Below are positions 1 through 64,000 of a DNA stretch of 64,000 bases, one piece after another. Below the pieces are notes generated by a model. The model was not told the DNA's origin. It did no database searches and saw only the letters and a program-made list of their open reading frames with translations. This DNA is from Methyloversatilis sp. GTDB lineage: Bacteria; Pseudomonadota; Gammaproteobacteria; Burkholderiales; Rhodocyclaceae. The first letter of the stretch is position 1. Every line of letters begins with the position of its first letter. The translations under genes and the position numbers were made by a program. The stretch spans positions 1 through 64,000 of the forward strand of contig JAEUNO010000019.1 of assembly GCA_016791045.1 (NCBI GenBank), given 5' to 3'.

Positions 1-10
1 TGCTGTCCCG

Positions 11-55
11 GTGGGCGCGGGCCCTGTGGGAGGTGTCCCTGTGGGAGCTGTCCCT
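11..55. repeat. Three tandem 15-bp units at the window start
   Basis: Three consecutive 15-bp units, each starting GTGGG and ending CCT, lie at 11-25, 26-40 and 41-55. The last two differ at one base. A fourth unit begins at 56 and merges into the left arm of the neighbouring inverted repeat. The repeated piece is the same GTGGG arm that opens that inverted repeat, so the array probably arose by local duplication of its end. No gene is apparent over it. Confidence 0.75.
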
Positions 56-137
56 GTGGGCGCGGCGGCCTCGCCGCGATACGCCCGCTGCACAACGATG
101 GTGGCGGCACTATCGCGGCGAGGCCGCCGCTCCCACA
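55..137. repeat. REP-like inverted repeat, copy 1
   Basis: The left arm at 55-81 and the right arm at 111-137 are complementary at 26 of 27 positions, around a 29-base spacer. Each outer end reads TGTGGG and each inner end contains CCGCGAT. A second element of the same design lies at 36097-36180. Intergenic elements of this form are typical of REP/BIME-type repeats. The element lies 3' of the minus-strand gene ending at 198, so it could also act as a terminator or mRNA stabiliser. Confidence 0.75.
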
Positions 138-197
138 GGCCGCTGTTCTCACACGCCGCTGCTCCAACAGGGGAACCGGCGCCAGCAGAAGGCCGGC

Positions 198-1217
198 TCA
201 GCCTTCGATCGTCAGATAGACCAGCGTCTGGTTCAGCAGCTGATAGGCCACTTCGCCGTAGGTCATCGGGCCGAGCAACGAGGGCACGCGCTTGCCTTCG
301 AGTTCGCTGTACAGGTAGTTCAGCACGCAGTTGCAACTGAAGCCGACCGGACCGGCCTGACCGCCGTCGCGCGCGCGCAGCGCCTGCTGGAAGGCGCTGA
401 CGTAGTCGGGCACCGGCGCGGCAAAGCGGTATTCGACGTCATCAAACACCGGCGCGTAGAAATCGACCACTCCCTTGCCCAGATCGACCGCCTTGATGCT
501 GACATTGATCATCGCGCCGCTGTAGTCGGCAACCAGTGGCAGGCGGGTGTCGATCGCGTTGGATGTGACATAGCGCGCGAAATTGGCCGGCTCGCCATTG
601 ATGCGGCACTCGCCGACCGAAAAGCCCTTGGCCGGGAAGCGGATGCTGTCACCCTCACCCGGCGTGAACAGATTGATGATGTCGATGTGCGCGTACTTGT
701 CGGCCGGCAGCGGTACATGCATCACCAGTGCGCGGTCGGGTTCGAATTCCAGCGTTTCGCCATTGACCGCGAGCGGACTGGCGCGGCCGAGATCGTCGAG
801 GTGAATGCCCGAGATCCAGCCGATCAACGGCTTGAGGTACATGTCCTCGTAGCCCGGCGCGTTGCGCGCGAACAGGGAGTGCACGGCCGAGAAGGCGGGG
901 ATGACGATGATCGAAAAGCCGTTCTCCGGTGCGTCGGCGCACACCCGCTCCAGGCTGATCTGGTCATAGAAGCGCATCAGCGGCACGCCGCCGCTGACCG
1001 GCACCTGCGCGACATAGAGCTGGTCACGCGTGGTGACGCCACCGTCCTGCCCCATGAAATACGGAATGGTGCCGCCGATCCAGTGCCCGCGCGGCAACTC
1101 GCGCAGCAGCAGCTCGTCGCCGGCGATGCTGTAATAGCCGCCTCCGCGAATCAGGGCGGTCGCCTCCGACAGCCCCATCATGCGACCGCTCAGTTCCTGC
1201 CTGATCTGACTGTTCAT
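198..1217 (-). CDS. Hypothetical protein with FIST-like C-terminus
   Basis: A 339-residue soluble protein with no signal peptide or membrane segment. The N-terminus carries a Gly-rich GGGYYSIAGDE stretch around residue 25. The C-terminus has FSCNCVLNYLY (about 293-303) followed by GPMTYGEVA and YQLLNQT (about 316-331). That order resembles the end of FIST_C sensory domains, where a Cys-containing strand is followed by a GEI motif and an N-Q-T motif. I infer a small-molecule-sensing or related fold; the exact family is not certain. The start lies 16 bases after the stop of the upstream gene (1234-1953), so the two are probably co-transcribed. No clear promoter is visible between them. Confidence 0.6.
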   Translation of the reverse strand: MNSQIRQELSGRMMGLSEATALIRGGGYYSIAGDELLLRELPRGHWIGGTIPYFMGQDGGVTTRDQLYVAQVPVSGGVPLMRFYDQISLERVCADAPENGFSIIVIPAFSAVHSLFARNAPGYEDMYLKPLIGWISGIHLDDLGRASPLAVNGETLEFEPDRALVMHVPLPADKYAHIDIINLFTPGEGDSIRFPAKGFSVGECRINGEPANFARYVTSNAIDTRLPLVADYSGAMINVSIKAVDLGKGVVDFYAPVFDDVEYRFAAPVPDYVSAFQQALRARDGGQAGPVGFSCNCVLNYLYSELEGKRVPSLLGPMTYGEVAYQLLNQTLVYLTIEG

Positions 1218-1233
1218 GAAAGCGGGACAGGCG

Positions 1234-1953
1234 TCAGCTGGCGCGCAGCTGGGACAGTTCGTGCCCGAGCATGCGCGCGTTCTTGACGAAGTAACGATGC
1301 AGCTCGCGCAGCTTGAGCATGCGCACTTCTTCGTCGGTGATCACTTCCAGCTGGCTGCGCAGGCGGGTCATCAGCAGCTTCAGGCTCAGCGCACGGATAT
1401 CCAGATCGACCTGTCCTTCGATCAGCTTGAGCCAGACCGGATCGGTCAGATCGGGAATGTCGTCCGGCAGCGCGGCCGGTGACGCCGATCCGGCAGGCGC
1501 CAGATCGACCGACGGCGACGAGGGCGCCGCCATGGCGGTCTTGCCCTGATCGAGCGAATACTTGAACTTCCACAGTTCCTGCAGCGGAATGCCGGTGATC
1601 GAGCAGATGCCGTTCAGCGGCACGCCTTCGTTGAACAGTGCAAAAACATGTTTGGAAAGCGCCTGGGAAAATGGCATGTCGACCGTACCCGCCCAAGGCA
1701 ACGCGCTCAGATCGGCGCCGACCGGCGCCTGCACGTGCACATGGCAGCGCCAGCCCGCGAGGTCAGTGTGGCGCCATATGCGCTCAGGCCCTTCAGCCGG
1801 CTGACGCCGCACGCGGGCGAACCAGCCGCGCGGCGGCTCGACGCCGACCCAGGCGTCCAGCTTGCGGGCATCCGGATCGAAGCGAAAATCGCGTACCGTC
1901 CACGGCTCGTTCAGCTGCAACAAGCGGCCCAGCAGTACCTTGTCCAACGCCAT
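1234..1953 (-). CDS. ISL3-transposase N-terminal-like protein without catalytic domain
   Basis: 239 residues from the ATG at 1953, which has an excellent GGAGGAGGA ribosome site; a longer open frame upstream lacks one. Residues 15-110 follow the layout of the ISL3 transposase N-terminus: WTVRDFRFDPDARKLDAWV (18-36), the WRHTDLAGWRCHVH block (60-73) in place of the usual WRHLDL...Y.H, and LPWAG (85-89) in place of the VPWA block. The cysteine pairs that bind zinc in that domain are absent. A helix-turn-helix-like stretch follows (about 110-130). There is no DDE domain and the tail is charged and helical. It therefore looks like a domesticated transposase-derived DNA-binding protein rather than a truncated IS: the frame is intact, the ribosome site is strong and no terminal repeats are seen. 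The family call is inference. Confidence 0.55.
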   Translation of the reverse strand: MALDKVLLGRLLQLNEPWTVRDFRFDPDARKLDAWVGVEPPRGWFARVRRQPAEGPERIWRHTDLAGWRCHVHVQAPVGADLSALPWAGTVDMPFSQALSKHVFALFNEGVPLNGICSITGIPLQELWKFKYSLDQGKTAMAAPSSPSVDLAPAGSASPAALPDDIPDLTDPVWLKLIEGQVDLDIRALSLKLLMTRLRSQLEVITDEEVRMLKLRELHRYFVKNARMLGHELSQLRAS

Positions 1954-2186
1954 CAGTTTCTCCTCCTCCGACCGAATTCTGTCCCGGTTACGTGACCGGA
2001 ATTTTTTCTGTATTGAGACGGGCCCGGAATTGCGAGACGGATGGTAGCAAAGGGATGCCGCGACACGGTTTGCGCTGCAACATCGCAACCGGTGCCCGGC
2101 ATGCCTGACCAAGACGTGGATTTTCCGGCCGGGCCGACCGGAGGGTGAAACACAAGCGTCGTGAGGCGCTTGAGATACTGAATGTG

Positions 2187-2271
2187 TGGTGCGCGGAAAG
2201 AGACTCGAACTCTTACGCCTTGCGGCACTGCCCCCTCAAGACAGCGCGTCTACCAATTTCGCCACCCGCGC
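2187..2271 (-). tRNA. tRNA-Leu(GAG)
   Basis: Read on the minus strand from 2271, the sequence folds into a class II tRNA with a long variable arm. The acceptor stem GCGCGGG pairs with TCCGCGC, with one G-U pair. The anticodon stem CTGTC/GGCAG encloses the loop TTGAGGG, giving anticodon GAG. The T arm contains GTTCGAGTC. The discriminator is A and the CCA tail (2189-2187) is encoded in the DNA. It reads CUC/CUU leucine codons. Confidence 0.96.
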
Positions 2272-2327
2272 ACTTCGGATAGGGGCCGGAATATACAACA
2301 AAACAGCCACAACAAGGAGTCAGCAGT

Positions 2328-4079
<1,752 letters not shown>

Positions 4080-4082
4080 GAC

Positions 4083-4111
4083 AAAAAAATGGAGCGCACG
4101 CGGCGCTCCAT
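4083..4111 (-). terminator. Intrinsic terminator of the catabolic operon
   Basis: A perfect 9-bp stem, ATGGAGCGC (4089-4097) and GCGCTCCAT (4103-4111), with a 5-base loop. It is followed on the minus strand by seven consecutive T (A run at 4083-4089). The geometry is that of a Rho-independent terminator for minus-strand transcription coming out of the gene that ends at 4178. It also lies just after the plus-strand ABC gene (stop 4079), but no T run follows on that strand. Confidence 0.9.
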
Positions 4112-4177
4112 CAAACACCGGGCCGCGCCCGGGTCAGCGGGGCACTTGGGCGTGGCCGGCACGAGGACGCAGGGTGT

Positions 4178-5041
4178 TCAGCTGCTGGTGTTCGCCGGCT
4201 TCAGGTCACGCTCTGCCTCCTGATGTCGCGCGAGGCGGCTCAGATGCGGCACCAATGCGTCAGCCGACAGCGGCGGTGTCGCCGGCGCGGCGCCGGTCAG
4301 GGCGCGGTAGGCGGTCTGCATCGCGTCCAGCGCCGCCAGCATGCCGTGATGCCCATCGAGATGCAGGCGCGCGCCGCAACTCGCCAGCGAGTCGAGCCTT
4401 GCCAGATCGCAGCCGGCGTAGCCAATCGACATCCACGGCAAGCGGATATGCGCGGACATCTTCGCAAGCAGTTCGTCATTGTCGGCGCCGACGATGCACA
4501 GCGCGTCGACACCGGTGTCGGCGTAACGCGTCAGGCGCTCGATCAGTTCGTCGTCCAATCTGCAGGCGCGCGCCGAGGTCCGCGCGAACAGCACGAAAGA
4601 CGGATCGCGTCGCGCGGTTACCGCGGCGCGCAGCTTGCCGACCGCCTCTTCTATCGGTATCAGCGAGTCGGTGTGCCGGCCGTAAGCCTGCTGCAGCCAG
4701 CTATCCTCGATCGACAGGCCAGCGGCACCTGCCGCTTCCAGCTCGCCCACCGTGCGCATCACGTTGAGTGCGTTGCCGTAGCCACCGTCGGCGTCGACGA
4801 TCAGCGCGATGTCGCTGGCGTCGGCGATGCGGCGCGTCAGCCCGCTCAGTTCGGTCAGCGTGATCAGGTTCAGGTCGGGCAGACCGAGCAGCGTCAATGC
4901 GGCCGCTGAACCGCCGAGAATGCCGATACCGAAGCCGGCAGCCTCGGCCAGTCGTGCCGACATCGGATCGAATACCGACGGGCAGTTCAGGCATCGCGTC
5001 CCGGTGAGCGCATTGCGCAGCCGCATGCGCCGGGCGCTCAT
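4178..5041 (-). CDS. PEP mutase/isocitrate lyase family enzyme, oxaloacetate decarboxylase-like
   Basis: 287 residues from the ATG at 5041, which overlaps the leuD-like stop as ATGA. The family core is clear: the metal-binding DADGGYG (83-89), IED (111-113), and FARTSA (152-157) where isocitrate lyases have their substrate-contacting strand. The KKCGH active-site loop of true isocitrate and methylisocitrate lyases is absent, which places it with the short oxaloacetate decarboxylase/hydrolase branch. Those enzymes are Mg-dependent and act on 2-oxo di-acids or cleave 2,3-disubstituted C4 units. As the last gene of the catabolic operon it would fit removal of oxaloacetate or a close analogue. 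A 2,3-dimethylmalate- or methylisocitrate-lyase-like activity is the main alternative. Confidence 0.75.
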
Positions 5042-5682
5042 GCCGGAAACAGCCACGGTTCGAGCGTGCGCCGCCGCAGCTCGTAGGCGCGAATGTCGTC
5101 CGCCTGCTGCAGCGTCAATGCGATGTCGTCCAGACCATGCAGCAGGCAGTGCTTGCGATAGGCGTCCACCTCGAAACCCAGCACTTCGCCATCCGGCAGA
5201 CGCAGCGTCTGTTCCGCCAAATCGACCGTCACCCGGTAGTCCTTGCGTCCGTCGCCGATGTCGGCGAACAGGCGGTCGATCTGTCGGGTCGGTAGCACGA
5301 CGGGCAGCACGCCGTTCTTGAAGCAGTTGTTGAAGAAGATGTCGGCGAAGCTCGGCGCCACGATGACGCGAAAGCCATAGTCGGCAAGTGCCCACAGCGC
5401 GTGTTCGCGGCTGGAGCCGCAGCCGAAGTTGTCGCGTGCGAGCAGGATCTGCGCGCATTTGCAGGACGGCCGATTGAGCACGAAATCCGGTTCGGGCTCG
5501 CGCGCCGATTGCGGCTTGCCGGGATAGCCCGGGTCGCGGTAGCGCCAGGCGTCGAACAGGTTGTCGCCGAAGCCGGTGCGCGCGATCGACTTCATGAACT
5601 GCTTCGGAATCAGCGCGTCGGTGTCGACGTCGGCGCGGTCCAGAGGGGCGACGTGTGAGGTGAGTGCGGTGAAAGGCTGCAT
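5038..5682 (-). CDS. leuD: LeuD-type hydro-lyase small subunit
   Basis: 214 residues, the usual LeuD length. The swivelling domain carries [15 protein letters not shown] (25-39) and the substrate-loop motif [14 protein letters not shown] (86-99). These match 3-isopropylmalate dehydratase small subunits closely. The partner is LeuC immediately upstream. The start MQPFTAL at 5682 follows the leuC stop by one base. No leuB follows, and the gene sits inside a catabolic operon, so hydration or isomerisation of a citrate- or alkylmalate-like catabolite is as plausible as leucine synthesis. Confidence 0.88.
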
Positions 5683-5683
5683 G

Positions 5684-7090
5684 TCAGGCCTCCGCGCCGA
5701 TATCGACGAAGTGGCCGGCCAGTGCAACGGCGGCGGCCATCGCCGGGCTGACAAGATGGGTGCGGCCGCCGGTACCCTGGCGACCTTCGAAATTGCGGTT
5801 CGAGGTCGAGGCGCAGCGTTCGCCGAGCCTCAGGCTGTCGTCATTCATGCCCAGACACATCGAACAGCCGGGTTCGCGCCACTCGAAGCCGGCCTCGATG
5901 AAGACGCGATCAAGTCCTTCCGCTTCCGCCTGTGCCTTGACCAGACCGGAGCCGGGCACCACCAGCGCCTGACTGATCGACGCTGCGACGCGGCCACCGC
6001 GCGCGATGGCGGCGGCGGCGCGCAGATCCTCGATGCGCGCGTTGGTGCATGAACCGATGAACACGCGGTCGGGACGGATGTCGGTGATCGCGGTGCCCGG
6101 TTCGAGCGCCATGTAGTCGAGTGCGCGCTGCATCTGCGCGCGGCGCACCGGGTCGGCTTCGTCGCGCGGGTCAGGCACATGGCCGTCGACCGGTACCGTC
6201 TGCGCCGGCGACGTGCCCCAGCTCACCATTGGGCGCAGCGCTCCGGCGTCGATCTGCAGCCGTGCGTCGAACACCGCGCCATCGTCGCTGACCAGCGTGC
6301 GCCAGTACTTGCAGGCGGCGTCCCACTGCGCGCCTCGAGGTGCCAGCGGCCGGCCTTTGAGGTAATCCAGCGTCACCGCGTCGACCGCCACCAGCGCGAC
6401 GCGCGCACCGGCCTCGATCGCCATATTGCACAGGGTCATCCGGCCTTCCATCGACAGTCCGCGCACGGTGTCGCCGCCAAATTCGATGGCGCAGCCCGCG
6501 CCGCCCGCCACCCCGAGTCGGCGGATCAGATCGAGCACCAGGTCCTTTGCAGTCACGCCCCGTGGCAGCGCGCCGCTGACGTCGACGTACAGCGTCTTCA
6601 TGCGGTCGACCGGCAGGCACTGCGTGGCCAGCACGTGTTCGACCTCGGACGTGCCGACGCCGAAGGCCAGCGCGGCGAAGGCGCCGTGCGTGCTGGTGTG
6701 CGAATCGCCGGCCACCACCGTCATGCCGGGCAGCGTGGCGCCCTGTTCCGGCCCGATCACGTGGATGATACCCTGCCGCCGGTCGCCGAGCGGAAACAAC
6801 GTGATGCCAAATTCGCGACAGTTGTGTCCGAGCCGCTCGACCTGCATGCGCGACAGCGGGTCGCGGATCTCGCCGGTGTGCGAAGTGGTCGGCACATTGT
6901 GGTCGGCCGTTGCCAGTACCGTGTCGCGACGCCATGGCGTGCGACCGGCAAGCCGCAGACCCTCGAAGGCCTGCGGGCTGGTCACCTCATAGACCAGATG
7001 GCGGTCGACGTAGAGCAGCGCCGTGCTCTCGCCGCGCATGGCAACGACGTGGCGGCTCCACAGCTTGTCGAACAGCGTGCGCGGCGTCAT
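5684..7090 (-). CDS. leuC: LeuC-type aconitase-family large subunit
   Basis: 468 residues, the usual LeuC length. The 4Fe-4S cysteine ligands appear in VFIGSCTN (about 348) and GCSMCLG (about 408 and 411). The family blocks YIDRHLV-like [28 protein letters not shown] and [14 protein letters not shown] are all present, so the enzyme should be active with the small subunit at 5038. The ATG at 7090 overlaps the ligase stop as TGATG, which indicates translational coupling to a catabolic gene. Aconitase-family enzymes of this subtype interconvert 2- and 3-substituted malates through an ene-diacid. I infer a catabolic substrate from context; a second, biosynthetic leuCDB set would be expected elsewhere. 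Confidence 0.9.
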
Positions 7091-8769
7091 CAGCGCATCG
7101 CCGCCGGGACGGCTTCCATGTCGCGGGCACGGGCGATCAGCGCCGCGTCCTTCTTCAGCAGATGCTTGGCCACGCGCTGCGTCGGCGTCTTCGGCAGGGC
7201 ATCGGCAAACACCAGGTAACGCGGTACCTTGATCGCCGCCATGTGGGCGCGGCACCAGTCGATCACCGCCTCGTGCGTCGGTGCGGCGCCGTCGCGCGCA
7301 ACCAGCACCGCCAGGATGTCGTCCTCGCCCAGTTCGGACGGCACCGCAATGGTCGCGGCCTCAGCCAGATCCGGGTGTCGGCCCAGGACGGCGTCGAGCT
7401 CGGCGCCGGATATGTTCTCGCCGCGCTTGCGGATGATGTCCTTCTTGCGCGCGACGAAGTAGAAGTAGCCGTCGGCGTCCATGCGCACCAGATCACCGGT
7501 GGCGAACCAGCCGTCGCGGAAGGCGTCGGCGGTCTGCTGCGGGTCGTTCAGGTAGGCGACGAAAAGCGTCGGCGTCCGCACCAGCAGCTCGCCGGTTTCG
7601 CCGACCGCGACGTCACGGCCGTCGTCGTCGACCACACGCAGCTGCGCGAACGGTCCGTCGAAGCGCGGATGCACGCCGGCGCGGCCTATGCTGCCAATCT
7701 TGTGCGGACCTTCGTACGGGTTGCTGCAGGTCGATGGAATCTCCGACATGCCGTAGCCCTCGATCAGCAGCGGCACGCCGAACTCCTGCTGGAACAGGCG
7801 GAACATGTCAGCACTGATGGGACCGCCGTAGATCTTGCGGATGCGGTGCGCCGGATTGAATTCCGCGCGCGGCCGCAAGCCCAGTATCGTGCCCAGTGCG
7901 GCCAGGATGTTGAGCTGCGTGGCGCGGGTATCGGCCGCGGTCTGCCAGAAGGTCGAAGCGCTGAACTTCGCTGCGGTGATGAAGGTGCCACCGCAGGCCA
8001 GCGCCCCGGCGAAGGAGTAGAACAGCGCGTTGACGTGGAACAGCGGGAACACCGTGAGCATGCGCTCGCGCGGTTGCAACCTCAGCCGGCCGACGAATAC
8101 CTCGGCCGACCACACCACCGTGCGCTGACTGTGCACCACGCCCTTCGGGAAGCCGGTGGTGCCGGATGTGTAGATGACCACCGCCGGATCATCCGGCGAA
8201 GGCAAAGGCAGCGTCGGCGCGTTGGCAGGCGATTCGCCGGTAATGCCTGCCAACGCGGCGGCGGCGCTTGCCGCGTCGAGTCCGAACGGTTCCAGCGGCG
8301 CCACGCGTGCCGGGCGAGAACAGCGCGCGGCGATCCGCTCGACGCGCGCGCACAGCGACTGCGGTGCATAGGCGGCGACCGACTGCGAGTGCTGCAGCTG
8401 GTAGTGCAGCTCGTCGTCGGTCAGCGCCGGATTGAGCGGAACGAATACGGCGCCGACGCGTGCCAGCGCCAGGAAGAGCAGGACCGCGACGTCGCTGTTC
8501 GGCGCCACGTGTGCGACCGGGTCGCCAGCACGGACGCCCCGCGCGACCAGCGCAGCGGCCACTCCCTCGGCCGCTTCGTGCAACTGACGGTAAGTCCAGC
8601 TGCGCGACTGGAAAAGAACGGCTTCGGCATCCGGCATGACTGCAGTGCGCGATGCAAGGAGCGAGGGCAGGGTGTCGCCGTGCGGCGGAAAGAGTGCAAA
8701 CACCTGTGCTGGCGTCAGCTCGGCGGCAGGTTCTGCGGGCAGTTCGTCAGGAATCATGGTGTCCGGCAT
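7090..8769 (-). CDS. AMP-forming acyl-CoA ligase
   Basis: 559 residues of the ANL superfamily, cytosolic. The P-loop [11 protein letters not shown] (200-210) is intact. It is followed by [15 protein letters not shown] and the C-terminal hinge region [14 protein letters not shown]. The C-terminal subdomain ends with the [11 protein letters not shown] stretch, in which a lysine corresponds to the catalytic lysine of the family. It activates a carboxylic acid to a CoA thioester via the adenylate; the acid is unknown but presumably comes from the surrounding ring-cleavage pathway. The start at 8769 abuts the reductase stop with no gap. Crotonobetaine/carnitine-CoA ligase-like enzymes are similar in layout. 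Confidence 0.88.
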
Positions 8770-9735
8770 TCAGAGATCGATCACCAGCAGCGGGCCCCGC
8801 GAGCGCGAGCAGCAGGGCGTGAACTGATCGTTCTTCGCCTGTTCCGCCGGGGTCATGTACATGTCGCGGTGGTCCGGCGTGCCGTCGATGACGCGCGTCA
8901 GGCAGGTGCCGCACACGCCCTGTTCGCACGACACCGGCAGTTCCACGCCGGCGGCGGCCAGCGCTTGGGCGACGGTCTGGTCGCGGCGCACCGGAACCAC
9001 ACGGCCGGACTTCGCCAGCTTCACCTCGAAGTCGGTATCGGCGTCGGTCTGCACAGGCGCGCCGGCGAAGAACTCGTAGTGGATCTGCGCCTCCGGCCAG
9101 CCCTGCCCGCGCGCGGTCGCCAGCACCGCGTCCATGAAGCCCTTGGGGCCGCATACGTAAAGATGGATGCCCGCCTCCGGCCGTGCCAGCACCTGCTTCA
9201 TGTCGAAGGCCTGCGCCGCGTCGCCGTCGTCGTGGTGGAGGCTCACCCGCCCGGCCCATGCGGCGTTCGCCAGGCGGCTCCGGAAGGCGGTGCGGGCCGG
9301 CGAGCGGGTGCAGTAGTGCATCGTGAAATCGGCGCCGTCGGCCGCCAGCTGTTCGGCCATGCACAGCAGCGGTGTCACGCCGATGCCGCCCGCCAGCAGC
9401 AGATGGCTGCGCGCGTCGGCGGCCAGTTCGAAATGGTTGCGCGGTGTGCTGATGGTGAGCGTCGCCCCCTCGGCCAGTGCGTGCATCGCGCGCGATCCGC
9501 CACGAGAAGCCGGGTCGAGCAGTACGCCCAGCCGGTAGCGGCTGCGTTCGGCCGGATGGCCGCACAGCGAGTATTGGCGGATCAGTCCGTCGCCAAGCAT
9601 CACGTCGATGTGGGAACCGGCGGTGAAGGCGGGCAAGGCCGTGCCGTCGGCGCTCGCCAGTTCAAAACCGGCGATGCCTTCGGCCTCCGTCTCACGGCGC
9701 GCGATGCGCACCTGCAGCGTGTCGACGGTCGCCAT
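8770..9735 (-). CDS. Rieske oxygenase reductase (VanB/PDR family)
   Basis: 321 residues with the phthalate dioxygenase reductase order: FMN-binding domain (SHIDVMLGDGLIRQYSLCG, about 48-66), NAD domain (LLLAGGIGVTPLLCMAEQL), and a C-terminal plant-type ferredoxin. The ferredoxin cysteines are C270, C275 and C278 in CEQGVCGTC, with the fourth in TPCC (308 or 309). It passes electrons from NAD(P)H to the Rieske oxygenase encoded directly upstream. The two genes overlap as TGATG at 9735. The pairing and domain order match vanillate O-demethylase systems. Confidence 0.93.
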   Translation of the reverse strand: MATVDTLQVRIARRETEAEGIAGFELASADGTALPAFTAGSHIDVMLGDGLIRQYSLCGHPAERSRYRLGVLLDPASRGGSRAMHALAEGATLTISTPRNHFELAADARSHLLLAGGIGVTPLLCMAEQLAADGADFTMHYCTRSPARTAFRSRLANAAWAGRVSLHHDDGDAAQAFDMKQVLARPEAGIHLYVCGPKGFMDAVLATARGQGWPEAQIHYEFFAGAPVQTDADTDFEVKLAKSGRVVPVRRDQTVAQALAAAGVELPVSCEQGVCGTCLTRVIDGTPDHRDMYMTPAEQAKNDQFTPCCSRSRGPLLVIDL

Positions 9736-10787
9736 CAGACCGCCTGTTCCTTGCGGATGAGGCTTTCGAACAGTCGTCTGCCACGCACGCAGGTGGCGTC
9801 CGCCTTCAGCAGCACCTCTGGCGGCGTCGTGCCCAGCGTGGTGAGCATGGATTCGATCTCGCGGGTGGCCAGCATGTCCTCTTCGATCACCGCATTGAAG
9901 CTGGCCAGCATGGCCTTGCCGAAGGCGTCGTCGTCCTGCTTGAAGGTGCGGCCGTAAGCGAAGAAATAGTGCGCGGTATTCTTCGTGGCCGGCGTGATCG
10001 CGTGATAGACGCGCACCTTGCCGAGCACGGCACCCGGCTCGTCGCTGTCGGTCTTCGACTTGGACAGGAAGTCGTAGCCGGCATGCAGCGAGGGCAGGAA
10101 GAGCTTCATGCCGAACGCACGGTCCACCCTGCCCTGGTAACCGAACACCTGCGCATACAGCGGCGGACACTGGATGTTCAGGAACTCGCGCTGGCTGCTG
10201 ATCCAGTTGTCGCCGTTGTCCCGCTTTTCCTCCACCACGCTGTAGTCGCCCGCGCCGATGCTGGTCTGGTGCAGGAAGCCGAGGTGGGTCAGATCGAACA
10301 GGTTGTCGTGCATCAGCATGTAGCGGCCGGGCACCGCGTGGTAGGTGCCGGATTCGACTGTGAATGCCGGATCGGTCAGGCCGATCTCATGGTGATCCGG
10401 AATCAGCGATTCGTCGGCCAGCGCCGGATCGCCCATCCATATCCACAGCCACTTCCAGCGTTCGACCAGCGGGTAGGCTTTCACCTTGCAGCTGGCCGGC
10501 ACCATGCCCTGCGACGGGATGCGCACGCAGTCACCTTTCGGCGAGAAGGTGATGCCGTGGTACATGCATTCGATGTTGTCGCCGACCAGCCGGCTCTTGC
10601 CGAGCGGGAAGTGGCGGTGCGGGCAGCGGCCTTCGAGCGCGACCGCGCGGCCGTCTTCGGTGCGGTAGAAGGCAATCGGCTCGTTCAGGATCCAGCGCTC
10701 CATTGGCTCGCGCCTGATCTCGTCGGCCCAGGCGGCGATATACCACTGGTTGCGGGGTGCGAAGCAGCCTTCGGGTAGCGGGTACAT
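9735..10787 (-). CDS. Rieske non-heme iron oxygenase, VanA-like
   Basis: 350 residues. The N-terminal Rieske centre has C55-x-H57 and C74-x2-H77 (CPHRH, CMYH). The catalytic iron site is in NLFDLTHLGFLH, with H168 and H173 as the two histidines; an aspartate near residue 305 is the expected third ligand. Length and order are those of single-component O-demethylase/ring-hydroxylase subunits of the vanillate/phthalate group, which need only the reductase encoded next. The likely reaction is O-demethylation or hydroxylation of an aromatic or terpenoid acid. AGAGGAGA precedes the ATG at 10787; a longer open frame upstream runs into the hydrolase gene and is not used. Confidence 0.92.
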   Translation of the reverse strand: MYPLPEGCFAPRNQWYIAAWADEIRREPMERWILNEPIAFYRTEDGRAVALEGRCPHRHFPLGKSRLVGDNIECMYHGITFSPKGDCVRIPSQGMVPASCKVKAYPLVERWKWLWIWMGDPALADESLIPDHHEIGLTDPAFTVESGTYHAVPGRYMLMHDNLFDLTHLGFLHQTSIGAGDYSVVEEKRDNGDNWISSQREFLNIQCPPLYAQVFGYQGRVDRAFGMKLFLPSLHAGYDFLSKSKTDSDEPGAVLGKVRVYHAITPATKNTAHYFFAYGRTFKQDDDAFGKAMLASFNAVIEEDMLATREIESMLTTLGTTPPEVLLKADATCVRGRRLFESLIRKEQAV

Positions 10788-10819
10788 GGTGTCTCCTCTG
10801 ATGTTCTGTATGGCCTTGC

Positions 10820-11701
10820 TCAGCCATGCCGCGCGACCGCGCGAGCGGCGCGCCGGCAGGGCGGCGGATCGGTGATGAATTCCAGCAGTTCGTGGGTGAA
10901 GCGCGCCGGGTCGTCGCGGAAGGGCGCGTGGCGTGCACCGGCATGGATCGATGTGCGGGTATCGGGCAGCAGTGCTCGGAACACGTCGGCGCGCGACGGC
11001 AGCACGATGCCGTCGTGCGCGCCGTTCACCCACATCAGCGGCAGGTCGAGACCGCCGATCAGCGCGTCGTAATCCAGCCCGCGCTGGCGCATCCAGCGCC
11101 GGTGCTCGACCGGACAGCGCGCCGCGACCGCGGTCAGTGCGGCAAAGTCGGCGCTGTCGCGCGGTACGTCCAGCACGTCCCCGATGAAGCGCCCGGTGGC
11201 GTCGGCAACGGTGGCTTCGTCCTCCGCGCACAGCGCGTCCAGAATGACGTGATCCGGCCCTGCCGAAGCGAAATGCGCGAGGCTGGCAGCCGCCACGAAC
11301 TGGATGCCGTGCAGCCCGTCGGTGCCGTAGCGACGCGCATAGTCGAGCACGCCGCGGCCACCGAAGGACCAGGCGACCACCGTCGGCTGCACCATGCCCG
11401 AGGCGCGGATGACGGCGTCCAAATCGGCTGCCCAGGCGTCACCGGAGGTGTAGTGAGCCGCCGTCGGCATGCGGTCCGATGCGCCGTGACCGCGCAGATC
11501 AGGCATGACCAGACGGCAGCGTTCGAGCAATGCCGCCTGCGCATAGAGCGGCGCCCACACCGTGTGGTCGAGCGCGAAGCCGTGCAGCAGCACGACCGGA
11601 AACCCGTCCGGATTGCCGGCCGACCACCAAGCGATACGGCAGCCGTCCTCGGACACGCAGTCGTGGCGCAGGAAGGCCGGACGCGGAATGTGTTGCGTCA
11701 T
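10820..11701 (-). CDS. Alpha/beta hydrolase
   Basis: 293 residues, cytosolic. It has the oxyanion motif LLHGF (38-42), the DLRGHGASD block (68-76) and a nucleophile elbow AWSFG with Ser112; the usual first Gly is Ala here. NGAHDG supplies the acid and GARHAPF the base near the C-terminus. The fold and size match C-C bond hydrolases of meta-cleavage pathways, enol-lactonases and haloperoxidase-like esterases. In this operon it would hydrolyse a ring-cleavage product or lactone. The start at 11701 lies 19 bases after the VOC stop, behind a GGTGGA site. Confidence 0.85.
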   Translation of the reverse strand: MTQHIPRPAFLRHDCVSEDGCRIAWWSAGNPDGFPVVLLHGFALDHTVWAPLYAQAALLERCRLVMPDLRGHGASDRMPTAAHYTSGDAWAADLDAVIRASGMVQPTVVAWSFGGRGVLDYARRYGTDGLHGIQFVAAASLAHFASAGPDHVILDALCAEDEATVADATGRFIGDVLDVPRDSADFAALTAVAARCPVEHRRWMRQRGLDYDALIGGLDLPLMWVNGAHDGIVLPSRADVFRALLPDTRTSIHAGARHAPFRDDPARFTHELLEFITDPPPCRRAARAVARHG

Positions 11702-11720
11702 GTCATCCACCGTCGGCGCT

Positions 11721-12320
11721 TCAGGCCTTCGCGGCCTCGCCGAAGTGCTGGGCACGGATCTGCTTCCATTGCGCCATGTCGGCATCGACCGACTGGTACT
11801 TGTCGGCGAAGAAGCGTTCGGTCACCGTCACATTGGTGGCGAATTCGACCCGCATGCCGTTCGGGTCGTAGAAATAGATCGAGCGGCAGTAGCCGTGATC
11901 GATCTCAAGTACGTCGACGCCTGCGTCCTGCAGCTTCTTCTTGTAGCCGTCTATGGTTTCGTGGCCGCCGCTCACTTCCATCGCGATGTGGTGGCCGAAC
12001 TGGTCCACCTCAGGGAAGTCCGCCGGCGTGAAGTGCGCCGGGTAATCGAAAAATGCCAAAGCGCTGCCGTCGGCCAGTTCGAAGTACAGGTGCATGTAGG
12101 GCTTGGGCTCATTGGTCAGCGGATCGATGGGCTCGATGCAGGCGGCGACCAGCGGAAAGCCGAGAATGCCCTCGTAAAAGGCGCGCGTCTCTTCCGCGCT
12201 GCGGCAGCGGAAGGCGTGGTGGTGCAGCATCTTCACCTTGTTGGCGGCGCGCCGCTCGGCGGCGACCTCGCGTGCGCGGTCCAGGTCGATGTCGCTCGGG
12301 GTCCAGTTCTGAAGACTCAT
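11721..12320 (-). CDS. VOC family protein, possible single-domain extradiol dioxygenase
   Basis: 199 residues with one vicinal-oxygen-chelate module. Candidate metal ligands are H34/H35 at the first strand (MLHHHAFRC), H110/H111 (FGHHIAM) and E159 (MRVEFAT). This is the two-His one-Glu set used by extradiol dioxygenases, with Y150 nearby in the usual YFYDPNG block. A conserved N-terminal helix of about 28 residues precedes it. It may cleave a catechol-type ring or act as an isomerase/lyase on a pathway intermediate. The ribosome site AAGGAGGAG before the ATG at 12320 is the strongest in this part of the operon. Confidence 0.75.
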   Translation of the reverse strand: MSLQNWTPSDIDLDRAREVAAERRAANKVKMLHHHAFRCRSAEETRAFYEGILGFPLVAACIEPIDPLTNEPKPYMHLYFELADGSALAFFDYPAHFTPADFPEVDQFGHHIAMEVSGGHETIDGYKKKLQDAGVDVLEIDHGYCRSIYFYDPNGMRVEFATNVTVTERFFADKYQSVDADMAQWKQIRAQHFGEAAKA

Positions 12321-12352
12321 GGTGTGCTCCTCCTTGATGTGGGATGGCCGGT

Positions 12353-14782
12353 TCAGGCGGCGAGGCCGTGCTCGACCGCGACGGGTTTCGAGACGGCATC
12401 CTGCTGCACGTCGCGGCGCAGCAGGAAGTAGGCGAGTGCGGGCAGCAGGATGAGGGCGCCGAGCATGTTCCAGACGAACATGAAGGCCAGCAGGATGCCC
12501 ATGTCACCCTGGAACTTGATCGGCGAGAAGGCCCAGGTGGCGACCGCGATGCCCAGCGTGACGCCGGTCAGCACCACCACCTTGCCGGTGAACAGCAGGG
12601 CGCCGTAATAGGCCTGCGACAGCGTGCGGCCGGCCTTCAGATTGGCCAGCGTCACGCTGAGCACATACAGCGCGTAATCGACACCGATGCCCACGCCCAG
12701 CGCCACCACCGGCAGCGTCGCCACCTTGACGCCGATGCCCAGCCACACCATCAGCGCCTCGCACAGGATGGAGGTGAGTACCAGCGGCACCACCGCGCAC
12801 ACCACGGCGCGCCAGGAGCGGAAGGTGACGAAGCACAGCACCACCACGGCGACGTACACCAGCGCGAGCATTTCGCGGTTGGCCTGACGCACGACGATAT
12901 TGGTCGCCGCCTCGATGCCTGCATTGCCGGCGGCCGACAGGAACTGCGCGTCGGGCCCGTTGTACTCGGCGCCGAAGGCATCGACGACCGACGCGACCGC
13001 CTCCAGCGTGTCCGCCTTGTGATCCTTCAGGAAGGTCTGGATGGTCAGGAAGCTGCACTGTGCGTCCAGCGTCTCGCGCGGTGCGTACTGGGTGACCGAG
13101 TTGATGCTGGCCTGGTCGCGCGACAGTTCGTACCACTTCGGATTGCCTTCGGCGAAACCCACCATGCCGCTCTTCGCGGTGCCGACGAAGGACACCGTGG
13201 ATTCGACGCCCGGCAGCGCGCGCAGGCGCGACTCCAGCTCGTTCACCCGCAGCAGCGTGCCGTACTTCGAGCAGCTGTCCTTGGGCGTCGGGATCATGAC
13301 CGTATAGACGTCGCTGCTGGCGGCGTAGTGGCCGATCACGTAGGCGTTGTCCAGGTTGTAGCGTGAATCAGCGCGCAGTTCCGGCGCCCCCGGATCGAGA
13401 TCGCCGATCTTCAGGTTCAGACTCACCACGAATCCGGCGATGCCCAGCACCGCCGCACCGATGACGGCCCGCGTCGCCCAGCGACGTTGCGTGAACAGAT
13501 CGAGGAAGGCCCAGAACGCGTGTTTGTTGCCGTCCTCGCCGGCCTGTTCGGCGCGCAGGCTGCGCGCTGCGGCAACCGGACTGACGCCGGTGTAGGACAG
13601 CAGCACGGGCAGCAGCACGAGGTTGGTGAAGATGAGCACCGCTACGCCCAGGCTGGCGGCCAGCGCCAGATCCTGGATGACCGGGATGCGGATGATCATC
13701 AGCACGGCGAACCCCACCGCGTCGGCCAGCAGCGCGGTCAGACCGGCGAGGAAGAGCCGGCGGAAGGTGAGCCGCGCGGCCACCCACTTCGGCGCCCCGC
13801 GACCGATGTCCTGCATGATGCCGTTCATCTTCTGCGCGCCGTGGCTCATGCCGATGGCGAACACCAGGAAGGGCACCAGTATCGAGTACGGGTTCAGTTC
13901 GAAGCCGAGCAGTGGCAGCAGGCCGAGCAGCCACACCACCGCCACCAGCGAACAGGCCATCACCAGTCCGGTGCTGCGCACGCAGCGGGTGTAGCCGTAC
14001 AGCACCGCGCTGCAGATGCCGATGGCGACGGCGAAGAACACGAGGATCTGCCGCATGCCGTCGATCAGGTCGCCCGCCACCTTGGCGAAGCCGGTGATGT
14101 GGATGTGAATGCCGTCGGATGCGTACTTCGCACGCAGATCCTCCAGCTTCGCGTTCAGCGCCTGGTAATCCAGCGGCTTACCGCTGTTGAAGTCACGATC
14201 GATCAGCGGCACCTGCAGCACGCTGGACCGGAAGTCCGCCGCCACAAGCTGACCGATCTGTCCTGACCGCTCGATGTTGCTGCGCAGCTCCGCCAGCTTG
14301 TCCGGAGATCCGTCGAATCCGTCCGGCATGACCGGCCCGCCTTCCAGTCCCTGGTCGGTCACCGCCACCCAGCGTACCGCCGACATGTACAGCGACTTCA
14401 TGTAGGCGCGATCGACACCGGGCAGCAGATAGACCTCGTCGTTGATCCGGCGCAGCGTGTCCATATAGGCCGGATCGAGAATGCTGTCGCCTTCGGTGGC
14501 CACCACGATGCGCAGCACGTTGCCGGAGCCGGCGAGCTGCTTCTCGTGGGCGCGGAAGTTCTGCACATACGGATGATCCGTCGGCAGCATGCGCTCGAAA
14601 CTCGCTGCCAGCTGCAGGCGCGTGGCCTGATAGCCGAGCAGCAGCGTGGCCAGTGCGCACAGGGCGATCACCAACAGCCGGTTGTTGAAGAACAGGCGCT
14701 CGGGCCAGCTGCCGGACTGCGCATCGAAGCCTTGCCCGGTCGCGTCGAAGACGACCGCATCCTGCGGAGGCGTCGGAATCAC
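12353..14782 (-). CDS. RND/MMPL family inner-membrane transporter
   Basis: 809 residues with the RND duplication: one helix near residues 36-53, a periplasmic domain, a helix bundle around 230-430, a second helix and periplasmic domain, and a second bundle (about 610-790) with VVALGVGIGVDYALYVLSVTL-like core segments. It is half the length of AcrB-type pumps and matches the MMPL/HpnN-like group that moves lipids, hopanoids or other hydrophobic molecules. The start is GTG at 14782, overlapping the YCF48 gene stop as GTGA. Association with the YCF48, DUF1329 and DUF1302 genes suggests one envelope module for a hydrophobic substrate or intermediate. Confidence 0.88.
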   Translation of the reverse strand: MIPTPPQDAVVFDATGQGFDAQSGSWPERLFFNNRLLVIALCALATLLLGYQATRLQLAASFERMLPTDHPYVQNFRAHEKQLAGSGNVLRIVVATEGDSILDPAYMDTLRRINDEVYLLPGVDRAYMKSLYMSAVRWVAVTDQGLEGGPVMPDGFDGSPDKLAELRSNIERSGQIGQLVAADFRSSVLQVPLIDRDFNSGKPLDYQALNAKLEDLRAKYASDGIHIHITGFAKVAGDLIDGMRQILVFFAVAIGICSAVLYGYTRCVRSTGLVMACSLVAVVWLLGLLPLLGFELNPYSILVPFLVFAIGMSHGAQKMNGIMQDIGRGAPKWVAARLTFRRLFLAGLTALLADAVGFAVLMIIRIPVIQDLALAASLGVAVLIFTNLVLLPVLLSYTGVSPVAAARSLRAEQAGEDGNKHAFWAFLDLFTQRRWATRAVIGAAVLGIAGFVVSLNLKIGDLDPGAPELRADSRYNLDNAYVIGHYAASSDVYTVMIPTPKDSCSKYGTLLRVNELESRLRALPGVESTVSFVGTAKSGMVGFAEGNPKWYELSRDQASINSVTQYAPRETLDAQCSFLTIQTFLKDHKADTLEAVASVVDAFGAEYNGPDAQFLSAAGNAGIEAATNIVVRQANREMLALVYVAVVVLCFVTFRSWRAVVCAVVPLVLTSILCEALMVWLGIGVKVATLPVVALGVGIGVDYALYVLSVTLANLKAGRTLSQAYYGALLFTGKVVVLTGVTLGIAVATWAFSPIKFQGDMGILLAFMFVWNMLGALILLPALAYFLLRRDVQQDAVSKPVAVEHGLAA

Positions 14783-15882
14783 GGTTGTTCACTCCCCTGT
14801 GTGGCCGCAGCCATTTCGATCACATGCACGCCACGCGGCCCCACCGCCACCAGTCGCCCGTCCGGGCCGGCCGCCACCGCTGACAGCGGCGGCTGTTTGC
14901 CCGTCCATCCGTCAAAGCGTCCGCCTGCCGCCTGCTGCAACCGAACGTCGCCCGCCTGGCCGACCAGCACCATCCGACCATCGTCCAGCGTGGCGCCACC
15001 GGTCCAGGCGCTGCTGCCGTCGCCGCCCACGTCGTTCCAGTGCACACCGTGATCGGTCGACACGAAAGCCCGCCCCTGCAGACCGAACACCACGACGGCG
15101 CCGTCGGCATTGCCGGTAAGGCCGAAGAAGCTGCCTTCATACGGCGTCTTCAGCGCCTCGAAGTGCGCACCGCGGTCAGACGACACGAATACCGCGCCGC
15201 GTTCGCCCACCACATACAGGCGGTCGCCGATCAGGCGGATGCCGTACAGGTGGTTGCCATCCGGATTGGGAAGACGTGCGGATGCCCGCGTCCAGTGCGC
15301 ACCGCCGTCGGCGGTGTGCAGGAACAGTCCGAACGCACCGATGGCGAAACCTTCGTTCGCATCGAGGAACAGCACGTCGAGCAGCGGATCGCCCGCATTG
15401 GGCAGCGGTGGCGGATCGCCATCGTCCGCGCCTGCGGCTGCTTCTTCCGGCAGGCCGGCGATGGCACGACCATCGAGCTGACGCGTCCAGGTCCGGCCGC
15501 CATCGGTGGTGGCCAGCACCACACCACTGTGGCCGACAGCCCAGCCCCGTTCCGCATCCGCGAAACTCATTGCGGTCAGCGTGACGCTCACCGGCACCGC
15601 AGCCTGCTGCCAGTGCGCAGCGGCGTCGTCGCTGAACAGAACGATGCCGTTCTCACCGGCGACGATCACACGCTGATCGGCACGCGTTGCGGCAATCAAT
15701 ACGGAAGCCGGCGCGTTCGGCACCACGGCGGCCTTTCGCGACAGCGGATCAAGCGGATCGAGCGAACCGGCCGCGTTTCCCGCCGTTGCCTGGATCGCCG
15801 CACCCGCGCCGGCAATCAGCGCCAGCAGCGCGCAGCCGCCTGCGCCGCGTCGCACTGCCGTGCGGAGAAAACTTCCGTTCAT
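14779..15882 (-). CDS. YCF48/BNR-repeat periplasmic protein
   Basis: 367 residues. A hydrophobic signal (about 12-35) ends near QATAGNA. Beta-propeller repeats follow with the recurring pattern G-x-[VI]-x-x-[ST]-x-D-G/R-G-x-x-W, for example VVLATTDGGRTW, LFLHTADGGAHW and VFVSSDRGAHF. YCF48-type propellers act as assembly factors or partners of membrane complexes. The stop overlaps the RND gene start, so it probably serves that transporter. The ATG at 15882 overlaps the stop of the preceding VOC gene as ATGA. Confidence 0.82.
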   Translation of the reverse strand: MNGSFLRTAVRRGAGGCALLALIAGAGAAIQATAGNAAGSLDPLDPLSRKAAVVPNAPASVLIAATRADQRVIVAGENGIVLFSDDAAAHWQQAAVPVSVTLTAMSFADAERGWAVGHSGVVLATTDGGRTWTRQLDGRAIAGLPEEAAAGADDGDPPPLPNAGDPLLDVLFLDANEGFAIGAFGLFLHTADGGAHWTRASARLPNPDGNHLYGIRLIGDRLYVVGERGAVFVSSDRGAHFEALKTPYEGSFFGLTGNADGAVVVFGLQGRAFVSTDHGVHWNDVGGDGSSAWTGGATLDDGRMVLVGQAGDVRLQQAAGGRFDGWTGKQPPLSAVAAGPDGRLVAVGPRGVHVIEMAAATQGSEQP

Positions 15883-16274
15883 CGGCGCTCTCCTGAACCG
15901 GTGGTCCGCACGGCATCGAGATGCTCCACATACTCGACCACCAGGCCGTCCGGATGCTTCATCACCATCACCTTGCCGGTGACCACGTCCGTCAGCGCTT
16001 CGAGCGTTTCGCACCCCTGTGCGCTCAGGGCTGTCCGGAAGGATTCGATATCCCGTACCAGATAGACGGCGCCTGCCATGGAGATCGCGGACGCGATCTG
16101 TGGGTGATAGCCCACCAGGACCATTTTTCCGACCTGCGCGACGCGCAGCCGGCCGTCCAGCAGATCCAGATCCAGCTCGACCGGCGCGGCAAGCAGCCCG
16201 CAGTAGAAGTCGACGGCCGCCGCCAACCGGTCAAGGGTCATGTTGTGTCTGACCAGAATGTCCAGAACCTTCAT
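15879..16274 (-). CDS. Small VOC/glyoxalase-like protein
   Basis: 131 residues, a single glyoxalase-like module from MKVLDILVRH to the closing MKHPDGLVVEYVEH strand. H10 and E115, the glutamate of the VEYVEH strand, are candidate metal ligands. The central histidine seen in the larger VOC protein of this operon is not obvious, so catalysis is uncertain. GGGAG precedes the ATG at 16274. Its position between the flavin monooxygenase and YCF48 genes makes a pathway role likely, perhaps as an isomerase or binding protein. Confidence 0.72.
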   Translation of the reverse strand: MKVLDILVRHNMTLDRLAAAVDFYCGLLAAPVELDLDLLDGRLRVAQVGKMVLVGYHPQIASAISMAGAVYLVRDIESFRTALSAQGCETLEALTDVVTGKVMVMKHPDGLVVEYVEHLDAVRTTGSGERR

Positions 16275-16317
16275 GTGCTCTCCCGCGCACTGAACGCGTA
16301 CCGTGCGGAACCGGTGC

Positions 16318-18006
16318 TCATGCCGCGCATCCGCTGACTGGCCGGAACCACTGTTCGAGGTAGCCGAGCATGGCCGCCGCCTCCTCCGGCACGCAGCTCA
16401 TGCCGACATACAGGTCCGGGCGAACCAGGATGAGCCGGCCCTCGGGACCGATGCCATAACGCGCCAGGATTTCGCCCGTTTCGTCACATACCCGATGGTC
16501 GAAATCGAATCCCGTGTCATCGCCACGGCCTTCCGGCGAGGCCGTCGCCTTGGTCGCCCGGTCGGGGTCCGGATGCTCGGACATCCGTGTGTTCCCCTGC
16601 GGAACCAGGCAGGCCACGACCTGGGACGGATAGCGCCGCTCCAGTTCGTCGCGCAAGGCACGCCCGGCGGACAGATGGCTGTCGACATCAGCGCCCGGCA
16701 CCACGAGCAGGGTGAATCGCGGATGTCTGAACACGTCGTAAAGGCGCTTCCGGGGTTCGCGCACCAGCAGTGCGTCGGGTGCCCGCTCGCCTGCCCGCGG
16801 GCCTGCCACGGCATGAATCAACGGCGGCACGAGCGCCACGTCGCGGTAGTTGTGCGACAGCCCGGACACGAGCTGTATCGTGCGGGCCTCCCAGCCTGGC
16901 TCCTGCGTGTAGTGCAGGCGCTCCTCCGGTGCGATGCCGAAACCCATCACGATTTCGTGCGTCGCCATCGCCCCTTCGGTGATCTGCTCACCGATCGGTT
17001 TGCGCTCGCGCTCGTAACTGTCGAGCACGGTGTCGGCCGCCAGCCCCTTGAAGACGGCCGCAAGCTTCCAGCCGAGGTTGAAGGCGTCCTGCATGCACCC
17101 GTTCATGCCCTGGCCACCCGAAGGCGAGTGCACATGCGATGCATCACCGCAGATGAGCATGCGACCGTTTCGATAGCGGTCCGCGATGTTGTTCCGGATC
17201 GCCCAGGCCGTCGCCCACTCGGGCTCTCCGATCTTCATGCCGATGCCCAGCCGGTCCGCCACGGTCTGAAAGGCGGCGCGTGCATCATCGGCATGGACCA
17301 GCGCACCTGTCGGCTCGCTCATGTAGATGCGCCAGCACCGGCCCGGCAGCTTGGTGCAGTTCATGAACAACTCCTCGTCAAAGAAGTAGTTCATCCAGTG
17401 GTCGTCAAAGTTCACGTCGGTGAGCTCGACGTCCATCATGGCCATTGCGGCCACTTCTTCGCCGGGGAAATCGATGCCGGCGGCGCCGCGTACGAAGCTG
17501 CGTACGCCGTCGCAACCGACAACCCATGAATGCCGGCGGGTATCGACCGTTCCGTCCGGCCGCATGATCCGGGCTTCAACCGACCCTGCATCCTGGCTCA
17601 GCCCCACCAGCTCCGTCCTGTACTCCGGCTTCAGGCTGTACTGGGAGAACAGGTGCTCGCGCAGGACCTGTTCGAAGTCGTTCTGGTTGATCTTGTAGTA
17701 GAACGCGAAGCGCGTCGGCAGCACGCGGTAGTCGGTGCGCGGCTGCTCGCTCTCCGGCAGATGGGGAAAGTGATAGATGTTGCCCGGGCACTGGAGACAG
17801 ACCTCCTCGAGTCGGTGCGCAATGCCCATGTGCTCGAACATTTCCATCGAGCGCGCGTGTACCGTCATCGCCCTCGTCGTGTGTGAAGGCCCCTTTCTCT
17901 TTTCGATCAGGCGTACCGGCACGTTTCGGCGCAAAAGTTCATGCGCAAGGATCAGGCCGGTCGGTCCTGCCCCGACGATCAGAACGGATTCTTCAATGCT
18001 GCTCAT
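16318..18006 (-). CDS. Class A flavin monooxygenase (PHBH/MhpA/phenol hydroxylase type)
   Basis: 562 residues. The N-terminal Rossmann FAD motif GAGPTG (12-17) is followed by a conserved RAMTVHARSMEMFEHMG block and by the second FAD motif GDASHVHSPSGGQGMNG (around 290). The C-terminal ~150 residues are the thioredoxin-like extension found in phenol hydroxylase, MhpA and TfdB homologues. The enzyme should use NAD(P)H and O2 to hydroxylate an aromatic or enolic ring, preparing it for ring cleavage by the dioxygenases of the operon. GGGGAG precedes the ATG at 18006. No signal peptide is seen. Confidence 0.9.
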   Translation of the reverse strand: MSSIEESVLIVGAGPTGLILAHELLRRNVPVRLIEKRKGPSHTTRAMTVHARSMEMFEHMGIAHRLEEVCLQCPGNIYHFPHLPESEQPRTDYRVLPTRFAFYYKINQNDFEQVLREHLFSQYSLKPEYRTELVGLSQDAGSVEARIMRPDGTVDTRRHSWVVGCDGVRSFVRGAAGIDFPGEEVAAMAMMDVELTDVNFDDHWMNYFFDEELFMNCTKLPGRCWRIYMSEPTGALVHADDARAAFQTVADRLGIGMKIGEPEWATAWAIRNNIADRYRNGRMLICGDASHVHSPSGGQGMNGCMQDAFNLGWKLAAVFKGLAADTVLDSYERERKPIGEQITEGAMATHEIVMGFGIAPEERLHYTQEPGWEARTIQLVSGLSHNYRDVALVPPLIHAVAGPRAGERAPDALLVREPRKRLYDVFRHPRFTLLVVPGADVDSHLSAGRALRDELERRYPSQVVACLVPQGNTRMSEHPDPDRATKATASPEGRGDDTGFDFDHRVCDETGEILARYGIGPEGRLILVRPDLYVGMSCVPEEAAAMLGYLEQWFRPVSGCAA

Positions 18007-18110
18007 GTTGCACTCCCCGGGTCATCACTTGTTGTCCTGTTCCACAGCCGCCCGGCGACCGTACCCCTCCTGCAGACGGGCCGAGCGGTCGCGGGCATGG
18101 CCGGCTCGCC

Positions 18111-19457
18111 TCACCGCACTCCGCGGCGAGACAGCGATTCCGGCGTGTAGTAGCTGGGAGGAAGTGGATCGATGACCTGGATCTGGTTGTGCTGATCGCT
18201 CATCGTCGTGTATGAGTACGTGCCCTTGATAAGGTCCAGCGTCGTGTAGGTTTCCTGGCCGACAGCCGGTATCTCGTACTGCATCCACGGGAAACCATAG
18301 CTGGTGTGCCACAGGGTTCCCTGTGCATCCCAGGTGTTGCCGATCGCGGCGATGTACGTGTCCTCGTCGAGGTAGAGCCGGCGCTTCGGACGCACGTCAC
18401 GCTTGCCGGGACGGACGGTCCCTTCGAGCACCCAGACGCGGTGAACCTCCCAACGGACGAGCTCGGGATTCACGAAGTGCTTGCTCATCGCGTCCTCCGG
18501 CTTCGATGCAACGAGCCGGTTGTTGTTGTAGGGAATGATGAGTTCCTTCTTGCCGGCGATCTTCCAGTCATAGTTGGTCGCAGGGCCGAACCAGACGAAC
18601 ACCTGATCGAAGAAGTCGACACCGGAGGCCACGAAGTTCGGTGTGTCGCAGCAGATGGTCGGCGCGCGACGGACACGGCGCTGACCGACGAGGTACTGCC
18701 AGGCCGGTCGCGTGTTGTCCAGCTGGTCGTAGTACATAAGCATTTCCCCTGCGCGGATCGAAGGCGATTCGACCGACTGAAGGTTCTGGTAGTACGCGCC
18801 ACCGTTGTTCTTGATGTGCTCCGGGGACAGACCTTTCGTGTAGTACGGAATCGTCACCTCGTTCACCGCGCCGCTGGCCAGCGAAGAAGTGCCGTTCGTA
18901 TCGATGGTGTAGGTACGGAAGGCCTGGCGATAGCCCTGCGAACGCACGCGCAAGGAGTGATTCCAGAGCAGCTCCGCACCGGTTTTCGGAATCGGGAAAG
19001 GAATGCCGCCGTATGCATCGATGACCGAATCGCCATCCATCTTTGCGCGCGTGGCGTTCTTGAACGTTTCGTCATACACCCATTGCGGCGCGGCCGCGCT
19101 CCGGTGCGTGGGGTAGACGTTGATCTTGTAGTCCGGGTACTTTTTGAGCAGGTACTGCTGCCCTTCGTCCAGCTTGTCCGCGTACTGCGCCATATTGGCC
19201 GCCGTCACGGTGTACAGCGGCTTCTCGTCGGCGAACGGATCGGGCCGCGGCTGGCCGCTCTTGTAGCCGGCCGGAACCTTGGTGTAGCCACCGTTCCACG
19301 CAGGAATGCTGCCGTCCTTGTTGCCCGCCTTCTCGCCGCCCAGCGGTGTCAGTTCCGACTTGAGCTTTGCGGCTTCATCGGCGGTCACGGCCGCCCAGCC
19401 CGTACTCGCCAGCGATGCGGCCACCAGCGCGGCCGCGAGGGTTTTCATCGAAATCAT
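18111..19457 (-). CDS. DUF1329 periplasmic/outer-membrane-associated protein
   Basis: 448 residues with a Sec signal (KTLAAALVAASLASTGWA) and a mature protein of the DUF1329 family. It contains the family-typical KVPAGYKSGQ near the start and RKRLYLDEDT-like KRRLYLDEDTYI in the last third. The fold is related to lipoprotein carriers LolA/LolB, so it may shuttle a hydrophobic ligand in the periplasm. It sits 18 bases after the DUF1302 gene; these two families are regularly paired next to catabolic genes for steroids, terpenes and similar compounds. Met1 or Met4 could be the start. Confidence 0.88.
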   Translation of the reverse strand: MISMKTLAAALVAASLASTGWAAVTADEAAKLKSELTPLGGEKAGNKDGSIPAWNGGYTKVPAGYKSGQPRPDPFADEKPLYTVTAANMAQYADKLDEGQQYLLKKYPDYKINVYPTHRSAAAPQWVYDETFKNATRAKMDGDSVIDAYGGIPFPIPKTGAELLWNHSLRVRSQGYRQAFRTYTIDTNGTSSLASGAVNEVTIPYYTKGLSPEHIKNNGGAYYQNLQSVESPSIRAGEMLMYYDQLDNTRPAWQYLVGQRRVRRAPTICCDTPNFVASGVDFFDQVFVWFGPATNYDWKIAGKKELIIPYNNNRLVASKPEDAMSKHFVNPELVRWEVHRVWVLEGTVRPGKRDVRPKRRLYLDEDTYIAAIGNTWDAQGTLWHTSYGFPWMQYEIPAVGQETYTTLDLIKGTYSYTTMSDQHNQIQVIDPLPPSYYTPESLSRRGVR

Positions 19458-19475
19458 GTGCCGTCTCCGGTGTTT

Positions 19476-21107
19476 TTAGAAAGTGCGCTGCAGCGAAACC
19501 GAGATGAAGTCGCGGTCCGCGTAGTTCTGTTTGAAGGTGAGGTTGGCATCGGTGCCCAGTGCGTTGCCGGCACGGCCGATGTAATGCGTGTAGTTGATGC
19601 CGCCGCGCCACACCTGCTGATAGACACCCTTGACGCCGATGGACAGGTCACCGCCGTGCTCGACGCCGCCGTTGAACAGTTGCACCACGGACGAATTGCC
19701 CTTCGGGTTGTAGCCAAGGCCGATGGGCATCGACAGATCGAGCCCGGGTGCGGCTTGGAACCACTGCGGTTCGAACACGAAGCGCAGACCCCAGGCGTCA
19801 CGCGAGGTGTTCGGATCCAGCTCTGCCGCGTTCTTCGTGATGCTGGTACGCCGGTTCCAGGCGATTTCGCCCACCAGCGAGGCGTTGTCCCAGAACTTCG
19901 ACCGGTTCAGGAAGAAGATGGCCGACAGGTTGGCGTGTGCGGAATTGCCGATTGCATAGAGCGCATTGCTGTCGTTGTCGGCCACACCGGTGGGGCTCAT
20001 GTCGACCACCGGCCCGCTGACCAGCGGCGTGTTGCGGCGGACTGAAAACTCACCTGCAAGATTGAAGTCAGCGATCTCTGTACTGAAGCTCACACCATAG
20101 GCGCGCACGTCCTCCGGATAGACCATCTGCAGTTCGCCCGCCACCGGCCGCAGATAGACCTGGAAGTTCTTGTCGTGATAACGCACGGCGTAGAAACCGA
20201 ATTCGATGTCCGTGCCTTCCGGGCGCCAGCGCAGCTGCACGCCGCCCTGTCCGGAATCCGGCGCATTGCCGTCTTCGACACGCGGCACACCGACGCCCGG
20301 TGCAAACAGGAAGCGCTCCGTACCCGAGCCGAGCACGTCGGCGCCGGAGAAGTAGCTGCCGACACCCGGAATGCGGTTCTTGCGGAACTCGAACTGGTAG
20401 TAGGCGCCGAGCGAAACCGTGTCGGTCAGCTGGATCTGGCCCGACACCTGGTTCACCGGCAGGATGATTTCCTTGAACTGCGAGTTCGGCACCGACAGCA
20501 GTTTCACGATGTCGGTCGGCGACTGCGCAGCGGCGATACCGTTGGCGCCGAAGAACAGCGTTTCGCCGTACAGGATGGAGTGGCGGCCGAGGCGGACGTT
20601 GCCGCGCTCGCCGTTGGCATAGACGAACGCATCCAGCCATTCCGCGCGTCCGCCGTGCAGGTCGCGGGTCGCGTCGACGAACTCGTCCGACGGGCGCGAC
20701 AGCTGGTTGATCGTGGCCGGCGAGTTGTTGTCGTTCGAGCGCTGGTACACCGTGTCGTACCAGCCGGCGCCGCTCAGCCGCAGGCCATAGCTGCTCTTGT
20801 AGCTCAGGTCGAACTCGGACAGCAGGTCGATTCGATTGGAAATCAGGCCGCGGCCGAAATTGCGGTTGCCGTCGTCCTGGTTGATGTCGCTGGTCAGCGT
20901 GCGTGAGCGGTCTTCGAGGCGCCAGGCGTTCGAGTACTTCACCGTGTTGTCCCAGCGCATCTTCACGTCCGGATTGCCGGACTCGATTTCGAACGCCATG
21001 GCCGGTGCAGCGCCACCCAGTCCAGCCATGGCGGCGATGGCCAGCGGCAGCGCCTTGCGGCATGAGCGCCTGTTCCTGCCCGGCTGCGATGCATCTCTCT
21101 TGTTCAT
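19476..21107 (-). CDS. DUF1302 outer-membrane protein
   Basis: 543 residues. A twin-Arg-poor Sec signal (about 18-38, ending PAMA) leads into FEIESGNPDVKMRWDNTVKYS, the characteristic DUF1302 opening. The rest alternates short amphipathic strands and ends in SVSLQRTF, with the terminal phenylalanine expected of beta-barrel proteins. It is probably a porin-like channel for the hydrophobic growth substrate. It is coupled to DUF1329 downstream. AAGGAGGAG lies just before the ATG at 21107. Confidence 0.9.
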   Translation of the reverse strand: MNKRDASQPGRNRRSCRKALPLAIAAMAGLGGAAPAMAFEIESGNPDVKMRWDNTVKYSNAWRLEDRSRTLTSDINQDDGNRNFGRGLISNRIDLLSEFDLSYKSSYGLRLSGAGWYDTVYQRSNDNNSPATINQLSRPSDEFVDATRDLHGGRAEWLDAFVYANGERGNVRLGRHSILYGETLFFGANGIAAAQSPTDIVKLLSVPNSQFKEIILPVNQVSGQIQLTDTVSLGAYYQFEFRKNRIPGVGSYFSGADVLGSGTERFLFAPGVGVPRVEDGNAPDSGQGGVQLRWRPEGTDIEFGFYAVRYHDKNFQVYLRPVAGELQMVYPEDVRAYGVSFSTEIADFNLAGEFSVRRNTPLVSGPVVDMSPTGVADNDSNALYAIGNSAHANLSAIFFLNRSKFWDNASLVGEIAWNRRTSITKNAAELDPNTSRDAWGLRFVFEPQWFQAAPGLDLSMPIGLGYNPKGNSSVVQLFNGGVEHGGDLSIGVKGVYQQVWRGGINYTHYIGRAGNALGTDANLTFKQNYADRDFISVSLQRTF

Positions 21108-21173
21108 TTCTCCTCCTTCTTGGTATGTACGGCCCCGGACGAGCTGGGCCTTGCGTCGTGTGTCTGCCTTCCT

Positions 21174-22340
21174 TCAGTCGCTGCCCTTGTGCGACGGGCC
21201 GTCGTCGTTCTGCTGCAAGCTCTTGCGGATGTCGTCGGCGTGCTCGTCGAGCAGCGGCGGCGGCTGCACGTCGAAGGCGCGCCGGCCGTCGAAGGACACC
21301 GGGAAGCGGATGGTCCGGAACGGGCCCATCTGCGGATGGCGCGCGCTGATCTCGAGTTCGAGGTGGCGCACCTGCGGGTCGGTCAGCACTTCGTCGGTGT
21401 CGTACATCGGCGCGTGCGGCACGTCGCGCTCTGCCAGCCGTACGCACCAGGCGGCACGCGTGTCGGTCGCGAAGATCTCTCGCATCAGCGCGATCAGTTC
21501 TTCGTAGTGATTGATGCGCGCCTCGCGCGAGCAGAAGCGCGGGTCGCTGAAGATGTCCGGCCGGCCCATGGCGTCGGCCAGCCCCTGCCAGAACTTCTCC
21601 GGCGAGGACATGTGCAGCGCCAGCCACTTGCCGTCGCTGCAACGCATGACATAGGACTGAGAGACGCTGGGGCGGCTGAACGGTCCCATGACTTCGCCTT
21701 CCGACAGCAGGTGGGTGAAGGCGTCGAGATTGAAGTGGCACATCGCCTCCAGCATCGACACCTCGACCGTGCGGCCGACGCCGGTGCGTGCGCGCTCATA
21801 CAGCGCGCCGAGGATGCCGAAGGCCGCGTAGTAGCCGGTCATCGCGTCGGCGACGGCCGGCCCCACGACGCGCGGATCCGCCGGGTTCACCATCAGCTTC
21901 AGATATCCGCTTGCAGCCTGGGCCACCGTGTCGTAACTCGGCCGTTGTGCAGCCGGGCCGGTCTGCCCGAAGCCACTGATGGCGCAATAGATGAGCCGCG
22001 GGTTCAGCGCCCGCAATCGCGCTTCGCCGGCCCCCAGACGTTCGGCTGCACCCGGGCGGAAGTTCTGGATATAGACGTCGGCGCTGCGGATGAGGTCGTC
22101 GAACACCGCGAGGTCGTCGGCGTTCTTCGGGTTCAGCGCGATGCTGCGCTTGTTGCGGTTGTAGGTCTGGAAGTGCGGGCTGTAGAGGCCGCCCTTGAAC
22201 GCCCGGAAGGGGTCACCCGATTCCGGCTGTTCGACCTTGATCACGTCCGCGCCCAGATCACCCAGGATCATCCCGGCCGCCGGGCCGGTGATGAAGGTGC
22301 CCTGTTCGATCACACGCACGCCGTCGAGCACGCCGCTCAT
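21174..22340 (-). CDS. CaiB/BaiF family III CoA-transferase
   Basis: 388 residues of the class III CoA-transferase fold. The N-terminal VRVIEQGTFITGPAAGMILGDLGADVIKVE (8-37) and NRNKRSIALN (61-70) blocks are typical. The catalytic aspartate is D165 in PAVADAMTG. It transfers CoA between dicarboxylates (often succinyl-CoA) and an acid such as itaconate, citramalate, mesaconate or an aromatic acid. The start at 22340 overlaps the citryl-CoA-lyase-like gene as ATGA. The adjacency suggests that the transferase makes the thioester that the lyase cleaves. Confidence 0.88.
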   Translation of the reverse strand: MSGVLDGVRVIEQGTFITGPAAGMILGDLGADVIKVEQPESGDPFRAFKGGLYSPHFQTYNRNKRSIALNPKNADDLAVFDDLIRSADVYIQNFRPGAAERLGAGEARLRALNPRLIYCAISGFGQTGPAAQRPSYDTVAQAASGYLKLMVNPADPRVVGPAVADAMTGYYAAFGILGALYERARTGVGRTVEVSMLEAMCHFNLDAFTHLLSEGEVMGPFSRPSVSQSYVMRCSDGKWLALHMSSPEKFWQGLADAMGRPDIFSDPRFCSREARINHYEELIALMREIFATDTRAAWCVRLAERDVPHAPMYDTDEVLTDPQVRHLELEISARHPQMGPFRTIRFPVSFDGRRAFDVQPPPLLDEHADDIRKSLQQNDDGPSHKGSD

Positions 22341-23137
22341 TCCGCTGCTCCATCGCGTACCGGTTCGCCGTCGTACTGCGCTTCGCGCGTCGCCTGGTAG
22401 GACAGCGCGAAGCCGATTGAGCGCTGCAGCTCTTCCGTAAGGTGGGCGATCAGGCCGGCGGTGCGCGCCAGTATCGGCACGCCCTTCAGTGCTTCCAGCG
22501 GAAAGCCCACGCCCAGCAGAAGCGCCGGAATGGCGGCCGATACGTTGAGCTTGAGGTCCTTGCCGATGACGTCGGGAATCGCCCTCTCGACCGCTTCGGC
22601 GATCGCCACGTAGCGCAGGTCGATGGCTTGTGCACGCGCCACCGTGAACAGTGCATCGACGCGCGGGTCACGCGCCTTGTGCTGCGGATGTCCGTACCCC
22701 GGAATGGCTTTCTTCGCCGCTCGCCAGCCCTGAACCACCTCGCGCGCCGCGGCGTCGATGTCGCCGCCGGCGGCGCGCTGCTCGACTTCGTGGAACAGCC
22801 GACCTGCGGTTTCCGATGCGCCGAGGATGACCGAGCCGCAACCCAGGATGCCGGCCGCTATCGCGCCCTGCAGCGCGTCGGGCGCCGCTGCCAGCGTCAT
22901 CCGGCTGGCCTGCACGCTGGGTACCAGCCCATGCTCGGCGATGGCGACCAGCGTTGCGTCGATGATGGCGGTCGCTGCCGGTGTGGCGCGGCGGCCAGTC
23001 ACCAGCAGATGGAAATACTCGGTGAAACCGATGCGGCCGATCAGGTCCGTGCACAGATCGGCACCGCGCACGGTGATGGAATGTTCGTCCGAGGTCGAGA
23101 TCGCCGTTCTCGGAATCACTTCCTTGCCTATCTTCAT
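22337..23137 (-). CDS. Citryl-CoA lyase-like protein (short citrate synthase fold)
   Basis: 266 residues, about half to two thirds of a citrate synthase and close to the citryl-CoA lyase domain of ATP-citrate lyase. Conserved parts include GHLVPSV-like EHGLVPSVQASR, GAIAAGILGCGSVILGASE, IPGYGHPQHKARDPR and the C-terminal RTAGLIAHLTEE. The catalytic His of the second block (GYGHPQH) is present. The known reaction is citryl-CoA to acetyl-CoA and oxaloacetate; related members may cleave substituted citryl-CoA. ATG at 23137, overlapping the dioxygenase stop as ATGA. Confidence 0.83.
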   Translation of the reverse strand: MKIGKEVIPRTAISTSDEHSITVRGADLCTDLIGRIGFTEYFHLLVTGRRATPAATAIIDATLVAIAEHGLVPSVQASRMTLAAAPDALQGAIAAGILGCGSVILGASETAGRLFHEVEQRAAGGDIDAAAREVVQGWRAAKKAIPGYGHPQHKARDPRVDALFTVARAQAIDLRYVAIAEAVERAIPDVIGKDLKLNVSAAIPALLLGVGFPLEALKGVPILARTAGLIAHLTEELQRSIGFALSYQATREAQYDGEPVRDGAAE

Positions 23138-24066
23138 TGTTCTGTCCTCGTGAGGCCGCACCGAAGTGCGGCGGACGCCTGTCCCGCGAACGGGGCGAGG
23201 CGGAAGTCGTAGTGGGCGGACCAGTAAGGCCGGTCGAGCAGTCGGCCGTCCGGTGCTTCGCCCGGCCCGTGCGCATCGAAGTCGACGATCAGACTGTCGC
23301 GCACGCCGAACACGGCGTCGGAATCGAGATAGAGGCTGTCGGCGACGAAGATATGGGTGGTCACCGGCACGAAACCGGTTGCCGACACCTTCATGTGGAT
23401 GTGGCCGGGGCGGTTCGGATGGCAACCCATGCGTTCGAGCATGCGGCCGACCGGGCCGTCCATCGGCACCGGGTAGTGGCCTGGACGGATGGACCAGAAC
23501 CAGTAGCGGCCCTGGTCGTCGGTGCGGAAGCGGCCGCGCGCCGGCATGCCGCGCCGTCCCCCGGCCGCCATGTCATACACGCCTTCACCGTCGCCTGACC
23601 AGACGTCGAGCAGCGCACCGGCGACCGGATTGCCTTCGGTGTCGGTGACGCGGCCGGCGTAGAAGGTCGGATCGCCTGCAACGCCCTCGCCGATGTCGGC
23701 GCCCAGGGGGCGATCGGGTGCGCCCTCGAGGTAGTAGGGGCCCTGCACCGTCGCTTCGGTCGCCTCGGTCGCGCCCCGGCCACTGCCGATGTCACGCGCC
23801 TGCTGCAGTGCCACCGTGAGCATGGACGCGCCGAGGGTGTCCGACAGCAGGATAAATTCCTGACGCTGTGCGTCGCACGCCCGTCCGGTCGCGGTCAGGA
23901 ATTCGATGCTGGCCATCCACTCCTCGGGCGTCAGGTCGACCTCGCGCATGAAGGCGTGCAGGTGCACCACCAGCGCACTCATCACTGCCTTGAAGCGCGG
24001 GTCGCTGCAGCTGTCCAGTCGGGCCAGCACGGCCTGTGTCAGGTCCGCGCCCACGGGGTGCGTCAT
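23134..24066 (-). CDS. Intradiol ring-cleavage dioxygenase (catechol/hydroxyquinol 1,2-type)
   Basis: 310 residues with the helical dioxygenase N-terminal domain (about 1-105) and a C-terminal beta-sandwich. The Fe(III) ligands line up as Y164 (GVYD), Y198 (GHYPVP), H222 and H224 (RPGHIHMK), matching known catechol 1,2-dioxygenases almost by number. The RFRTDDQGRYWFWSIRPG strand is typical of hydroxyquinol/chlorocatechol members. It opens a catecholic ring between the hydroxyls to give a muconate or maleylacetate product. As the first gene of the operon it lies opposite the LysR gene, behind GGAGGAGA at the ATG. Confidence 0.92.
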   Translation of the reverse strand: MTHPVGADLTQAVLARLDSCSDPRFKAVMSALVVHLHAFMREVDLTPEEWMASIEFLTATGRACDAQRQEFILLSDTLGASMLTVALQQARDIGSGRGATEATEATVQGPYYLEGAPDRPLGADIGEGVAGDPTFYAGRVTDTEGNPVAGALLDVWSGDGEGVYDMAAGGRRGMPARGRFRTDDQGRYWFWSIRPGHYPVPMDGPVGRMLERMGCHPNRPGHIHMKVSATGFVPVTTHIFVADSLYLDSDAVFGVRDSLIVDFDAHGPGEAPDGRLLDRPYWSAHYDFRLAPFAGQASAALRCGLTRTEQ

Positions 24067-24221
24067 CTCTTCTCCTCCGGTTCCTGTGCGCCATCCGCCT
24101 AGGTTGCAGGCCGGTAACGCTTTGTTAAGTGGAGGATAGAGAGGGCTTACAAGATGTAGAAATGATGAATTTTCATCGTTATCATCTATAGCATCGATGG
24201 TTGAGTCCGAGGTACCCGAGC
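24067..24221. promoter_or_regulatory. Divergent control region with LysR-type operator
   Basis: This 155-bp AT-richer gap separates the catabolic operon from its LysR gene. An inverted repeat GATGAA-TT-TTCATC at 24164-24177 extends imperfectly to 24161-24180 and fits the T-N11-A dyad of LysR-type operators. A short palindrome CATCGATG lies at 24192-24199. For the minus-strand operon a weak promoter reading TTGTAA, 18 bases, then TTAACA is possible between the dyad and the dioxygenase start. Promoter positions are inference. Confidence 0.6.
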
Positions 24222-25133
24222 ATGGAGTTGAGACATCTGCGCTACTTCGTAACCCTCGCCGAATGTCTCAACTTCACCCGGGCGGCCGAGCGGGTTCATG
24301 TCACGCAGTCGACGCTGTCGCACCAGATCCGCCAGCTGGAGGACGAACTGGACAAGACGCTGTTCGAGCGCATCGGCAAAAAGGTGCTGCTCACCGACGC
24401 AGGCGAACTGTTCCTCGAATACGCCGGCCAGGCGCTGGGCGCGGTCGACCAGGGCATCGGCGCGCTGAAGGAGACCTCGGGTGACCTGGCCGGCGAGGTA
24501 AGGGTGGGGGCGACGCACACTTTCAATCTCGGTTTCATTCCGGAGTGCGTCGCCATCTTCCTTACCCGCCACCCGACGGCACGCGTCATCGTCGAGGAAC
24601 TGTCGGCCGACGAAATCAGCGCCAAGGTGAAGTCGGGCGAACTGGACCTGGGCATTGCCTATCGGCCGGCGGCGCCGGACGACCTCTGGTTCGAGCCGCT
24701 TTACAACGAGGAAATGGTGCTGGTGGTCGCCGACGATCATCCGCTGGCCAACCGCAAGAAGGTGCGGCTGGTCGAACTGCATCGGCAGCAACTGGTGCTG
24801 CTGCCCAAGGAATTCACCACCCGCGTCATGCTCGATGAGTGCTTCCGCGCTTGCGGCGCCGAACCACAGGTGGTGGCCGAAATGAACACGATTGCGCCGA
24901 TGCTGGGTCTGGTGGCGCGTACGCAGATCGGTTCTGTCGTCGCTGCGAATGCAGTGACACCGCAGTCAGGGCTGAAGCGTGTGCTGCTGGAAAGTCCGAC
25001 GCCGATCCGCACGCCAGGCATCCTGTGGAAGCGCGGCAGCCGGCATCAGGCGAGCCAGATGCGCTCGTTCTCGTCCATCGTGCGCAAGCTGGCATTGAGC
25101 CGCAGCCTGAAGCCGCAGATTACCGCGCGATGA
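24222..25133 (+). CDS. LysR-type regulator of the catabolic operon
   Basis: 303 residues from the ATG at 24222 (MELRHLRYFVTLAE). The upstream in-frame TTG at 24201 is less likely because LysR proteins normally begin at this point. The N-terminal winged helix-turn-helix contains FTRAAERVHVTQSTLSHQIRQLE (about 19-41). A co-inducer-binding domain follows from about residue 90. The pattern is close to CynR/CatR-like regulators. It is divergent from the 17-gene operon and is its obvious activator; the inducer is presumably a pathway intermediate. Confidence 0.93.
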   Translation: MELRHLRYFVTLAECLNFTRAAERVHVTQSTLSHQIRQLEDELDKTLFERIGKKVLLTDAGELFLEYAGQALGAVDQGIGALKETSGDLAGEVRVGATHTFNLGFIPECVAIFLTRHPTARVIVEELSADEISAKVKSGELDLGIAYRPAAPDDLWFEPLYNEEMVLVVADDHPLANRKKVRLVELHRQQLVLLPKEFTTRVMLDECFRACGAEPQVVAEMNTIAPMLGLVARTQIGSVVAANAVTPQSGLKRVLLESPTPIRTPGILWKRGSRHQASQMRSFSSIVRKLALSRSLKPQITAR

Positions 25134-26225
25134 ACTCAACATCCCTCCGACCGACAGGAAAGCCGAAGTCGGAGCGCTCCACATGACCACCACAGCGCGC
25201 GAAGCGTCCGTTCATCGTGATATGTATGCACGCCGTCGACGCCGCGTGCCATCACCAGCACCCGTTCAATCCGCATTTGGACATCGACAAGTGCGTCGCA
25301 TGCGACGGTATCGCAATAGGCAAAGACAACGATTGCGTGACCGACAAGGGCGCTTGCTTATTGCATCTGGCGAACAGCAGCACGCCCAGCCAGGCAAGCG
25401 TCGCGGCCGTGCGCAGTGATCGTTGGTGGATGTTCATAAGGTTCTCTTCGCGCAAACGGTCCGTTCGACCGTGTTTCCGATCATCGGCGTCTCGATGTGG
25501 CGCGTCCGAACCAGAACGAACTCAACCAGCGGTCTGCAGGGCATGCGCGCCGGACGGGATTTGAGCAATGCAATCCTTCCACCAGCGCACAGGACATTTG
25601 GCATTGCGCGAGATCAACACCACCCAGGAGGAATCGACAACGCGGATATTCCATCCGGTGCAGCCCGTCCGGATCCAAGATGGTGATTCCACGAAACATC
25701 CATGACAACACTCGATAGTACGCCCAGTGAATCAACGGGCACGCCTGTGTGTCGGAGCTCCTCGTACTGCGAACACAAGATGCACGTTGGCATCGAATGC
25801 CTGCCGAACGGAAACCTCGCCGCTGTCAGGCGACGTCAACGAGATCTGAAGCAAGGTATCGACCGACCAGTCGTCGCGGACTATGCTCCGAGGCGAGTCG
25901 CGGACGGCCGGGAACGGACTGGCTTCCTTCATTCTGCCGCTCGCGCTGGCAGTACGCACCTCATCGATCTTCGGGCGTGTACGGGTGTGAAGACTCCTGC
26001 TGTATTCGCTTGATGCCCGAGTGGAACGCGCATGATCCTGATCATCCCGGATTCGCTGCCCACTGGCGTTCCGATTGACGGCAGGCGGTGCGGGCGAAGA
26101 TACTTCTCCCCTTGTCGACCCGTCAGCCCTGATTGCCGGTCGCCTGCCCCGTCTTTTCCGCCCCGCCACCCCTTCCCTGGTCTTGCCGCCTGTCGTTGCG
26201 GGACGTCCGCTGGAGCTTCACCCGC
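25134..26225. other. About 1.1 kb without a convincing gene, visibly less GC-rich
   Basis: No open frame here resembles a known protein, and the base composition is more balanced than in flanking genes. A weak inverted repeat CTCCGAC/GTCGGAG (25145-25151 and 25168-25174) could end the LysR transcript. The best small frame is minus strand 25437-25252, which would give a 61-residue peptide with a signal-like LRTAATLAWLGVLLFA segment and an AAGAGAACC site. Another minus frame at 25735-25481 encodes 84 residues rich in Cys and Trp. I could not assign either. A decayed gene or a foreign insert are both possible. Confidence 0.5.
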
Positions 26226-28166
26226 ATGATCACACTCAGGAACGTCACCCTGCGCCGCAGCGCCAAGGTGCTGCTCGACGGCGCCACCGCCACCATCAAC
26301 CCGGGCGAAAAGGTCGGTCTGGTCGGTCGCAACGGCGCCGGCAAGTCGACGCTGTTCGCGTTGCTCAACGGCACGCTGCATGAAGATTCCGGTGAATTCA
26401 ACGTACCGGTGCAGTGGCGCATGGCGCAGGTCGCGCAGGACATGCCCGAAACCGACCAGCCGGCGACCGACTTCGTCATTGAGGGCGACACCGCGCTGCT
26501 CGCGGCGCAGCAGGAAGTGCATGCCGCCGAGGCGGGCGACGACGGCGAGCGCATGGCCTATGCCTACATGGCGCTGCACGATGCCGGCGCGCACGACGCC
26601 CAGGCGCGTGCCCAGTCGCTGATCCTCGGTCTGGGTTTCAAGACGACCGAACTGAACAATCCGGTGAACAGCTTTTCCGGCGGCTGGCGCATGCGCCTGC
26701 AGCTGGCACGTGCGCTGATGTGTCCGTCCGACCTGCTGCTGCTCGACGAACCGACCAATCACCTGGATCTGGACGCGCTGGTCTGGCTGGAAAGCTGGCT
26801 GACGCGCTACGAAGGCACGCTGGTCGTCATCAGCCACGACCGCGAGTTTCTCGACGCCATCACCAATGTCACGCTGCACATCGACGCGGCGAAGCTGACC
26901 CGTTACGGCGGCAACTACAGCACCTTCGAAGACATGCGGGCACAGCAGATGGAACTGCAGCAGAACGCCTACGCCAAGCAGCAGGACAAGATCGCCCATC
27001 TGCAGAAGTTCATCGCGCGCTTCAAGGCCAAGGCGAGCAAGGCCAAGCAGGCGCAGAGCCGCGTCAAGGCGCTCGACCGCATGGAACGGCTGGCGCCGAT
27101 GCTGGCCAGCGCCGACTTCACCTTCGAATTCAAGGAACCGGCCAATCTGCCCAACCCGATGCTGGTGATGGAGAACGCGAGCTTCGGCTATCCGCCACCG
27201 GAAGAGGAGCCGCCGGGCACGCCGCCGACCACCATCGTGCGCAATGTGAACCGCACCGTGATGGCCGGCCAGCGCATCGGCATCCTCGGCGCCAACGGCC
27301 AGGGCAAGTCGACCGTGGTCAAGACCATCGCGCGCGCGCTCAAGGCCACCACCGGCATGGTGAGCGAGGGCAAGGGCCTGTCGGTCGGCTATTTCGCGCA
27401 GCAGGAGCTGGATGTGCTGCGGCCGCAGGACAATCCGCTCGAACACATGACGCGCATGGCGCGCGAAGGCCTGCCGGCCGGACAGAGCGGTCGCGAGCAG
27501 GACCTGCGCAACTTCCTCGGCACCTTCAATTTCAGCGGCGACATGGTGAAGCAGGCGGTCGGCACGATGAGCGGCGGCGAAAAGGCGCGCCTGGTGCTGT
27601 GCATGCTGGTGTGGCAGCGCCCCAACCTGCTGCTGATGGACGAACCGACCAACCACCTCGACCTCGCCACCCGTGAAGCACTGGCGATGGCGCTGAATGA
27701 GTTCGAAGGCACGGTGATGCTGGTGAGCCACGACCGTTCGCTGCTGCGCTCGGTCTGTGACGAATTCTGGCTGGTGTCGCGCGGCGGCATCGAACCGTTC
27801 GAGGGCGATCTCGACGATTACCAGCGTTATCTGCTCAATGAAGCGAAACGCGCACGCGAAGACCTGAAGGAATCACTGAAGGCGCCCGCGGTTGCCGCAG
27901 CGCCCGCCCCCACCGCCGCCCCCGCCCCGGCGGTGAAGAAGGCGCCGGTGAACCTCAAGGCGCTGAAGCTCGAACTGGGCAAGCTGGAACAGTCCATTCT
28001 CGATCTGCAGAAGCAGAAGCACGGCATCGAAGCGCGTCTCACCACCTCGCTGCCGCCGCAGGAAATCGGCGAACTGGGCGTGAGGCTGCAGAAGATCGAC
28101 GCCGAACTCGACACCCACGAAGAGCGCTGGCTGGTGGTGTCGGAACAGATCGAATCGGCTTCGTAG
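26226..28166 (+). CDS. ABC-F family ATPase, YheS-like
   Basis: 646 residues with two tandem ABC domains and no membrane segments. The first domain has Walker A GRNGAGKST and signature FSGGWRMRLQLA; the second has GANGQGKST and MSGGEKARLVL. Both have LLLDEPTNHLD-like Walker B motifs. The linker between the domains is a charged helical pair. The C-terminus (about 560-646) has an Ala/Pro-rich tether followed by a coiled coil of the YheS/Uup type. ABC-F proteins bind the ribosome E site to relieve stalls. Length and coiled-coil tail fit YheS best. The ATG at 26226 has GGAG ten bases upstream. Confidence 0.9.
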   Translation: MITLRNVTLRRSAKVLLDGATATINPGEKVGLVGRNGAGKSTLFALLNGTLHEDSGEFNVPVQWRMAQVAQDMPETDQPATDFVIEGDTALLAAQQEVHAAEAGDDGERMAYAYMALHDAGAHDAQARAQSLILGLGFKTTELNNPVNSFSGGWRMRLQLARALMCPSDLLLLDEPTNHLDLDALVWLESWLTRYEGTLVVISHDREFLDAITNVTLHIDAAKLTRYGGNYSTFEDMRAQQMELQQNAYAKQQDKIAHLQKFIARFKAKASKAKQAQSRVKALDRMERLAPMLASADFTFEFKEPANLPNPMLVMENASFGYPPPEEEPPGTPPTTIVRNVNRTVMAGQRIGILGANGQGKSTVVKTIARALKATTGMVSEGKGLSVGYFAQQELDVLRPQDNPLEHMTRMAREGLPAGQSGREQDLRNFLGTFNFSGDMVKQAVGTMSGGEKARLVLCMLVWQRPNLLLMDEPTNHLDLATREALAMALNEFEGTVMLVSHDRSLLRSVCDEFWLVSRGGIEPFEGDLDDYQRYLLNEAKRAREDLKESLKAPAVAAAPAPTAAPAPAVKKAPVNLKALKLELGKLEQSILDLQKQKHGIEARLTTSLPPQEIGELGVRLQKIDAELDTHEERWLVVSEQIESAS

Positions 28167-28176
28167 CGCCACAAAC

Positions 28177-28712
28177 TCAATCTTTCGTATTGAGGCGCTC
28201 GTTGCCTGGCTGCGCCAGCAGCTCCAGCGCCGCCGCCCAGTCGCGCGGCACATCCTTGCGGGCCATGTTCAGGCGCTTCAGCCGGACGGTCACGATCGCC
28301 GGCTCGCTTTTCGCGATGGCCTCCTGATGCACGGCCGAGCGGACGAAGCGGGCGCGCGCGGCGTCGCTGGCCCATACGCTCATCGTCCACGCCTCGTTGC
28401 CGAACACTTCGCGCCGCGCCGCGCCGAATAGCCGATCAGGCCGGGCTGTGTCGCCATGCTGTCGATGACGCGGCGCGTCTGGCGGTCGAATTCATCGCGC
28501 CGGGTGCCATCGACGACGATGTGCGTCAGCACCAGCACGACGGCATCGTCAGCCTCGCCGGCGACTGCCCTGTCGATGCGCGGAAACGGCGTCGACAGCG
28601 CGCACGCGCCCGCCAGTGCGGACAGGCCGGCCGCCATCAGCAGGGTGCGCAGCGACAGCGTGAAAGGGCGGCTTCCCGGCGGCAGGACAGGTGACATGGC
28701 GAAACCTCGCAT
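28177..28712 (-). pseudogene. ABM-type putative lipoprotein, split by a GCGCC repeat expansion
   Basis: Two overlapping frames make one protein. The first (28712-28380) gives a signal with a lipobox-like LAGAC, then VVLVLTHIVVDGTRRDEF and GLIGYSARR. The second (ending at 28177) continues FGNEAWTMSVWASD to the end of an antibiotic-biosynthesis-monooxygenase-like fold. The break is at three tandem copies of GCGCC (28411-28425). Deleting one copy restores SARREVFGNEAWTMSVW exactly, so a 5-bp slippage insertion is the cause. It may be a true pseudogene, a phase-variable gene or a sequencing error. Function unknown; ABM domains often degrade or bind small aromatic or heme-like ligands. The gene is convergent with the ABC-F gene, 10 bases away. 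Confidence 0.75.
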
Positions 28713-28890
28713 CAGGGTCAGGGTGACATGATCGACGTCTTGCGGTTGACGCCGTCTACTCGAACCCTCATTATCGGCATCGCGTTGACAGTGTCAACCC
28801 ATGCTCAGAGGCAGCCTTCGGACACATCCGGCGACGCCGCGCGCCCGATCCGCTGCCCTGCCGTCACGATTCCGCTGCCGGAGGTGCCCG

Positions 28891-29337
28891 ATGTCTGTCC
28901 AGATCACTCCATTCGCCCGCCTTGCATGGCGGCTGGCCCTGTGCGCGCTGCCGCTGAACGGAGCGGCCGCCGAAATCGTGGTGCGCGTGAGCGGCGTGAC
29001 CGCAGCGAACGGCGAGATCGGCTGCGCACTGTTCGAACGGGACACCGGTTTTCCGATGGACAACACGTCGGCGCGCGCGCGCTGGCAAGCCGCGGCCGCT
29101 GAAGGCGTCACCTGCCGCTTCGCCGACGTCGCACCCGGGCGCTACGCGGTGTCGGTTGTGCACGACCTGAACGGCAACCGGCGGATCGACACCACTCTCA
29201 TCGGCCTGCCGACCGAAGCGTGGGGGGTCTCGAAGGGCGTGCGTCCGACGCTGCGCGCACCCCGCTTCGACGAGGCCGCCTTCGTCGTGCAGGACGGTGA
29301 CGGCGAGACCGTGCTCGATGTCGCCGTGGGACGATAG
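28891..29337 (+). CDS. DUF2141 secreted protein
   Basis: 148 residues with a Sec signal (about 8-27, LAWRLALCALPLNGAAA) and a DUF2141 beta-sandwich. Typical features are the GEIGCALFER strand, CRFADVAPGRYAVSVVHDLNGN and the closing KGVRPTLRAPRFDEAAF. Function of the family is unknown; members are periplasmic or extracellular and small. The ATG at 28891 has GGAGG eight bases upstream; a further-upstream in-frame ATG at 28801 would spoil the signal peptide. The TetR gene follows after 87 bases on the same strand. Confidence 0.85.
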   Translation: MSVQITPFARLAWRLALCALPLNGAAAEIVVRVSGVTAANGEIGCALFERDTGFPMDNTSARARWQAAAAEGVTCRFADVAPGRYAVSVVHDLNGNRRIDTTLIGLPTEAWGVSKGVRPTLRAPRFDEAAFVVQDGDGETVLDVAVGR

Positions 29338-29424
29338 TCCAGCGCATCGCGCGGCGCGCCGGGGCATGCCCGGCACGCCCGCCGTGTTAACGTTGTCGCC
29401 GGATCATTTTGCCTCCCGGACCGG

Positions 29425-30039
29425 ATGCCCCAGACGAAGGACGCCGCACACGCGCCGATCGCCCTGCGCGACGCCTGCATCGTGGCGGCGCGCGAAGCCA
29501 TTGCCGAGCACGGCATCGAGCAGCTGAGCCTGCGCGACGTCGCGCGCCGGCTCGGTGTGTCGCATCAGGCGCCGTACAAGCACTATCCGAGCCGCGACCA
29601 CCTGCTGGCCGAGGTCATGCGGCGCTGCTTCGAAGGCTTCGCCGCCCACCTCGACGCGCGCGGGCAGTTCGACGATCCCGGGGAAGATCTCGGCGCGCTG
29701 GGTCGGCAATACCTCGATTACGCGCACCGCCACCCGCTGGAATACCGGCTGATGTTCAGCACGCCGTGGCCGGCGTCCGCCGCGCATCCCGACCTGGTGC
29801 GCGACGCCGCGCACGCCTTCGACATCCTGCGCCGGGTGCTGCGACGCGTGCATGGCGACTCGCCGCAACAGCAGGCGCTGGTCGATCTCGACGCGCTGTA
29901 CATCTGGTCGTCGATGCATGGGTTGGCCGGCGTCATGACCGGCAATTGCATCGGTCAGCTCGACCTGGCACCCGGCATACTGGAGCAGGCCACGCAACAC
30001 GTCATGAACCGGGTCGGAAAGGGTCTGACGGCTGGCTGA
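29425..30039 (+). CDS. TetR/AcrR family regulator (WHG-type C-terminus)
   Basis: 204 residues. The N-terminal DNA-binding domain has the helix-turn-helix LSLRDVARRLGVSHQAPYKHYPSRDHLLAEV (about 34-63). The ligand domain carries the long helix pairs of TetR_C/WHG members, with YLDYAHRHPLEYRLMFSTPW in the middle. Same-strand neighbours upstream (DUF2141) and the convergent BLUF gene give no clear target, so it may regulate its own promoter or a distant locus. Confidence 0.88.
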   Translation: MPQTKDAAHAPIALRDACIVAAREAIAEHGIEQLSLRDVARRLGVSHQAPYKHYPSRDHLLAEVMRRCFEGFAAHLDARGQFDDPGEDLGALGRQYLDYAHRHPLEYRLMFSTPWPASAAHPDLVRDAAHAFDILRRVLRRVHGDSPQQQALVDLDALYIWSSMHGLAGVMTGNCIGQLDLAPGILEQATQHVMNRVGKGLTAG

Positions 30040-30078
30040 GGGTCTGACGGCAACCCGCACAGCCTGCCGCCCGGTGTG

Positions 30079-30546
30079 TCAACGCAGGTTCAACTCGCTC
30101 GCGTCGATGTGTTCCAGCAGTGCGCCGAGCGCCGCGACGTTCTTCGGGTCTTCGGCGTCATCGAGCGCATCCAGCAGCACTTCGCGGATATCGGCGCTTT
30201 CGACGAACTCCATGTCCCACTCGGGAAACAGCCGCTCGCGCACTTCTTCGTTGGCGCTCAGTTCGACGATGGTGTCGTGCCGGGCATCGGCCTTCAGCGT
30301 CGCCATCAGCGCCGTCACGCTGTCGCGCGGGCCTTCCAGCCACTGGAAGAACACGCCGCTGCCGAACACCAGCAGGCCGGTGATGCCGACCGCCGGATTG
30401 CGCCGCCGCGACGACGCGATGATGCGTTCGACATCGGCTGCGCCCACGCCATCCGCCGCGCGGCTGCAATAGACCACGTTGTAGAGCCGCGGCAGCAACG
30501 GATCCAGCGTCGGCTCATCGCCACGCGAAGATTGGAAAGCGTTCAT
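30079..30546 (-). CDS. BLUF-domain blue-light photoreceptor
   Basis: 155 residues from the ATG at 30546, which has GGAAAG upstream. The BLUF domain spans about 19-115. Key flavin-site residues are present: Y26 (VVYCSRA), N50 (RRNPAVGITG) and Q68 (FFQWLEG), with W and M in PEWDMEF as the semi-conserved switch residues. A short helical C-terminus follows, so this is a stand-alone BLUF unit with no effector domain. Such proteins bind FAD and relay blue light by hydrogen-bond rearrangement to a partner protein. No EAL or cyclase partner is adjacent. The 18-residue N-terminal extension before the domain is unusual. Confidence 0.9.
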   Translation of the reverse strand: MNAFQSSRGDEPTLDPLLPRLYNVVYCSRAADGVGAADVERIIASSRRRNPAVGITGLLVFGSGVFFQWLEGPRDSVTALMATLKADARHDTIVELSANEEVRERLFPEWDMEFVESADIREVLLDALDDAEDPKNVAALGALLEHIDASELNLR

Positions 30547-30714
30547 GAGGCAGGTCTTTCCGGTAATGGCCCGGCAGGCGCGAATCGCACTGCACAAAAA
30601 CGAAGGGTAAGCTGCCCTTGGGATCAGATGCAAAAAACGAAGTTCCGACATCCGCCGTGACAGGGAATTGACCCCGGACAACGCACGCGGGATTGTGCCC
30701 ATAAGCTCTGGCAA

Positions 30715-30732
30715 GCGCCTGCATGCAGGCGC
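30715..30732. terminator. 18-bp perfect palindrome after the yhaN-like gene
   Basis: GCGCCTGCATGCAGGCGC is perfectly self-complementary and lies 48 bases downstream of the yhaN-like stop, between it and the BLUF gene. It can fold as a GC-rich stem with a TGCA turn. No T run follows on either strand, so it is only a possible terminator; a protein-binding dyad is the alternative. Confidence 0.4.
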
Positions 30733-30779
30733 GGCAAGGGTTGCAGCGCGTCATCGGCGCCGCCCGCCGGCCCGCCGGA

Positions 30780-33431
30780 TCACACCGCCTTCAGGGCCTC
30801 GAGCGACCGGGCGGCCACGCCCATGTCGCGCCAGTTCTCCGGGTGGCAGGTAAACAGCAGGATCTGGTGCCGGGTGGCGGCGTCGAACAGCACGCGCTTC
30901 ATGCGCGACAGCCGTTCATCGTCGCTGTGCACCAGCGCATCGTCGAGAATGATCAGCGTCGGGCGACCGGCCTCGCGCAGCAGATCGGCATAGGCCAGCC
31001 GGCTGATGACACCCATCTGCTCGCGCGCGCCGAAGCTGAATTCCTCGAAACGGCCGCTTTCCGCACCGGCGGCGCCGGCGCGCTTCAGCGCACCGGGCAC
31101 CAGCTGATCGTCGATGTCGAGGTTGGCATGCGGAAACAGCAGCTGCAGATAACGGTCGAGATGCTTCTGCAGCGGTGCCTGCAGGCGGCGGGTCAGTGCG
31201 CTGCGATGCCTTTTCAGCGATGTCAGCAGATGGTCGAGCGCGGCGGCGCGGCGGCGCAGTTCGGTGGTGCGGCGCACGGCCCGTGCATGGTCGCGCGCGC
31301 GCTCGGCACGTCGCTCGTCAAGACCCTGTGCGCCGGCGGCCTGCAGTTCCACTTCGAGCCGGGTCAGTTCGTCGCGGCGCAGGCTGGCGGTGCGCTCCAG
31401 CTGCTCGGCGCTGCCACCGAAGCGTCTGATGTCCTGCTCGAGGATGTCCGGACGCGCATCACGGCACTGCGCGGTCAGCGCATCGATGTCGGCATCCGCA
31501 GCAGCCCGTCCGGCGAGCGCTTCGTTCAGCGCACGCTGTGTGGCGGCCAGCCGTGCGGCACGCTCGGGCGCATCGAGAATCGCCTGCGCGTTGCGCAATT
31601 CGCGCAGCGCGGCGTCGACCGCGCTCTGCGCGTTGGCGGCGGCGATGTCGGCTGCGGCCAGCTGTTTCGCCGCATCCGCCGCCGAGGCGCGCGCGGCCTC
31701 CTCCTGCGACTCCGCTTCGTTGATCGACGGCAGGGCCGCGTCGTCATCGGGCTCCCCGATCCGCCGCGACAGCGACTGCCCGGCCTCGGCCAGACGGCCT
31801 TCAAGCATCGCCAGTTCGCCGCGCAACGCATCCAGACCCTGCGGTGCGCGCGCCTTGAGCGCGGCCTCGGCGGTCTGCGCATCGGCCTGATGCTGCATAT
31901 ATATATGCAGGCGTGCTTCGGCTGCATCGAGCGACTCGACGCCGAGGCGGGCCAGCAACGCCGCGTGACGGTCGCGCAACGCGGCTTCCTGGCGGCCCAG
32001 ATCGGCCAGATCGGCGCCGCCCGGGGTGATGTCGAGCCGGCCGAGGCCAGGCAGCGTCACCGCGGTCGCGTCGGTCAGCAGGCGCTCGCCCTGACCCGTC
32101 AGGCTTTCTTCACCGATCCGGATGACCCGGCCATCGTCGAGCGTGAAACGCACGCGGGTGGCGGCCGCCTCCTGCCGCAGGCGCAGCGTGCGGATGTCCT
32201 GCTGCTGGGTGCGCAGGGTGGCCAGATCGGCGCTGCGCAGTTCGGTGGCTGCCATCTGCTGGCGCGCGCTGCGCAGGCGGCCGGCTTCGGTCTCGGCCTG
32301 CAGCAGGGACGTCCGGGCAGCGTCGCGCCGGCGCGTCAGTTCGTCGAGCTGGCGTGACAACGTGAGCCGGGTGTCGCGCTGGCGGGCGCGGTTGAGCGTA
32401 TGCCGGGCGGCATCATGGCGCGCCGCCGCCTCGCTGCTGCGGCGCTGCCACTGCTGCGCCGTGCCTTGTGCCGCGGCCAGCCTGTCTTCTGCGGCGGTCA
32501 GTGCCGCACCACGCTGTTCGACCTCGCCCTGCTCGGCGGCATGGCGTTCGAGCTGGCTGTGCAGCAGCGCCAGCGTGTCGCCGACGCCGCGTGCGCGCTG
32601 CTGTGCCTCGCTCAGTCGCGCGCCCAGCGCCCGGGCCTCATCGAACTTGCGGCGCGCCGCCTGTTCCTGCGCGCGCAGCGCGAGCCAGGGCTTTTCCGCG
32701 TCGTCGGCCTCGTGTTCGCGGCGCAGCGCGGCGAGCCGGTCGACCTTGTTGCGGTAGGCGGCGATGTCGGCGTCCAGCGCGGCAATCTCTGCGGCAAGGC
32801 CGGCTTCGGTTTCGATGGCGTCCTTGTAGGGACCGCGCGGCGTGGCGTTCGCCGGCGTCAGCAGTTCATTGCGCAGCGCCTCGACCTCGTCGGTCACCGC
32901 GTCGCCGCCGCTGCTGGCCACTTCGCCGAGCGAAGTATTCAGCGCGGTGCGCAGGTGATCGGTGGCATGCGCAACGGGGTCGCGGATGTCGTGCGCCGTG
33001 CCCTGCTGTATCCACAACAGGCCTGGAATGCCCCAGTGCTCGGCCGCACTGGCGCCGCGACCGGCGTGGCGGAAGCCGAGCAGGTCGGCCAGCCGGTCTT
33101 CGGCGTCGGCGCCATCGAACTGCTGCGCACCCCTGATCAGCGTACAGCGCTTGCGGACGAGGAAGCTCTTGCTCAGACGGCAGGCGATGCCGCCGGTTTC
33201 GAAGTCGAGTTCGACCGTCGGCGATGCGGAGGCATCGCCCCACGGACGCAGGTCATCGACGCTGCCCGAACGGTGACGCTCGAAGAAGGCAGCGCGGATG
33301 GCTGCGACGACGGTGCTCTTGCCGGCTTCATTCGGACCGGTGAACAGGTTGAGGCCGGGGTCCAGCCCGGTGATCTGCAGCGGCTGGCGGAACTGCCTGA
33401 ACTGTTCGATGCGGATGCGCGTGATCTTCAC
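30780..33431 (-). CDS. RAD50/YhaN-like AAA ATPase
   Basis: 883 residues. The N-terminus has the RAD50-type P-loop GPNEAGKST (about 33-41) after the KITRIRIEQFRQFRQ strand. The middle ~600 residues are Ala/Arg/Glu-rich heptads, that is, a long interrupted coiled coil. The C-terminus has the ABC-like FGAREQMGVISRLAYADLL signature and PTLIILDDALVHSDDERL as Walker B and D-loop. It pairs with the metallophosphoesterase encoded upstream (ATGA overlap at 33431), as in YhaO/YhaN and SbcD/SbcC. A role in processing blocked or broken DNA ends is expected. An 18-bp AT palindrome lies inside the gene at 31893. Confidence 0.85.
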   Translation of the reverse strand: MKITRIRIEQFRQFRQPLQITGLDPGLNLFTGPNEAGKSTVVAAIRAAFFERHRSGSVDDLRPWGDASASPTVELDFETGGIACRLSKSFLVRKRCTLIRGAQQFDGADAEDRLADLLGFRHAGRGASAAEHWGIPGLLWIQQGTAHDIRDPVAHATDHLRTALNTSLGEVASSGGDAVTDEVEALRNELLTPANATPRGPYKDAIETEAGLAAEIAALDADIAAYRNKVDRLAALRREHEADDAEKPWLALRAQEQAARRKFDEARALGARLSEAQQRARGVGDTLALLHSQLERHAAEQGEVEQRGAALTAAEDRLAAAQGTAQQWQRRSSEAAARHDAARHTLNRARQRDTRLTLSRQLDELTRRRDAARTSLLQAETEAGRLRSARQQMAATELRSADLATLRTQQQDIRTLRLRQEAAATRVRFTLDDGRVIRIGEESLTGQGERLLTDATAVTLPGLGRLDITPGGADLADLGRQEAALRDRHAALLARLGVESLDAAEARLHIYMQHQADAQTAEAALKARAPQGLDALRGELAMLEGRLAEAGQSLSRRIGEPDDDAALPSINEAESQEEAARASAADAAKQLAAADIAAANAQSAVDAALRELRNAQAILDAPERAARLAATQRALNEALAGRAAADADIDALTAQCRDARPDILEQDIRRFGGSAEQLERTASLRRDELTRLEVELQAAGAQGLDERRAERARDHARAVRRTTELRRRAAALDHLLTSLKRHRSALTRRLQAPLQKHLDRYLQLLFPHANLDIDDQLVPGALKRAGAAGAESGRFEEFSFGAREQMGVISRLAYADLLREAGRPTLIILDDALVHSDDERLSRMKRVLFDAATRHQILLFTCHPENWRDMGVAARSLEALKAV

Positions 33432-34561
33432 GAGGCGCCTCCGCTCGAGGTACGCCGGTCACGCAGCAGGCTGGCGAGCAGCACCAGCGCATCGCGCGCC
33501 GTTTCGGCCTCGCCGTCGCCGCTGCCCTGAAGGGTGCGCAGTTCGTCGATCACGTCGCCGAGATAGCCGTCGGCCGCCAGCGCGTCGATGTCATCTTCGG
33601 TCGGCGCAATGCGCAGCGACGACAGATCGGCCGTGAAGCTGCGCACCCGCCCCTGCGTCTGGGCGAGGGCATCGCGCAGACGGGCATGTCCGGCCAGATC
33701 GGTTTCGCCATCGAGCGCGAGCTGCACGACATCCGCATGACCGAAGGCGGCCAGCCGGGCGAGCAGCACGTCGATGTCGCTGGCCACCTGCACGGTCGCA
33801 CTTTCGTTGAACCAGCGGTACTGTCCGGTCAGCACCGGCGTCACGACCGGTTCGGCACCGGGCGAAGCGATCTCGACGATCAGCGCCCGGCCGGAGTCGT
33901 TGGCGCGGAAGCGGTCCGTTTCCGGCGTACCGCTGTACCAGGTGCGCGCATCGACCTGCCGGCAGCCGTGCCAGTCGCCGAGTGCAAGGTAGTCGAGCCG
34001 CGCCTCGGCGGCGCGCCCGGCGGCGATCGGATTCGACGAATCGATGCCGTCGGCGAGGATGCCCTGCACGCTGCCATGCGCCAGGCCGATGCGGTGAAAG
34101 CCGGGCGGGGTGTCCGTGGCGGCGAAGGCGGACGTGAGGTCGCTGTGCGTGATGCGCTGGGTCAGCGGTGCGGCCAGCACGGCCACGCGCTGGGCGTCGA
34201 AGTGCACGGCGCCCGGTGCAAGGCACACCGTGACGTTGGGCGGGATCGCACCCAGTCGCGCGGCGCGCGTCCACACCGATTCGCTCAGCGCGGCGTCATG
34301 GTTGCCCGGAATCATCACCCAGGGCCCGGCGTATCCGCGCAGGCAGTTGAACAGCCGGTGGATCGTCCGCTCGGCCACGCCCTGCGCGTCGAACACGTCG
34401 CCCGCCACCAGCACCATGTGTACGCCCTGCACGCTGGCCAGCTGCGCCAGCCGCTCCACCGCGGCGAAGCGCGCCTCGGCGAGCAGCGCCGCATCATCAG
34501 GCTCGAACTGGCCGTACAGCTTGCCGATCTGCCAGTCGGCGGTGTGAAGGAGTTTCAGCAA
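33428..34561 (-). CDS. SbcD/YhaO-like DNA exonuclease (metallophosphoesterase)
   Basis: 377 residues with calcineurin-type motifs in order: HTADWQIG (6-13), VLVAGDVFD, IPGNHDAAL, LAHGSVQG and LGDWHG. In motif I the usual D-x-H is D9-W-Q11, with Gln in place of the second ligand; I recall this form in other SbcD-like proteins, so activity is not excluded. A C-terminal capping region of about 130 residues follows. It forms a nuclease complex with the coiled-coil ATPase downstream. No other gene precedes it closely; its start at 34561 follows a 136-bp gap containing an inverted repeat. Confidence 0.87.
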   Translation of the reverse strand: MLKLLHTADWQIGKLYGQFEPDDAALLAEARFAAVERLAQLASVQGVHMVLVAGDVFDAQGVAERTIHRLFNCLRGYAGPWVMIPGNHDAALSESVWTRAARLGAIPPNVTVCLAPGAVHFDAQRVAVLAAPLTQRITHSDLTSAFAATDTPPGFHRIGLAHGSVQGILADGIDSSNPIAAGRAAEARLDYLALGDWHGCRQVDARTWYSGTPETDRFRANDSGRALIVEIASPGAEPVVTPVLTGQYRWFNESATVQVASDIDVLLARLAAFGHADVVQLALDGETDLAGHARLRDALAQTQGRVRSFTADLSSLRIAPTEDDIDALAADGYLGDVIDELRTLQGSGDGEAETARDALVLLASLLRDRRTSSGGAS

Positions 34562-34640
34562 GGTGCAGGTTCTGGAGCGATGGTGGGCGGACTATACAGA
34601 ACGGGTGCGCAGGACGCGGCACCGGGGTTGCAGGCGCTTT

Positions 34641-34676
34641 TGCGGGAGCGGTGATCCCGCAAGGACCGCTCCTGCG
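34641..34676. repeat. Inverted repeat of the GGGAGCGG type
   Basis: TGCGGGAGCGGT (34641-34652) and ACCGCTCCTGCG (34665-34676) pair with one mismatch around a 12-base spacer. A further CCCGCAG follows at 34686. It lies in the gap between the methyltransferase stop (34698) and the exonuclease start (34561), so it may end the methyltransferase transcript. The GGGAGCGG arm is related to, but shorter than, the two long REP-like elements of this window. Confidence 0.5.
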
Positions 34677-34697
34677 GGCGCTCTTCCCGCAGCCGCA

Positions 34698-35432
34698 TCA
34701 TCCCGGCCGGCGGAACACGACGACGTGCTGCCAGGGCAGGTGGTCGATCGTGCGTTCCCATTTCAGCCGGTGCACCGCGGCCTCGCGCCGCACGCGCGCT
34801 TCGCTCATCTTGTGCAGCGGCTTGATCGGGATGTCCGGATCCTCTTCCTTGAACTCGACGAACACGATCCGGCCGCCCGGCTTCGTGGCGCGCACGATGC
34901 TGGCCAGCATTTCGAACGGGAAGGACAGCTCGTGATAGACGTCGAGCATGACCGCCATGTCCAGCGCCGCAGCGGGCAGCTGTGCGTCATGTTCCCGGCA
35001 GCGCACGGCCTCGATGTTGTCGAAGCCGTGCTCGCGCGCCAGCCGCCCGATCCTGTTCACCATCATCCCCTGCACGTCGACGGCGATGATTTTCCCGTGC
35101 GGCTTCACGGCGGGCGACATCAGCCGCGAAAGATAGCCGGTGCCGGCGCCGATGTCGGCAATCACCATGCCGGGCTGCAGTTCGAGCGCTTCGACCAGCA
35201 GGTCGGTGCGCTCCTCCTCCAGCCGCTCCGGGCGCTCCAGCCAGTCGGCGGCCCGCCAGCCCATCACATCGGAAATTTCGCGCCCCATGTAGAACTTGCC
35301 GGTACGGTCGAAATCCAGCGGCGGCGCGATCAGGTAGCCGGGCGCACGCGGCGGGCGGGGGCGGTAGTCTGGGCGCTGCGGCGCTGCGTCGGCGCACGCA
35401 CGGGGCAGGTATCGGGACATGGCGGCGAACAT
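34698..35432 (-). CDS. Class I SAM-dependent methyltransferase
   Basis: About 244 residues. The SAM-binding Rossmann core starts at VIADIGAGTGYLSRLM, with the acidic IIAVDVQ strand, then LDMAVMLDVYHEL and the closing GGRIVFVEF strand. A conserved FYMGREISDVMGW segment precedes the core, a feature I associate with a group of predicted periplasmic or cytosolic small-molecule methyltransferases. The start is unclear: MFAAM at 35432 or MSRY at 35420 are the best candidates, neither with a strong ribosome site. A longer frame exists upstream but overlaps the promoter region of the divergent DksA gene. Substrate unknown. Confidence 0.8.
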   Translation of the reverse strand: MFAAMSRYLPRACADAAPQRPDYRPRPPRAPGYLIAPPLDFDRTGKFYMGREISDVMGWRAADWLERPERLEEERTDLLVEALELQPGMVIADIGAGTGYLSRLMSPAVKPHGKIIAVDVQGMMVNRIGRLAREHGFDNIEAVRCREHDAQLPAAALDMAVMLDVYHELSFPFEMLASIVRATKPGGRIVFVEFKEEDPDIPIKPLHKMSEARVRREAAVHRLKWERTIDHLPWQHVVVFRRPG

Positions 35433-35572
35433 ACCATCACGCGCGAAATACGTAGCGCACAAGCTTCGCCTTTGCCGTGTATCGTGACGGTTGCCCTGTG
35501 CGCTTCGCGGCGGCGGCGCCGGAACCGGCCTGCCGCACCTTTCATGCAGACCCCACAACGAGGAGGCAGACC

Positions 35573-36019
35573 ATGTCGATTGCCCCCACCCTTCCGCTCT
35601 CCCCGGACGAGTTGTCCGAAGCGGAGGCGGCACTGCTGGCGGCGCCCGACAGCGAATACATGTCGGCCGGTCAGCTCGACTTCTTCCGCCAGCGGCTGCG
35701 CGCCGAGCGTGACGCGCTGCTGCAGTCGGCGCACGACACGACGCAGCACCTGCACGAATTCGAGCGCACGCCGGATCCGTCGGACCGCGCGTCGCTGGAA
35801 GAGGACCATTCACTGGAATTGCGCGTGCGCGATCGCGAACGCAAGCACCTGCACACGATAGACGAGGCGCTGGTGCGCATCGACGACGGTACCTACGGCT
35901 GGTGCGAATTCACCGGCGACCCGATAGGCATCGCCCGACTGCTCGCCCGCCCGACCGCCACACTGTCGCTGGAGGCGCAGGAACTGCACGAGCGCAAGCG
36001 CAAGATGCGCGGCCGCTGA
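35573..36019 (+). CDS. dksA: DksA family RNA polymerase-binding factor lacking zinc cysteines
   Basis: 148 residues from the ATG at 35573 behind AGGAGG. The coiled coil carries the tip motif D68-P-S-D71-R-A73, matching the DxxDxA of DksA, so binding in the polymerase secondary channel should be intact. The C-terminal globular part has only C111 of the four zinc cysteines. The other three positions are T114, S132 and A135. This matches the zinc-independent DksA2-like type. The protein should still support ppGpp-dependent control and may be less sensitive to zinc limitation or oxidation. It faces the methyltransferase gene divergently. Confidence 0.88.
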   Translation: MSIAPTLPLSPDELSEAEAALLAAPDSEYMSAGQLDFFRQRLRAERDALLQSAHDTTQHLHEFERTPDPSDRASLEEDHSLELRVRDRERKHLHTIDEALVRIDDGTYGWCEFTGDPIGIARLLARPTATLSLEAQELHERKRKMRGR

Positions 36020-36096
36020 GCGATCAGCCGATATGGTGCGGTTTGCCCCGATGAGAGGGGCGCACTGCCGACGGCGCAGTCCCTGCAGGGCAGCCC

Positions 36097-36180
36097 TGTG
36101 GGCGCGGCGTCCCCGCCGCGATCAGTGCCGCGATGGTCGCCGTGCAGAGTGAGTATCGCGGCGGGGACTCCGCGCCCACA
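36097..36180. repeat. REP-like inverted repeat, copy 2
   Basis: Left arm 36097-36122 and right arm 36155-36180 are complementary at 25 of 26 positions around a 32-base spacer. Both ends are TGTGGGCGCGG and the inner ends are CCGCGAT, as in the element at 55-137. It sits between the convergent dksA and infA genes, a typical position for REP elements. Confidence 0.75.
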
Positions 36181-36191
36181 AGGGGCGACGC

Positions 36192-36223
36192 CCCGGGACC
36201 GGTTTTCCGGAAACCGGACCCGG
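36192..36223. terminator. Hairpin between dksA and infA
   Basis: CCGGTTT (36199-36205) pairs with AAACCGG (36211-36217) around TCCGG. The stem continues after one A-A mismatch with CCGGG/CCCGG. The structure is strong and lies 28 bases after the infA stop, so it could end that transcript. It lacks a T run, hence only moderate support. Confidence 0.5.
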
Positions 36224-36250
36224 CCGCCTGCCAGCCTCGTCACCGACCGA

Positions 36251-36514
36251 TCAATGCACCCGGCGGCGCGGCGCGGCGGCGGGACCGCCACGGCCTTCGA
36301 TTTCGCGGAACGTGATGCGGCCCTTGCTGAAGTCGTACGGCGACAGTTCAAGCGACACCTTGTCGCCGGCGAGGATGCGGATGTGGTGCTTGCGCATCTT
36401 GCCCGAGGTGTAGGCGATGATCTGGTGGCCGTTCTCCAGCGTCACGCGAAAGCGCGAATCCGGCAGCACTTCGGTCACGACGCCATTCATGTCTATCAGT
36501 TCTTCTTTGGCCAT
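36251..36514 (-). CDS. infA: Translation initiation factor IF-1
   Basis: 87 residues with the whole OB-fold: [61 protein letters not shown] and TFRE. It is longer than the usual 72-residue IF-1 because of a Gly/Ala/Arg tail after residue 72. It is remote from the ribosomal protein operon that often holds infA, so it may be a second paralogue. CTGGAGA lies about 8 bases before the ATG at 36514; longer upstream frames are non-coding leader. Confidence 0.92.
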
Positions 36515-37093
36515 GGGTGAATCTCCAGGTTGAATTGGGTGCGAGCACGCCGACCGCGCGCCGGTGCCGGGGTCTGCCGGATCGATGGCGCGCTGATCAG
36601 CGGTGGTCTGCAGGCACACTTGCCCAACAGACAGGTTGAGGCGGATCGTCCGCGCTTTGCCGCATCGAAAGGATGCAGCGTCTGCACGGTGACCGGCGGG
36701 TGAGCTCTGCGGACTGGAGCCCGGGACAATCCCGGAGCGCTGGCGTCCTGCGGCGTCCCTGCCGCGAGCGCCGAAGCGACACACGGCCCTTGCGGGGACG
36801 CCGGTTTCAGAGGGTGAAAATCCGGTGGGAACGGAATGCGGATGCAACGGGCGATGTCACGGGCGCGCGACATTCGCCGCCGGCCGACTTACACCGCCCC
36901 GTACTATGCCCTGAATCGATGCCGTCTGCAGCGCTTTCTCGCGGATCGCCGACACGCCACACCCGCAATGAGAGGCACAATGATGTCTCACGGCAGCGCA
37001 ACACCAATGACGATGTCGCGCCGTCCCTCAGGTTTCCTGCGTCTCATCGCACCCTGCCCGCGCCCTGCAACCTCCTGGCGCCCGGCCCACTGA
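36515..37093. other. 579-bp gap upstream of infA and of the protease gene
   Basis: Divergent leader region. The only structure I see is a small hairpin CCGGGA-CAA-TCCCGG at 36721-36735. Open frames across it have arginine-rich shadow composition and no ribosome sites. A long 5' leader for infA is possible. Confidence 0.5.
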
Positions 37094-37840
37094 ATGGACC
37101 TTGCCTTGATGATCGAACCCATACTGCTGACTGCTGCGCGCGTATGCACGCTCGAAGGCGCGCGCGTGCTGACCAACGCGAGCGGCTTTTTCTTCGAACG
37201 CGACGAACGCCTTTTCCTGGTCACCAGCCGCCACGTGGTGGTCGATGAACCGAGCAAGCATTTCCCGGACAGCCTCGAGATCGAGCTGCACACCGACTCG
37301 GCCAATCTGGCCGAATCCACCGGCTTTTCGATCCCGCTGTACCGCGGCGGCAAGAGCATCTGGCGTCAGGGCCAGGACACGGCGGGCGACATCGACGTCG
37401 CGGTGATCGAGATCGAACGCGCGGCGCTGCCCGCCAAGACGGTCTATCGCGCCTTCACGCCGGCCCATCTGGAGGTCGATGCGCGACAGATCGAGGTCGG
37501 CAGCCTGCTGCTGGTGGTCGGTTTCCCGCTCGGCTTTCACGACACGCTGCACCACATGCCGGTGGTGCGCCACGCGGTGATCGCGTCGTCCTTCGGCCTG
37601 CGCTTCCAGGGCGAAGGCTATTTTCTGACGGACGCACGCACCCATCGCGGCACCAGCGGCGCACCGGTGGTGATGCGCGCGCCGGCGGGCAGCGCCGCCA
37701 AGGGCGATCTGCCCTGGCAGCTGCTCGGCGTGCATTCGGCCCGGCTCGACGTCGGCACACGCGACCGCAAGCTCGACGAGGCGCTCGGCCTGAACTGCGC
37801 CTGGTACGCCGACATCCTGATGACGCTGACCGAAAGCTGA
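37094..37840 (+). CDS. Trypsin-like serine peptidase
   Basis: 248 residues with a chymotrypsin-fold triad: H47 (TSRHVV), D101 (GDIDVAVIEI) and S188 (HRGTSGAPVV). The oxyanion GTSGAP motif is standard. There is no signal peptide, transmembrane helix or PDZ domain, so it would be cytosolic or use another export route. The start is either MDLALM (37094) or MIEPIL (37109); the family usually starts close to the second. It is 85 bases upstream of the glycosidase gene and could be co-transcribed with it. Substrate unknown. Confidence 0.85.
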   Translation: MDLALMIEPILLTAARVCTLEGARVLTNASGFFFERDERLFLVTSRHVVVDEPSKHFPDSLEIELHTDSANLAESTGFSIPLYRGGKSIWRQGQDTAGDIDVAVIEIERAALPAKTVYRAFTPAHLEVDARQIEVGSLLLVVGFPLGFHDTLHHMPVVRHAVIASSFGLRFQGEGYFLTDARTHRGTSGAPVVMRAPAGSAAKGDLPWQLLGVHSARLDVGTRDRKLDEALGLNCAWYADILMTLTES

Positions 37841-37924
37841 CCGCGCCGCCCGGGAACGCGCTGCGCGGCACGGGCTCTCACCGATGCCCGCTGCACCTCG
37901 TGGCGGGCTGATCAGGACTTCCCG

Positions 37925-39169
37925 GTGCCCGGCATGACCTTGAATACCCTCTTTCGCATGACGCGCCGCCTGCTGCTGCCGCTGCTGGTGTGTGCGGGCG
38001 CACCGGCGTGGGCGAGCGCGCCGGCCTGGCAGGGCGCCGCCTTCGAAGGCGACCGCGCAACGCTGGAAAAGCTCGCGCAAGCGGGCGCGAAAGTGGTGCG
38101 GGTGTATCGCGAATCCGACGTCTGGGTGCTCGATGCGGCGCACCGGCTGGGGATGAAGGTGGTCATGGGGTTGTGGCTCGGTCATCCGCGCCACGGCTTC
38201 CGGCTCGATGACCCGGCGGCGGTGCGCATGCAGGAGGAATCGGTGCGCCGCTTCGTCACACGGTACCGCACCCATCCGGCACTGCTGGCCTGGGGCATCG
38301 GCAACGAAGTGGAGACCGGGGTCGCCGATCCGAAGCCGATCTGGCAGGAGGTGAACCGGCTGGCCGGCATCGTGAAGTCGCTCGACCCCGACCACCCGAC
38401 GCTGATGGTGGTCGCGGACAACAGCGACGACTGGCTCGCACCGCTCGCCCGCTGTTGTGCATCAGTGGATCTGCTCGGGCTCAACCTGTACGGCGGCTCG
38501 GTGTTCCAGCTGCCCGAACGGCTGCGCCGCCTGGGCATCGTGAAGCCGGTCGTGGTGACCGAACTGGGACCGCTGGGCCAGTGGCAGGCGGGGCGCAAGC
38601 CCTGGGGCGCACCGGTCGAACTGACCAGCAGCCAGAAGGCCGATTTCTTCCGCGACGCGCTGGCCTTTCTGGCCGCCCAACCACAGGTCGCGGGCGCCTT
38701 TCCTTTCCTGTGGGGGGCGAAGCAGGAACAGACCGGCACCTGGCACGGCCTGCTGCTGGCCGACGGCAGCGCGACCGCCATGACCGACGCGCTGTCCGCC
38801 GCCTGGGGCCGGCCGGTGACGCAGGCCGCACCGCTGATCCGCGGCATCGGCATCGCGGCCGACGAATTCTCGCCGGGACAGACGATGTCGGCCGGCGTGG
38901 ACGCCGCATCCTTCGACGGCTCACCCCTGGCCACGGTGTGGGAAGTGCGCGCAGAAGCGACCGACCTGCGCGCCGGCGGCGATCACGAAACCGCGCCGCC
39001 GCGCATCGATGTCACGCTGCAGCAAGCCGATGCGCAGAGCGTACGTTTCACCGCCCCGGCTGCACCCGGCGCCTACCGGCTGTTCATCACCGTGCGCGAT
39101 CGGCTGGGCAAGGCTGCGACCGCGAACCTGCCGTTCCTTGTGCGCCAGCCGAACAGCGTAGGGGAGTAG
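37925..39169 (+). CDS. Secreted TIM-barrel glycosidase (GH2/GH5-like clan A)
   Basis: 414 residues. A signal peptide follows Met12 (MTRRLLLPLLVCAGAPAWA). The barrel runs to about residue 290 with the clan GH-A acid/base E128 in WGIGNEVE and nucleophile E213 in VVVTELGPLG. A C-terminal beta-sandwich (about 300-405) with IDVTLQQ and YRLFITVRDRLGKAA resembles an Ig-like accessory domain. The likely action is on a beta-linked glucan or similar polysaccharide in the periplasm or outside. No glycan-synthesis genes are adjacent. Confidence 0.75.
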   Translation: MPGMTLNTLFRMTRRLLLPLLVCAGAPAWASAPAWQGAAFEGDRATLEKLAQAGAKVVRVYRESDVWVLDAAHRLGMKVVMGLWLGHPRHGFRLDDPAAVRMQEESVRRFVTRYRTHPALLAWGIGNEVETGVADPKPIWQEVNRLAGIVKSLDPDHPTLMVVADNSDDWLAPLARCCASVDLLGLNLYGGSVFQLPERLRRLGIVKPVVVTELGPLGQWQAGRKPWGAPVELTSSQKADFFRDALAFLAAQPQVAGAFPFLWGAKQEQTGTWHGLLLADGSATAMTDALSAAWGRPVTQAAPLIRGIGIAADEFSPGQTMSAGVDAASFDGSPLATVWEVRAEATDLRAGGDHETAPPRIDVTLQQADAQSVRFTAPAAPGAYRLFITVRDRLGKAATANLPFLVRQPNSVGE

Positions 39170-39221
39170 CGGCTGCTGGCGCTCGGCTTACGGGAGCGGA
39201 GGTCTGTCGGAGCGGGGGTTT

Positions 39222-39240
39222 CGGCGAGCGCTGCTCGCCG
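39222..39240. terminator. Hairpin between convergent glycosidase and srkA genes
   Basis: CGGCGAGC (39222-39229) and GCTCGCCG (39233-39240) form a perfect 8-bp stem with a 3-base loop in the 112-bp convergent gap. It may end both transcripts. No T run on either side. Confidence 0.45.
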
Positions 39241-39281
39241 CCCGCAGAACCGCTCGCGCCGGACCGCCCCCGCGAAATCGC

Positions 39282-40319
39282 TCAGCGCACACCCCGCTCG
39301 AGCCACAGTGCGGGTTCTTCCATCGCGGCGACCTGTTCGCGCAGTTCGAGAATGCGCGCCTCCCAGTAGCGCGGCGTATCGAACCACGGAAAGGCGGTCG
39401 GGAAGGCCGGGTCCTGCCAGCGGCGGGCGATCCAGCCGCTGTGGTGGATCAGCCGCAGGGTACGCAGCGCCTCGATCAGCTGCAGTTCGCGCGGGTCGAA
39501 TTCACAGAACTCCTCGTATCCGGCCAGCACCTTGCCGAGCTGTTCGGCGCGGTCCGCCCGCTCGCCGGACAGCAGCATCCACAGGTCCTGGACAGCCGGC
39601 GCCATGCGGCTGTCGTCGAAATCGACGAAATGCGGCCCCTGCCCCTCCACCCAGAGCATGTTGCCGATGTGGCAATCGCCGTGCGTGCGGATGCGGCGGA
39701 TGGCGCCGACGCGGTCAAACGCGGCCCGCACGCCATCGAGCGCCTGTGCGGTGATGCCGCGATAGACGCCTTCCAACTCCGGCGGCACGAAGTGGTGGTC
39801 GAGCACGAAAGCCGCCGGCTCCTCGCCGAAGCTGGCGATGTCGAGCGACGGCCGATGGACATACGGCTGCACCGCGCCGAGCGCATGGATGCGGCCCATG
39901 AAGCGGCCGATCCATTCCAGCGTGTCGGCGCGGTCGAATTCGGGCGCCCGCCCACCGCGGCGCGGAAACACGGCGAAGCGATAGCCGGCGTGCGTCATCA
40001 GCGTGCTGCCGCACGGCAATTCAAGCGGCGCGACGACCGGAATCTCGCGCGCCGCCAGCTCCAGGCAGAAGGCGTGCTCTTCCAGGATGGCGACGTCGGT
40101 CCAGCGCGCCGGGCGGTAGAACTTGACGATCATCGGCGCGCCGTCATCGACGCCGACCTGATAGACACGGTTCTCGAAGCTGTTCAGGGCCAGCAGGCGG
40201 CCGTCGACCGCGTAGCCTGCGGCTTCGAGTGCATCGAGCACGGCTTCGGGGGTGAGCCCCGAGTAAGGTTGAAACTCGGGCCGAAGCTCGGGCGGCACAT
40301 CGGTGTCTGATTCGTTCAT
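39282..40319 (-). CDS. srkA: Stress response kinase SrkA (YihE/RdoA)
   Basis: 345 residues of the APH/choline-kinase-like fold. The catalytic loop HGDCHIGNMLW and the metal-binding FVDFDDSRMAPAVQDLW are exact family features. The N-terminal lobe has NSFENRVYQVGVDDGAPMIVKFYRP, where the lysine is the nucleotide-binding one. It is a Ser/Thr protein kinase linked to envelope and oxidative stress in E. coli. The start at 40319 (MNESDTDV) is chosen because the frame upstream overlaps queE antisense. In E. coli the gene precedes dsbA, but here it does not. Confidence 0.92.
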   Translation of the reverse strand: MNESDTDVPPELRPEFQPYSGLTPEAVLDALEAAGYAVDGRLLALNSFENRVYQVGVDDGAPMIVKFYRPARWTDVAILEEHAFCLELAAREIPVVAPLELPCGSTLMTHAGYRFAVFPRRGGRAPEFDRADTLEWIGRFMGRIHALGAVQPYVHRPSLDIASFGEEPAAFVLDHHFVPPELEGVYRGITAQALDGVRAAFDRVGAIRRIRTHGDCHIGNMLWVEGQGPHFVDFDDSRMAPAVQDLWMLLSGERADRAEQLGKVLAGYEEFCEFDPRELQLIEALRTLRLIHHSGWIARRWQDPAFPTAFPWFDTPRYWEARILELREQVAAMEEPALWLERGVR

Positions 40320-40335
40320 CGTGTCTCGTTGAATG

Positions 40336-40371
40336 AGGGGTCCGACCTTGAATTCGGGGTCGGCAACCCCT
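40336..40371 (+). promoter_or_regulatory. Structured leader upstream of queE
   Basis: AGGGGT (40336-40341) pairs with ACCCCT (40366-40371), and CCGACC (40342-40347) with GGTCGG (40358-40363), giving a 12-bp stem broken only by a 2-base bulge. It lies 36 bases before the probable queE start. Queuosine genes are often controlled by preQ1 riboswitches, but I do not see the preQ1 class I or II consensus here. A protein-bound or novel leader, or a transcription pause, is possible. Confidence 0.4.
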
Positions 40372-40406
40372 ACCCTAGCGCGTTTCCCGCCGTAACTGCG
40401 CTCGCC

Positions 40407-41039
40407 GTGACGTATCAGGTCAAGGAAATCTTCTACACGCTGCAGGGCGAAGGGCTGAATGCCGGCCGGGCCGCGGTGTTCTGCCGCTTCGCCGGCTGCA
40501 ATCTCTGGAGCGGCCGCGAGGCGGACCGCGCCAGCGCGCAGTGCCGCTTCTGCGACACCGATTTCGTCGGCACCGACGGCACGCTGGGCGGCCGTCACGC
40601 ACAGGCCGATACGCTGGCCGACACGATCGCCGGCTGCTGGGCCGGCGCGGGCGGCCCGCGTCTGGTCGTGCTGACCGGCGGCGAGCCGCTGCTGCAGCTC
40701 GACCGCGCACTGATCGACGCGCTCCATGCGCGCGACTTCGAAATCGCCGTCGAAACCAATGGCACGCTGGCCGCACCCGACGGCATCGACTGGATCTGCG
40801 TCAGCCCGAAAGCCGGCAACGACGTGGTGCTGCGCCATGGCCATGAACTGAAGGTGGTCGTACCGCAGACCGGGCTGGATCTCGCGGCGATGGAAAGCTG
40901 GGATTTCCGGCACTTCCTGGTGCAGCCGATGGACAATGCGGCAGCTGCCGACAACCGCCGCTGGGCGGTCGACTGGTGCATGCGCCATCCGCGCTGGCGG
41001 TTGAGCCACCAGACGCACAAGGCGCTGGGCATCCGCTGA
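40407..41039 (+). CDS. queE: 7-carboxy-7-deazaguanine synthase QueE
   Basis: 210 residues from GTG at 40407, giving VTYQVKEIFYTLQGEG, the normal QueE N-terminus; an upstream TTG would add 26 unrelated residues. The radical-SAM cluster site is the QueE-specific C31-x14-C46-x2-C49. GGEPLLQ binds SAM, and SPKAG and ETNG motifs follow. It converts CPH4 to 7-carboxy-7-deazaguanine in queuosine/preQ0 synthesis. queD lies 97 bases downstream on the same strand. queC is not in this window. Confidence 0.94.
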   Translation: MTYQVKEIFYTLQGEGLNAGRAAVFCRFAGCNLWSGREADRASAQCRFCDTDFVGTDGTLGGRHAQADTLADTIAGCWAGAGGPRLVVLTGGEPLLQLDRALIDALHARDFEIAVETNGTLAAPDGIDWICVSPKAGNDVVLRHGHELKVVVPQTGLDLAAMESWDFRHFLVQPMDNAAAADNRRWAVDWCMRHPRWRLSHQTHKALGIR

Positions 41040-41136
41040 TCGTCGCCGTCGCCACGGCCGTCCGCGTGCTCAGCGTCCTGTGGTGAATCCATGCACCGCG
41101 TTTTCCTTCAATCCTGATTTCCTTCACCTTTCAAAG

Positions 41137-41502
41137 ATGGTCGTCGAACTCAGTCAGCGCTTCTACTTCGAAGCCGCCCACACCCTGCGCCGCAAGGTCG
41201 ACGCCGACAGCAGTCTGCGCATCCACGGCCACACCTACCATGCCGAAGTGATGCTGCGCGGCGAGCCCGACCCGGTCAGCGGCATGCTGGTCGATCTGGC
41301 GCTGCTGCGAGCGGCACTGGCCGGCGTGCGCGATGCGCTCGACCACCGCTTTCTGGATGAAGTCGCCGGCCTCGGCCCGGCCACGCTCGAAAACCTGTGC
41401 CAGTTCATCTGGCGCGCGCTGGCGCCGCAGCTGCCGCAACTGGCGCGCGTCACCGTCGAACGTCAGGCGTCGGGCGACAAGTGCGCGCTGTGCGCGGCTT
41501 GA
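41137..41502 (+). CDS. queD: 6-carboxytetrahydropterin synthase QueD-like
   Basis: 121 residues. Zinc ligands are H15, H30 and H32 (FEAAHTL and RIHGHTYH). A conserved DHRFLDEV block and E in VTVERQASGDKC complete the fold. The catalytic cysteine of E. coli QueD (C-G-R-L-HGH) is replaced by S26 in SSLRIHGH, so the chemistry or the nucleophile must differ; C-terminal cysteines exist in KCALCAA. It should act just before QueE, making CPH4 from dihydroneopterin triphosphate. The pbpC-like gene overlaps its end. Confidence 0.88.
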   Translation: MVVELSQRFYFEAAHTLRRKVDADSSLRIHGHTYHAEVMLRGEPDPVSGMLVDLALLRAALAGVRDALDHRFLDEVAGLGPATLENLCQFIWRALAPQLPQLARVTVERQASGDKCALCAA

Positions 41503-43550
41503 GTCTGCCCGCGTCAGCCCGTGATGTTGCGCGGTCGGTGCTGTGTGCCGTCAGCCTGCTGGCCGGCACCGCTGCGCATGCGCTGGCGCCCGACTTCGAC
41601 GCAGTGCGCGACGCCTGGCGTTCGTCGGAGGCGCGTCTGCTCGACCGCCACGGCGAGCCGCTGGCCGAAGTGCGGGTCGATTTCGACGAACGACGACTCG
41701 ACTGGGTCAGCGCACGCGCGCTGTCGCAGCCGCTGGTGCGCGCGCTGCTGGTGGCCGAGGACAAGCGCTTTCTGCAGCACGACGGCGTGGACTGGCAGGC
41801 GCTGGCCGGGGCCACCTGGGACAACCTGTGGCGCGCACTGGAAGGCCGCCGGCCGCGCGGTGCGTCCACCCTGACCATGCAGCTGGCCGGCCTGATCGAC
41901 CCGGCGCTGCGCCTGCAGGGCACGCGGCGCAGCGTCGGCCAGAAGTGGGATCAGGCAGCCGCGGCGCGCCAGATCGAGCGGCGCTGGAACAAGGCGCAGA
42001 TACTCGAGGCGTATTTCAATCTGGCACCGTTCCGCAGCGAACTGCGCGGCATCGGCGCCGCCGCACGCGGTCTGTTCGGCAAGGATCCTGAGGCGATCGA
42101 TCCGGTCGAGGCGGTGCTGCTGGCCGCGCTGCTGCGCGGCCCGAACGCATCGGCCGACAAGGTCGCGATGCGTGCCTGCGCGGTGGCGAAGCGACTCGAT
42201 CCGGTGCCGGATTGCCGCGACATCCGGACACGCGCCGACGCCGTGCTGTCACAGCGCTACCGCATCGAGCCGCGCTGGCAGGACGCCACCGCGCTGGCGC
42301 GCCGGCTGCTGCGCGAACCCGGCGAACAACGCCCGACCACACTGGACGCCCGCCTGCAGCGACGTGCCCTGCAGGCGCTGGGCGGTACGCGCGACGACAC
42401 CTCCGTCGTGGTGCTCGACAACCTGACCGGTGAGGTGCGTGTCTGGGGCGGCGGACCGGACACTGCCGACACCGTGCTGCAGCGCCAGCCCACCGGCAGC
42501 GCATTGCAGCCCTTCCTGTATGGCATGGCGATCGAGCAACGCTGGCTGACGGCGGCTTCCGTGCTCGACGACAGCCCGGCCTTCGTCACGCTGCCCCTGC
42601 CGCCCGGCATGTCCGATGGCGAGCCGCGCGGCGCGGTCAGCGTGCGCAGCGCGCTGGGCCTCGGCGCCGACACTCCCGCGCTGCGCGTGCGTGCGCTGAT
42701 CGGTGACGACGCGCTGGACGCCACCCTGCAGGCGCACGGCCTGGCGGCCGTATCGAAGGGCGGTACGCGCGCCAGTCTGATCGAGCTGGCGAACGCCTAC
42801 CGCACCTTTGCCAGCGCCGGCCTGTGGAGCGCCTGGCGGCTCGAACCGGTCACTGCGGCCGACGTGCTCCCCGCGTCTGCGGCGCAACGACTGTGGTCGC
42901 CGGCCGTGGCCTGGATCGTTGGCGACCTGCTGACGGTGCGTCCGACCGAAGGCGAAGCGGCGCCACGGCCCTGGGCGGCAGTGATGAATGGCCGGTCCGC
43001 CGACCGTTCGGTGTGGTGGTCGGTCGGATTCACGCGCCACTACACGGTGGCGCTGCGCGCACCACGCCCGGTCGCCGGCACCTGGCTGGCGCTGATCGAC
43101 GCGCTGGATGGATCTTCATTCGACCCACCGCCCGAACGCCCGGCCGCGCCACCGGGCGTGGAGCGGGTACGCGTGCAGTTCGAGCCGGCGATCGAAGCGT
43201 CCCGCGACGAGTACTTCCTGCCCGGCACCCAGCAGGCTTTCGTCGATGCCGCCGTGCGCGATGTGGCCGGCCGACCGCGCATCGTGCTGCCGACGAGTGG
43301 CGTGAAGCTGGTCAGCGCGGGCCTGCCGGCCGGCCGCCAGACCCTGCTGTTCGAGGCCCGTCCGCCGCTGCCGGGGCTGGTCTGGATGATCAATGGCGAA
43401 CACCTGCCGGCGGTCGAAGGCCGGGCGCTGTGGAGCCCGCGCCCGGGGCGCCATCGGCTGGCGCTGCTCGACGCCGCCGGCCTGCAGGTCGAATCGATGG
43501 AATTCGAGGTGCGGCTGGACGAGTCCGCCGCCTCCCCGCCACCCCCCTGA
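41490..43550 (+). CDS. pbpC: Penicillin-binding protein 1C with degenerate transpeptidase
   Basis: About 686 residues; GTG at 41490 is my choice, while GTG 41481 and TTG 41499 also fit and overlap queD. A membrane anchor (about residues 15-33) precedes a GT51 transglycosylase with E90 in EDKRFLQHD and STLTMQLAG (from about 126). The transpeptidase domain has S337-A-L-Q340 where SxxK is expected, no SxN, and N500-G-R-S-A504 in place of KTGTS. The C-terminal BiPBP_C domain is present. The enzyme should polymerise glycan strands; DD-transpeptidation is unlikely. No alpha-2-macroglobulin (YfhM) partner lies beside it. Confidence 0.85.
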   Translation: MRGLSLPASARDVARSVLCAVSLLAGTAAHALAPDFDAVRDAWRSSEARLLDRHGEPLAEVRVDFDERRLDWVSARALSQPLVRALLVAEDKRFLQHDGVDWQALAGATWDNLWRALEGRRPRGASTLTMQLAGLIDPALRLQGTRRSVGQKWDQAAAARQIERRWNKAQILEAYFNLAPFRSELRGIGAAARGLFGKDPEAIDPVEAVLLAALLRGPNASADKVAMRACAVAKRLDPVPDCRDIRTRADAVLSQRYRIEPRWQDATALARRLLREPGEQRPTTLDARLQRRALQALGGTRDDTSVVVLDNLTGEVRVWGGGPDTADTVLQRQPTGSALQPFLYGMAIEQRWLTAASVLDDSPAFVTLPLPPGMSDGEPRGAVSVRSALGLGADTPALRVRALIGDDALDATLQAHGLAAVSKGGTRASLIELANAYRTFASAGLWSAWRLEPVTAADVLPASAAQRLWSPAVAWIVGDLLTVRPTEGEAAPRPWAAVMNGRSADRSVWWSVGFTRHYTVALRAPRPVAGTWLALIDALDGSSFDPPPERPAAPPGVERVRVQFEPAIEASRDEYFLPGTQQAFVDAAVRDVAGRPRIVLPTSGVKLVSAGLPAGRQTLLFEARPPLPGLVWMINGEHLPAVEGRALWSPRPGRHRLALLDAAGLQVESMEFEVRLDESAASPPPP

Positions 43551-44702
43551 TCAGAGCGTATGGCTGCGGTCGCCGCGGGCAAAGCCGGTCAGCGGTGCGG
43601 CCATGCCGCGCGTCATGCAGATCACCTTGAACAGCTCGCCCATTTCGGCCGGCGAGGTGAGCTGGTTCACTTCTGCGTTGCGCTTCGCGCGTGCCAGCGG
43701 TTCCGGTTCATCCGACAGCAGCGCAGGCAGGCCACAGTTGAGCAGGAAGCTCGCTTGCGAGGTGTAGCCCGCGAGCGACAGTCCGGCATCGAATGCGCTC
43801 TGCGCCACCGCGGTGAAGTCGACATGGGCCGTGATGTCGCACAGGCCCGGCATCCACATCGGCTCGGCGTGCGCATGGTGGCGGTAGTGGCACATCAGCG
43901 TGCCGGTGCTGCGGTCGGGGTGGTAGTACTCGGCCTGCGGGAAGCCGTAGTCGATCAGCAGCAGCGCACCGCGATCAATGCGCCGCGCCCACTCGGCCAC
44001 CCAGGCACGTCCAGCCAGGCCCAGTTCGGTCTCGTAGCCCGGCGGCAGACCGAGCGCGCGCGCCGCGTCGGCCAGCGCCGGCGGCGCGGCGCGCCAGCCC
44101 GCTGCGATCTGCCCGTCGCCGTCGAGCACGAGACCGGCTTCCTCGATGCCCCGGACTGTGGTGCGGATGCGCTCGACCGGCAGGGCATCGAGCAGTTCAT
44201 TGCCGAACACCACGCCGCTGAAACGCGTCGGCAGCGTATCCAGCCAGTCCACTCGACCGGCCAGCGCCGGCACTTCACGCTCGATCAGCGCACGCTGGCG
44301 CGCGCGCAGATCGGCCGACAGTTCGAGGATGCGGTAACTTTCGGGGGGGCAGCCGATGCGATCGAGTTCGCGCAGCAGATCGGCGGCGAGCCGGCCGCTG
44401 CCGGCGCCCGCCTCCAGCAGGTGCGGCGCCGATCCCTGCATCAATTCGGCCAGCTGGGTCGCCAGACAGCGTCCGAACAGCGGCGACAGTTCGGGCGCGG
44501 TGACGAAATCGCCGCCGCTGCCGAACTTTTGCAGCGCACCGCTGTAATAGCCGAGGCCGGGCGCATAAAGCGCGAGCGCCATGTAGCGGCTGAACGGCAT
44601 CCAGCCGCTGCCGGCGATTTCGGCCCGGATCAGCGCCTGCAGGCGGGCGCTGTGGTCGAGGGCATCGGCGTCGGGAGGGGGCAGATGCACAGGCAGGGAC
44701 AT
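43551..44702 (-). CDS. MidA/NDUFAF7-type SAM-dependent protein methyltransferase
   Basis: 383 residues from MSLPVHLP at 44702. The family opens with FSRYMALALYAPGLGYYSG and FVTAPELSPLFG, then a SAM site LLEAGAGSGRLAADLL and the conserved FGNELLDALPV. The C-terminus has LLLIDYGFPQAEYYHPDR. Homologues are arginine methyltransferases that help assemble complex I in mitochondria; bacterial targets are unknown. Its stop abuts the pbpC stop with no intervening base. Confidence 0.9.
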   Translation of the reverse strand: MSLPVHLPPPDADALDHSARLQALIRAEIAGSGWMPFSRYMALALYAPGLGYYSGALQKFGSGGDFVTAPELSPLFGRCLATQLAELMQGSAPHLLEAGAGSGRLAADLLRELDRIGCPPESYRILELSADLRARQRALIEREVPALAGRVDWLDTLPTRFSGVVFGNELLDALPVERIRTTVRGIEEAGLVLDGDGQIAAGWRAAPPALADAARALGLPPGYETELGLAGRAWVAEWARRIDRGALLLIDYGFPQAEYYHPDRSTGTLMCHYRHHAHAEPMWMPGLCDITAHVDFTAVAQSAFDAGLSLAGYTSQASFLLNCGLPALLSDEPEPLARAKRNAEVNQLTSPAEMGELFKVICMTRGMAAPLTGFARGDRSHTL

Positions 44703-44773
44703 ATGGACAAAGATTCGGGCGGGCTGCGCATGATGCGGCAACTGACGGGCGCGGCACAATCGGGCAGGACGAC

Positions 44774-45514
44774 ATGAACCACGAACGGGTAGTCTTGATC
44801 ACCGGCGCGGCGCGGCGGGTTGGCGCGCAGACCGCGCGTACCTTGCACGGTGCCGGCTGGCGGGTGGTGATCCACCATCACCGCTCCACCGGCGAAGCGC
44901 ATGCGCTGGTCGAATCGCTGAATGCGCTGCGCCCCGGCAGCGCCGCAGGGCTGGCGGCCGATCTGCTCGATACCGACGGCCTGCCGCCGCTGGTGACGGC
45001 GGCCACCGCGCTGTGGGGCCGGCTCGATGCGCTGGTGAACAATGCGTCGAGCTTCTTTCCGACACCGATCGGCAGCGTGACCGCGCAGGACTGGGACAGC
45101 CTGGTCGGCAGCAACTTCAAGGCGCCGCTGTTCCTGGCCCAGGCCGCCGCACCGGAACTGCGGGCGCGCGGCGGCTGCATCGTCAACATCGCCGACATCC
45201 ACGCCGAACGTCCGCTCGCCGGATACGCCCTGTACAGCGCGTCGAAAGGCGCGCTGGCCACGCTGACGCGGGCGCTGGCGATCGAACTGGCGCCGCAGGT
45301 CCGGGTGAATGGCGTGGCGCCGGGACCGATACAATGGCCGGATGACCCGCTGTTCGACGCAACCGAACGTGCGCGCATCGTCGAACACACCCTGCTCAAA
45401 CGCGAAGGCTGCCCACAGGACATCGCGCGTACGGTACGCTTCCTGATCGAGGATGCGCCGTACATCACCGGTCAGATCATCGCGGTGGACGGCGGGCGCA
45501 GCGCACATCTGTGA
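44774..45514 (+). CDS. Pteridine-reductase-like short-chain dehydrogenase
   Basis: 246 residues, Rossmann SDR. The dinucleotide motif TGAARRVG (10-17) with Arg replaces the common TGxxxGxG and is the mark of pteridine reductases (PTR1, FolM). NNAS, the catalytic Y-x3-K in YSASKGAL (Ser and Lys intact) and VNGVAPGPI are all present. The expected reaction is NADPH-dependent reduction of dihydropterin or dihydrofolate. The gene is divergent from the MidA-like methyltransferase with a 71-bp gap. Confidence 0.87.
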   Translation: MNHERVVLITGAARRVGAQTARTLHGAGWRVVIHHHRSTGEAHALVESLNALRPGSAAGLAADLLDTDGLPPLVTAATALWGRLDALVNNASSFFPTPIGSVTAQDWDSLVGSNFKAPLFLAQAAAPELRARGGCIVNIADIHAERPLAGYALYSASKGALATLTRALAIELAPQVRVNGVAPGPIQWPDDPLFDATERARIVEHTLLKREGCPQDIARTVRFLIEDAPYITGQIIAVDGGRSAHL

Positions 45515-45614
45515 CGCATGCGGCAGCCGTTTGGATGATTGCTGTCCAAAAGCCGGACAGATCAGGCGCGCATTTGTAAAATGCGTTTACAGTCGTTCGC
45601 CACTCCGGCCACCC

Positions 45615-46505
45615 ATGAGCTCCCAACAAAAATCTCTTTGCGTGCTGTTCGCCGACGTGTCGGGCAGCACCCGGCTGTACGAAAAGCTCGGGGATGCAGA
45701 AGCCCTGCGGGCGGTCGAACGTTGCCTGAACCGCATCCGGCGGGTGATCGACAGCCATGGCGGAAAGGTCATCAAGACCATCGGTGACGAGGTCATGACG
45801 ACGTTTCCGAGTGCCGACGAAGGCATCCAGGCGGCCTGCGAAATGCAGCATCGCATCACCGATCTGCCGCCGGTATCGGGCGTCAAGCTGGCGATCCGCG
45901 TCGGCTTCCATTACGGGCCGGCGATCGAGGAAAACGACGACGTATTCGGCGACACGGTCAATACGGCGGCCCGCATGGCCGGTCTGGCACAGGCCGGTCA
46001 GGTGATCACGACCGCCGAAACGCTGTCGTCGCTGACCCTGTCGCTCGCCCCGGCGGTGCGCGAAATCGATGCGCTGACCGTCAAGGGCAAGGCGGAAGAC
46101 GTGCGCGTGTGCGAAGTGCTGTGGCAGGAAGGTGCCGACCTGACAATGAAGGCGTCGAGCACCGCTCCGCTGTACGTGATGGCACGCCTGTTCGTGAAGT
46201 ACCGCGAAATGGAGCGCACGCTGGACCCGACTCAGGGCCCGCTCACGCTCGGCCGGGACATGGGCAACGAGGTCGTCATCAAGGATCAGCGCGCCTCGCG
46301 CAATCATGCCCGCATCGAGCGCCGACGCGACAAGTTCGTGCTGATCGACCAGAGCACCAACGGCACCTTCCTGCGCATCGAGGGCGAAAACGAAGTCATC
46401 CTGAAGCGTGAGGAAATGATTCTGCGCGGGCACGGCACCATCGGCTTCGGCCACAGCGCGATGGAACAGGGCATCGACCTGATGCAGTTCGAGGTGCTGG
46501 GCTGA
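45615..46505 (+). CDS. Class III adenylate cyclase with C-terminal FHA domain
   Basis: 296 residues. Cyclase domain (about 7-180): metal Asp in LFADVSGSTRLYEKLG, second Asp with adenine-selecting Lys in VIKTIGDEVM, and transition-state Asn/Arg in FGDTVNTAARM, so it should make cAMP. FHA domain (about 210-285): LTLGRDMGNEVVIKD, SRNHARIERR and STNGTFL, the phosphothreonine-binding loops. It is convergent with a Ser/Thr kinase gene 21 bases away, suggesting the FHA reads kinase phosphorylation. A dyad CTGTCC/GGACAG (45542-45560) and GTAAA-N5-TTTAC (45576-45590) precede the gene. Confidence 0.9.
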   Translation: MSSQQKSLCVLFADVSGSTRLYEKLGDAEALRAVERCLNRIRRVIDSHGGKVIKTIGDEVMTTFPSADEGIQAACEMQHRITDLPPVSGVKLAIRVGFHYGPAIEENDDVFGDTVNTAARMAGLAQAGQVITTAETLSSLTLSLAPAVREIDALTVKGKAEDVRVCEVLWQEGADLTMKASSTAPLYVMARLFVKYREMERTLDPTQGPLTLGRDMGNEVVIKDQRASRNHARIERRRDKFVLIDQSTNGTFLRIEGENEVILKREEMILRGHGTIGFGHSAMEQGIDLMQFEVLG

Positions 46506-46526
46506 CCGGCATGCCGCCGGACGGCG

Positions 46527-48890
46527 TCAGATACTGATCCGCTTCAGCAGCTCCGGATCGCGCACCACGGCTTCGCGCCGTGCCGGTGCAGCGTCCATCA
46601 GCGCAGCCGGTGGCAAGGTTTCCAGCCGGGCGAGCACCGATGGCTCCCGGCACGCCGCCTCGAATTCCAGCGCCACCGCCTCCGGGCTGCTCGACACGAT
46701 GCGCAGGCAGTTGCGGCCGAGCTTGCGCGACAAGGGCAGCAGGATGCCGGCCTGCACGTTCTGACTGGTCTCGGTCAGTCCACCCGACATGTCGGCATTC
46801 AGCGCGGCACCCGCCGCGTCCATTCGCAGCACTTCGGTGCCGAGCACCGCCCGCATCGACGCGATTTCTCGCAGCAGCGCCTGCGCGGTGTCCTGATTCG
46901 GCAGGCCGGCAATGTCCAGCCTGACCTTGCGGCCGGCGAAGTGGAAGTGGCTCAGGAAGAAGTCGCGACTGAACTGCTCGCCAACCCGCTTTCCGATGTC
47001 GGCCAGCGCCTTTTCTTCCGACGCCCAGCTGGCGCCTTCCGGAATCTCGGTATTCAGATAGACCTCCTCACCGGTCTTGCGGTCGGTGCAGCGGACTGTC
47101 CACGAGGTGAGCACCACCTTTTCTATGGTCAGTCCGGACGCCGCCAGCCTCGCACTCAGTCGCTTGAAGCGCACTTCGCCGTCAATGCTGAAGTCGGCCA
47201 CCTGCGAGCTGCCTGCATCGTCGTTCCAGGTGCGGAAGCCGAAACCCTGCACATGCTGCTTCAACATGTTCTCGGCCAGCGGCGAACGCTGCGCGGGGGC
47301 GGACGGGTCACCGTCGGTCCAGCGCGATGACACGGCGACCGAAACCTTCGGATCGCCGTTGTTGCGGATGAAATCGACCCGCTCGTCTTCCGACATCTGG
47401 TTCAACGACTTCTGCACCTGACGCACGCGGACTGCAGCACGCACGGCGCCTGCCATCAGACCGTCCTTGCCCAGCTCGGGCGGCGCCTCTTCGAGCACCG
47501 CCTGGATGAAATCACCGCTGCGACCCAGCAGCTTGTCCTGCAGCAGTGCGTAATGGCTGTTGACCGACTTCGGATCGACGAACAGGGCGACCGCCTTTTC
47601 AAGTATCTGGCGCCGCGCGTCGTCGCGCAGTGCGCCCGCCAGCGCAGCCTGATCGTTGGCGAAGCGCGGGTCACTCGGGTCGGCCAGCCCGATTGCGCTG
47701 ATCACCGTGACGCCGGGATCGAGCGCGCGTTCCGGTGCCGCGGACGGCGCCGGCACCGGCGCAGCGGGCGCTGCCGCGGGCGTGGCGACTTCCACGGCGG
47801 CGGTCAGCGCCGGTGCGTCGGCGGCCGGTTGCAGTGCGAACCAGACCCCTGCGCTCACGGCGACCAGCGCGACCGCCGCCATCGCGACAGGCAGCGGTCC
47901 GCGGCGCGCGGGCGTATTGACAGGGAGGTCGCGGGGCGGCGATTCGACGGCCGGCGCGCGATCGACGGGCGTGGGCGTGGGCGTGGCAAGCGTCGCATCC
48001 GCCTGCGTCACGAGCGTGGCGTCATCGTCATCCGACAGATTTACGACGGTGGCGTCATCGTCGGCGGACGCCACCAGCGCCGCATCGAGTGCCGCGCGGA
48101 ATGACGCAGCATCCTGAAAGCGGTCGTCCGGACGTTTGGCGAGCGCCTTGCGCACCACGGCGTCGAGTCGGGCATTGACGTGAACGTTGAGCACCGAAGG
48201 CCAGGTCGGATCTTCCTTCAGCACCTTGTGCATGATGGTGGTCAGCGCGCCGGTGAAGGGCTTCTCGCCGGTCAGCAGCTGATACAGCACGACACCGGCG
48301 GAAAACAGGTCACTGCGGCCATCGACCGTCTGCCCCATGAATTGCTCGGGCGACATGTAGGACGGCGTGCCGATGACCGTGCCGGTCTGGGTCAGATTCG
48401 ACGATTCGATCCGCGCGACACCGAAATCCGCCACCTTCACCGTGTTGTCGGCCAGCAGGATGATGTTCGCCGGCTTGATGTCGCGGTGGGTGACGCCGTG
48501 GCGGTGGGCGTGCCCCAGTGCGTCGAGCAGCTGCCCCATGAGCTGTCCGACCATCGGCAGGGGGATGCGCTCGTCGGCTTCGAACAGATCCTTCAGTTCG
48601 CGGCCCTGCACGAACTCCATAGCGATGAAGGCCGTACCGTCGTCGGCCTCGCCATACTCGTAGATGGCGACGACATTCGGATGGTTGAGCCGTCCGGCCG
48701 CCTGCGCCTCGCGCTTGAAGCGCGCGATCACCTCGTCGGCTTCGCTGCGTTCCAGCTGCTCGCGCTTGAGTGTCTTGATGGCGACCCGGCGATCGATGAC
48801 CGGGTCGCGCCCTTCATAGACGATGCCCATGGCACCCTGGCCGAGTTCGCGCAGGATGTCGTATTTGCCAAGTCTGGCTGGAAGGCTCAC
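46527..48890 (-). CDS. Transmembrane Ser/Thr protein kinase with novel periplasmic domain
   Basis: 787 residues. Kinase domain 8-272: GQGAMG loop, K39, HRDIKPAN with D137, DFG 155-157, GTPSYMSPEQ activation segment; fully active by motif. An acidic linker has two near-copies, DDDATVV (277-283) and DDDATLV (288-294). One membrane helix (about 332-353) is followed by an Ala/Pro tether and a ~400-residue periplasmic region. That region includes RCTDRKTGEEVYLNTEIP and repeated alpha/beta elements similar in feel to CsgG/FlgT-type domains; I recognise no catalogued domain with certainty. The gene is followed (upstream in transcription) by two CsgG-like genes on the same strand. Confidence 0.88.
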   Translation of the reverse strand: MSLPARLGKYDILRELGQGAMGIVYEGRDPVIDRRVAIKTLKREQLERSEADEVIARFKREAQAAGRLNHPNVVAIYEYGEADDGTAFIAMEFVQGRELKDLFEADERIPLPMVGQLMGQLLDALGHAHRHGVTHRDIKPANIILLADNTVKVADFGVARIESSNLTQTGTVIGTPSYMSPEQFMGQTVDGRSDLFSAGVVLYQLLTGEKPFTGALTTIMHKVLKEDPTWPSVLNVHVNARLDAVVRKALAKRPDDRFQDAASFRAALDAALVASADDDATVVNLSDDDDATLVTQADATLATPTPTPVDRAPAVESPPRDLPVNTPARRGPLPVAMAAVALVAVSAGVWFALQPAADAPALTAAVEVATPAAAPAAPVPAPSAAPERALDPGVTVISAIGLADPSDPRFANDQAALAGALRDDARRQILEKAVALFVDPKSVNSHYALLQDKLLGRSGDFIQAVLEEAPPELGKDGLMAGAVRAAVRVRQVQKSLNQMSEDERVDFIRNNGDPKVSVAVSSRWTDGDPSAPAQRSPLAENMLKQHVQGFGFRTWNDDAGSSQVADFSIDGEVRFKRLSARLAASGLTIEKVVLTSWTVRCTDRKTGEEVYLNTEIPEGASWASEEKALADIGKRVGEQFSRDFFLSHFHFAGRKVRLDIAGLPNQDTAQALLREIASMRAVLGTEVLRMDAAGAALNADMSGGLTETSQNVQAGILLPLSRKLGRNCLRIVSSSPEAVALEFEAACREPSVLARLETLPPAALMDAAPARREAVVRDPELLKRISI

Positions 48891-48925
48891 GGTTTGTGCT
48901 CCGGCAGCATGATGCTTGCGTCTGC

Positions 48926-48975
48926 TTCGCGTCTCTTACTTGTACTTCGCGTCGCTTACTTGTACTTCGCGTCAA
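48926..48975. repeat. 20-bp direct repeat at the csgG-like 3' end
   Basis: TTCGCGTCTCTTACTTGTAC (48926-48945) and TTCGCGTCGCTTACTTGTAC (48946-48965) are tandem with one difference, and a third partial copy TTCGCGTCAA lies at 48966-48975. On the minus strand it is the last codons D-A-K-Y-K plus stop of the CsgG-like gene, duplicated just behind the stop. The copy shows recent slippage duplication of a coding end. Confidence 0.8.
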
Positions 48976-49771
48976 TTTCCCAGACCGACTTCTGCACCAG
49001 CCGCTGCACCATGCCGTCCAGCGTGATGCCGCCTTCCTGACTGCTCGACACACCGAGGATGGAGGTGCCCTTGGCGCCGACTTCCATCTTCTCTTCGGTA
49101 TAGCCCTGCGCCAGCTGTTCGGTGGTGTTGGCGTCGATGATCTTGTAGCGCATGCCGATGATCCACACGCCCGAAGCGGCACCGGTTTCAACCGATCCGA
49201 CCGCTTCGCCGGCGGCGTAGCTGCCGCGGCTGCCGCCGAGAATGCCGATGATGTTGCCGATCGCCCGGCCGCTGATGCCTTCCTTCGCGGCGGCCACCTG
49301 CTCCGCTTTCAGGATGTCGAATTTCACGACGTACTTGGTCGTCTTCAGCTTGCCCTTCTGCAGCATCTTGCGCGCCGAGTCGGGGTCGCCCATCGAGTAG
49401 GCCAGCTGGAACTCCCCCAGCAGCGGACCGAGATCGGACCGCTCGAGCACCTTGAAATTGGCCTGCGACAGTTCGAGTTCGCCGAAATCGGCGATGTTGT
49501 TGGACGCGAACTTCTGCGTGAAGGTGGCGTTATTGCTCTTGATCTCGCCCGGCACGACGATGACGGTCGGCCCCTTCTTGTCCTTGTTGCTGTACTCAAC
49601 AGCCTTGTACATCGCCTTGTCGGCGCTTTCGTTGGCCTTGTCGGACGTGCTGGTACCGGCCGTCGGCGAAGCGCTCTCGAAGGTCGGTTGTGCGAAAGCC
49701 GGCGCCCCGATGCAGGCAAGTGCGACTGCGAGTGCCATCCTGTGGCGCAACATCCCGTGGTTGATAGTCAT
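48956..49771 (-). CDS. CsgG/HfaB-like secreted protein
   Basis: 271 residues with a signal peptide ending APAFA-Q. The mature part has the CsgG core: PTVIVVPGEIKSN, an FKVLERSDLGPLLGE strand-helix, TKYVVKFDILKAEQV, a Gly/Ala-rich GRAIGNIIGILGGSRGSYAAGEAVGS helix-like segment, and VWIIGMRYKIIDANTTEQLAQG before a final VQRLVQKSVWEI helix. CsgG forms an outer-membrane secretion channel for curli. The lipobox cysteine is not clear here, so it may be periplasmic or a non-lipidated relative. It is 65 bases upstream of the kinase gene in transcription order. Confidence 0.83.
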   Translation of the reverse strand: MTINHGMLRHRMALAVALACIGAPAFAQPTFESASPTAGTSTSDKANESADKAMYKAVEYSNKDKKGPTVIVVPGEIKSNNATFTQKFASNNIADFGELELSQANFKVLERSDLGPLLGEFQLAYSMGDPDSARKMLQKGKLKTTKYVVKFDILKAEQVAAAKEGISGRAIGNIIGILGGSRGSYAAGEAVGSVETGAASGVWIIGMRYKIIDANTTEQLAQGYTEEKMEVGAKGTSILGVSSSQEGGITLDGMVQRLVQKSVWEIDAKYK

Positions 49772-49869
49772 GACATCCCTTTCATTTGGTCATCCCGATC
49801 GATTGCCCGCCGGTTCTGCGCCGGCTGGAGATGCTCGGGCCCGAAGGCCCTTGCCCCGGTGTGGACTGC

Positions 49870-50556
49870 CTATTTTCGTTTTTTCCCGCTGCTCGATGCC
49901 GCATTCGCGCAATAGCCGCCCAACAGCGTGTTCACCACGCCGTCGGCCTTTTCTTCCACCAGCGTTCCTGCCATGGCCAGCGTGTCGCTGCCCGAATACG
50001 ACTCGGCCGATGCCTGGGCATCGGACAGCAACGTACCGTCGGGCTTCATCAGCGCGAAGGCGATCGTCACGTAGACCTCGGGAATGCGGACCACCGGATT
50101 CAACATCGAGCGCGAGGCGATCGTGCCGCGCAGGATCAGCTGGGCGCCCATCTTTTTCGAGGCGGCCAGCGCTGCATCGGGATCGTTGCGGAAGTAGGCG
50201 TCCACCTCCGCCTGGGCGATGTGGGCGGTGATTTCCTGCTGGGAATAGGTGCGGATGCCCTGCCTGAGCAGGCGCTTGTTGATCGAATTGAAGTGCGGGC
50301 TGTAGCGGGCCTGGCTGGCGGTGATGCCCTCGCCGGTGCGCTCGCCCATGACGATCATGATTTTCCTGCGCTTCAGTTCATCAAGGCAGGCCGCCGGGAG
50401 CGACAGCGCGGTATGCGAGGCGGCGTTGCGTTCTTCGTCGGCGCGCGCGTCCTTCTCGGCTTCTTCGGAAAAACTGAATGCCGCTGCCATCGACGCGGCG
50501 GCAAGGAGCGTCACGCCACACAGCAGCCGGATGCTCCCATTGCGATCGCGCAGCAC
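49870..50556 (-). CDS. Secreted protein of the CsgG/LpoB-like fold
   Basis: 228 residues, signal peptide about 1-26. The mature chain follows the alpha/beta order of the CsgG/FlgT/LpoB fold: KIMIVMGERTGEG, a helix, IRTYSQQEITAHIAQAEVDAYF, QLILRGTIASR, RIPEVYVTIAFALMKPDGTL and SYSGSDTLAMAGTLVEEKADGVV. Cysteines occur at C-terminal YCAN and in PAACL. It lies upstream of the CsgG-like gene with a 98-bp gap and is probably a partner in the same envelope function. No closer assignment is possible. Confidence 0.6.
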   Translation of the reverse strand: MLRDRNGSIRLLCGVTLLAAASMAAAFSFSEEAEKDARADEERNAASHTALSLPAACLDELKRRKIMIVMGERTGEGITASQARYSPHFNSINKRLLRQGIRTYSQQEITAHIAQAEVDAYFRNDPDAALAASKKMGAQLILRGTIASRSMLNPVVRIPEVYVTIAFALMKPDGTLLSDAQASAESYSGSDTLAMAGTLVEEKADGVVNTLLGGYCANAASSSGKKRK

Positions 50557-50698
50557 GACATACCCCGACAGTCGAACACCGCCGGACTATAGCAAAAGGA
50601 CATCGCGGCGCCGCCCCTCCTTGCAGCACGATTCACGGCGGGTTGTTGCATAAGCCACAACTGCCGGTGCCGTGGTTGCGACACCGGCGGCACGGATG

Positions 50699-51025
50699 TC
50701 AGGCCTTGACGCATTCCGCAATGAAGGACTTTCGTTCTTCGCCCTTGAGCGCCTTGTCCGTGGCTTCGGTGCGGCACTGCTTCTTGCGCTCCTTGAGCGC
50801 GCCGGCCTCGTCTGCAGTCAGCGTCGGTTTCGCGGCGGAGCCCGACGACAGGCAGCCGCTCATGAAGCTGCGGCGTTCGTCACCCTTGAGGGCCTTTTCC
50901 TTCGCTTCGGCATTGCAGGCCTTCATCTTCTCCTGCTGCGGCCCTGCGATGGCGGCAGTCGACGAGACAAGCAGCAGGGCGGCTGACAGGACGGTCAGCG
51001 CCGGGGGCAAGCGGTATGCGGACAT
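50699..51025 (-). CDS. PsiF repeat protein
   Basis: 108 residues with a signal (about 5-28) and two PsiF repeats: QQEKMKACNAEAKEKALKGD and LKERKKQCRTEATDKALKGE, each with a paired Cys (C37 and second Cys in SGCLS; C in KKQC and AECVKA). PsiF of E. coli is phosphate-starvation inducible and of unknown function. The ATG at 51025 has the near-perfect GTGAGGAGGT site. Confidence 0.88.
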   Translation of the reverse strand: MSAYRLPPALTVLSAALLLVSSTAAIAGPQQEKMKACNAEAKEKALKGDERRSFMSGCLSSGSAAKPTLTADEAGALKERKKQCRTEATDKALKGEERKSFIAECVKA

Positions 51026-51057
51026 GATGTACCTCCTCACGACAACAATGAATGGAT

Positions 51058-51093
51058 ATGCGGATCGACTGGCAGGCACCAGTCGATCCGCAT
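51058..51093 (-). terminator. 15-bp perfect stem after hprK
   Basis: ATGCGGATCGACTGG (51058-51072) and CCAGTCGATCCGCAT (51079-51093) are perfectly complementary around a 6-base loop. It lies 36 bases after the hprK stop and 33 bases before the psiF-like start, both on the minus strand. It likely ends the rpoN-ptsN-hprK transcript. The bases that follow on the minus strand (ATATCCATTCATTG) are AT-rich but not a T run. Confidence 0.65.
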
Positions 51094-51128
51094 GATATTC
51101 GCATGTCATCAATCAGGGAAGGTCTGTT

Positions 51129-52064
51129 TCAGCCCTCGTCGCCACCGAGCGCGCGGCGCTGGCGCTCGACGAACTCGAGCGTCGAATCGATGCCGCGGAA
51201 ACGGAGGATCGTGACGCGCACGGCCGCCTCGACCAGCACGGCCAGATTGCGTCCGGCCGCCACCGGTATGACGACCTTGCGTATCTTCACGCCGAGGATG
51301 TCCATCACCTCGTTGTCGAGCGGCATGCGCGTGGCTTCCGGCAGGCCGGTCACCTGTTTCTGCAGGTGCACGACCAGCTGCAGCTTCATTTTCCGCCGAC
51401 AGGCGGTCTCGCCGAACACGGTGCGGATGTTGAGCACGCCCAGCCCGCGGACCTCGAGAAAATCCTTCAGCAGTTCGGGGCAGCGCCCTTCGAGCACGGT
51501 CGGTGCGATGCGCGAGATTTCCACGCAATCGTCGGCCACCAGTCCGTGACCGCGCGATATCAGTTCGAGCGCAAGTTCGCTCTTGCCGACACCCGAATCA
51601 CCGGTGATCAGGACCCCCATGCCCAGCACATCCATCGATACGCCGTGCAAGGTCGTCTGATCGGCCAGTTCGCGCGCAAGATAGGCGCGCACCTGGTCGA
51701 TGACCGAGGCGGCACTGCGTTGCGTGGTGATCAGGGGAATGCCGTGTTCTGCGCAGCCGGCGCGGATGGTGGCCGGCGGCTGCGCACCGTCGGCGACGAT
51801 GAAGGCCGGCGGATGGGCTTCGAGCAGCGCGCCGACGATGTCCTCGACCTTGCGCGGACTGACGCTTTCGACCCACAGGATTTCCGGCACGCCGATGACC
51901 TGGATGCGCCGGGTATGGATGGTGTTCAGGTGGCCGACCAGGTCGGCGGGCGACAGACCGATCTGGTCCGCAACGATCAGCGTATTGCCGTCACCGCACT
52001 GCCATTGCAGGCGGAGACGGTCGCGGTTGTCCTCAAACAGCCGCGCGACGCTGAGCTTCCGCAT
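51129..52064 (-). CDS. hprK: HPr kinase/phosphorylase
   Basis: 311 residues. The P-loop is GDSGVGKSELALEL, followed by GLVADDCVEISR; the C-terminal core has EVRGLGVLNIRTVFGE, and MPLDNEVMDILG holds the remaining family block. The N-terminal domain (about 1-125) is the DRTGG-like regulatory fold. It phosphorylates Ser46 of HPr. The start at 52064 lies inside the ptsN end (32-nt overlap), which implies coupled translation. No ptsH or ptsI is in the window. Confidence 0.95.
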   Translation of the reverse strand: MRKLSVARLFEDNRDRLRLQWQCGDGNTLIVADQIGLSPADLVGHLNTIHTRRIQVIGVPEILWVESVSPRKVEDIVGALLEAHPPAFIVADGAQPPATIRAGCAEHGIPLITTQRSAASVIDQVRAYLARELADQTTLHGVSMDVLGMGVLITGDSGVGKSELALELISRGHGLVADDCVEISRIAPTVLEGRCPELLKDFLEVRGLGVLNIRTVFGETACRRKMKLQLVVHLQKQVTGLPEATRMPLDNEVMDILGVKIRKVVIPVAAGRNLAVLVEAAVRVTILRFRGIDSTLEFVERQRRALGGDEG

Positions 52065-52521
52065 GCACCGGTTGCCAGGTGGTGAAAAGGGTGTGGATGG
52101 CGGACGCGTCGACAGCCTGAATCAACTGTTCGCGGAATGATTTGTCTGCAAACATCTGCGCCAGCTCGGACAGTATCTGCAGATGCAGTTCGGTCGCCTG
52201 TTCGGGCACCAGCAACACGAAGAGCAGATTGACCGGACGACCGTCCGGCGCATCGAAGGCGACCGGCGTATCGAGGCGCACGAACCCGCCGATGGCTTCC
52301 TTCAGACCCTTGATCCGGCCGTGCGGGATGGCGACACCCTGACCGAGGCCGGTCGAACCGAGCTTTTCCCGCGCGAACAGGCTGTCGAACACCTGACTGC
52401 GGGCAATGCCCTGATGGTTCTCGAACAGCAGGCCGGCCTGTTCGAACACACGTTTCTTGCTGCTCGCCTCAAGGCCGATGCAGACATTCGAAACGGGCAA
52501 CAGTTTGGCGATGAGCGTCAT
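52033..52521 (-). CDS. ptsN: PTS EIIA-Ntr protein
   Basis: 162 residues from the ATG at 52521. The phospho-accepting H67 lies in GVAIPHGR; the LSELAQMFADKSFREQL helix and FVLLVPEQA strand are typical. It takes phosphate from NPr/HPr and controls potassium transport and nitrogen/carbon signalling. Its position after hpf and before hprK is the usual rpoN-cluster order. Confidence 0.95.
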   Translation of the reverse strand: MTLIAKLLPVSNVCIGLEASSKKRVFEQAGLLFENHQGIARSQVFDSLFAREKLGSTGLGQGVAIPHGRIKGLKEAIGGFVRLDTPVAFDAPDGRPVNLLFVLLVPEQATELHLQILSELAQMFADKSFREQLIQAVDASAIHTLFTTWQPVHAEAQRRAAV

Positions 52522-52642
52522 GTCAGGGGCTACTCCGAACACGCGGCAGGCGCGATCACCGGGTTATCGGGAATCGCGCCGTAAAGTTGATTGCACTGCA
52601 ACAAGACGTCGGATTATACGCTCGTGACAGGGGGCAATCGTG

Positions 52643-52963
52643 TCATTCTGCCGCTTGGTGCTTGACCGACTCGCGCGTGTGTTCGTTCGATTTTTCCTTG
52701 TGTTTGAGCACCTGACGATCGAGTTTGTCCATCAGGTTGTCGAGCGTGGCGTACATGTCTTCACTTTCGGCTTCCACAAAGATGTCGCGACCACGCACGT
52801 GCAGCGTGACTTCCGCCTTCTGTCGCAGCTTTTCGACCGTCAGGATCACGGAAACGCTTGTTACGTGGTCGAAATGGCGGATCACGCGTTCGAGCTTGGA
52901 CTCGATGTAGTCGCGGATCGGCTGCGTCACTTCAAGATGATGGCCGGTGATGGTGAGGTTCAT
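52643..52963 (-). CDS. hpf: Ribosome hibernation promoting factor (HPF/RaiA family)
   Basis: 106 residues, the short HPF form without the C-terminal dimerisation domain: NLTITGHHLEVTQPIRDYIESKL, then VILTVEKLRQKAEVTLHVRGRDIFVEAESEDMYATLDNLMDKLDRQ. AGGAGG precedes the ATG at 52963. It caps inactive ribosomes in stationary phase. It is 65 bases behind rpoN. Confidence 0.94.
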   Translation of the reverse strand: MNLTITGHHLEVTQPIRDYIESKLERVIRHFDHVTSVSVILTVEKLRQKAEVTLHVRGRDIFVEAESEDMYATLDNLMDKLDRQVLKHKEKSNEHTRESVKHQAAE

Positions 52964-53027
52964 GCTGCCTCCTGTCGTTGCGGGACGGAATATGCGTGAC
53001 GGTCCGGATCGTTCGTCGTGGAACGCG

Positions 53028-54464
53028 CTAGATCGCCTTGCGCACGCTGACCGGCGGGATGTTGAGCGATTCGCGGTATTTGGCGATGGTGCGCCGCGCA
53101 ACCACGATGCCCTGCTGACCCAGTATTTCCGCGATGCGCGAGTCCGACAACGGACGTTTGGCATCCTCGGCACCCACCAACTGGCGGATGAGTGCGCGGA
53201 TTGCGGTGGCTGAGCAGGCCCCGCCGCTTTCGGTTGCCACATGGCTGCCGAAGAAGTATTTCAGTTCGAACAGGCCGCGCGTCGTCGCCATGTACTTCTG
53301 CGATGTCACGCGGGAAATGGTCGATTCATGCAGTTCCAGCGTCTCTGCGATCTCGCGGAGCGTGAGCGGCCGCATTGCAACCTCGCCGAATTCGAAGAAC
53401 TGGCGCTGACGTTCGACGATGGCCTGCGATACGCGCAGGATGGTGTCGAAGCGCTGCTGCACATTCTTGATCAGCCACTTGGCCTCCTGCAGCTGACCGG
53501 ACAGGCCGCTGCCGCGCTGGCCCTGCAGGATTTCCGCATACAGGCGGTTGATGCGCAGGCGCGGCATGGCATCCGGATTGAGCAGCGCAGTCCATTGGCC
53601 GCGCACCTTGCGCACCACCACGTCGGGCACGATGTAGCGCGCATCGATCGGCGCGAACTGCGCACCCGGACGGGGGTTGAGCGAACGGATCAAGCTCTGC
53701 GCGGCACGCAGCAGTTCTTCATCGCAACCCACGGCGCGGCGGATCTTGGCGAAGTCGCGCGCAGCGAGCAGATCGATGTGCTGGTCGATGATGACGCGTG
53801 CGAGCGTCGACACTTCGTCGGTCGGGAGGAAATTGAGCTGCATCAGCAGGCATTCGCGCGGGTCGCGCGCCGCCACGCCGGGCGGGTCGAAATTCTGCAG
53901 CTGGCGCAGCGCGATCGACAGATCGTCGAGGTCGATATCGGCCTCTTCAGGCAGCAGCTCGACCAGTTCATCCAGCCCCTGGTTCAGGTAGCCGTCATCG
54001 TCGAGCGCCTCGATCAGCAGCCGGATCAGATAGCGGTCGCGCTCGCTCATCTGCGACAGGGCCAGCTGGCCGCACAGGTGATCCCTCAGCGACGTGCCGG
54101 CCGCCTGCACATCCTGGTAGTCGCCATCGTCATCGTCGCCGCCGCTGCGCGTGCCGTAGTTGCCGCCCTCACCCGACCATTCATCCATGTCGGCGCTGCC
54201 CGTGCCTTCCGGGGCGCGTTCGTCCGCGCTGGCCTGGGTGCTTTCCTGCGGCGCGTCGCGCACCTCGGTCACACTTTCGGGCGGCGGCTGGAAGCTGGCG
54301 GTGGCATCGGGCTCGTCGCGCTCGAGCATCGGGTTCTCATCGAGGAAACGTTCGATTTCCTGATTGAATTCGATGGTCGACAGCTGCAATAGCCGGATCG
54401 ACTGTTGCAGTTGCGGTGTCAGCGCAAGATGCTGGGAAAGTTTGAGTTGCAGCGACTGCTTCAT
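53028..54464 (-). CDS. rpoN: RNA polymerase sigma-54 factor
   Basis: 478 residues from MKQSLQLKLS at 54464; a TTG three codons upstream is possible. Region I is Gln-rich (LSQHLALTPQLQQSIRLLQL). An acidic region II (about 55-120) follows, then the core-binding and HTH parts. The RpoN box ARRTVAKYRE is near the C-terminus. It needs AAA activators at -24/-12 promoters. The gene follows lptB after 20 bases. Confidence 0.96.
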   Translation of the reverse strand: MKQSLQLKLSQHLALTPQLQQSIRLLQLSTIEFNQEIERFLDENPMLERDEPDATASFQPPPESVTEVRDAPQESTQASADERAPEGTGSADMDEWSGEGGNYGTRSGGDDDDGDYQDVQAAGTSLRDHLCGQLALSQMSERDRYLIRLLIEALDDDGYLNQGLDELVELLPEEADIDLDDLSIALRQLQNFDPPGVAARDPRECLLMQLNFLPTDEVSTLARVIIDQHIDLLAARDFAKIRRAVGCDEELLRAAQSLIRSLNPRPGAQFAPIDARYIVPDVVVRKVRGQWTALLNPDAMPRLRINRLYAEILQGQRGSGLSGQLQEAKWLIKNVQQRFDTILRVSQAIVERQRQFFEFGEVAMRPLTLREIAETLELHESTISRVTSQKYMATTRGLFELKYFFGSHVATESGGACSATAIRALIRQLVGAEDAKRPLSDSRIAEILGQQGIVVARRTIAKYRESLNIPPVSVRKAI

Positions 54465-54484
54465 GGTGTGCAAATTTCGGCGGG

Positions 54485-55225
54485 CTACAGGCGGAAATGC
54501 TCGCCCAGATAGACCTTCCTGACACTTTCGTTATACACGATTTCGTCCGGACGGCCGCTCGCCAGCACCTCGCCTTCGTTGATGATGTAAGCCCGGTCAC
54601 AGATGCCCAGCGTTTCCCGCACATTGTGGTCGGTGATCAGCACGCCGATGCCGCGCTCCTTCAGGAAGCGGATGGTTTTCTGGATGTCGATCACCGCGAT
54701 CGGATCAACACCGGCGAATGGCTCGTCGAGCAGGATGAAGCGCGGCGACGTGGCCAGCGCGCGGGCGATTTCGACCCGGCGGCGCTCGCCGCCGGACAGC
54801 GCCACGGCTGCACTCTTGCGCAGGTGGGCGATGCCCAGTTCGTCCAGCAGTTCGTCCAGCCGCTTCGCGCGCTGCAGGGCGTCCTTCTCGTTCAGCTCGA
54901 GAATGGCGAGGATGTTTTCCTCGACATCCAGCTTGCGGAACACCGAGTTCTCCTGCGGCAGATAGGACAGGCCCTCGTGCGCGCGCCGATGGATCGGCAG
55001 ATGGGTCAGCCGTTCGCCATCGAGGTGGATCTCGCCGCCGTCGGCGCTGACCAGCCCGACGATCATGTAGAAACAGGTCGTCTTGCCGGCACCGTTCGGT
55101 CCCAGCAGGCCGATCACCTCGCCGCTGCCGACCTCGAAGGACACATCCTTCACGACCGGGCGCGATTTGTATTTCTTGCGCAGCCGCTCCACCTTGAGCC
55201 GGCTGGCACTCCGGTTTTCAGTCAT
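54485..55225 (-). CDS. lptB: LPS export ATPase LptB
   Basis: 246 residues, stand-alone ABC ATPase: Walker [10 protein letters not shown] (about 40-48), [18 protein letters not shown], signature [15 protein letters not shown], Walker [18 protein letters not shown]-loop ITDHN. It drives LptFGC extraction of LPS. The ATG at 55225 lies within the end of recX (8-nt overlap). lptC and lptA, which normally precede it, are absent here; the upstream genes are recX and recA. Confidence 0.95.
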
Positions 55226-55657
55226 CTTGGTCGGGTTGTTCGCGCAGTACCTTGCGTATGCTATCGGCGGAAAAACCGCGTGATTGAAGAAATCTGGCCT
55301 GCCGTGCCCAGGCCTTCGCATCCTGCGGTGCGGCATCGAACCGGCGCGCCCAGACGGCGCGCGCACGGACGGTTTCATCCTGCTCCAGTGCGGCCAGCGC
55401 CGCGCCGGCATCGTCTTCCGGCACGCCGCGCAGTTTCAGTTCGTGCTGCAGACGGCGCGCGCCGAAGCGCGTCGAACGCGATGACACGAATTGTTCCGCA
55501 AAACGCGCATCCGAAACGAGGCCACATTCCTCGAACCGGGTCAGCAAGGCTGCAATGTCGTCCTCATTGCCGTCCCCGGACAGCTTTCGCACCAGTTCGG
55601 CGCGACTGTGGTCACGCCGCGCGAGCAGGCGCAGGGCCTTCTCGCGCAGGCTTGCAC

Positions 55658-55661
<4 letters not shown>
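55218..55661 (-). CDS. recX: RecA regulator RecX
   Basis: 147 residues, all helical, three-repeat RecX fold: [52 protein letters not shown], and a third repeat ending [16 protein letters not shown]. It modulates RecA filaments. The start overlaps the recA stop as ATGA (55661), so translation is coupled. Confidence 0.94.
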
Positions 55662-56689
<1,028 letters not shown>

Positions 56690-56717
56690 GCGGAATCCTT
56701 TCGTTTGCTTTCAGTCG

Positions 56718-56745
56718 ATTATGGCACAGTTCTTGCCACGTTCTT
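56718..56745 (-). promoter_or_regulatory. Probable recA promoter
   Basis: On the minus strand, TGC-CATAAT (56726-56718) is a good extended -10 box about 30 bases before the recA ATG. A matching -35 is not obvious. I do not see a clean LexA box (CTG-N10-CAG) in the 56-bp gap; the nearest, CTGTGCCATAATCGACTG, has a wrong second half. Confidence 0.45.
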
Positions 56746-57243
56746 TCAGGTCTGCACTGCCTGCAAAGCCAGCAGCACAGTCAGTGTATGACGTACGGAT
56801 AGTCGGCGCACGGTTTCGCGATCGCCGTCGAAATGACGCGTTTCGGTGCGCTCGGCACCGTCCTTCACGGCCCAGCCGAAGCACACCGTGCCGACCGGCT
56901 TGCCGGGTGTTGCACCGCCCGGGCCGGCGATGCCGGTCACCGACAGCGCGATCGTTGCCGCCGAGCGGGCCAGCGCGCCGCGCACCATGGCCAGCGCGAC
57001 CGGCTCGCTGACGGCGCCATGCGCGGCCAGCAGGTCGACCGGCACGCCGAGCAGGCGCTGCTTCGCGTCGTTCGAATAGGTCACGAAACCGCAGTCGAAC
57101 CAGCCCGAACTGCCGGCGGTGGCGGTCAGCACTTCGGCCACCCAGCCACCGGTGCACGACTCCGCGCTGACGATGACGTGTCCGGACGCGACACACGCCG
57201 CGCCCACCGCGGCCGACAGCGCATCAAGCTCGTCGTCCATCAT
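56746..57243 (-). CDS. pncC: Nicotinamide-nucleotide amidase (CinA C-terminal family)
   Basis: 165 residues, the stand-alone CinA C-terminal domain. It has the catalytic VSAESCTGGWVAEVLT, GFVTYSNDAKQRLLGV, and the TGIAGPGGATPGKPVGTV loop. It recycles NMN to nicotinate mononucleotide. ATG at 57243 or 57240; the first overlaps the pgpA stop as ATGA. Confidence 0.93.
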   Translation of the reverse strand: MMDDELDALSAAVGAACVASGHVIVSAESCTGGWVAEVLTATAGSSGWFDCGFVTYSNDAKQRLLGVPVDLLAAHGAVSEPVALAMVRGALARSAATIALSVTGIAGPGGATPGKPVGTVCFGWAVKDGAERTETRHFDGDRETVRRLSVRHTLTVLLALQAVQT

Positions 57244-57740
57244 GCAAAACGCTCCAGCAGCAGCTTGCCCAGCGCCAGCGACACCATGGCGAACAGCGCC
57301 GCAATCAGGTCGTCCAGCATGACACCGAAGCCGTTCTTCATGTGGATATCGACCCAGCGCGCCGGCGGCGGCTTGAATACGTCGAACAGGCGGAATGCGA
57401 AGAAGGCCGCAAGCTGCCAGAGGAAGTCGGGCGGCGTCACCCACAGCACCAGCCAGAAGGCGACGATTTCGTCCCACACGATGGCGCCGTGGTCGGGCAC
57501 GCCAAGGTCGCGGCCGGTGCGCTGACAGGCCAGCGATCCGATGATGAACGCGATCAGCAGAAAAACCCCGAAGGCGGCGTCGGAAAACGACGGCTTGATC
57601 AGCAGATACAGCGGCCAGGCCGCCAGCGTGCCCCAGGTGCCGGACGCAAACGGCACCAGACCGCTGCCGAAGCCGCAGGCCAGCATGTGGGCCGGATGGG
57701 CCAGAAAGCCGAAGCCGGGCGGAACGGAGGTCTTGATCAT
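57240..57740 (-). CDS. pgpA: Phosphatidylglycerophosphatase A
   Basis: 166 residues, four membrane helices. Family motifs GFGSGLVPFASGTWGTLAAW, VWDEIVAFW and DIHMKNGFGVMLDD are present; the acidic residues in these bind the metal. It makes phosphatidylglycerol from PGP. It follows thiL after 4 bases and precedes pncC. Confidence 0.95.
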   Translation of the reverse strand: MIKTSVPPGFGFLAHPAHMLACGFGSGLVPFASGTWGTLAAWPLYLLIKPSFSDAAFGVFLLIAFIIGSLACQRTGRDLGVPDHGAIVWDEIVAFWLVLWVTPPDFLWQLAAFFAFRLFDVFKPPPARWVDIHMKNGFGVMLDDLIAALFAMVSLALGKLLLERFA

Positions 57741-57744
57741 CGCT

Positions 57745-58707
57745 TCAGGAAAAGTGGTCGTAGCCGCGGTGCGCGATTGGCAGTTCGCACCCCTGCGCGT
57801 CGATCAGGCTGACATCGCCGGCGCGGCCGGCGCCCATCGTACCGATGCGGGTCAGCGGCAGCGACAGGGATTCGGACAGCTGGCGCAATGCATCGTGCGC
57901 GCTGCGCGGCGCGCAGAACAGCACTTCGTAGTCGTCGCCGCCGGCCAGCAAGGCGCGGCGAACCGTTGTCTCATCGGCGCAGGCGGCGCGCAATGCGGGC
58001 CAGGGCAAGGCGGCGTCCTCGACCACGGCATGCAGGCCGCTGGCCGCCGCCACGTGACCCAGATCGGCCAGCAGTCCGTCGGACACGTCGATGGCCGCGC
58101 TCGCAACGCCCCGCAGGGCACAGCCCAGAGCCACACGGGGCAGCGGCTTTTCCAGCGCTGCGATGCACTCGTCGCGACGCGCGTCCTGCAACCGCAGGCG
58201 GCCGAGCACGTCGGCCAGCCCCAGCGCAGCCCGGCCCGGCTGACCGGACACCCAGATGTCGTCACCGTCGTGCGCACCGCTGCGGCGCAGCGCCTTGCCG
58301 GTCGCCACCTCACCGAACGCGGTCACGCACAGCGTGAGCGGGCCGCGCGTCGTGTCACCACCGATCAGGTCGACGCCATATATATATGCACACTCGAAGA
58401 ATCCGTCGGACAGGGCGGCCAGCCATGCGTCGTCGACCTGCGGCAGCGACAGGGCCAGCGTGACCCAGCGCGGGGTGGCCCCCATGGCGGCGAGATCGGA
58501 CAGGTTGACCGCCAGCGTCTTCCAGCCGAGTCGGCGCGGATCGGTATCCGGAAGAAAGTGGGTGCCGCTGACCAGCATGTCGCTGGTGACGGCCAGTTCG
58601 AAGCCGGGCGACGGCGCGACCAGCGCGCAGTCATCGCCCGGACCGAGCGCATCGCCACGCATCGGCCGGACAAAGTGGCGGCGGATCAGCTCGAATTCCG
58701 GGCTCAC
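57745..58707 (-). CDS. thiL: Thiamine-phosphate kinase
   Basis: 320 residues from GTG at 58707, giving the standard VSPEFELIRRHF start; GTG 58716 is the alternative. Motifs GPGDDCALV, GGDTTRG, IDVSDGLLADLGH and GGDDYEVLF are those of the PurM-like kinase. It makes thiamine diphosphate from thiamine phosphate. nusB ends 20 bases upstream. An AT palindrome lies inside the gene at 58377-58388. Confidence 0.94.
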   Translation of the reverse strand: MSPEFELIRRHFVRPMRGDALGPGDDCALVAPSPGFELAVTSDMLVSGTHFLPDTDPRRLGWKTLAVNLSDLAAMGATPRWVTLALSLPQVDDAWLAALSDGFFECAYIYGVDLIGGDTTRGPLTLCVTAFGEVATGKALRRSGAHDGDDIWVSGQPGRAALGLADVLGRLRLQDARRDECIAALEKPLPRVALGCALRGVASAAIDVSDGLLADLGHVAAASGLHAVVEDAALPWPALRAACADETTVRRALLAGGDDYEVLFCAPRSAHDALRQLSESLSLPLTRIGTMGAGRAGDVSLIDAQGCELPIAHRGYDHFS

Positions 58708-58727
58708 CGGACTCACCGGAACGGCGA

Positions 58728-59219
58728 CTACCGACGCGGACGGTTGCGTGCCGCCTCGACTTCCACCGCGCGCAGTTGCGGCGCCAGCTTGTCGAGTACG
58801 CCATTGATGAACTTGTGGCCATCCGAGCCACCGAAATCCTTCGCCAGCTCGATCGCTTCGTTGATCACGACGCGGTACGGCGTGTCGATCTGGTGCGCCA
58901 GCTCGAAGGTCGCCACCAGCAGGATGGCGTGCTCGACCGGCGACAGCTCGCCGACCGGCCGGTCGAGGTGACTGCCGAACTGGACGCGCAGTGCCTCTGC
59001 CCTGTCGTGCGCGCCATTGAGCAGCGCGCGGAACAACTTGCGGTCGACCTTCGTGAAGCCGTCGTCTTCGCTCAGGTGCGCGTCGATCGCCGGCAGGTCG
59101 TTGCCGGACAGCAACCACTGGTAAATGCCCTGTACCGCAAATTCACGGGCCAGACGGCGGCCCGATTTGCGCGGTGCGTCGGCAGCCTTGATGTCGCCGG
59201 TGTCGGAGGTGTTGTCCAT
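58728..59219 (-). CDS. nusB: Transcription antitermination protein NusB
   Basis: 163 residues, all-helical NusB fold: RRLAREFAVQGIYQWLLSG, KLFRALLNGAHDR, SPVEHAILLVATFELAHQIDTPYRVVINEAIELAKDFGG and KFINGVLDKLA. The N-terminal ~20 residues are a charged extension. It acts with NusE in rRNA antitermination. It follows ribH after 3 bases. Confidence 0.96.
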   Translation of the reverse strand: MDNTSDTGDIKAADAPRKSGRRLAREFAVQGIYQWLLSGNDLPAIDAHLSEDDGFTKVDRKLFRALLNGAHDRAEALRVQFGSHLDRPVGELSPVEHAILLVATFELAHQIDTPYRVVINEAIELAKDFGGSDGHKFINGVLDKLAPQLRAVEVEAARNRPRR

Positions 59220-59222
59220 GGA

Positions 59223-59696
59223 TCAGTCTGTCAGTGTGGCGATCAGGCGGGCCATTTCGACCGCGGCGCGGGCGCAGTCGGCGCCCTTTTCGTGCATGCG
59301 GGCAAGCGCCTGATCGTCGTCTTCGGTGGTCAGCACGCCGTTGGCAATCGGCACGCCGGTCTTGAGCTGCACGTCGGACACGCCGCGCGCCATTTCGTTG
59401 GACACGATTTCGAAGTGGTAGGTCTCGCCGCGGATGACTGCGCCGAGCGCGACCAGCGCGTCGTACTTGCCGGACAGCGCAAGCCTTTGAAGAACCAGCG
59501 GAAGTTCCAGCGCGCCCGGCACGCTCACGATCAGCGTGTCGGCCGGCGCCACGCCCAGCGTGCGCAGTTCGGCGCAGCAGGCCGACAGCAGACCGCCGCC
59601 GATGTCCGGATTGAAGCGGGCCATCGCAATGGCGACGCGCAGGCCCTTGCCGTCGAGATTTTCGGCGATTTCGGGGATGTCATTGAAGCGCGGCAT
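59223..59696 (-). CDS. ribH: Lumazine synthase
   Basis: 157 residues: [42 protein letters not shown] with the catalytic His in the TYHFE stretch, and [14 protein letters not shown]. It condenses ArP with DHBP in riboflavin synthesis. It lies between ribBX and nusB. Confidence 0.97.
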
Positions 59697-59716
59697 GGAG
59701 GTTCTCGCTTGTTCGG

Positions 59717-60805
59717 TCAGTCAGTCAGGTAGCCGGCCAGTTCGAGGTCGAAGCCGGCCATGCTCGGAATCTTGCGCGGGTTCGCCAGCAGCCGCATCTT
59801 GCGCACGTTCAGCGAGCGCAGGATCTGCGCACCGACACCGAAGGTCCGGGCGTCCCAGCGTGCGGCCGGTGCGGCGCCCGGATCATCGAGCAATCGGCGC
59901 AGATCGGCGTCGGTTTCGGTCCGGCGCAACATGACGATCACGCCGCAACCCGCATCGTTGATGATCTGCATCGTGCGGTCGATGCTGAAACTGTGGCGCG
60001 GGCTGTCGCCGTCGAGAAAATCGAGCACCGAAATCGGTTCATGCACGCGCACCAGCGTTTCCGCGTCGGGATCGATGTCGCCCTTGACCATGGCGAGATG
60101 GATTTCGCCTGTCGTCATGTCCTCGAAGCCGTGCAGCATGAAGCGGCCCCAGGCGCCACTGACCTCGCGCCGCGACACTTCGCGCACCAGCGCCTCGGTG
60201 GCCGCGCGCCACGCGATCAGATCGCGGATGGCGCCGATCTTCAGGCCGTGTTCCTGGGCGAAGGTGATCAGGTCGGGCAGACGGGCCATCGTGCCGTCGT
60301 CCTTCAGGATTTCGCAGATCACGGCCGCCGGCTCCAGTCCGGCAAGATGGGCCAGATCGCAGCCGGCCTCGGTGTGGCCGGCGCGGATCAGCACGCCGCC
60401 CTTCTGCGCGGTCAGCGGGAAGATGTGGCCCGGCATCACGATGTCGTCGGGTTTCGCGTTGCGTGCCACGGCGACCTGGATGGTGCGCGCGCGGTCATGC
60501 GCCGAAATGCCGGTGGTCACGCCGGTCGCCGCCTCGATCGACGCGGTGAAGGCCGTGCCATGCGGCGTGCGGTTGTGGCGCACCATCTGTTCCAGCCCGA
60601 GCTGGCGGCAGCGCTCTTCGGTCAGCGTCAGGCAGACCAGGCCGCGACAGTGCTTGACCATGAAATTGATCGCTTCCGGGGTGACGAATTCGGCCGCCAG
60701 CACCACATCGCCCTCGTTTTCGCGATCTTCCTCATCGACCAGGATGACCATGCGGCCGGCCTTGATGTCGGCGATGATGTCCTGCACCGGTGCCAGTGCG
60801 CTCAT
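59717..60805 (-). CDS. ribB: DHBP synthase with a degenerate GTP cyclohydrolase II domain
   Basis: 362 residues. The N-terminal DHBP synthase (about 1-200) has [29 protein letters not shown], and [14 protein letters not shown], so it should convert ribulose 5-phosphate. The C-terminal domain has the cyclohydrolase II fold order but lacks the three Cys zinc site ([18 protein letters not shown]) and the EGRGIG stretch, so that half is inactive by motif. A separate active ribA is needed elsewhere. The domain may act as a scaffold. ATG at 60805 overlaps the ribE stop as ATGA. Confidence 0.93.
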
Positions 60806-61410
60806 GCGTGGTCCCCCGCAACCATCATGCGTTCCGCGTAGCGGGCGATAAGGTCGATTTCCAGATTGACGCGGCTGCCGGCGGCAAGCGCGCGCAAGGT
60901 CGTCACGGCGACGGTGTGCGGAATCAGGTTGATCGAAAACTCGCAGCCGTCGTCGACATCGGCCACGCGATTGACCGTCAGGCTGACGCCCTGCACGGTG
61001 ATCGAGCCCTTGCGCGCGATGTAGCGCGCCAGCGGCCGCGGCGCGACGATGACCAGTTCGTGCGATTCGCCGATCCGGGCGAAGCGGCGCACCACCCCCA
61101 CGCCATCGACGTGACCGCTGACCAGGTGGCCGCCCAGACGGTCCGACAGGCGCAGCGCCTTTTCCAGATTGACCTCGCCCGGCGCGTCCAGTCCGACCGT
61201 GCAGGCCAGCGTTTCCTTCGACACGTCGAACAGCACATGACGGCCGTCGATGCCGACCACGGTCAGGCAGACGCCGTTATTGGCGATGGAATCGCCGACG
61301 ATGACGTCGTCGAGCCCGAGGCCGTCGGTATCCACGGTCAGACGGACGCCCTGCTCAAGCGGGGCGATATGGGTGATGCGGCCGATGGCGGCCACGATGC
61401 CGGAAAACAT
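60802..61410 (-). CDS. ribE: Riboflavin synthase alpha subunit
   Basis: 202 residues with the tandem lumazine-binding repeats: MFSGIVAAIG, NGVCLTV, GHLVSGHVDGVG in the first half and GSITVQGVSLTVN and NLIPHTVAVTTL in the second. It dismutates two lumazines to riboflavin. It is the first gene of this rib operon; only 43 bp separate it from dsbD, which leaves no room for an FMN riboswitch. Confidence 0.97.
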   Translation of the reverse strand: MFSGIVAAIGRITHIAPLEQGVRLTVDTDGLGLDDVIVGDSIANNGVCLTVVGIDGRHVLFDVSKETLACTVGLDAPGEVNLEKALRLSDRLGGHLVSGHVDGVGVVRRFARIGESHELVIVAPRPLARYIARKGSITVQGVSLTVNRVADVDDGCEFSINLIPHTVAVTTLRALAAGSRVNLEIDLIARYAERMMVAGDHA

Positions 61411-61453
61411 GGGGAGAGGACGTGAGCGGCGAAAGAAGACGGATTTTACGCGA

Positions 61454-63346
61454 TCAGCGCGGGCCGCTGGCGGCGATCGCGCGGCTCAGCGTCGACGAGA
61501 AGGCCTCGGCCGGCACGAAACCGACCACCCGGGTCCCGGCGATCTCCTGTCCCGAACGGTCGAAAAACAGGATGCCGGGCGGCCCGAACAGTCCGAATCG
61601 CTTCAGCAGCGCCTGGTGTTCGGCGGAATTGGCGGTCACATCCGCTTTCAGCAGCGTCATGCCGGCCATCTGCGCGGCAACCTGCGGGTCGCTGAAGGTG
61701 AAACGTTCCATCTCCTTGCAGCTGACGCACCAGTCGGCGTAGAAATCGAGCATGACCGGTGCCGTGGCCCCGGCCAGACGGGCATCCAGCTCGGCCGCGC
61801 TGCCGACCGGCTGGAAGGCGGGTGCCGCTGACGCCGCGGTCGCACCGCCGCGCAGCACGGCCAGCGGCTGCAGCACGTCGCGCGAACCGGCCGCCGCGCC
61901 GAGCAGCAGGCTGGCACCGGCCAGCAGCGCGATCACACCGACGCCCTTCCACAGTTTGTGCCAGCCGCTGGCGTGCGCCGGCAGCGGATCGAGTGCGTGC
62001 AGATAGATGCTGGAGGCGATCAGCAGCGCCGCCCACGCCAGCATGGTCACCAGGCCGGGCAGTACCGGCGAGGCGATCCAGATGGCGGTGGCCAGCAGCA
62101 GCACGCCGAAGAAGCGTTTCACGCCTTCCATCCAGGGCCCGGTGTGCGGCAGCAGCGAACGCGATGCCACACCGACCGCGATCAGCGGCACGCCCATGCC
62201 GAGCGCCATGGCGAACAGCGCAAGCCCGCCAAGCACGGCGTCGCCGCTCTGCGCGATGTACAGCAGCGCACCCGCCAGCGGTGCCGCCACGCAGGGACCG
62301 ACAATCAGCGCCGACGCGGCGCCCATCAGCAGCAGGCCGCCGATCGAGCCGCGCTGGTGGTTGGCCGTGTCGGACAGGCGTGACTGCAGCGCGGTCGGCA
62401 GTTGCAGCTCATAGAAGCCGAACATCGACAGCGACAGCACGACGAACACCAGCGCAAAGCCGCCCAGCACCCAGGCGTTCTGCAGCGCAGCCGACAGCAG
62501 GGTGCCGGACAGGCCCGCCGCCACGCCGGCCAGTGCGTAGGTCGCGGCCATGCCCAGCACGTAGGCCGCCGACAGCGCAAACGCGCGGCTGCGCGAAATG
62601 TGCGCGCCGTGGCCGACGATGATGCCGGACAGGATGGGCACCATGGGCAGCACGCAGGGCGTGAAGCTCAGCAGCAGCCCGAAACCGAGGAAGCTCACCG
62701 CGATCAGCCACAGATTGCCGCTGCGCATCAGGCCGGCGACCATCGACGACTCGTCGCCAGCCGGTGCGGCAGACGGAAGGGACGGTGGCGCCAGCGCAGG
62801 CGCTGCCGCCGGTTCCGCCGCCGGCTCGCTGCGCCCGCCCAGCCCGCGCAGGCGGTCGAGCACCGACGCACCCGCTGGCTCGTCGAACCCGGCCGCATTC
62901 ACCCGCACCCCGGGGTTGGCCGGGTCGAGCACCAGTATCTGTTCGGACGGCGGATAGCAGATACCGGCGTCGGCGCAGCCCTGCGAACGCACGGTCAGCG
63001 TGATCGGCGTGTCCTGTGCGGCGGTGAGCGGCAGGCGGATCGGCAGCACGCCGCGATGCACTTCGACGTCGCCGAAGATTTCGTCCTTCTTCATCTTGCC
63101 GGGCGGGATGTCGGCGACACCCAGCGCCGCCTGCTCCGCCGCGAAGCCCAGCTTGTCGCGGTACAGGTAGTAGCCGTCGGCGATGTCGAAGCGCACTTCG
63201 ACCGTCGTCGCATCGACCACCGTGGCCGACAGCCGGAACGCCTGCTCAAGCGGCAACAGCGCGGGCTCGGCCCGGGCCAGGACGCCGACCGACAGGATCA
63301 GCAGAAGGCTCAGCGCGCGCAACACGCGGGGCAGCAAGGGAATCAT
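61454..63346 (-). CDS. dsbD: Thiol:disulfide interchange protein DsbD
   Basis: 630 residues from MIPLLPRVLRAL at 63346. A signal peptide is followed by the N-terminal periplasmic domain with CADAGICYPPSEQ. The membrane domain of about eight helices contains FTPCVLPMVPILSG and VGPCVAAPLAG, the CPC-type redox pair. The C-terminal thioredoxin-like domain has DWCVSCKEM. It carries electrons from cytosolic thioredoxin to periplasmic DsbC/CcmG. cutA lies upstream by 43 bases. Confidence 0.96.
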   Translation of the reverse strand: MIPLLPRVLRALSLLLILSVGVLARAEPALLPLEQAFRLSATVVDATTVEVRFDIADGYYLYRDKLGFAAEQAALGVADIPPGKMKKDEIFGDVEVHRGVLPIRLPLTAAQDTPITLTVRSQGCADAGICYPPSEQILVLDPANPGVRVNAAGFDEPAGASVLDRLRGLGGRSEPAAEPAAAPALAPPSLPSAAPAGDESSMVAGLMRSGNLWLIAVSFLGFGLLLSFTPCVLPMVPILSGIIVGHGAHISRSRAFALSAAYVLGMAATYALAGVAAGLSGTLLSAALQNAWVLGGFALVFVVLSLSMFGFYELQLPTALQSRLSDTANHQRGSIGGLLLMGAASALIVGPCVAAPLAGALLYIAQSGDAVLGGLALFAMALGMGVPLIAVGVASRSLLPHTGPWMEGVKRFFGVLLLATAIWIASPVLPGLVTMLAWAALLIASSIYLHALDPLPAHASGWHKLWKGVGVIALLAGASLLLGAAAGSRDVLQPLAVLRGGATAASAAPAFQPVGSAAELDARLAGATAPVMLDFYADWCVSCKEMERFTFSDPQVAAQMAGMTLLKADVTANSAEHQALLKRFGLFGPPGILFFDRSGQEIAGTRVVGFVPAEAFSSTLSRAIAASGPR

Positions 63347-63389
63347 CGGCAGCCCTTCACGGGCGGAACATTGGTGGGAAGAACTGGCA

Positions 63390-63731
63390 TCAGGCACTCG
63401 GGGCATCCGGTCGGGTGTGCTCACCGACCCAGGTCAGGTATTCATCCAGGCCGCGCTCGACCGGCACGGCAATGATTTCGGGCAGTTCGTAAGGATGGGC
63501 GGCACGCAATGCAGCCGCCAGCGCATCGTAGGCGGCTGCGCCTGTCTTGATGGTCAGCGGTACTTCCTGCGCGTCCTCGACCGCGCCCTGCCACCGGTAG
63601 ATGGACCGGACCGGCGCACCGATGCTGACACAGGCGGCCAGACCGCGCGCCACCAGATCGCGCGCGATGCGCGTGGCCGTGGCTTCGTCCGGCAGCGTGG
63701 TCAGCACCAGCAGCATGCGTGCGTCGCTCAT
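63390..63731 (-). CDS. cutA: CutA1 divalent-ion tolerance protein
   Basis: 113 residues with LLVLTTLPDEATATRIARDLVARGLAACVSI, the IYRWQGAVEDAQEVPLTIKT strand and AHPYELPEIIAVPVERGLDEYLTWV, all typical of the trimeric CutA1 fold. The link to copper tolerance is from E. coli and is debated. The start overlaps the upstream hydrolase stop as ATGA. Confidence 0.94.
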   Translation of the reverse strand: MSDARMLLVLTTLPDEATATRIARDLVARGLAACVSIGAPVRSIYRWQGAVEDAQEVPLTIKTGAAAYDALAAALRAAHPYELPEIIAVPVERGLDEYLTWVGEHTRPDAPSA

Positions 63732-64000
63732 GGTCCGGCTGGCGCGGTGGCACGCCACCAGCGCTCGATCAGCAGGCGCAGCACATGCAGCCGACCGTGG
63801 AAGAAGTGGTCCGCTTCGCCGAGCACGCTGACCGGCAGGTTCTGCGGCGCGGCCCAGGCCAGCACGTGCGCCAGCGGCACGACCTGATCGCGCTCGCCAT
63901 GAATCACCAGCGCATCCTCGCGCACCGGACCCGGTGCGTAATGGCGGATGCCCTCGACCGTTCCGGCGGCCAGCCCGACCAGCACCATGCCGGCGACCGG
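63728..64000 (-). CDS. Alpha/beta hydrolase, cut by the window end
   Basis: Only the C-terminal ~90 residues are present; the frame is open to position 64000. It has VIHGERDQVVPLAHVLAWA (acid Asp) and EADHFFHGRLHVLR (base His), the ending of the COG2945-type short hydrolases. The missing start and Ser elbow lie beyond the window. It overlaps cutA and is probably co-transcribed. Confidence 0.8.
   Translation of the reverse strand, partial: PVAGMVLVGLAAGTVEGIRHYAPGPVREDALVIHGERDQVVPLAHVLAWAAPQNLPVSVLGEADHFFHGRLHVLRLLIERWWRATAPAGP

Follow-up and report, generated by a model that had tools for sequence, protein, structure and literature searches.

The breakdown of many aromatic compounds converges on hydroxyquinol, whose usual lower route consists of maleylacetate reductase followed by the 3-oxoadipate steps. 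A direct-hydrolysis gentisate route with a maleate hydratase was reportedly described by Liu, Xu and Zhou in 2015; its HbzIJ is said to be LeuCD-like and to turn maleate into D-malate, C-C cleavage being attributed to a free-acid hydrolase. The locus presented here comes from Methyloversatilis sp. (GCA_016791045.1, contig JAEUNO010000019.1, positions 1 to 64,000 of the forward strand; this whole stretch of 64,000 nucleotides is called the window). Its intradiol dioxygenase (IDO) belonged to the same family as the ring-cleavage enzyme of the hydroxyquinol pathway, whereas the place of maleylacetate reductase was taken by a citrate-synthase-fold protein (CSL), a CaiB-type CoA-transferase and a LeuC/LeuD-type pair (LeuCD). 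This combination was not found described in the literature searched, which was covered in part; the initial annotation, too, knew of no described pathway with this enzyme set.

That annotation had proposed one minus-strand catabolic unit of 17 genes, most of them with overlapping or near-abutting ends. All 17 were found again in the window (4178-24066, minus strand), closely packed with intergenic gaps of -4 to +104 bp (below 50 bp at 14 of the 16 junctions), and the reading as a single catabolic unit is supported. Beside the genes treated below, family matches identified a class A flavin aromatic hydroxylase (FMO, 16318..18006), a VOC/glyoxalase-fold protein (VOC1, 11721..12320), an alpha/beta hydrolase (ABH, 10820..11701), a VanB/PaaE-type ferredoxin reductase (RED, 8770..9735) and an AMP-forming acyl-CoA ligase (ACS, 7090..8769). 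The Rieske oxygenase (9735..10787) was of the VanA/DdmC type, with a dicamba O-demethylase match of 164 bits. VOC proteins had been named initially; VOC1 was retained, and the name of VOC2 (15879..16274), a small protein of 131 aa, was not confirmed since it gave no Pfam match at 1e-5. This VOC2 candidate was conserved in two relatives (98% in G001, 54% in G005).

AmeABCD is the monoterpene exporter of Castellaniella defragrans (PMC6394551). Compared with it, the operon displayed family matches to all four components in the same relative order, namely an AmeA-like DUF1302 outer-membrane protein (19476..21107), an AmeB-like DUF1329 protein (18111..19457), an AmeC-like YCF48/BNR periplasmic protein (14779..15882) and an AmeD-like RND (MMPL) transporter (12353..14782). 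It differed from the arrangement given there by the presence of FMO and VOC2 between the second and third genes and by its embedding in an aromatic operon. By this likeness, the four genes are classed as an Ame-like cassette for hydrophobic compounds, with export as their predicted function. Transport genes thus make up 4 of the 17 operon genes; they were absent from the initial description.

IDO (23134..24066) scored 253 bits against hydroxyquinol 1,2-dioxygenase 1TMX, versus 117 bits for the best catechol enzyme, and is assigned by sequence to the hydroxyquinol type. In the IDO tree, which left out matches without an assigned locus and two low-coverage P. tuberum pieces beside their own CSL, all CSL-linked IDOs (11 of 39 rows) fell on one side of a branch with 100/99 support, and CSL linkage required a single change (shuffled mean 9.8). 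One IDO position held Q, E or L in CSL-linked rows and F or L in the 10 unlinked rows shown. Among CSL-unlinked hydroxyquinol-type IDO loci, taken at 43% identity or more, 10 of 19 carried a whole or partial maleylacetate-reductase-like gene within about 1.5 kb. In the genus, no match to maleylacetate reductase at E<=1e-15 was recorded in any of the 13 genomes (the window's own being about 92% complete), while the same query was positive in control genomes at 53-100% identity. A maleylacetate-reductase-like gene, at 50% identity or more, was located elsewhere in 3 of the 11 IDO-CSL genomes (G127, G124 and G122), the G124 match being in pieces and that of G122 extending over 120 residues.

These data bear on whether the locus belongs to an ordinary hydroxyquinol pathway, with reductase and thiolase encoded elsewhere in the genome and CSL and LeuCD as incidental neighbours. 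Family membership of IDO would agree with it, as would the incomplete genome and a scoA/pcaI-type subunit above cut-off in 12 of the 13 genus genomes, although the window's own was the exception. We nevertheless judge it very improbable, given the negative reductase search across the genus, the separate clade of CSL-linked IDOs and the conservation of CSL-CaiB with one regulator and operator. Muconate cycloisomerase, pcaIJ and pcaF families were not encountered among the scanned operon genes, in agreement with the initial remark that the beta-ketoadipate genes pcaIJ and pcaF are missing here. Stand-alone CSL-CaiB genomes were also considered as hosts of a hidden IDO of the same type, which was rejected: 0 of the 28 unlinked rows in the tree, limited to matches with an assigned locus, fell in the CSL-linked clade, and of 22 such genomes searched, 14 had an intradiol match at E<=1e-20 and 8 had none.

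CSL (22337..23137) matched by family and carries the name citryl-CoA lyase; its best solved match was citryl-CoA lyase 6HXP and its score was above the NF004868 cut-off. It shares fold and sequence family with these enzymes (NCBIfam PRK06224 families). Residue alignment gave a different picture of the active site. Catalysis in citrate synthase relies on a His-His-Asp triad, from which the roles of the aligned positions are taken. The GxGH His was retained, but the HGGA His and the NVD Asp were replaced in 41 of 41 close rows, the window CSL reading VILGA and NVS at these positions, and none of the 47 rows in all had His and Asp in the two columns. Residues of CSL that are conserved include His150, Cys100 and Ser200. 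By comparison, the three aligned solved enzymes displayed the HGG His together with Asp or Glu. Since two of three catalytic residues were replaced in all rows examined, a role as a normal citryl-CoA lyase is unsupported.

The LeuC-type large subunit (5684..7090; TIGR00170, 718 bits versus a cut-off of 560) and the LeuD-type small subunit (5038..5682; TIGR00171, 250 bits versus 116) passed the equivalog scores of isopropylmalate isomerase, yet they are not the biosynthetic copy. A second, higher-scoring LeuCD occurred on contig C4 of the same genome, and in the LeuC tree core copies were separated from catabolic ones, which need not form one clade (4 of 27 matches, pieces under 70% coverage, were dropped, and L119 with an in-frame TGA was kept as aligned). 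Leucine biosynthesis was accordingly ruled out for the operon pair, which is classified on these sequence grounds as a second, dedicated copy, in support of the initial reading.

The initial annotation had let LeuCD act before the lyase. In its present form, this reading has LeuCD hydrate a maleate-type product to a 2-alkylmalate, CaiB form the CoA ester, CSL perform an aldol-type split that releases a 2-oxo acid together with acetyl-CoA, and the PEP-mutase-family enzyme (PEPM) act last. The proximity of CSL to 6HXP is in its favor, and so are the grouping of CSL, CaiB and LeuCD, for instance in B. glumae, P. cyclaminis and KOS6, and the TctC-type family present in 18 loci (one member scanned for family), which fits an imported organic acid. 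Units composed of CaiB, HMG-CoA lyase (HMGL) and LeuCD were also found in C. necator N-1 and Sphingobium AntQ-1 pl4; like the operon they combine a CoA-transferase with LeuCD outside leucine genes, with HMGL in place of CSL, as if the two were lyase alternatives. In N-1, however, this unit (whose CaiB was just 31% identical) adjoins a separate set of CSL, ligase and intradiol dioxygenase, so that both sets stand side by side. The order is further weakened by the altered CSL active site and by a ring-cleavage product that, if of the hydroxyquinol type, would offer LeuCD no 1,2-dicarboxylate alkene before splitting. Moreover, a ring-cleavage gene, a CoA activator and CSL occurred without LeuCD in the examined stretches of L048, L052, L070, L074, Variovorax L138 and Aminobacter L078 (the latter with an extradiol enzyme); the genomes of the first four had one LeuC each at E<=1e-60, grouping with core copies. 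Finally, a maleylacetate-reductase-like gene immediately preceded CSL-CaiB in 4 of 32 loci (L063, L066, L068 and L069). Because of the CSL loci without LeuCD, the single-LeuC genomes and the reductase-CSL-CaiB loci, action of LeuCD ahead of the lyase is regarded as doubtful. The CaiB-HMGL-LeuCD units represent the type of chemistry suggested initially, with a different lyase.

The same gene set and order, with few gains and losses, was found in 4 of the 13 genomes of the genus (the window's own included), a conservation that exceeds chance. PEPM was missing from G005 and G006, FMO and VOC2 from G006, and extra Rieske genes were present in G001 (one) and G006 (two). Methyloversatilis universalis EHg5 carries the same locus without PEPM. 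Beyond the genus, a core of LysR, CSL and CaiB, frequently with a dioxygenase and LeuCD, recurred in Burkholderiales and a few gammaproteobacteria; CaiB (class III, family match, 21174..22340 in the window) lay at most about 3.5 kb from CSL in 31 of 32 CSL loci. Among the 32 loci, co-occurrence of LeuCD and IDO amounted to 5 of 9 versus 2 of 23 (p=0.010; p=0.068 after removal of two same-genus loci, the loci not being independent). PEPM accompanied two of the four genus clusters. Variable membership would also suit a mosaic without a single linear pathway, where IDO, CSL and CaiB serve one ring and VOC1, ABH, Rieske oxygenase, ACS, LeuCD and PEPM a side chain or second compound. VOC1, Rieske oxygenase and reductase indeed move as a set in KOS6 and Solimonas, where no hydroxyquinol-type IDO was found: VOC1/Rieske stood with CSL-CaiB in both, KOS6 had no IDO match in its genome, and the sole intradiol match of Solimonas (33%) was elsewhere in the genome. 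Yet VOC1 (81% identical) and ABH accompanied CSL-CaiB-LeuCD in P. tuberum and Duganella too, and close gene spacing and the one divergent regulator also count against such a mosaic, which we consider unlikely.

The divergent LysR-type regulator (24201..25133, plus strand, family match) had an orthologue in 31 of 32 CSL loci, and an operator with the motif ATCGATGNCATCGAT was shared among loci with the LysR-CSL-CaiB core. A site at 24184..24198, with 2 mismatches to this motif, is the probable operator in the window. It was singled out by position and not by match strength, because two further 2-mismatch sites occurred inside genes (12123 and 18168). A regulon acting in trans through other operator copies was discarded: among the matches listed, perfect copies lay in three non-CSL stretches and had no related neighbours.

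PEPM (4178..5041), of the PEP-mutase/isocitrate-lyase superfamily, was closest to PA4872 oxaloacetate decarboxylase (3B8I, 194 bits; next 104), which bears out the initial label of a decarboxylase-like enzyme, here in an aromatic context. Methylisocitrate or dimethylmalate lyase activity became less credible, as PEPM scored 149 bits against prpB (cut-off 354) and displayed a Tyr aligned with the catalytic Cys (CGH) of 1MUM. An essential step was likewise disfavored by its absence from two cluster-bearing genomes.

What the computations show is which genes are present and how they are linked, the clades, the residue loss, the conservation of regulator and operator, and that no maleylacetate reductase was detected in the genus. 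Our preferred reading, held tentatively and at slightly below an even chance, is that of a catabolic operon under LysR control that serves a hydrophobic phenol, in which CaiB and CSL split the ring product and LeuCD acts afterwards. At the envelope, the AmeABCD-like cassette would deal with the hydrophobic substrate. FMO, together with the Rieske oxygenase and RED, would make a hydroxyquinol-type ring, and IDO, judging by its family, would cleave this ring to give a beta-keto diacid of the (alkyl)maleylacetate type. CaiB would then form a CoA ester, succinyl-CoA being the likely donor. In the boldest step, CSL would catalyse a hydrolytic retro-Claisen cleavage to acyl-CoA and (alkyl)maleate, replacing maleylacetate reductase, CoA-transferase and thiolase. 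The dedicated LeuCD may hydrate maleate to (alkyl)malate, and PEPM, last and optional, may act on a malate- or oxaloacetate-like acid. If so, the operon would resemble the gentisate route in that maleate arises by C-C hydrolysis and is hydrated by a LeuCD-type enzyme, and would differ by its ring-cleavage enzyme and by the use of a CoA ester and CSL instead of a free-acid hydrolase.

Several observations were counted against this proposal. We know of no precedent for retro-Claisen hydrolysis by a citrate-synthase fold, and the residues lost in CSL are those normally stabilising the acetyl-CoA enolate. The 8 of 22 CSL-CaiB genomes without any IDO match, the VOC1/Rieske-bearing CSL-CaiB loci of KOS6 and Solimonas, the 3 of 11 IDO-CSL genomes with a maleylacetate-reductase-like gene elsewhere and the weaker LeuCD-IDO association without same-genus loci belong here too, and core LeuCD could perform the catabolic step in single-LeuC genomes.

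It appears rather unlikely that CSL founds an enzyme class not described before, in which a citrate-synthase fold has been converted into a C-C hydrolase of beta-keto-acyl-CoA, and that with CaiB and recruited LeuCD it forms a lower hydroxyquinol pathway that omits maleylacetate reductase and handles alkyl-substituted rings. Were it true, trihydroxylated thymol or carvacrol would on paper yield 2-isopropylmaleate, LeuCD's own substrate, and propionyl-CoA, or alternatively citraconate and isovaleryl-CoA. A CSL relative with a CoA-transferase and LeuCD would then mark a further exit from hydroxyquinol, LeuCD paralogues carried by plasmids or catabolic gene sets would gain a testable role, and many genes called citryl-CoA lyase would carry a wrong name. 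Among more distant CSL relatives (35-41%), one neighbours biotin-carboxylase-like genes, as judged by eye.

The operon is located on the window, contig C8 of a 3.54-Mb genome (47 contigs, about 92% complete) and ran on the minus strand from 24066 to 4178, its 17 genes being spaced by -4 to +104 bp; a divergent LysR gene started at 24201. Profile searches bore out the gene families named in the initial annotation except VOC2, a VOC-fold candidate that had no Pfam match, and lengthened the list by one item, a four-member AmeABCD-type cassette (DUF1302, DUF1329, YCF48/BNR and RND/MMPL) entirely contained in the operon. The Castellaniella defragrans AmeABCD system protects against monoterpenes and was interpreted as an exporter (PMC6394551). 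In contrast to that system, the flavin hydroxylase (FMO) and VOC2 genes intervene between genes 2 and 3 of the window cassette. A tRNA-Leu (GAG) gene lies immediately past the operon end (2187-2271), adjoining an ABC transporter gene (2328-4079).

The central protein of this set, CSL, has a citrate-synthase fold, belongs to a family called citryl-CoA lyase in NCBI naming and passes the NCBI model. Alignment with 6HXP and two citrate synthases showed that the HGGA His (VILGA) and the NVD acid (NVS) were replaced and the GYGH His kept, residues whose roles we take to be those of citrate synthase. The VILG and N(V/I)S pattern occurred in 41 of 41 rows displaying 46-100% identity, and six remoter rows likewise had neither His nor Asp in the two columns (47 rows in total, two loci being entered twice under two ids each). 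One of the six, L031, has a His one column before the HGGA position. Since both HGGA His and NVD Asp are replaced, CSL is unlikely to catalyse the textbook reaction.

CSL was present at 84-100% identity in four of 13 genus genomes, including that of the window; a fifth (G002) gave merely a 29% match over 91 residues, and the top identity outside these was 41% among 101 genomes searched. The remaining operon genes adjoined CSL in G001, G005 and G006, with differences: the PEP-mutase-family protein (PEPM) was restricted to the window and G001 among the four cluster-bearing genus genomes, FMO and VOC2 were absent from the G006 operon, and extra Rieske genes occurred in G006 (two) and G001 (one). 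The latter are inserted between the RND and VOC1 genes (971-3060 in the G006 stretch L036, 2156-3157 in the G001 stretch L026) and share 31-34% identity with the window Rieske protein. PEPM was closest to the oxaloacetate decarboxylase PA4872 and did not display the lyase Cys. Bordetella genomosp. 13 carries a 42% relative of it on the opposite strand (L050, 2567-3469), about 5 kb from the class III CoA-transferase gene (CaiB) and 6.5 kb from CSL.

A non-exhaustive scan of a species-genome collection with two short peptide patterns yielded 32 CSL loci, mainly in Burkholderiales, together with Pseudomonas cyclaminis, Stutzerimonas KOS6, Solimonas and one remote Rhodobiaceae MAG. A CaiB gene was found no more than about 3.5 kb from CSL in 31/32 loci. 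The intradiol dioxygenase (IDO) was present in 9/32, counting that of Paraburkholderia tuberum in two frames, and LeuCD in 7/32, including two Methyloversatilis loci with LeuCD outside the 10 kb flank. The P. tuberum IDO (L046, 7917-8724) is either broken or misread. Burkholderia glumae plasmids, with nine records matched, have the order LysR|IDO-CSL-FMO-CaiB-LeuC-LeuD-TIM-barrel, as determined from one of these records. At L030 (6462-11828), a remote CSL relative (39%) adjoins CaiB, followed by a putative biotin carboxylase and partner, named by eye.

A LysR orthologue accompanied 31 of the 32 CSL loci, including that of P. cyclaminis, to whose LysR the orthologues were 49-67% identical, as well as the window, G001, G005 and G006. 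In 33/35 stretches, a copy of the palindrome ATCGATGNCATCGAT carrying no more than 3 mismatches was located 180 bp or less from the LysR start; the corresponding share of 6,800 random stretches drawn from the same loci was 3.3%, an enrichment that is partly circular since the motif was derived from these loci. The exceptions were L074 (4 mismatches) and L056 (6, but with a perfect copy further out); at L070 and L072, LysR lies downstream and a perfect copy precedes the CaiB gene. The window copy (24184-24198) has 2 mismatches, a match that alone is not unique because intragenic sites of equal quality occur at 12123 and 18168. Regulator and palindrome together are read, from sequence conservation, as a putative single regulon.

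By sequence comparison, IDO was closest to hydroxyquinol 1,2-dioxygenases. A single branch (100/99) separated the 11 CSL-linked IDOs from the 28 others in the tree, with one change of the linkage label versus a shuffled mean of 9.8; L071 formed a long branch. A maleylacetate-reductase-like gene, whole or partial, lay within about 1.5 kb of 10/19 unlinked IDOs (at least 43% identity), and an annotated one two genes from a 52.6% identical Bosea plasmid IDO left out of the tree. The reductase query, positive in control genomes, found none in the 13 genus genomes (E<=1e-15). Reductase-like genes with 50% identity or more were present in three of the 11 genomes that have IDO beside CSL (G127; G124, in two pieces; G122, over 120 residues), but in none of the other eight.

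As to the order of steps, CSL would take the CoA-activated ring-cleavage product as its substrate and precede LeuCD, a reading suggested by CSL sets without LeuCD, reductase-CSL-CaiB loci and the arrangement in two Cupriavidus strains. A ring-cleavage gene, a CoA activator and CSL occurred in stretches without LeuCD at L048, L052, L070, L074 and L138, and likewise with an extradiol enzyme at L078. The reductase-like gene stood ahead of CSL-CaiB in 4/32 loci; a search of three of these genomes gave no IDO match (E<=1e-20). C. necator N-1 has a separate CaiB-HMGL-LeuCD set (HMGL, HMG-CoA lyase) next to its CSL-ligase-dioxygenase genes; a comparable stretch in C. metallidurans CH34 showed a partial CaiB and no HMGL match. 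The initial annotation placed LeuCD before CoA activation and lyase, an order that we consider less probable and keep as a rival because CaiB-HMGL-LeuCD units, in N-1 and on Sphingobium AntQ-1 pl4, put LeuCD beside a CoA-dependent lyase. The pl4 unit (L184, 9855-14030) lies behind a Tn3-family transposase gene, the strain originating from PAH-contaminated soil. Against the LeuCD-first order stand the sets without LeuCD, including four genomes (L048, L052, L070, L074) whose single LeuC at E<=1e-60 clusters with core copies and which lean toward CSL acting before LeuCD; on the opposite side, one core LeuCD might cover both uses. LeuCD occurred in 5/9 loci with IDO versus 2/23 without it (p=0.010; p=0.068 minus two same-genus loci).

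The window genome has a second LeuC, on contig C4, scoring higher than the operon copy. In a 23-row tree, 11 core copies formed a group (82/93, open fork) and 11 catabolic copies fell outside it, which supports separation from the core but does not establish a single catabolic clade, with a distant N-1 plasmid row as outlier and two label changes versus a shuffled mean of 8.0. LeuCD-type hydratases are already known in aromatic routes from the gentisate pathway. The initial annotation knew of no described pathway of this kind, and neither the combination nor its parts led to this gene set in a literature library with thin coverage of subscription journals, the best 20 entries being considered for two of the result lists.

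Regarding substrates, the presence of the Ame-like cassette suggests a hydrophobic compound; the window Rieske protein showed similarity to dicamba O-demethylase. Acids may be used by relatives that carry TctC-type or MFS transporters, as judged from scanned representatives. Isovaleryl-CoA could perhaps be used by the genus, since HMG-CoA lyase scored above cut-off in 13/13 genomes; terpenoid phenols and alkylresorcinols are candidates on paper only. Elsewhere in the window, a DUF6976 protein is encoded at 198-1217 (457 bits), and an AAA_23/SMC-type ATPase adjoins a calcineurin-like phosphoesterase (30780-34561, minus strand), probably an SbcCD-like pair.
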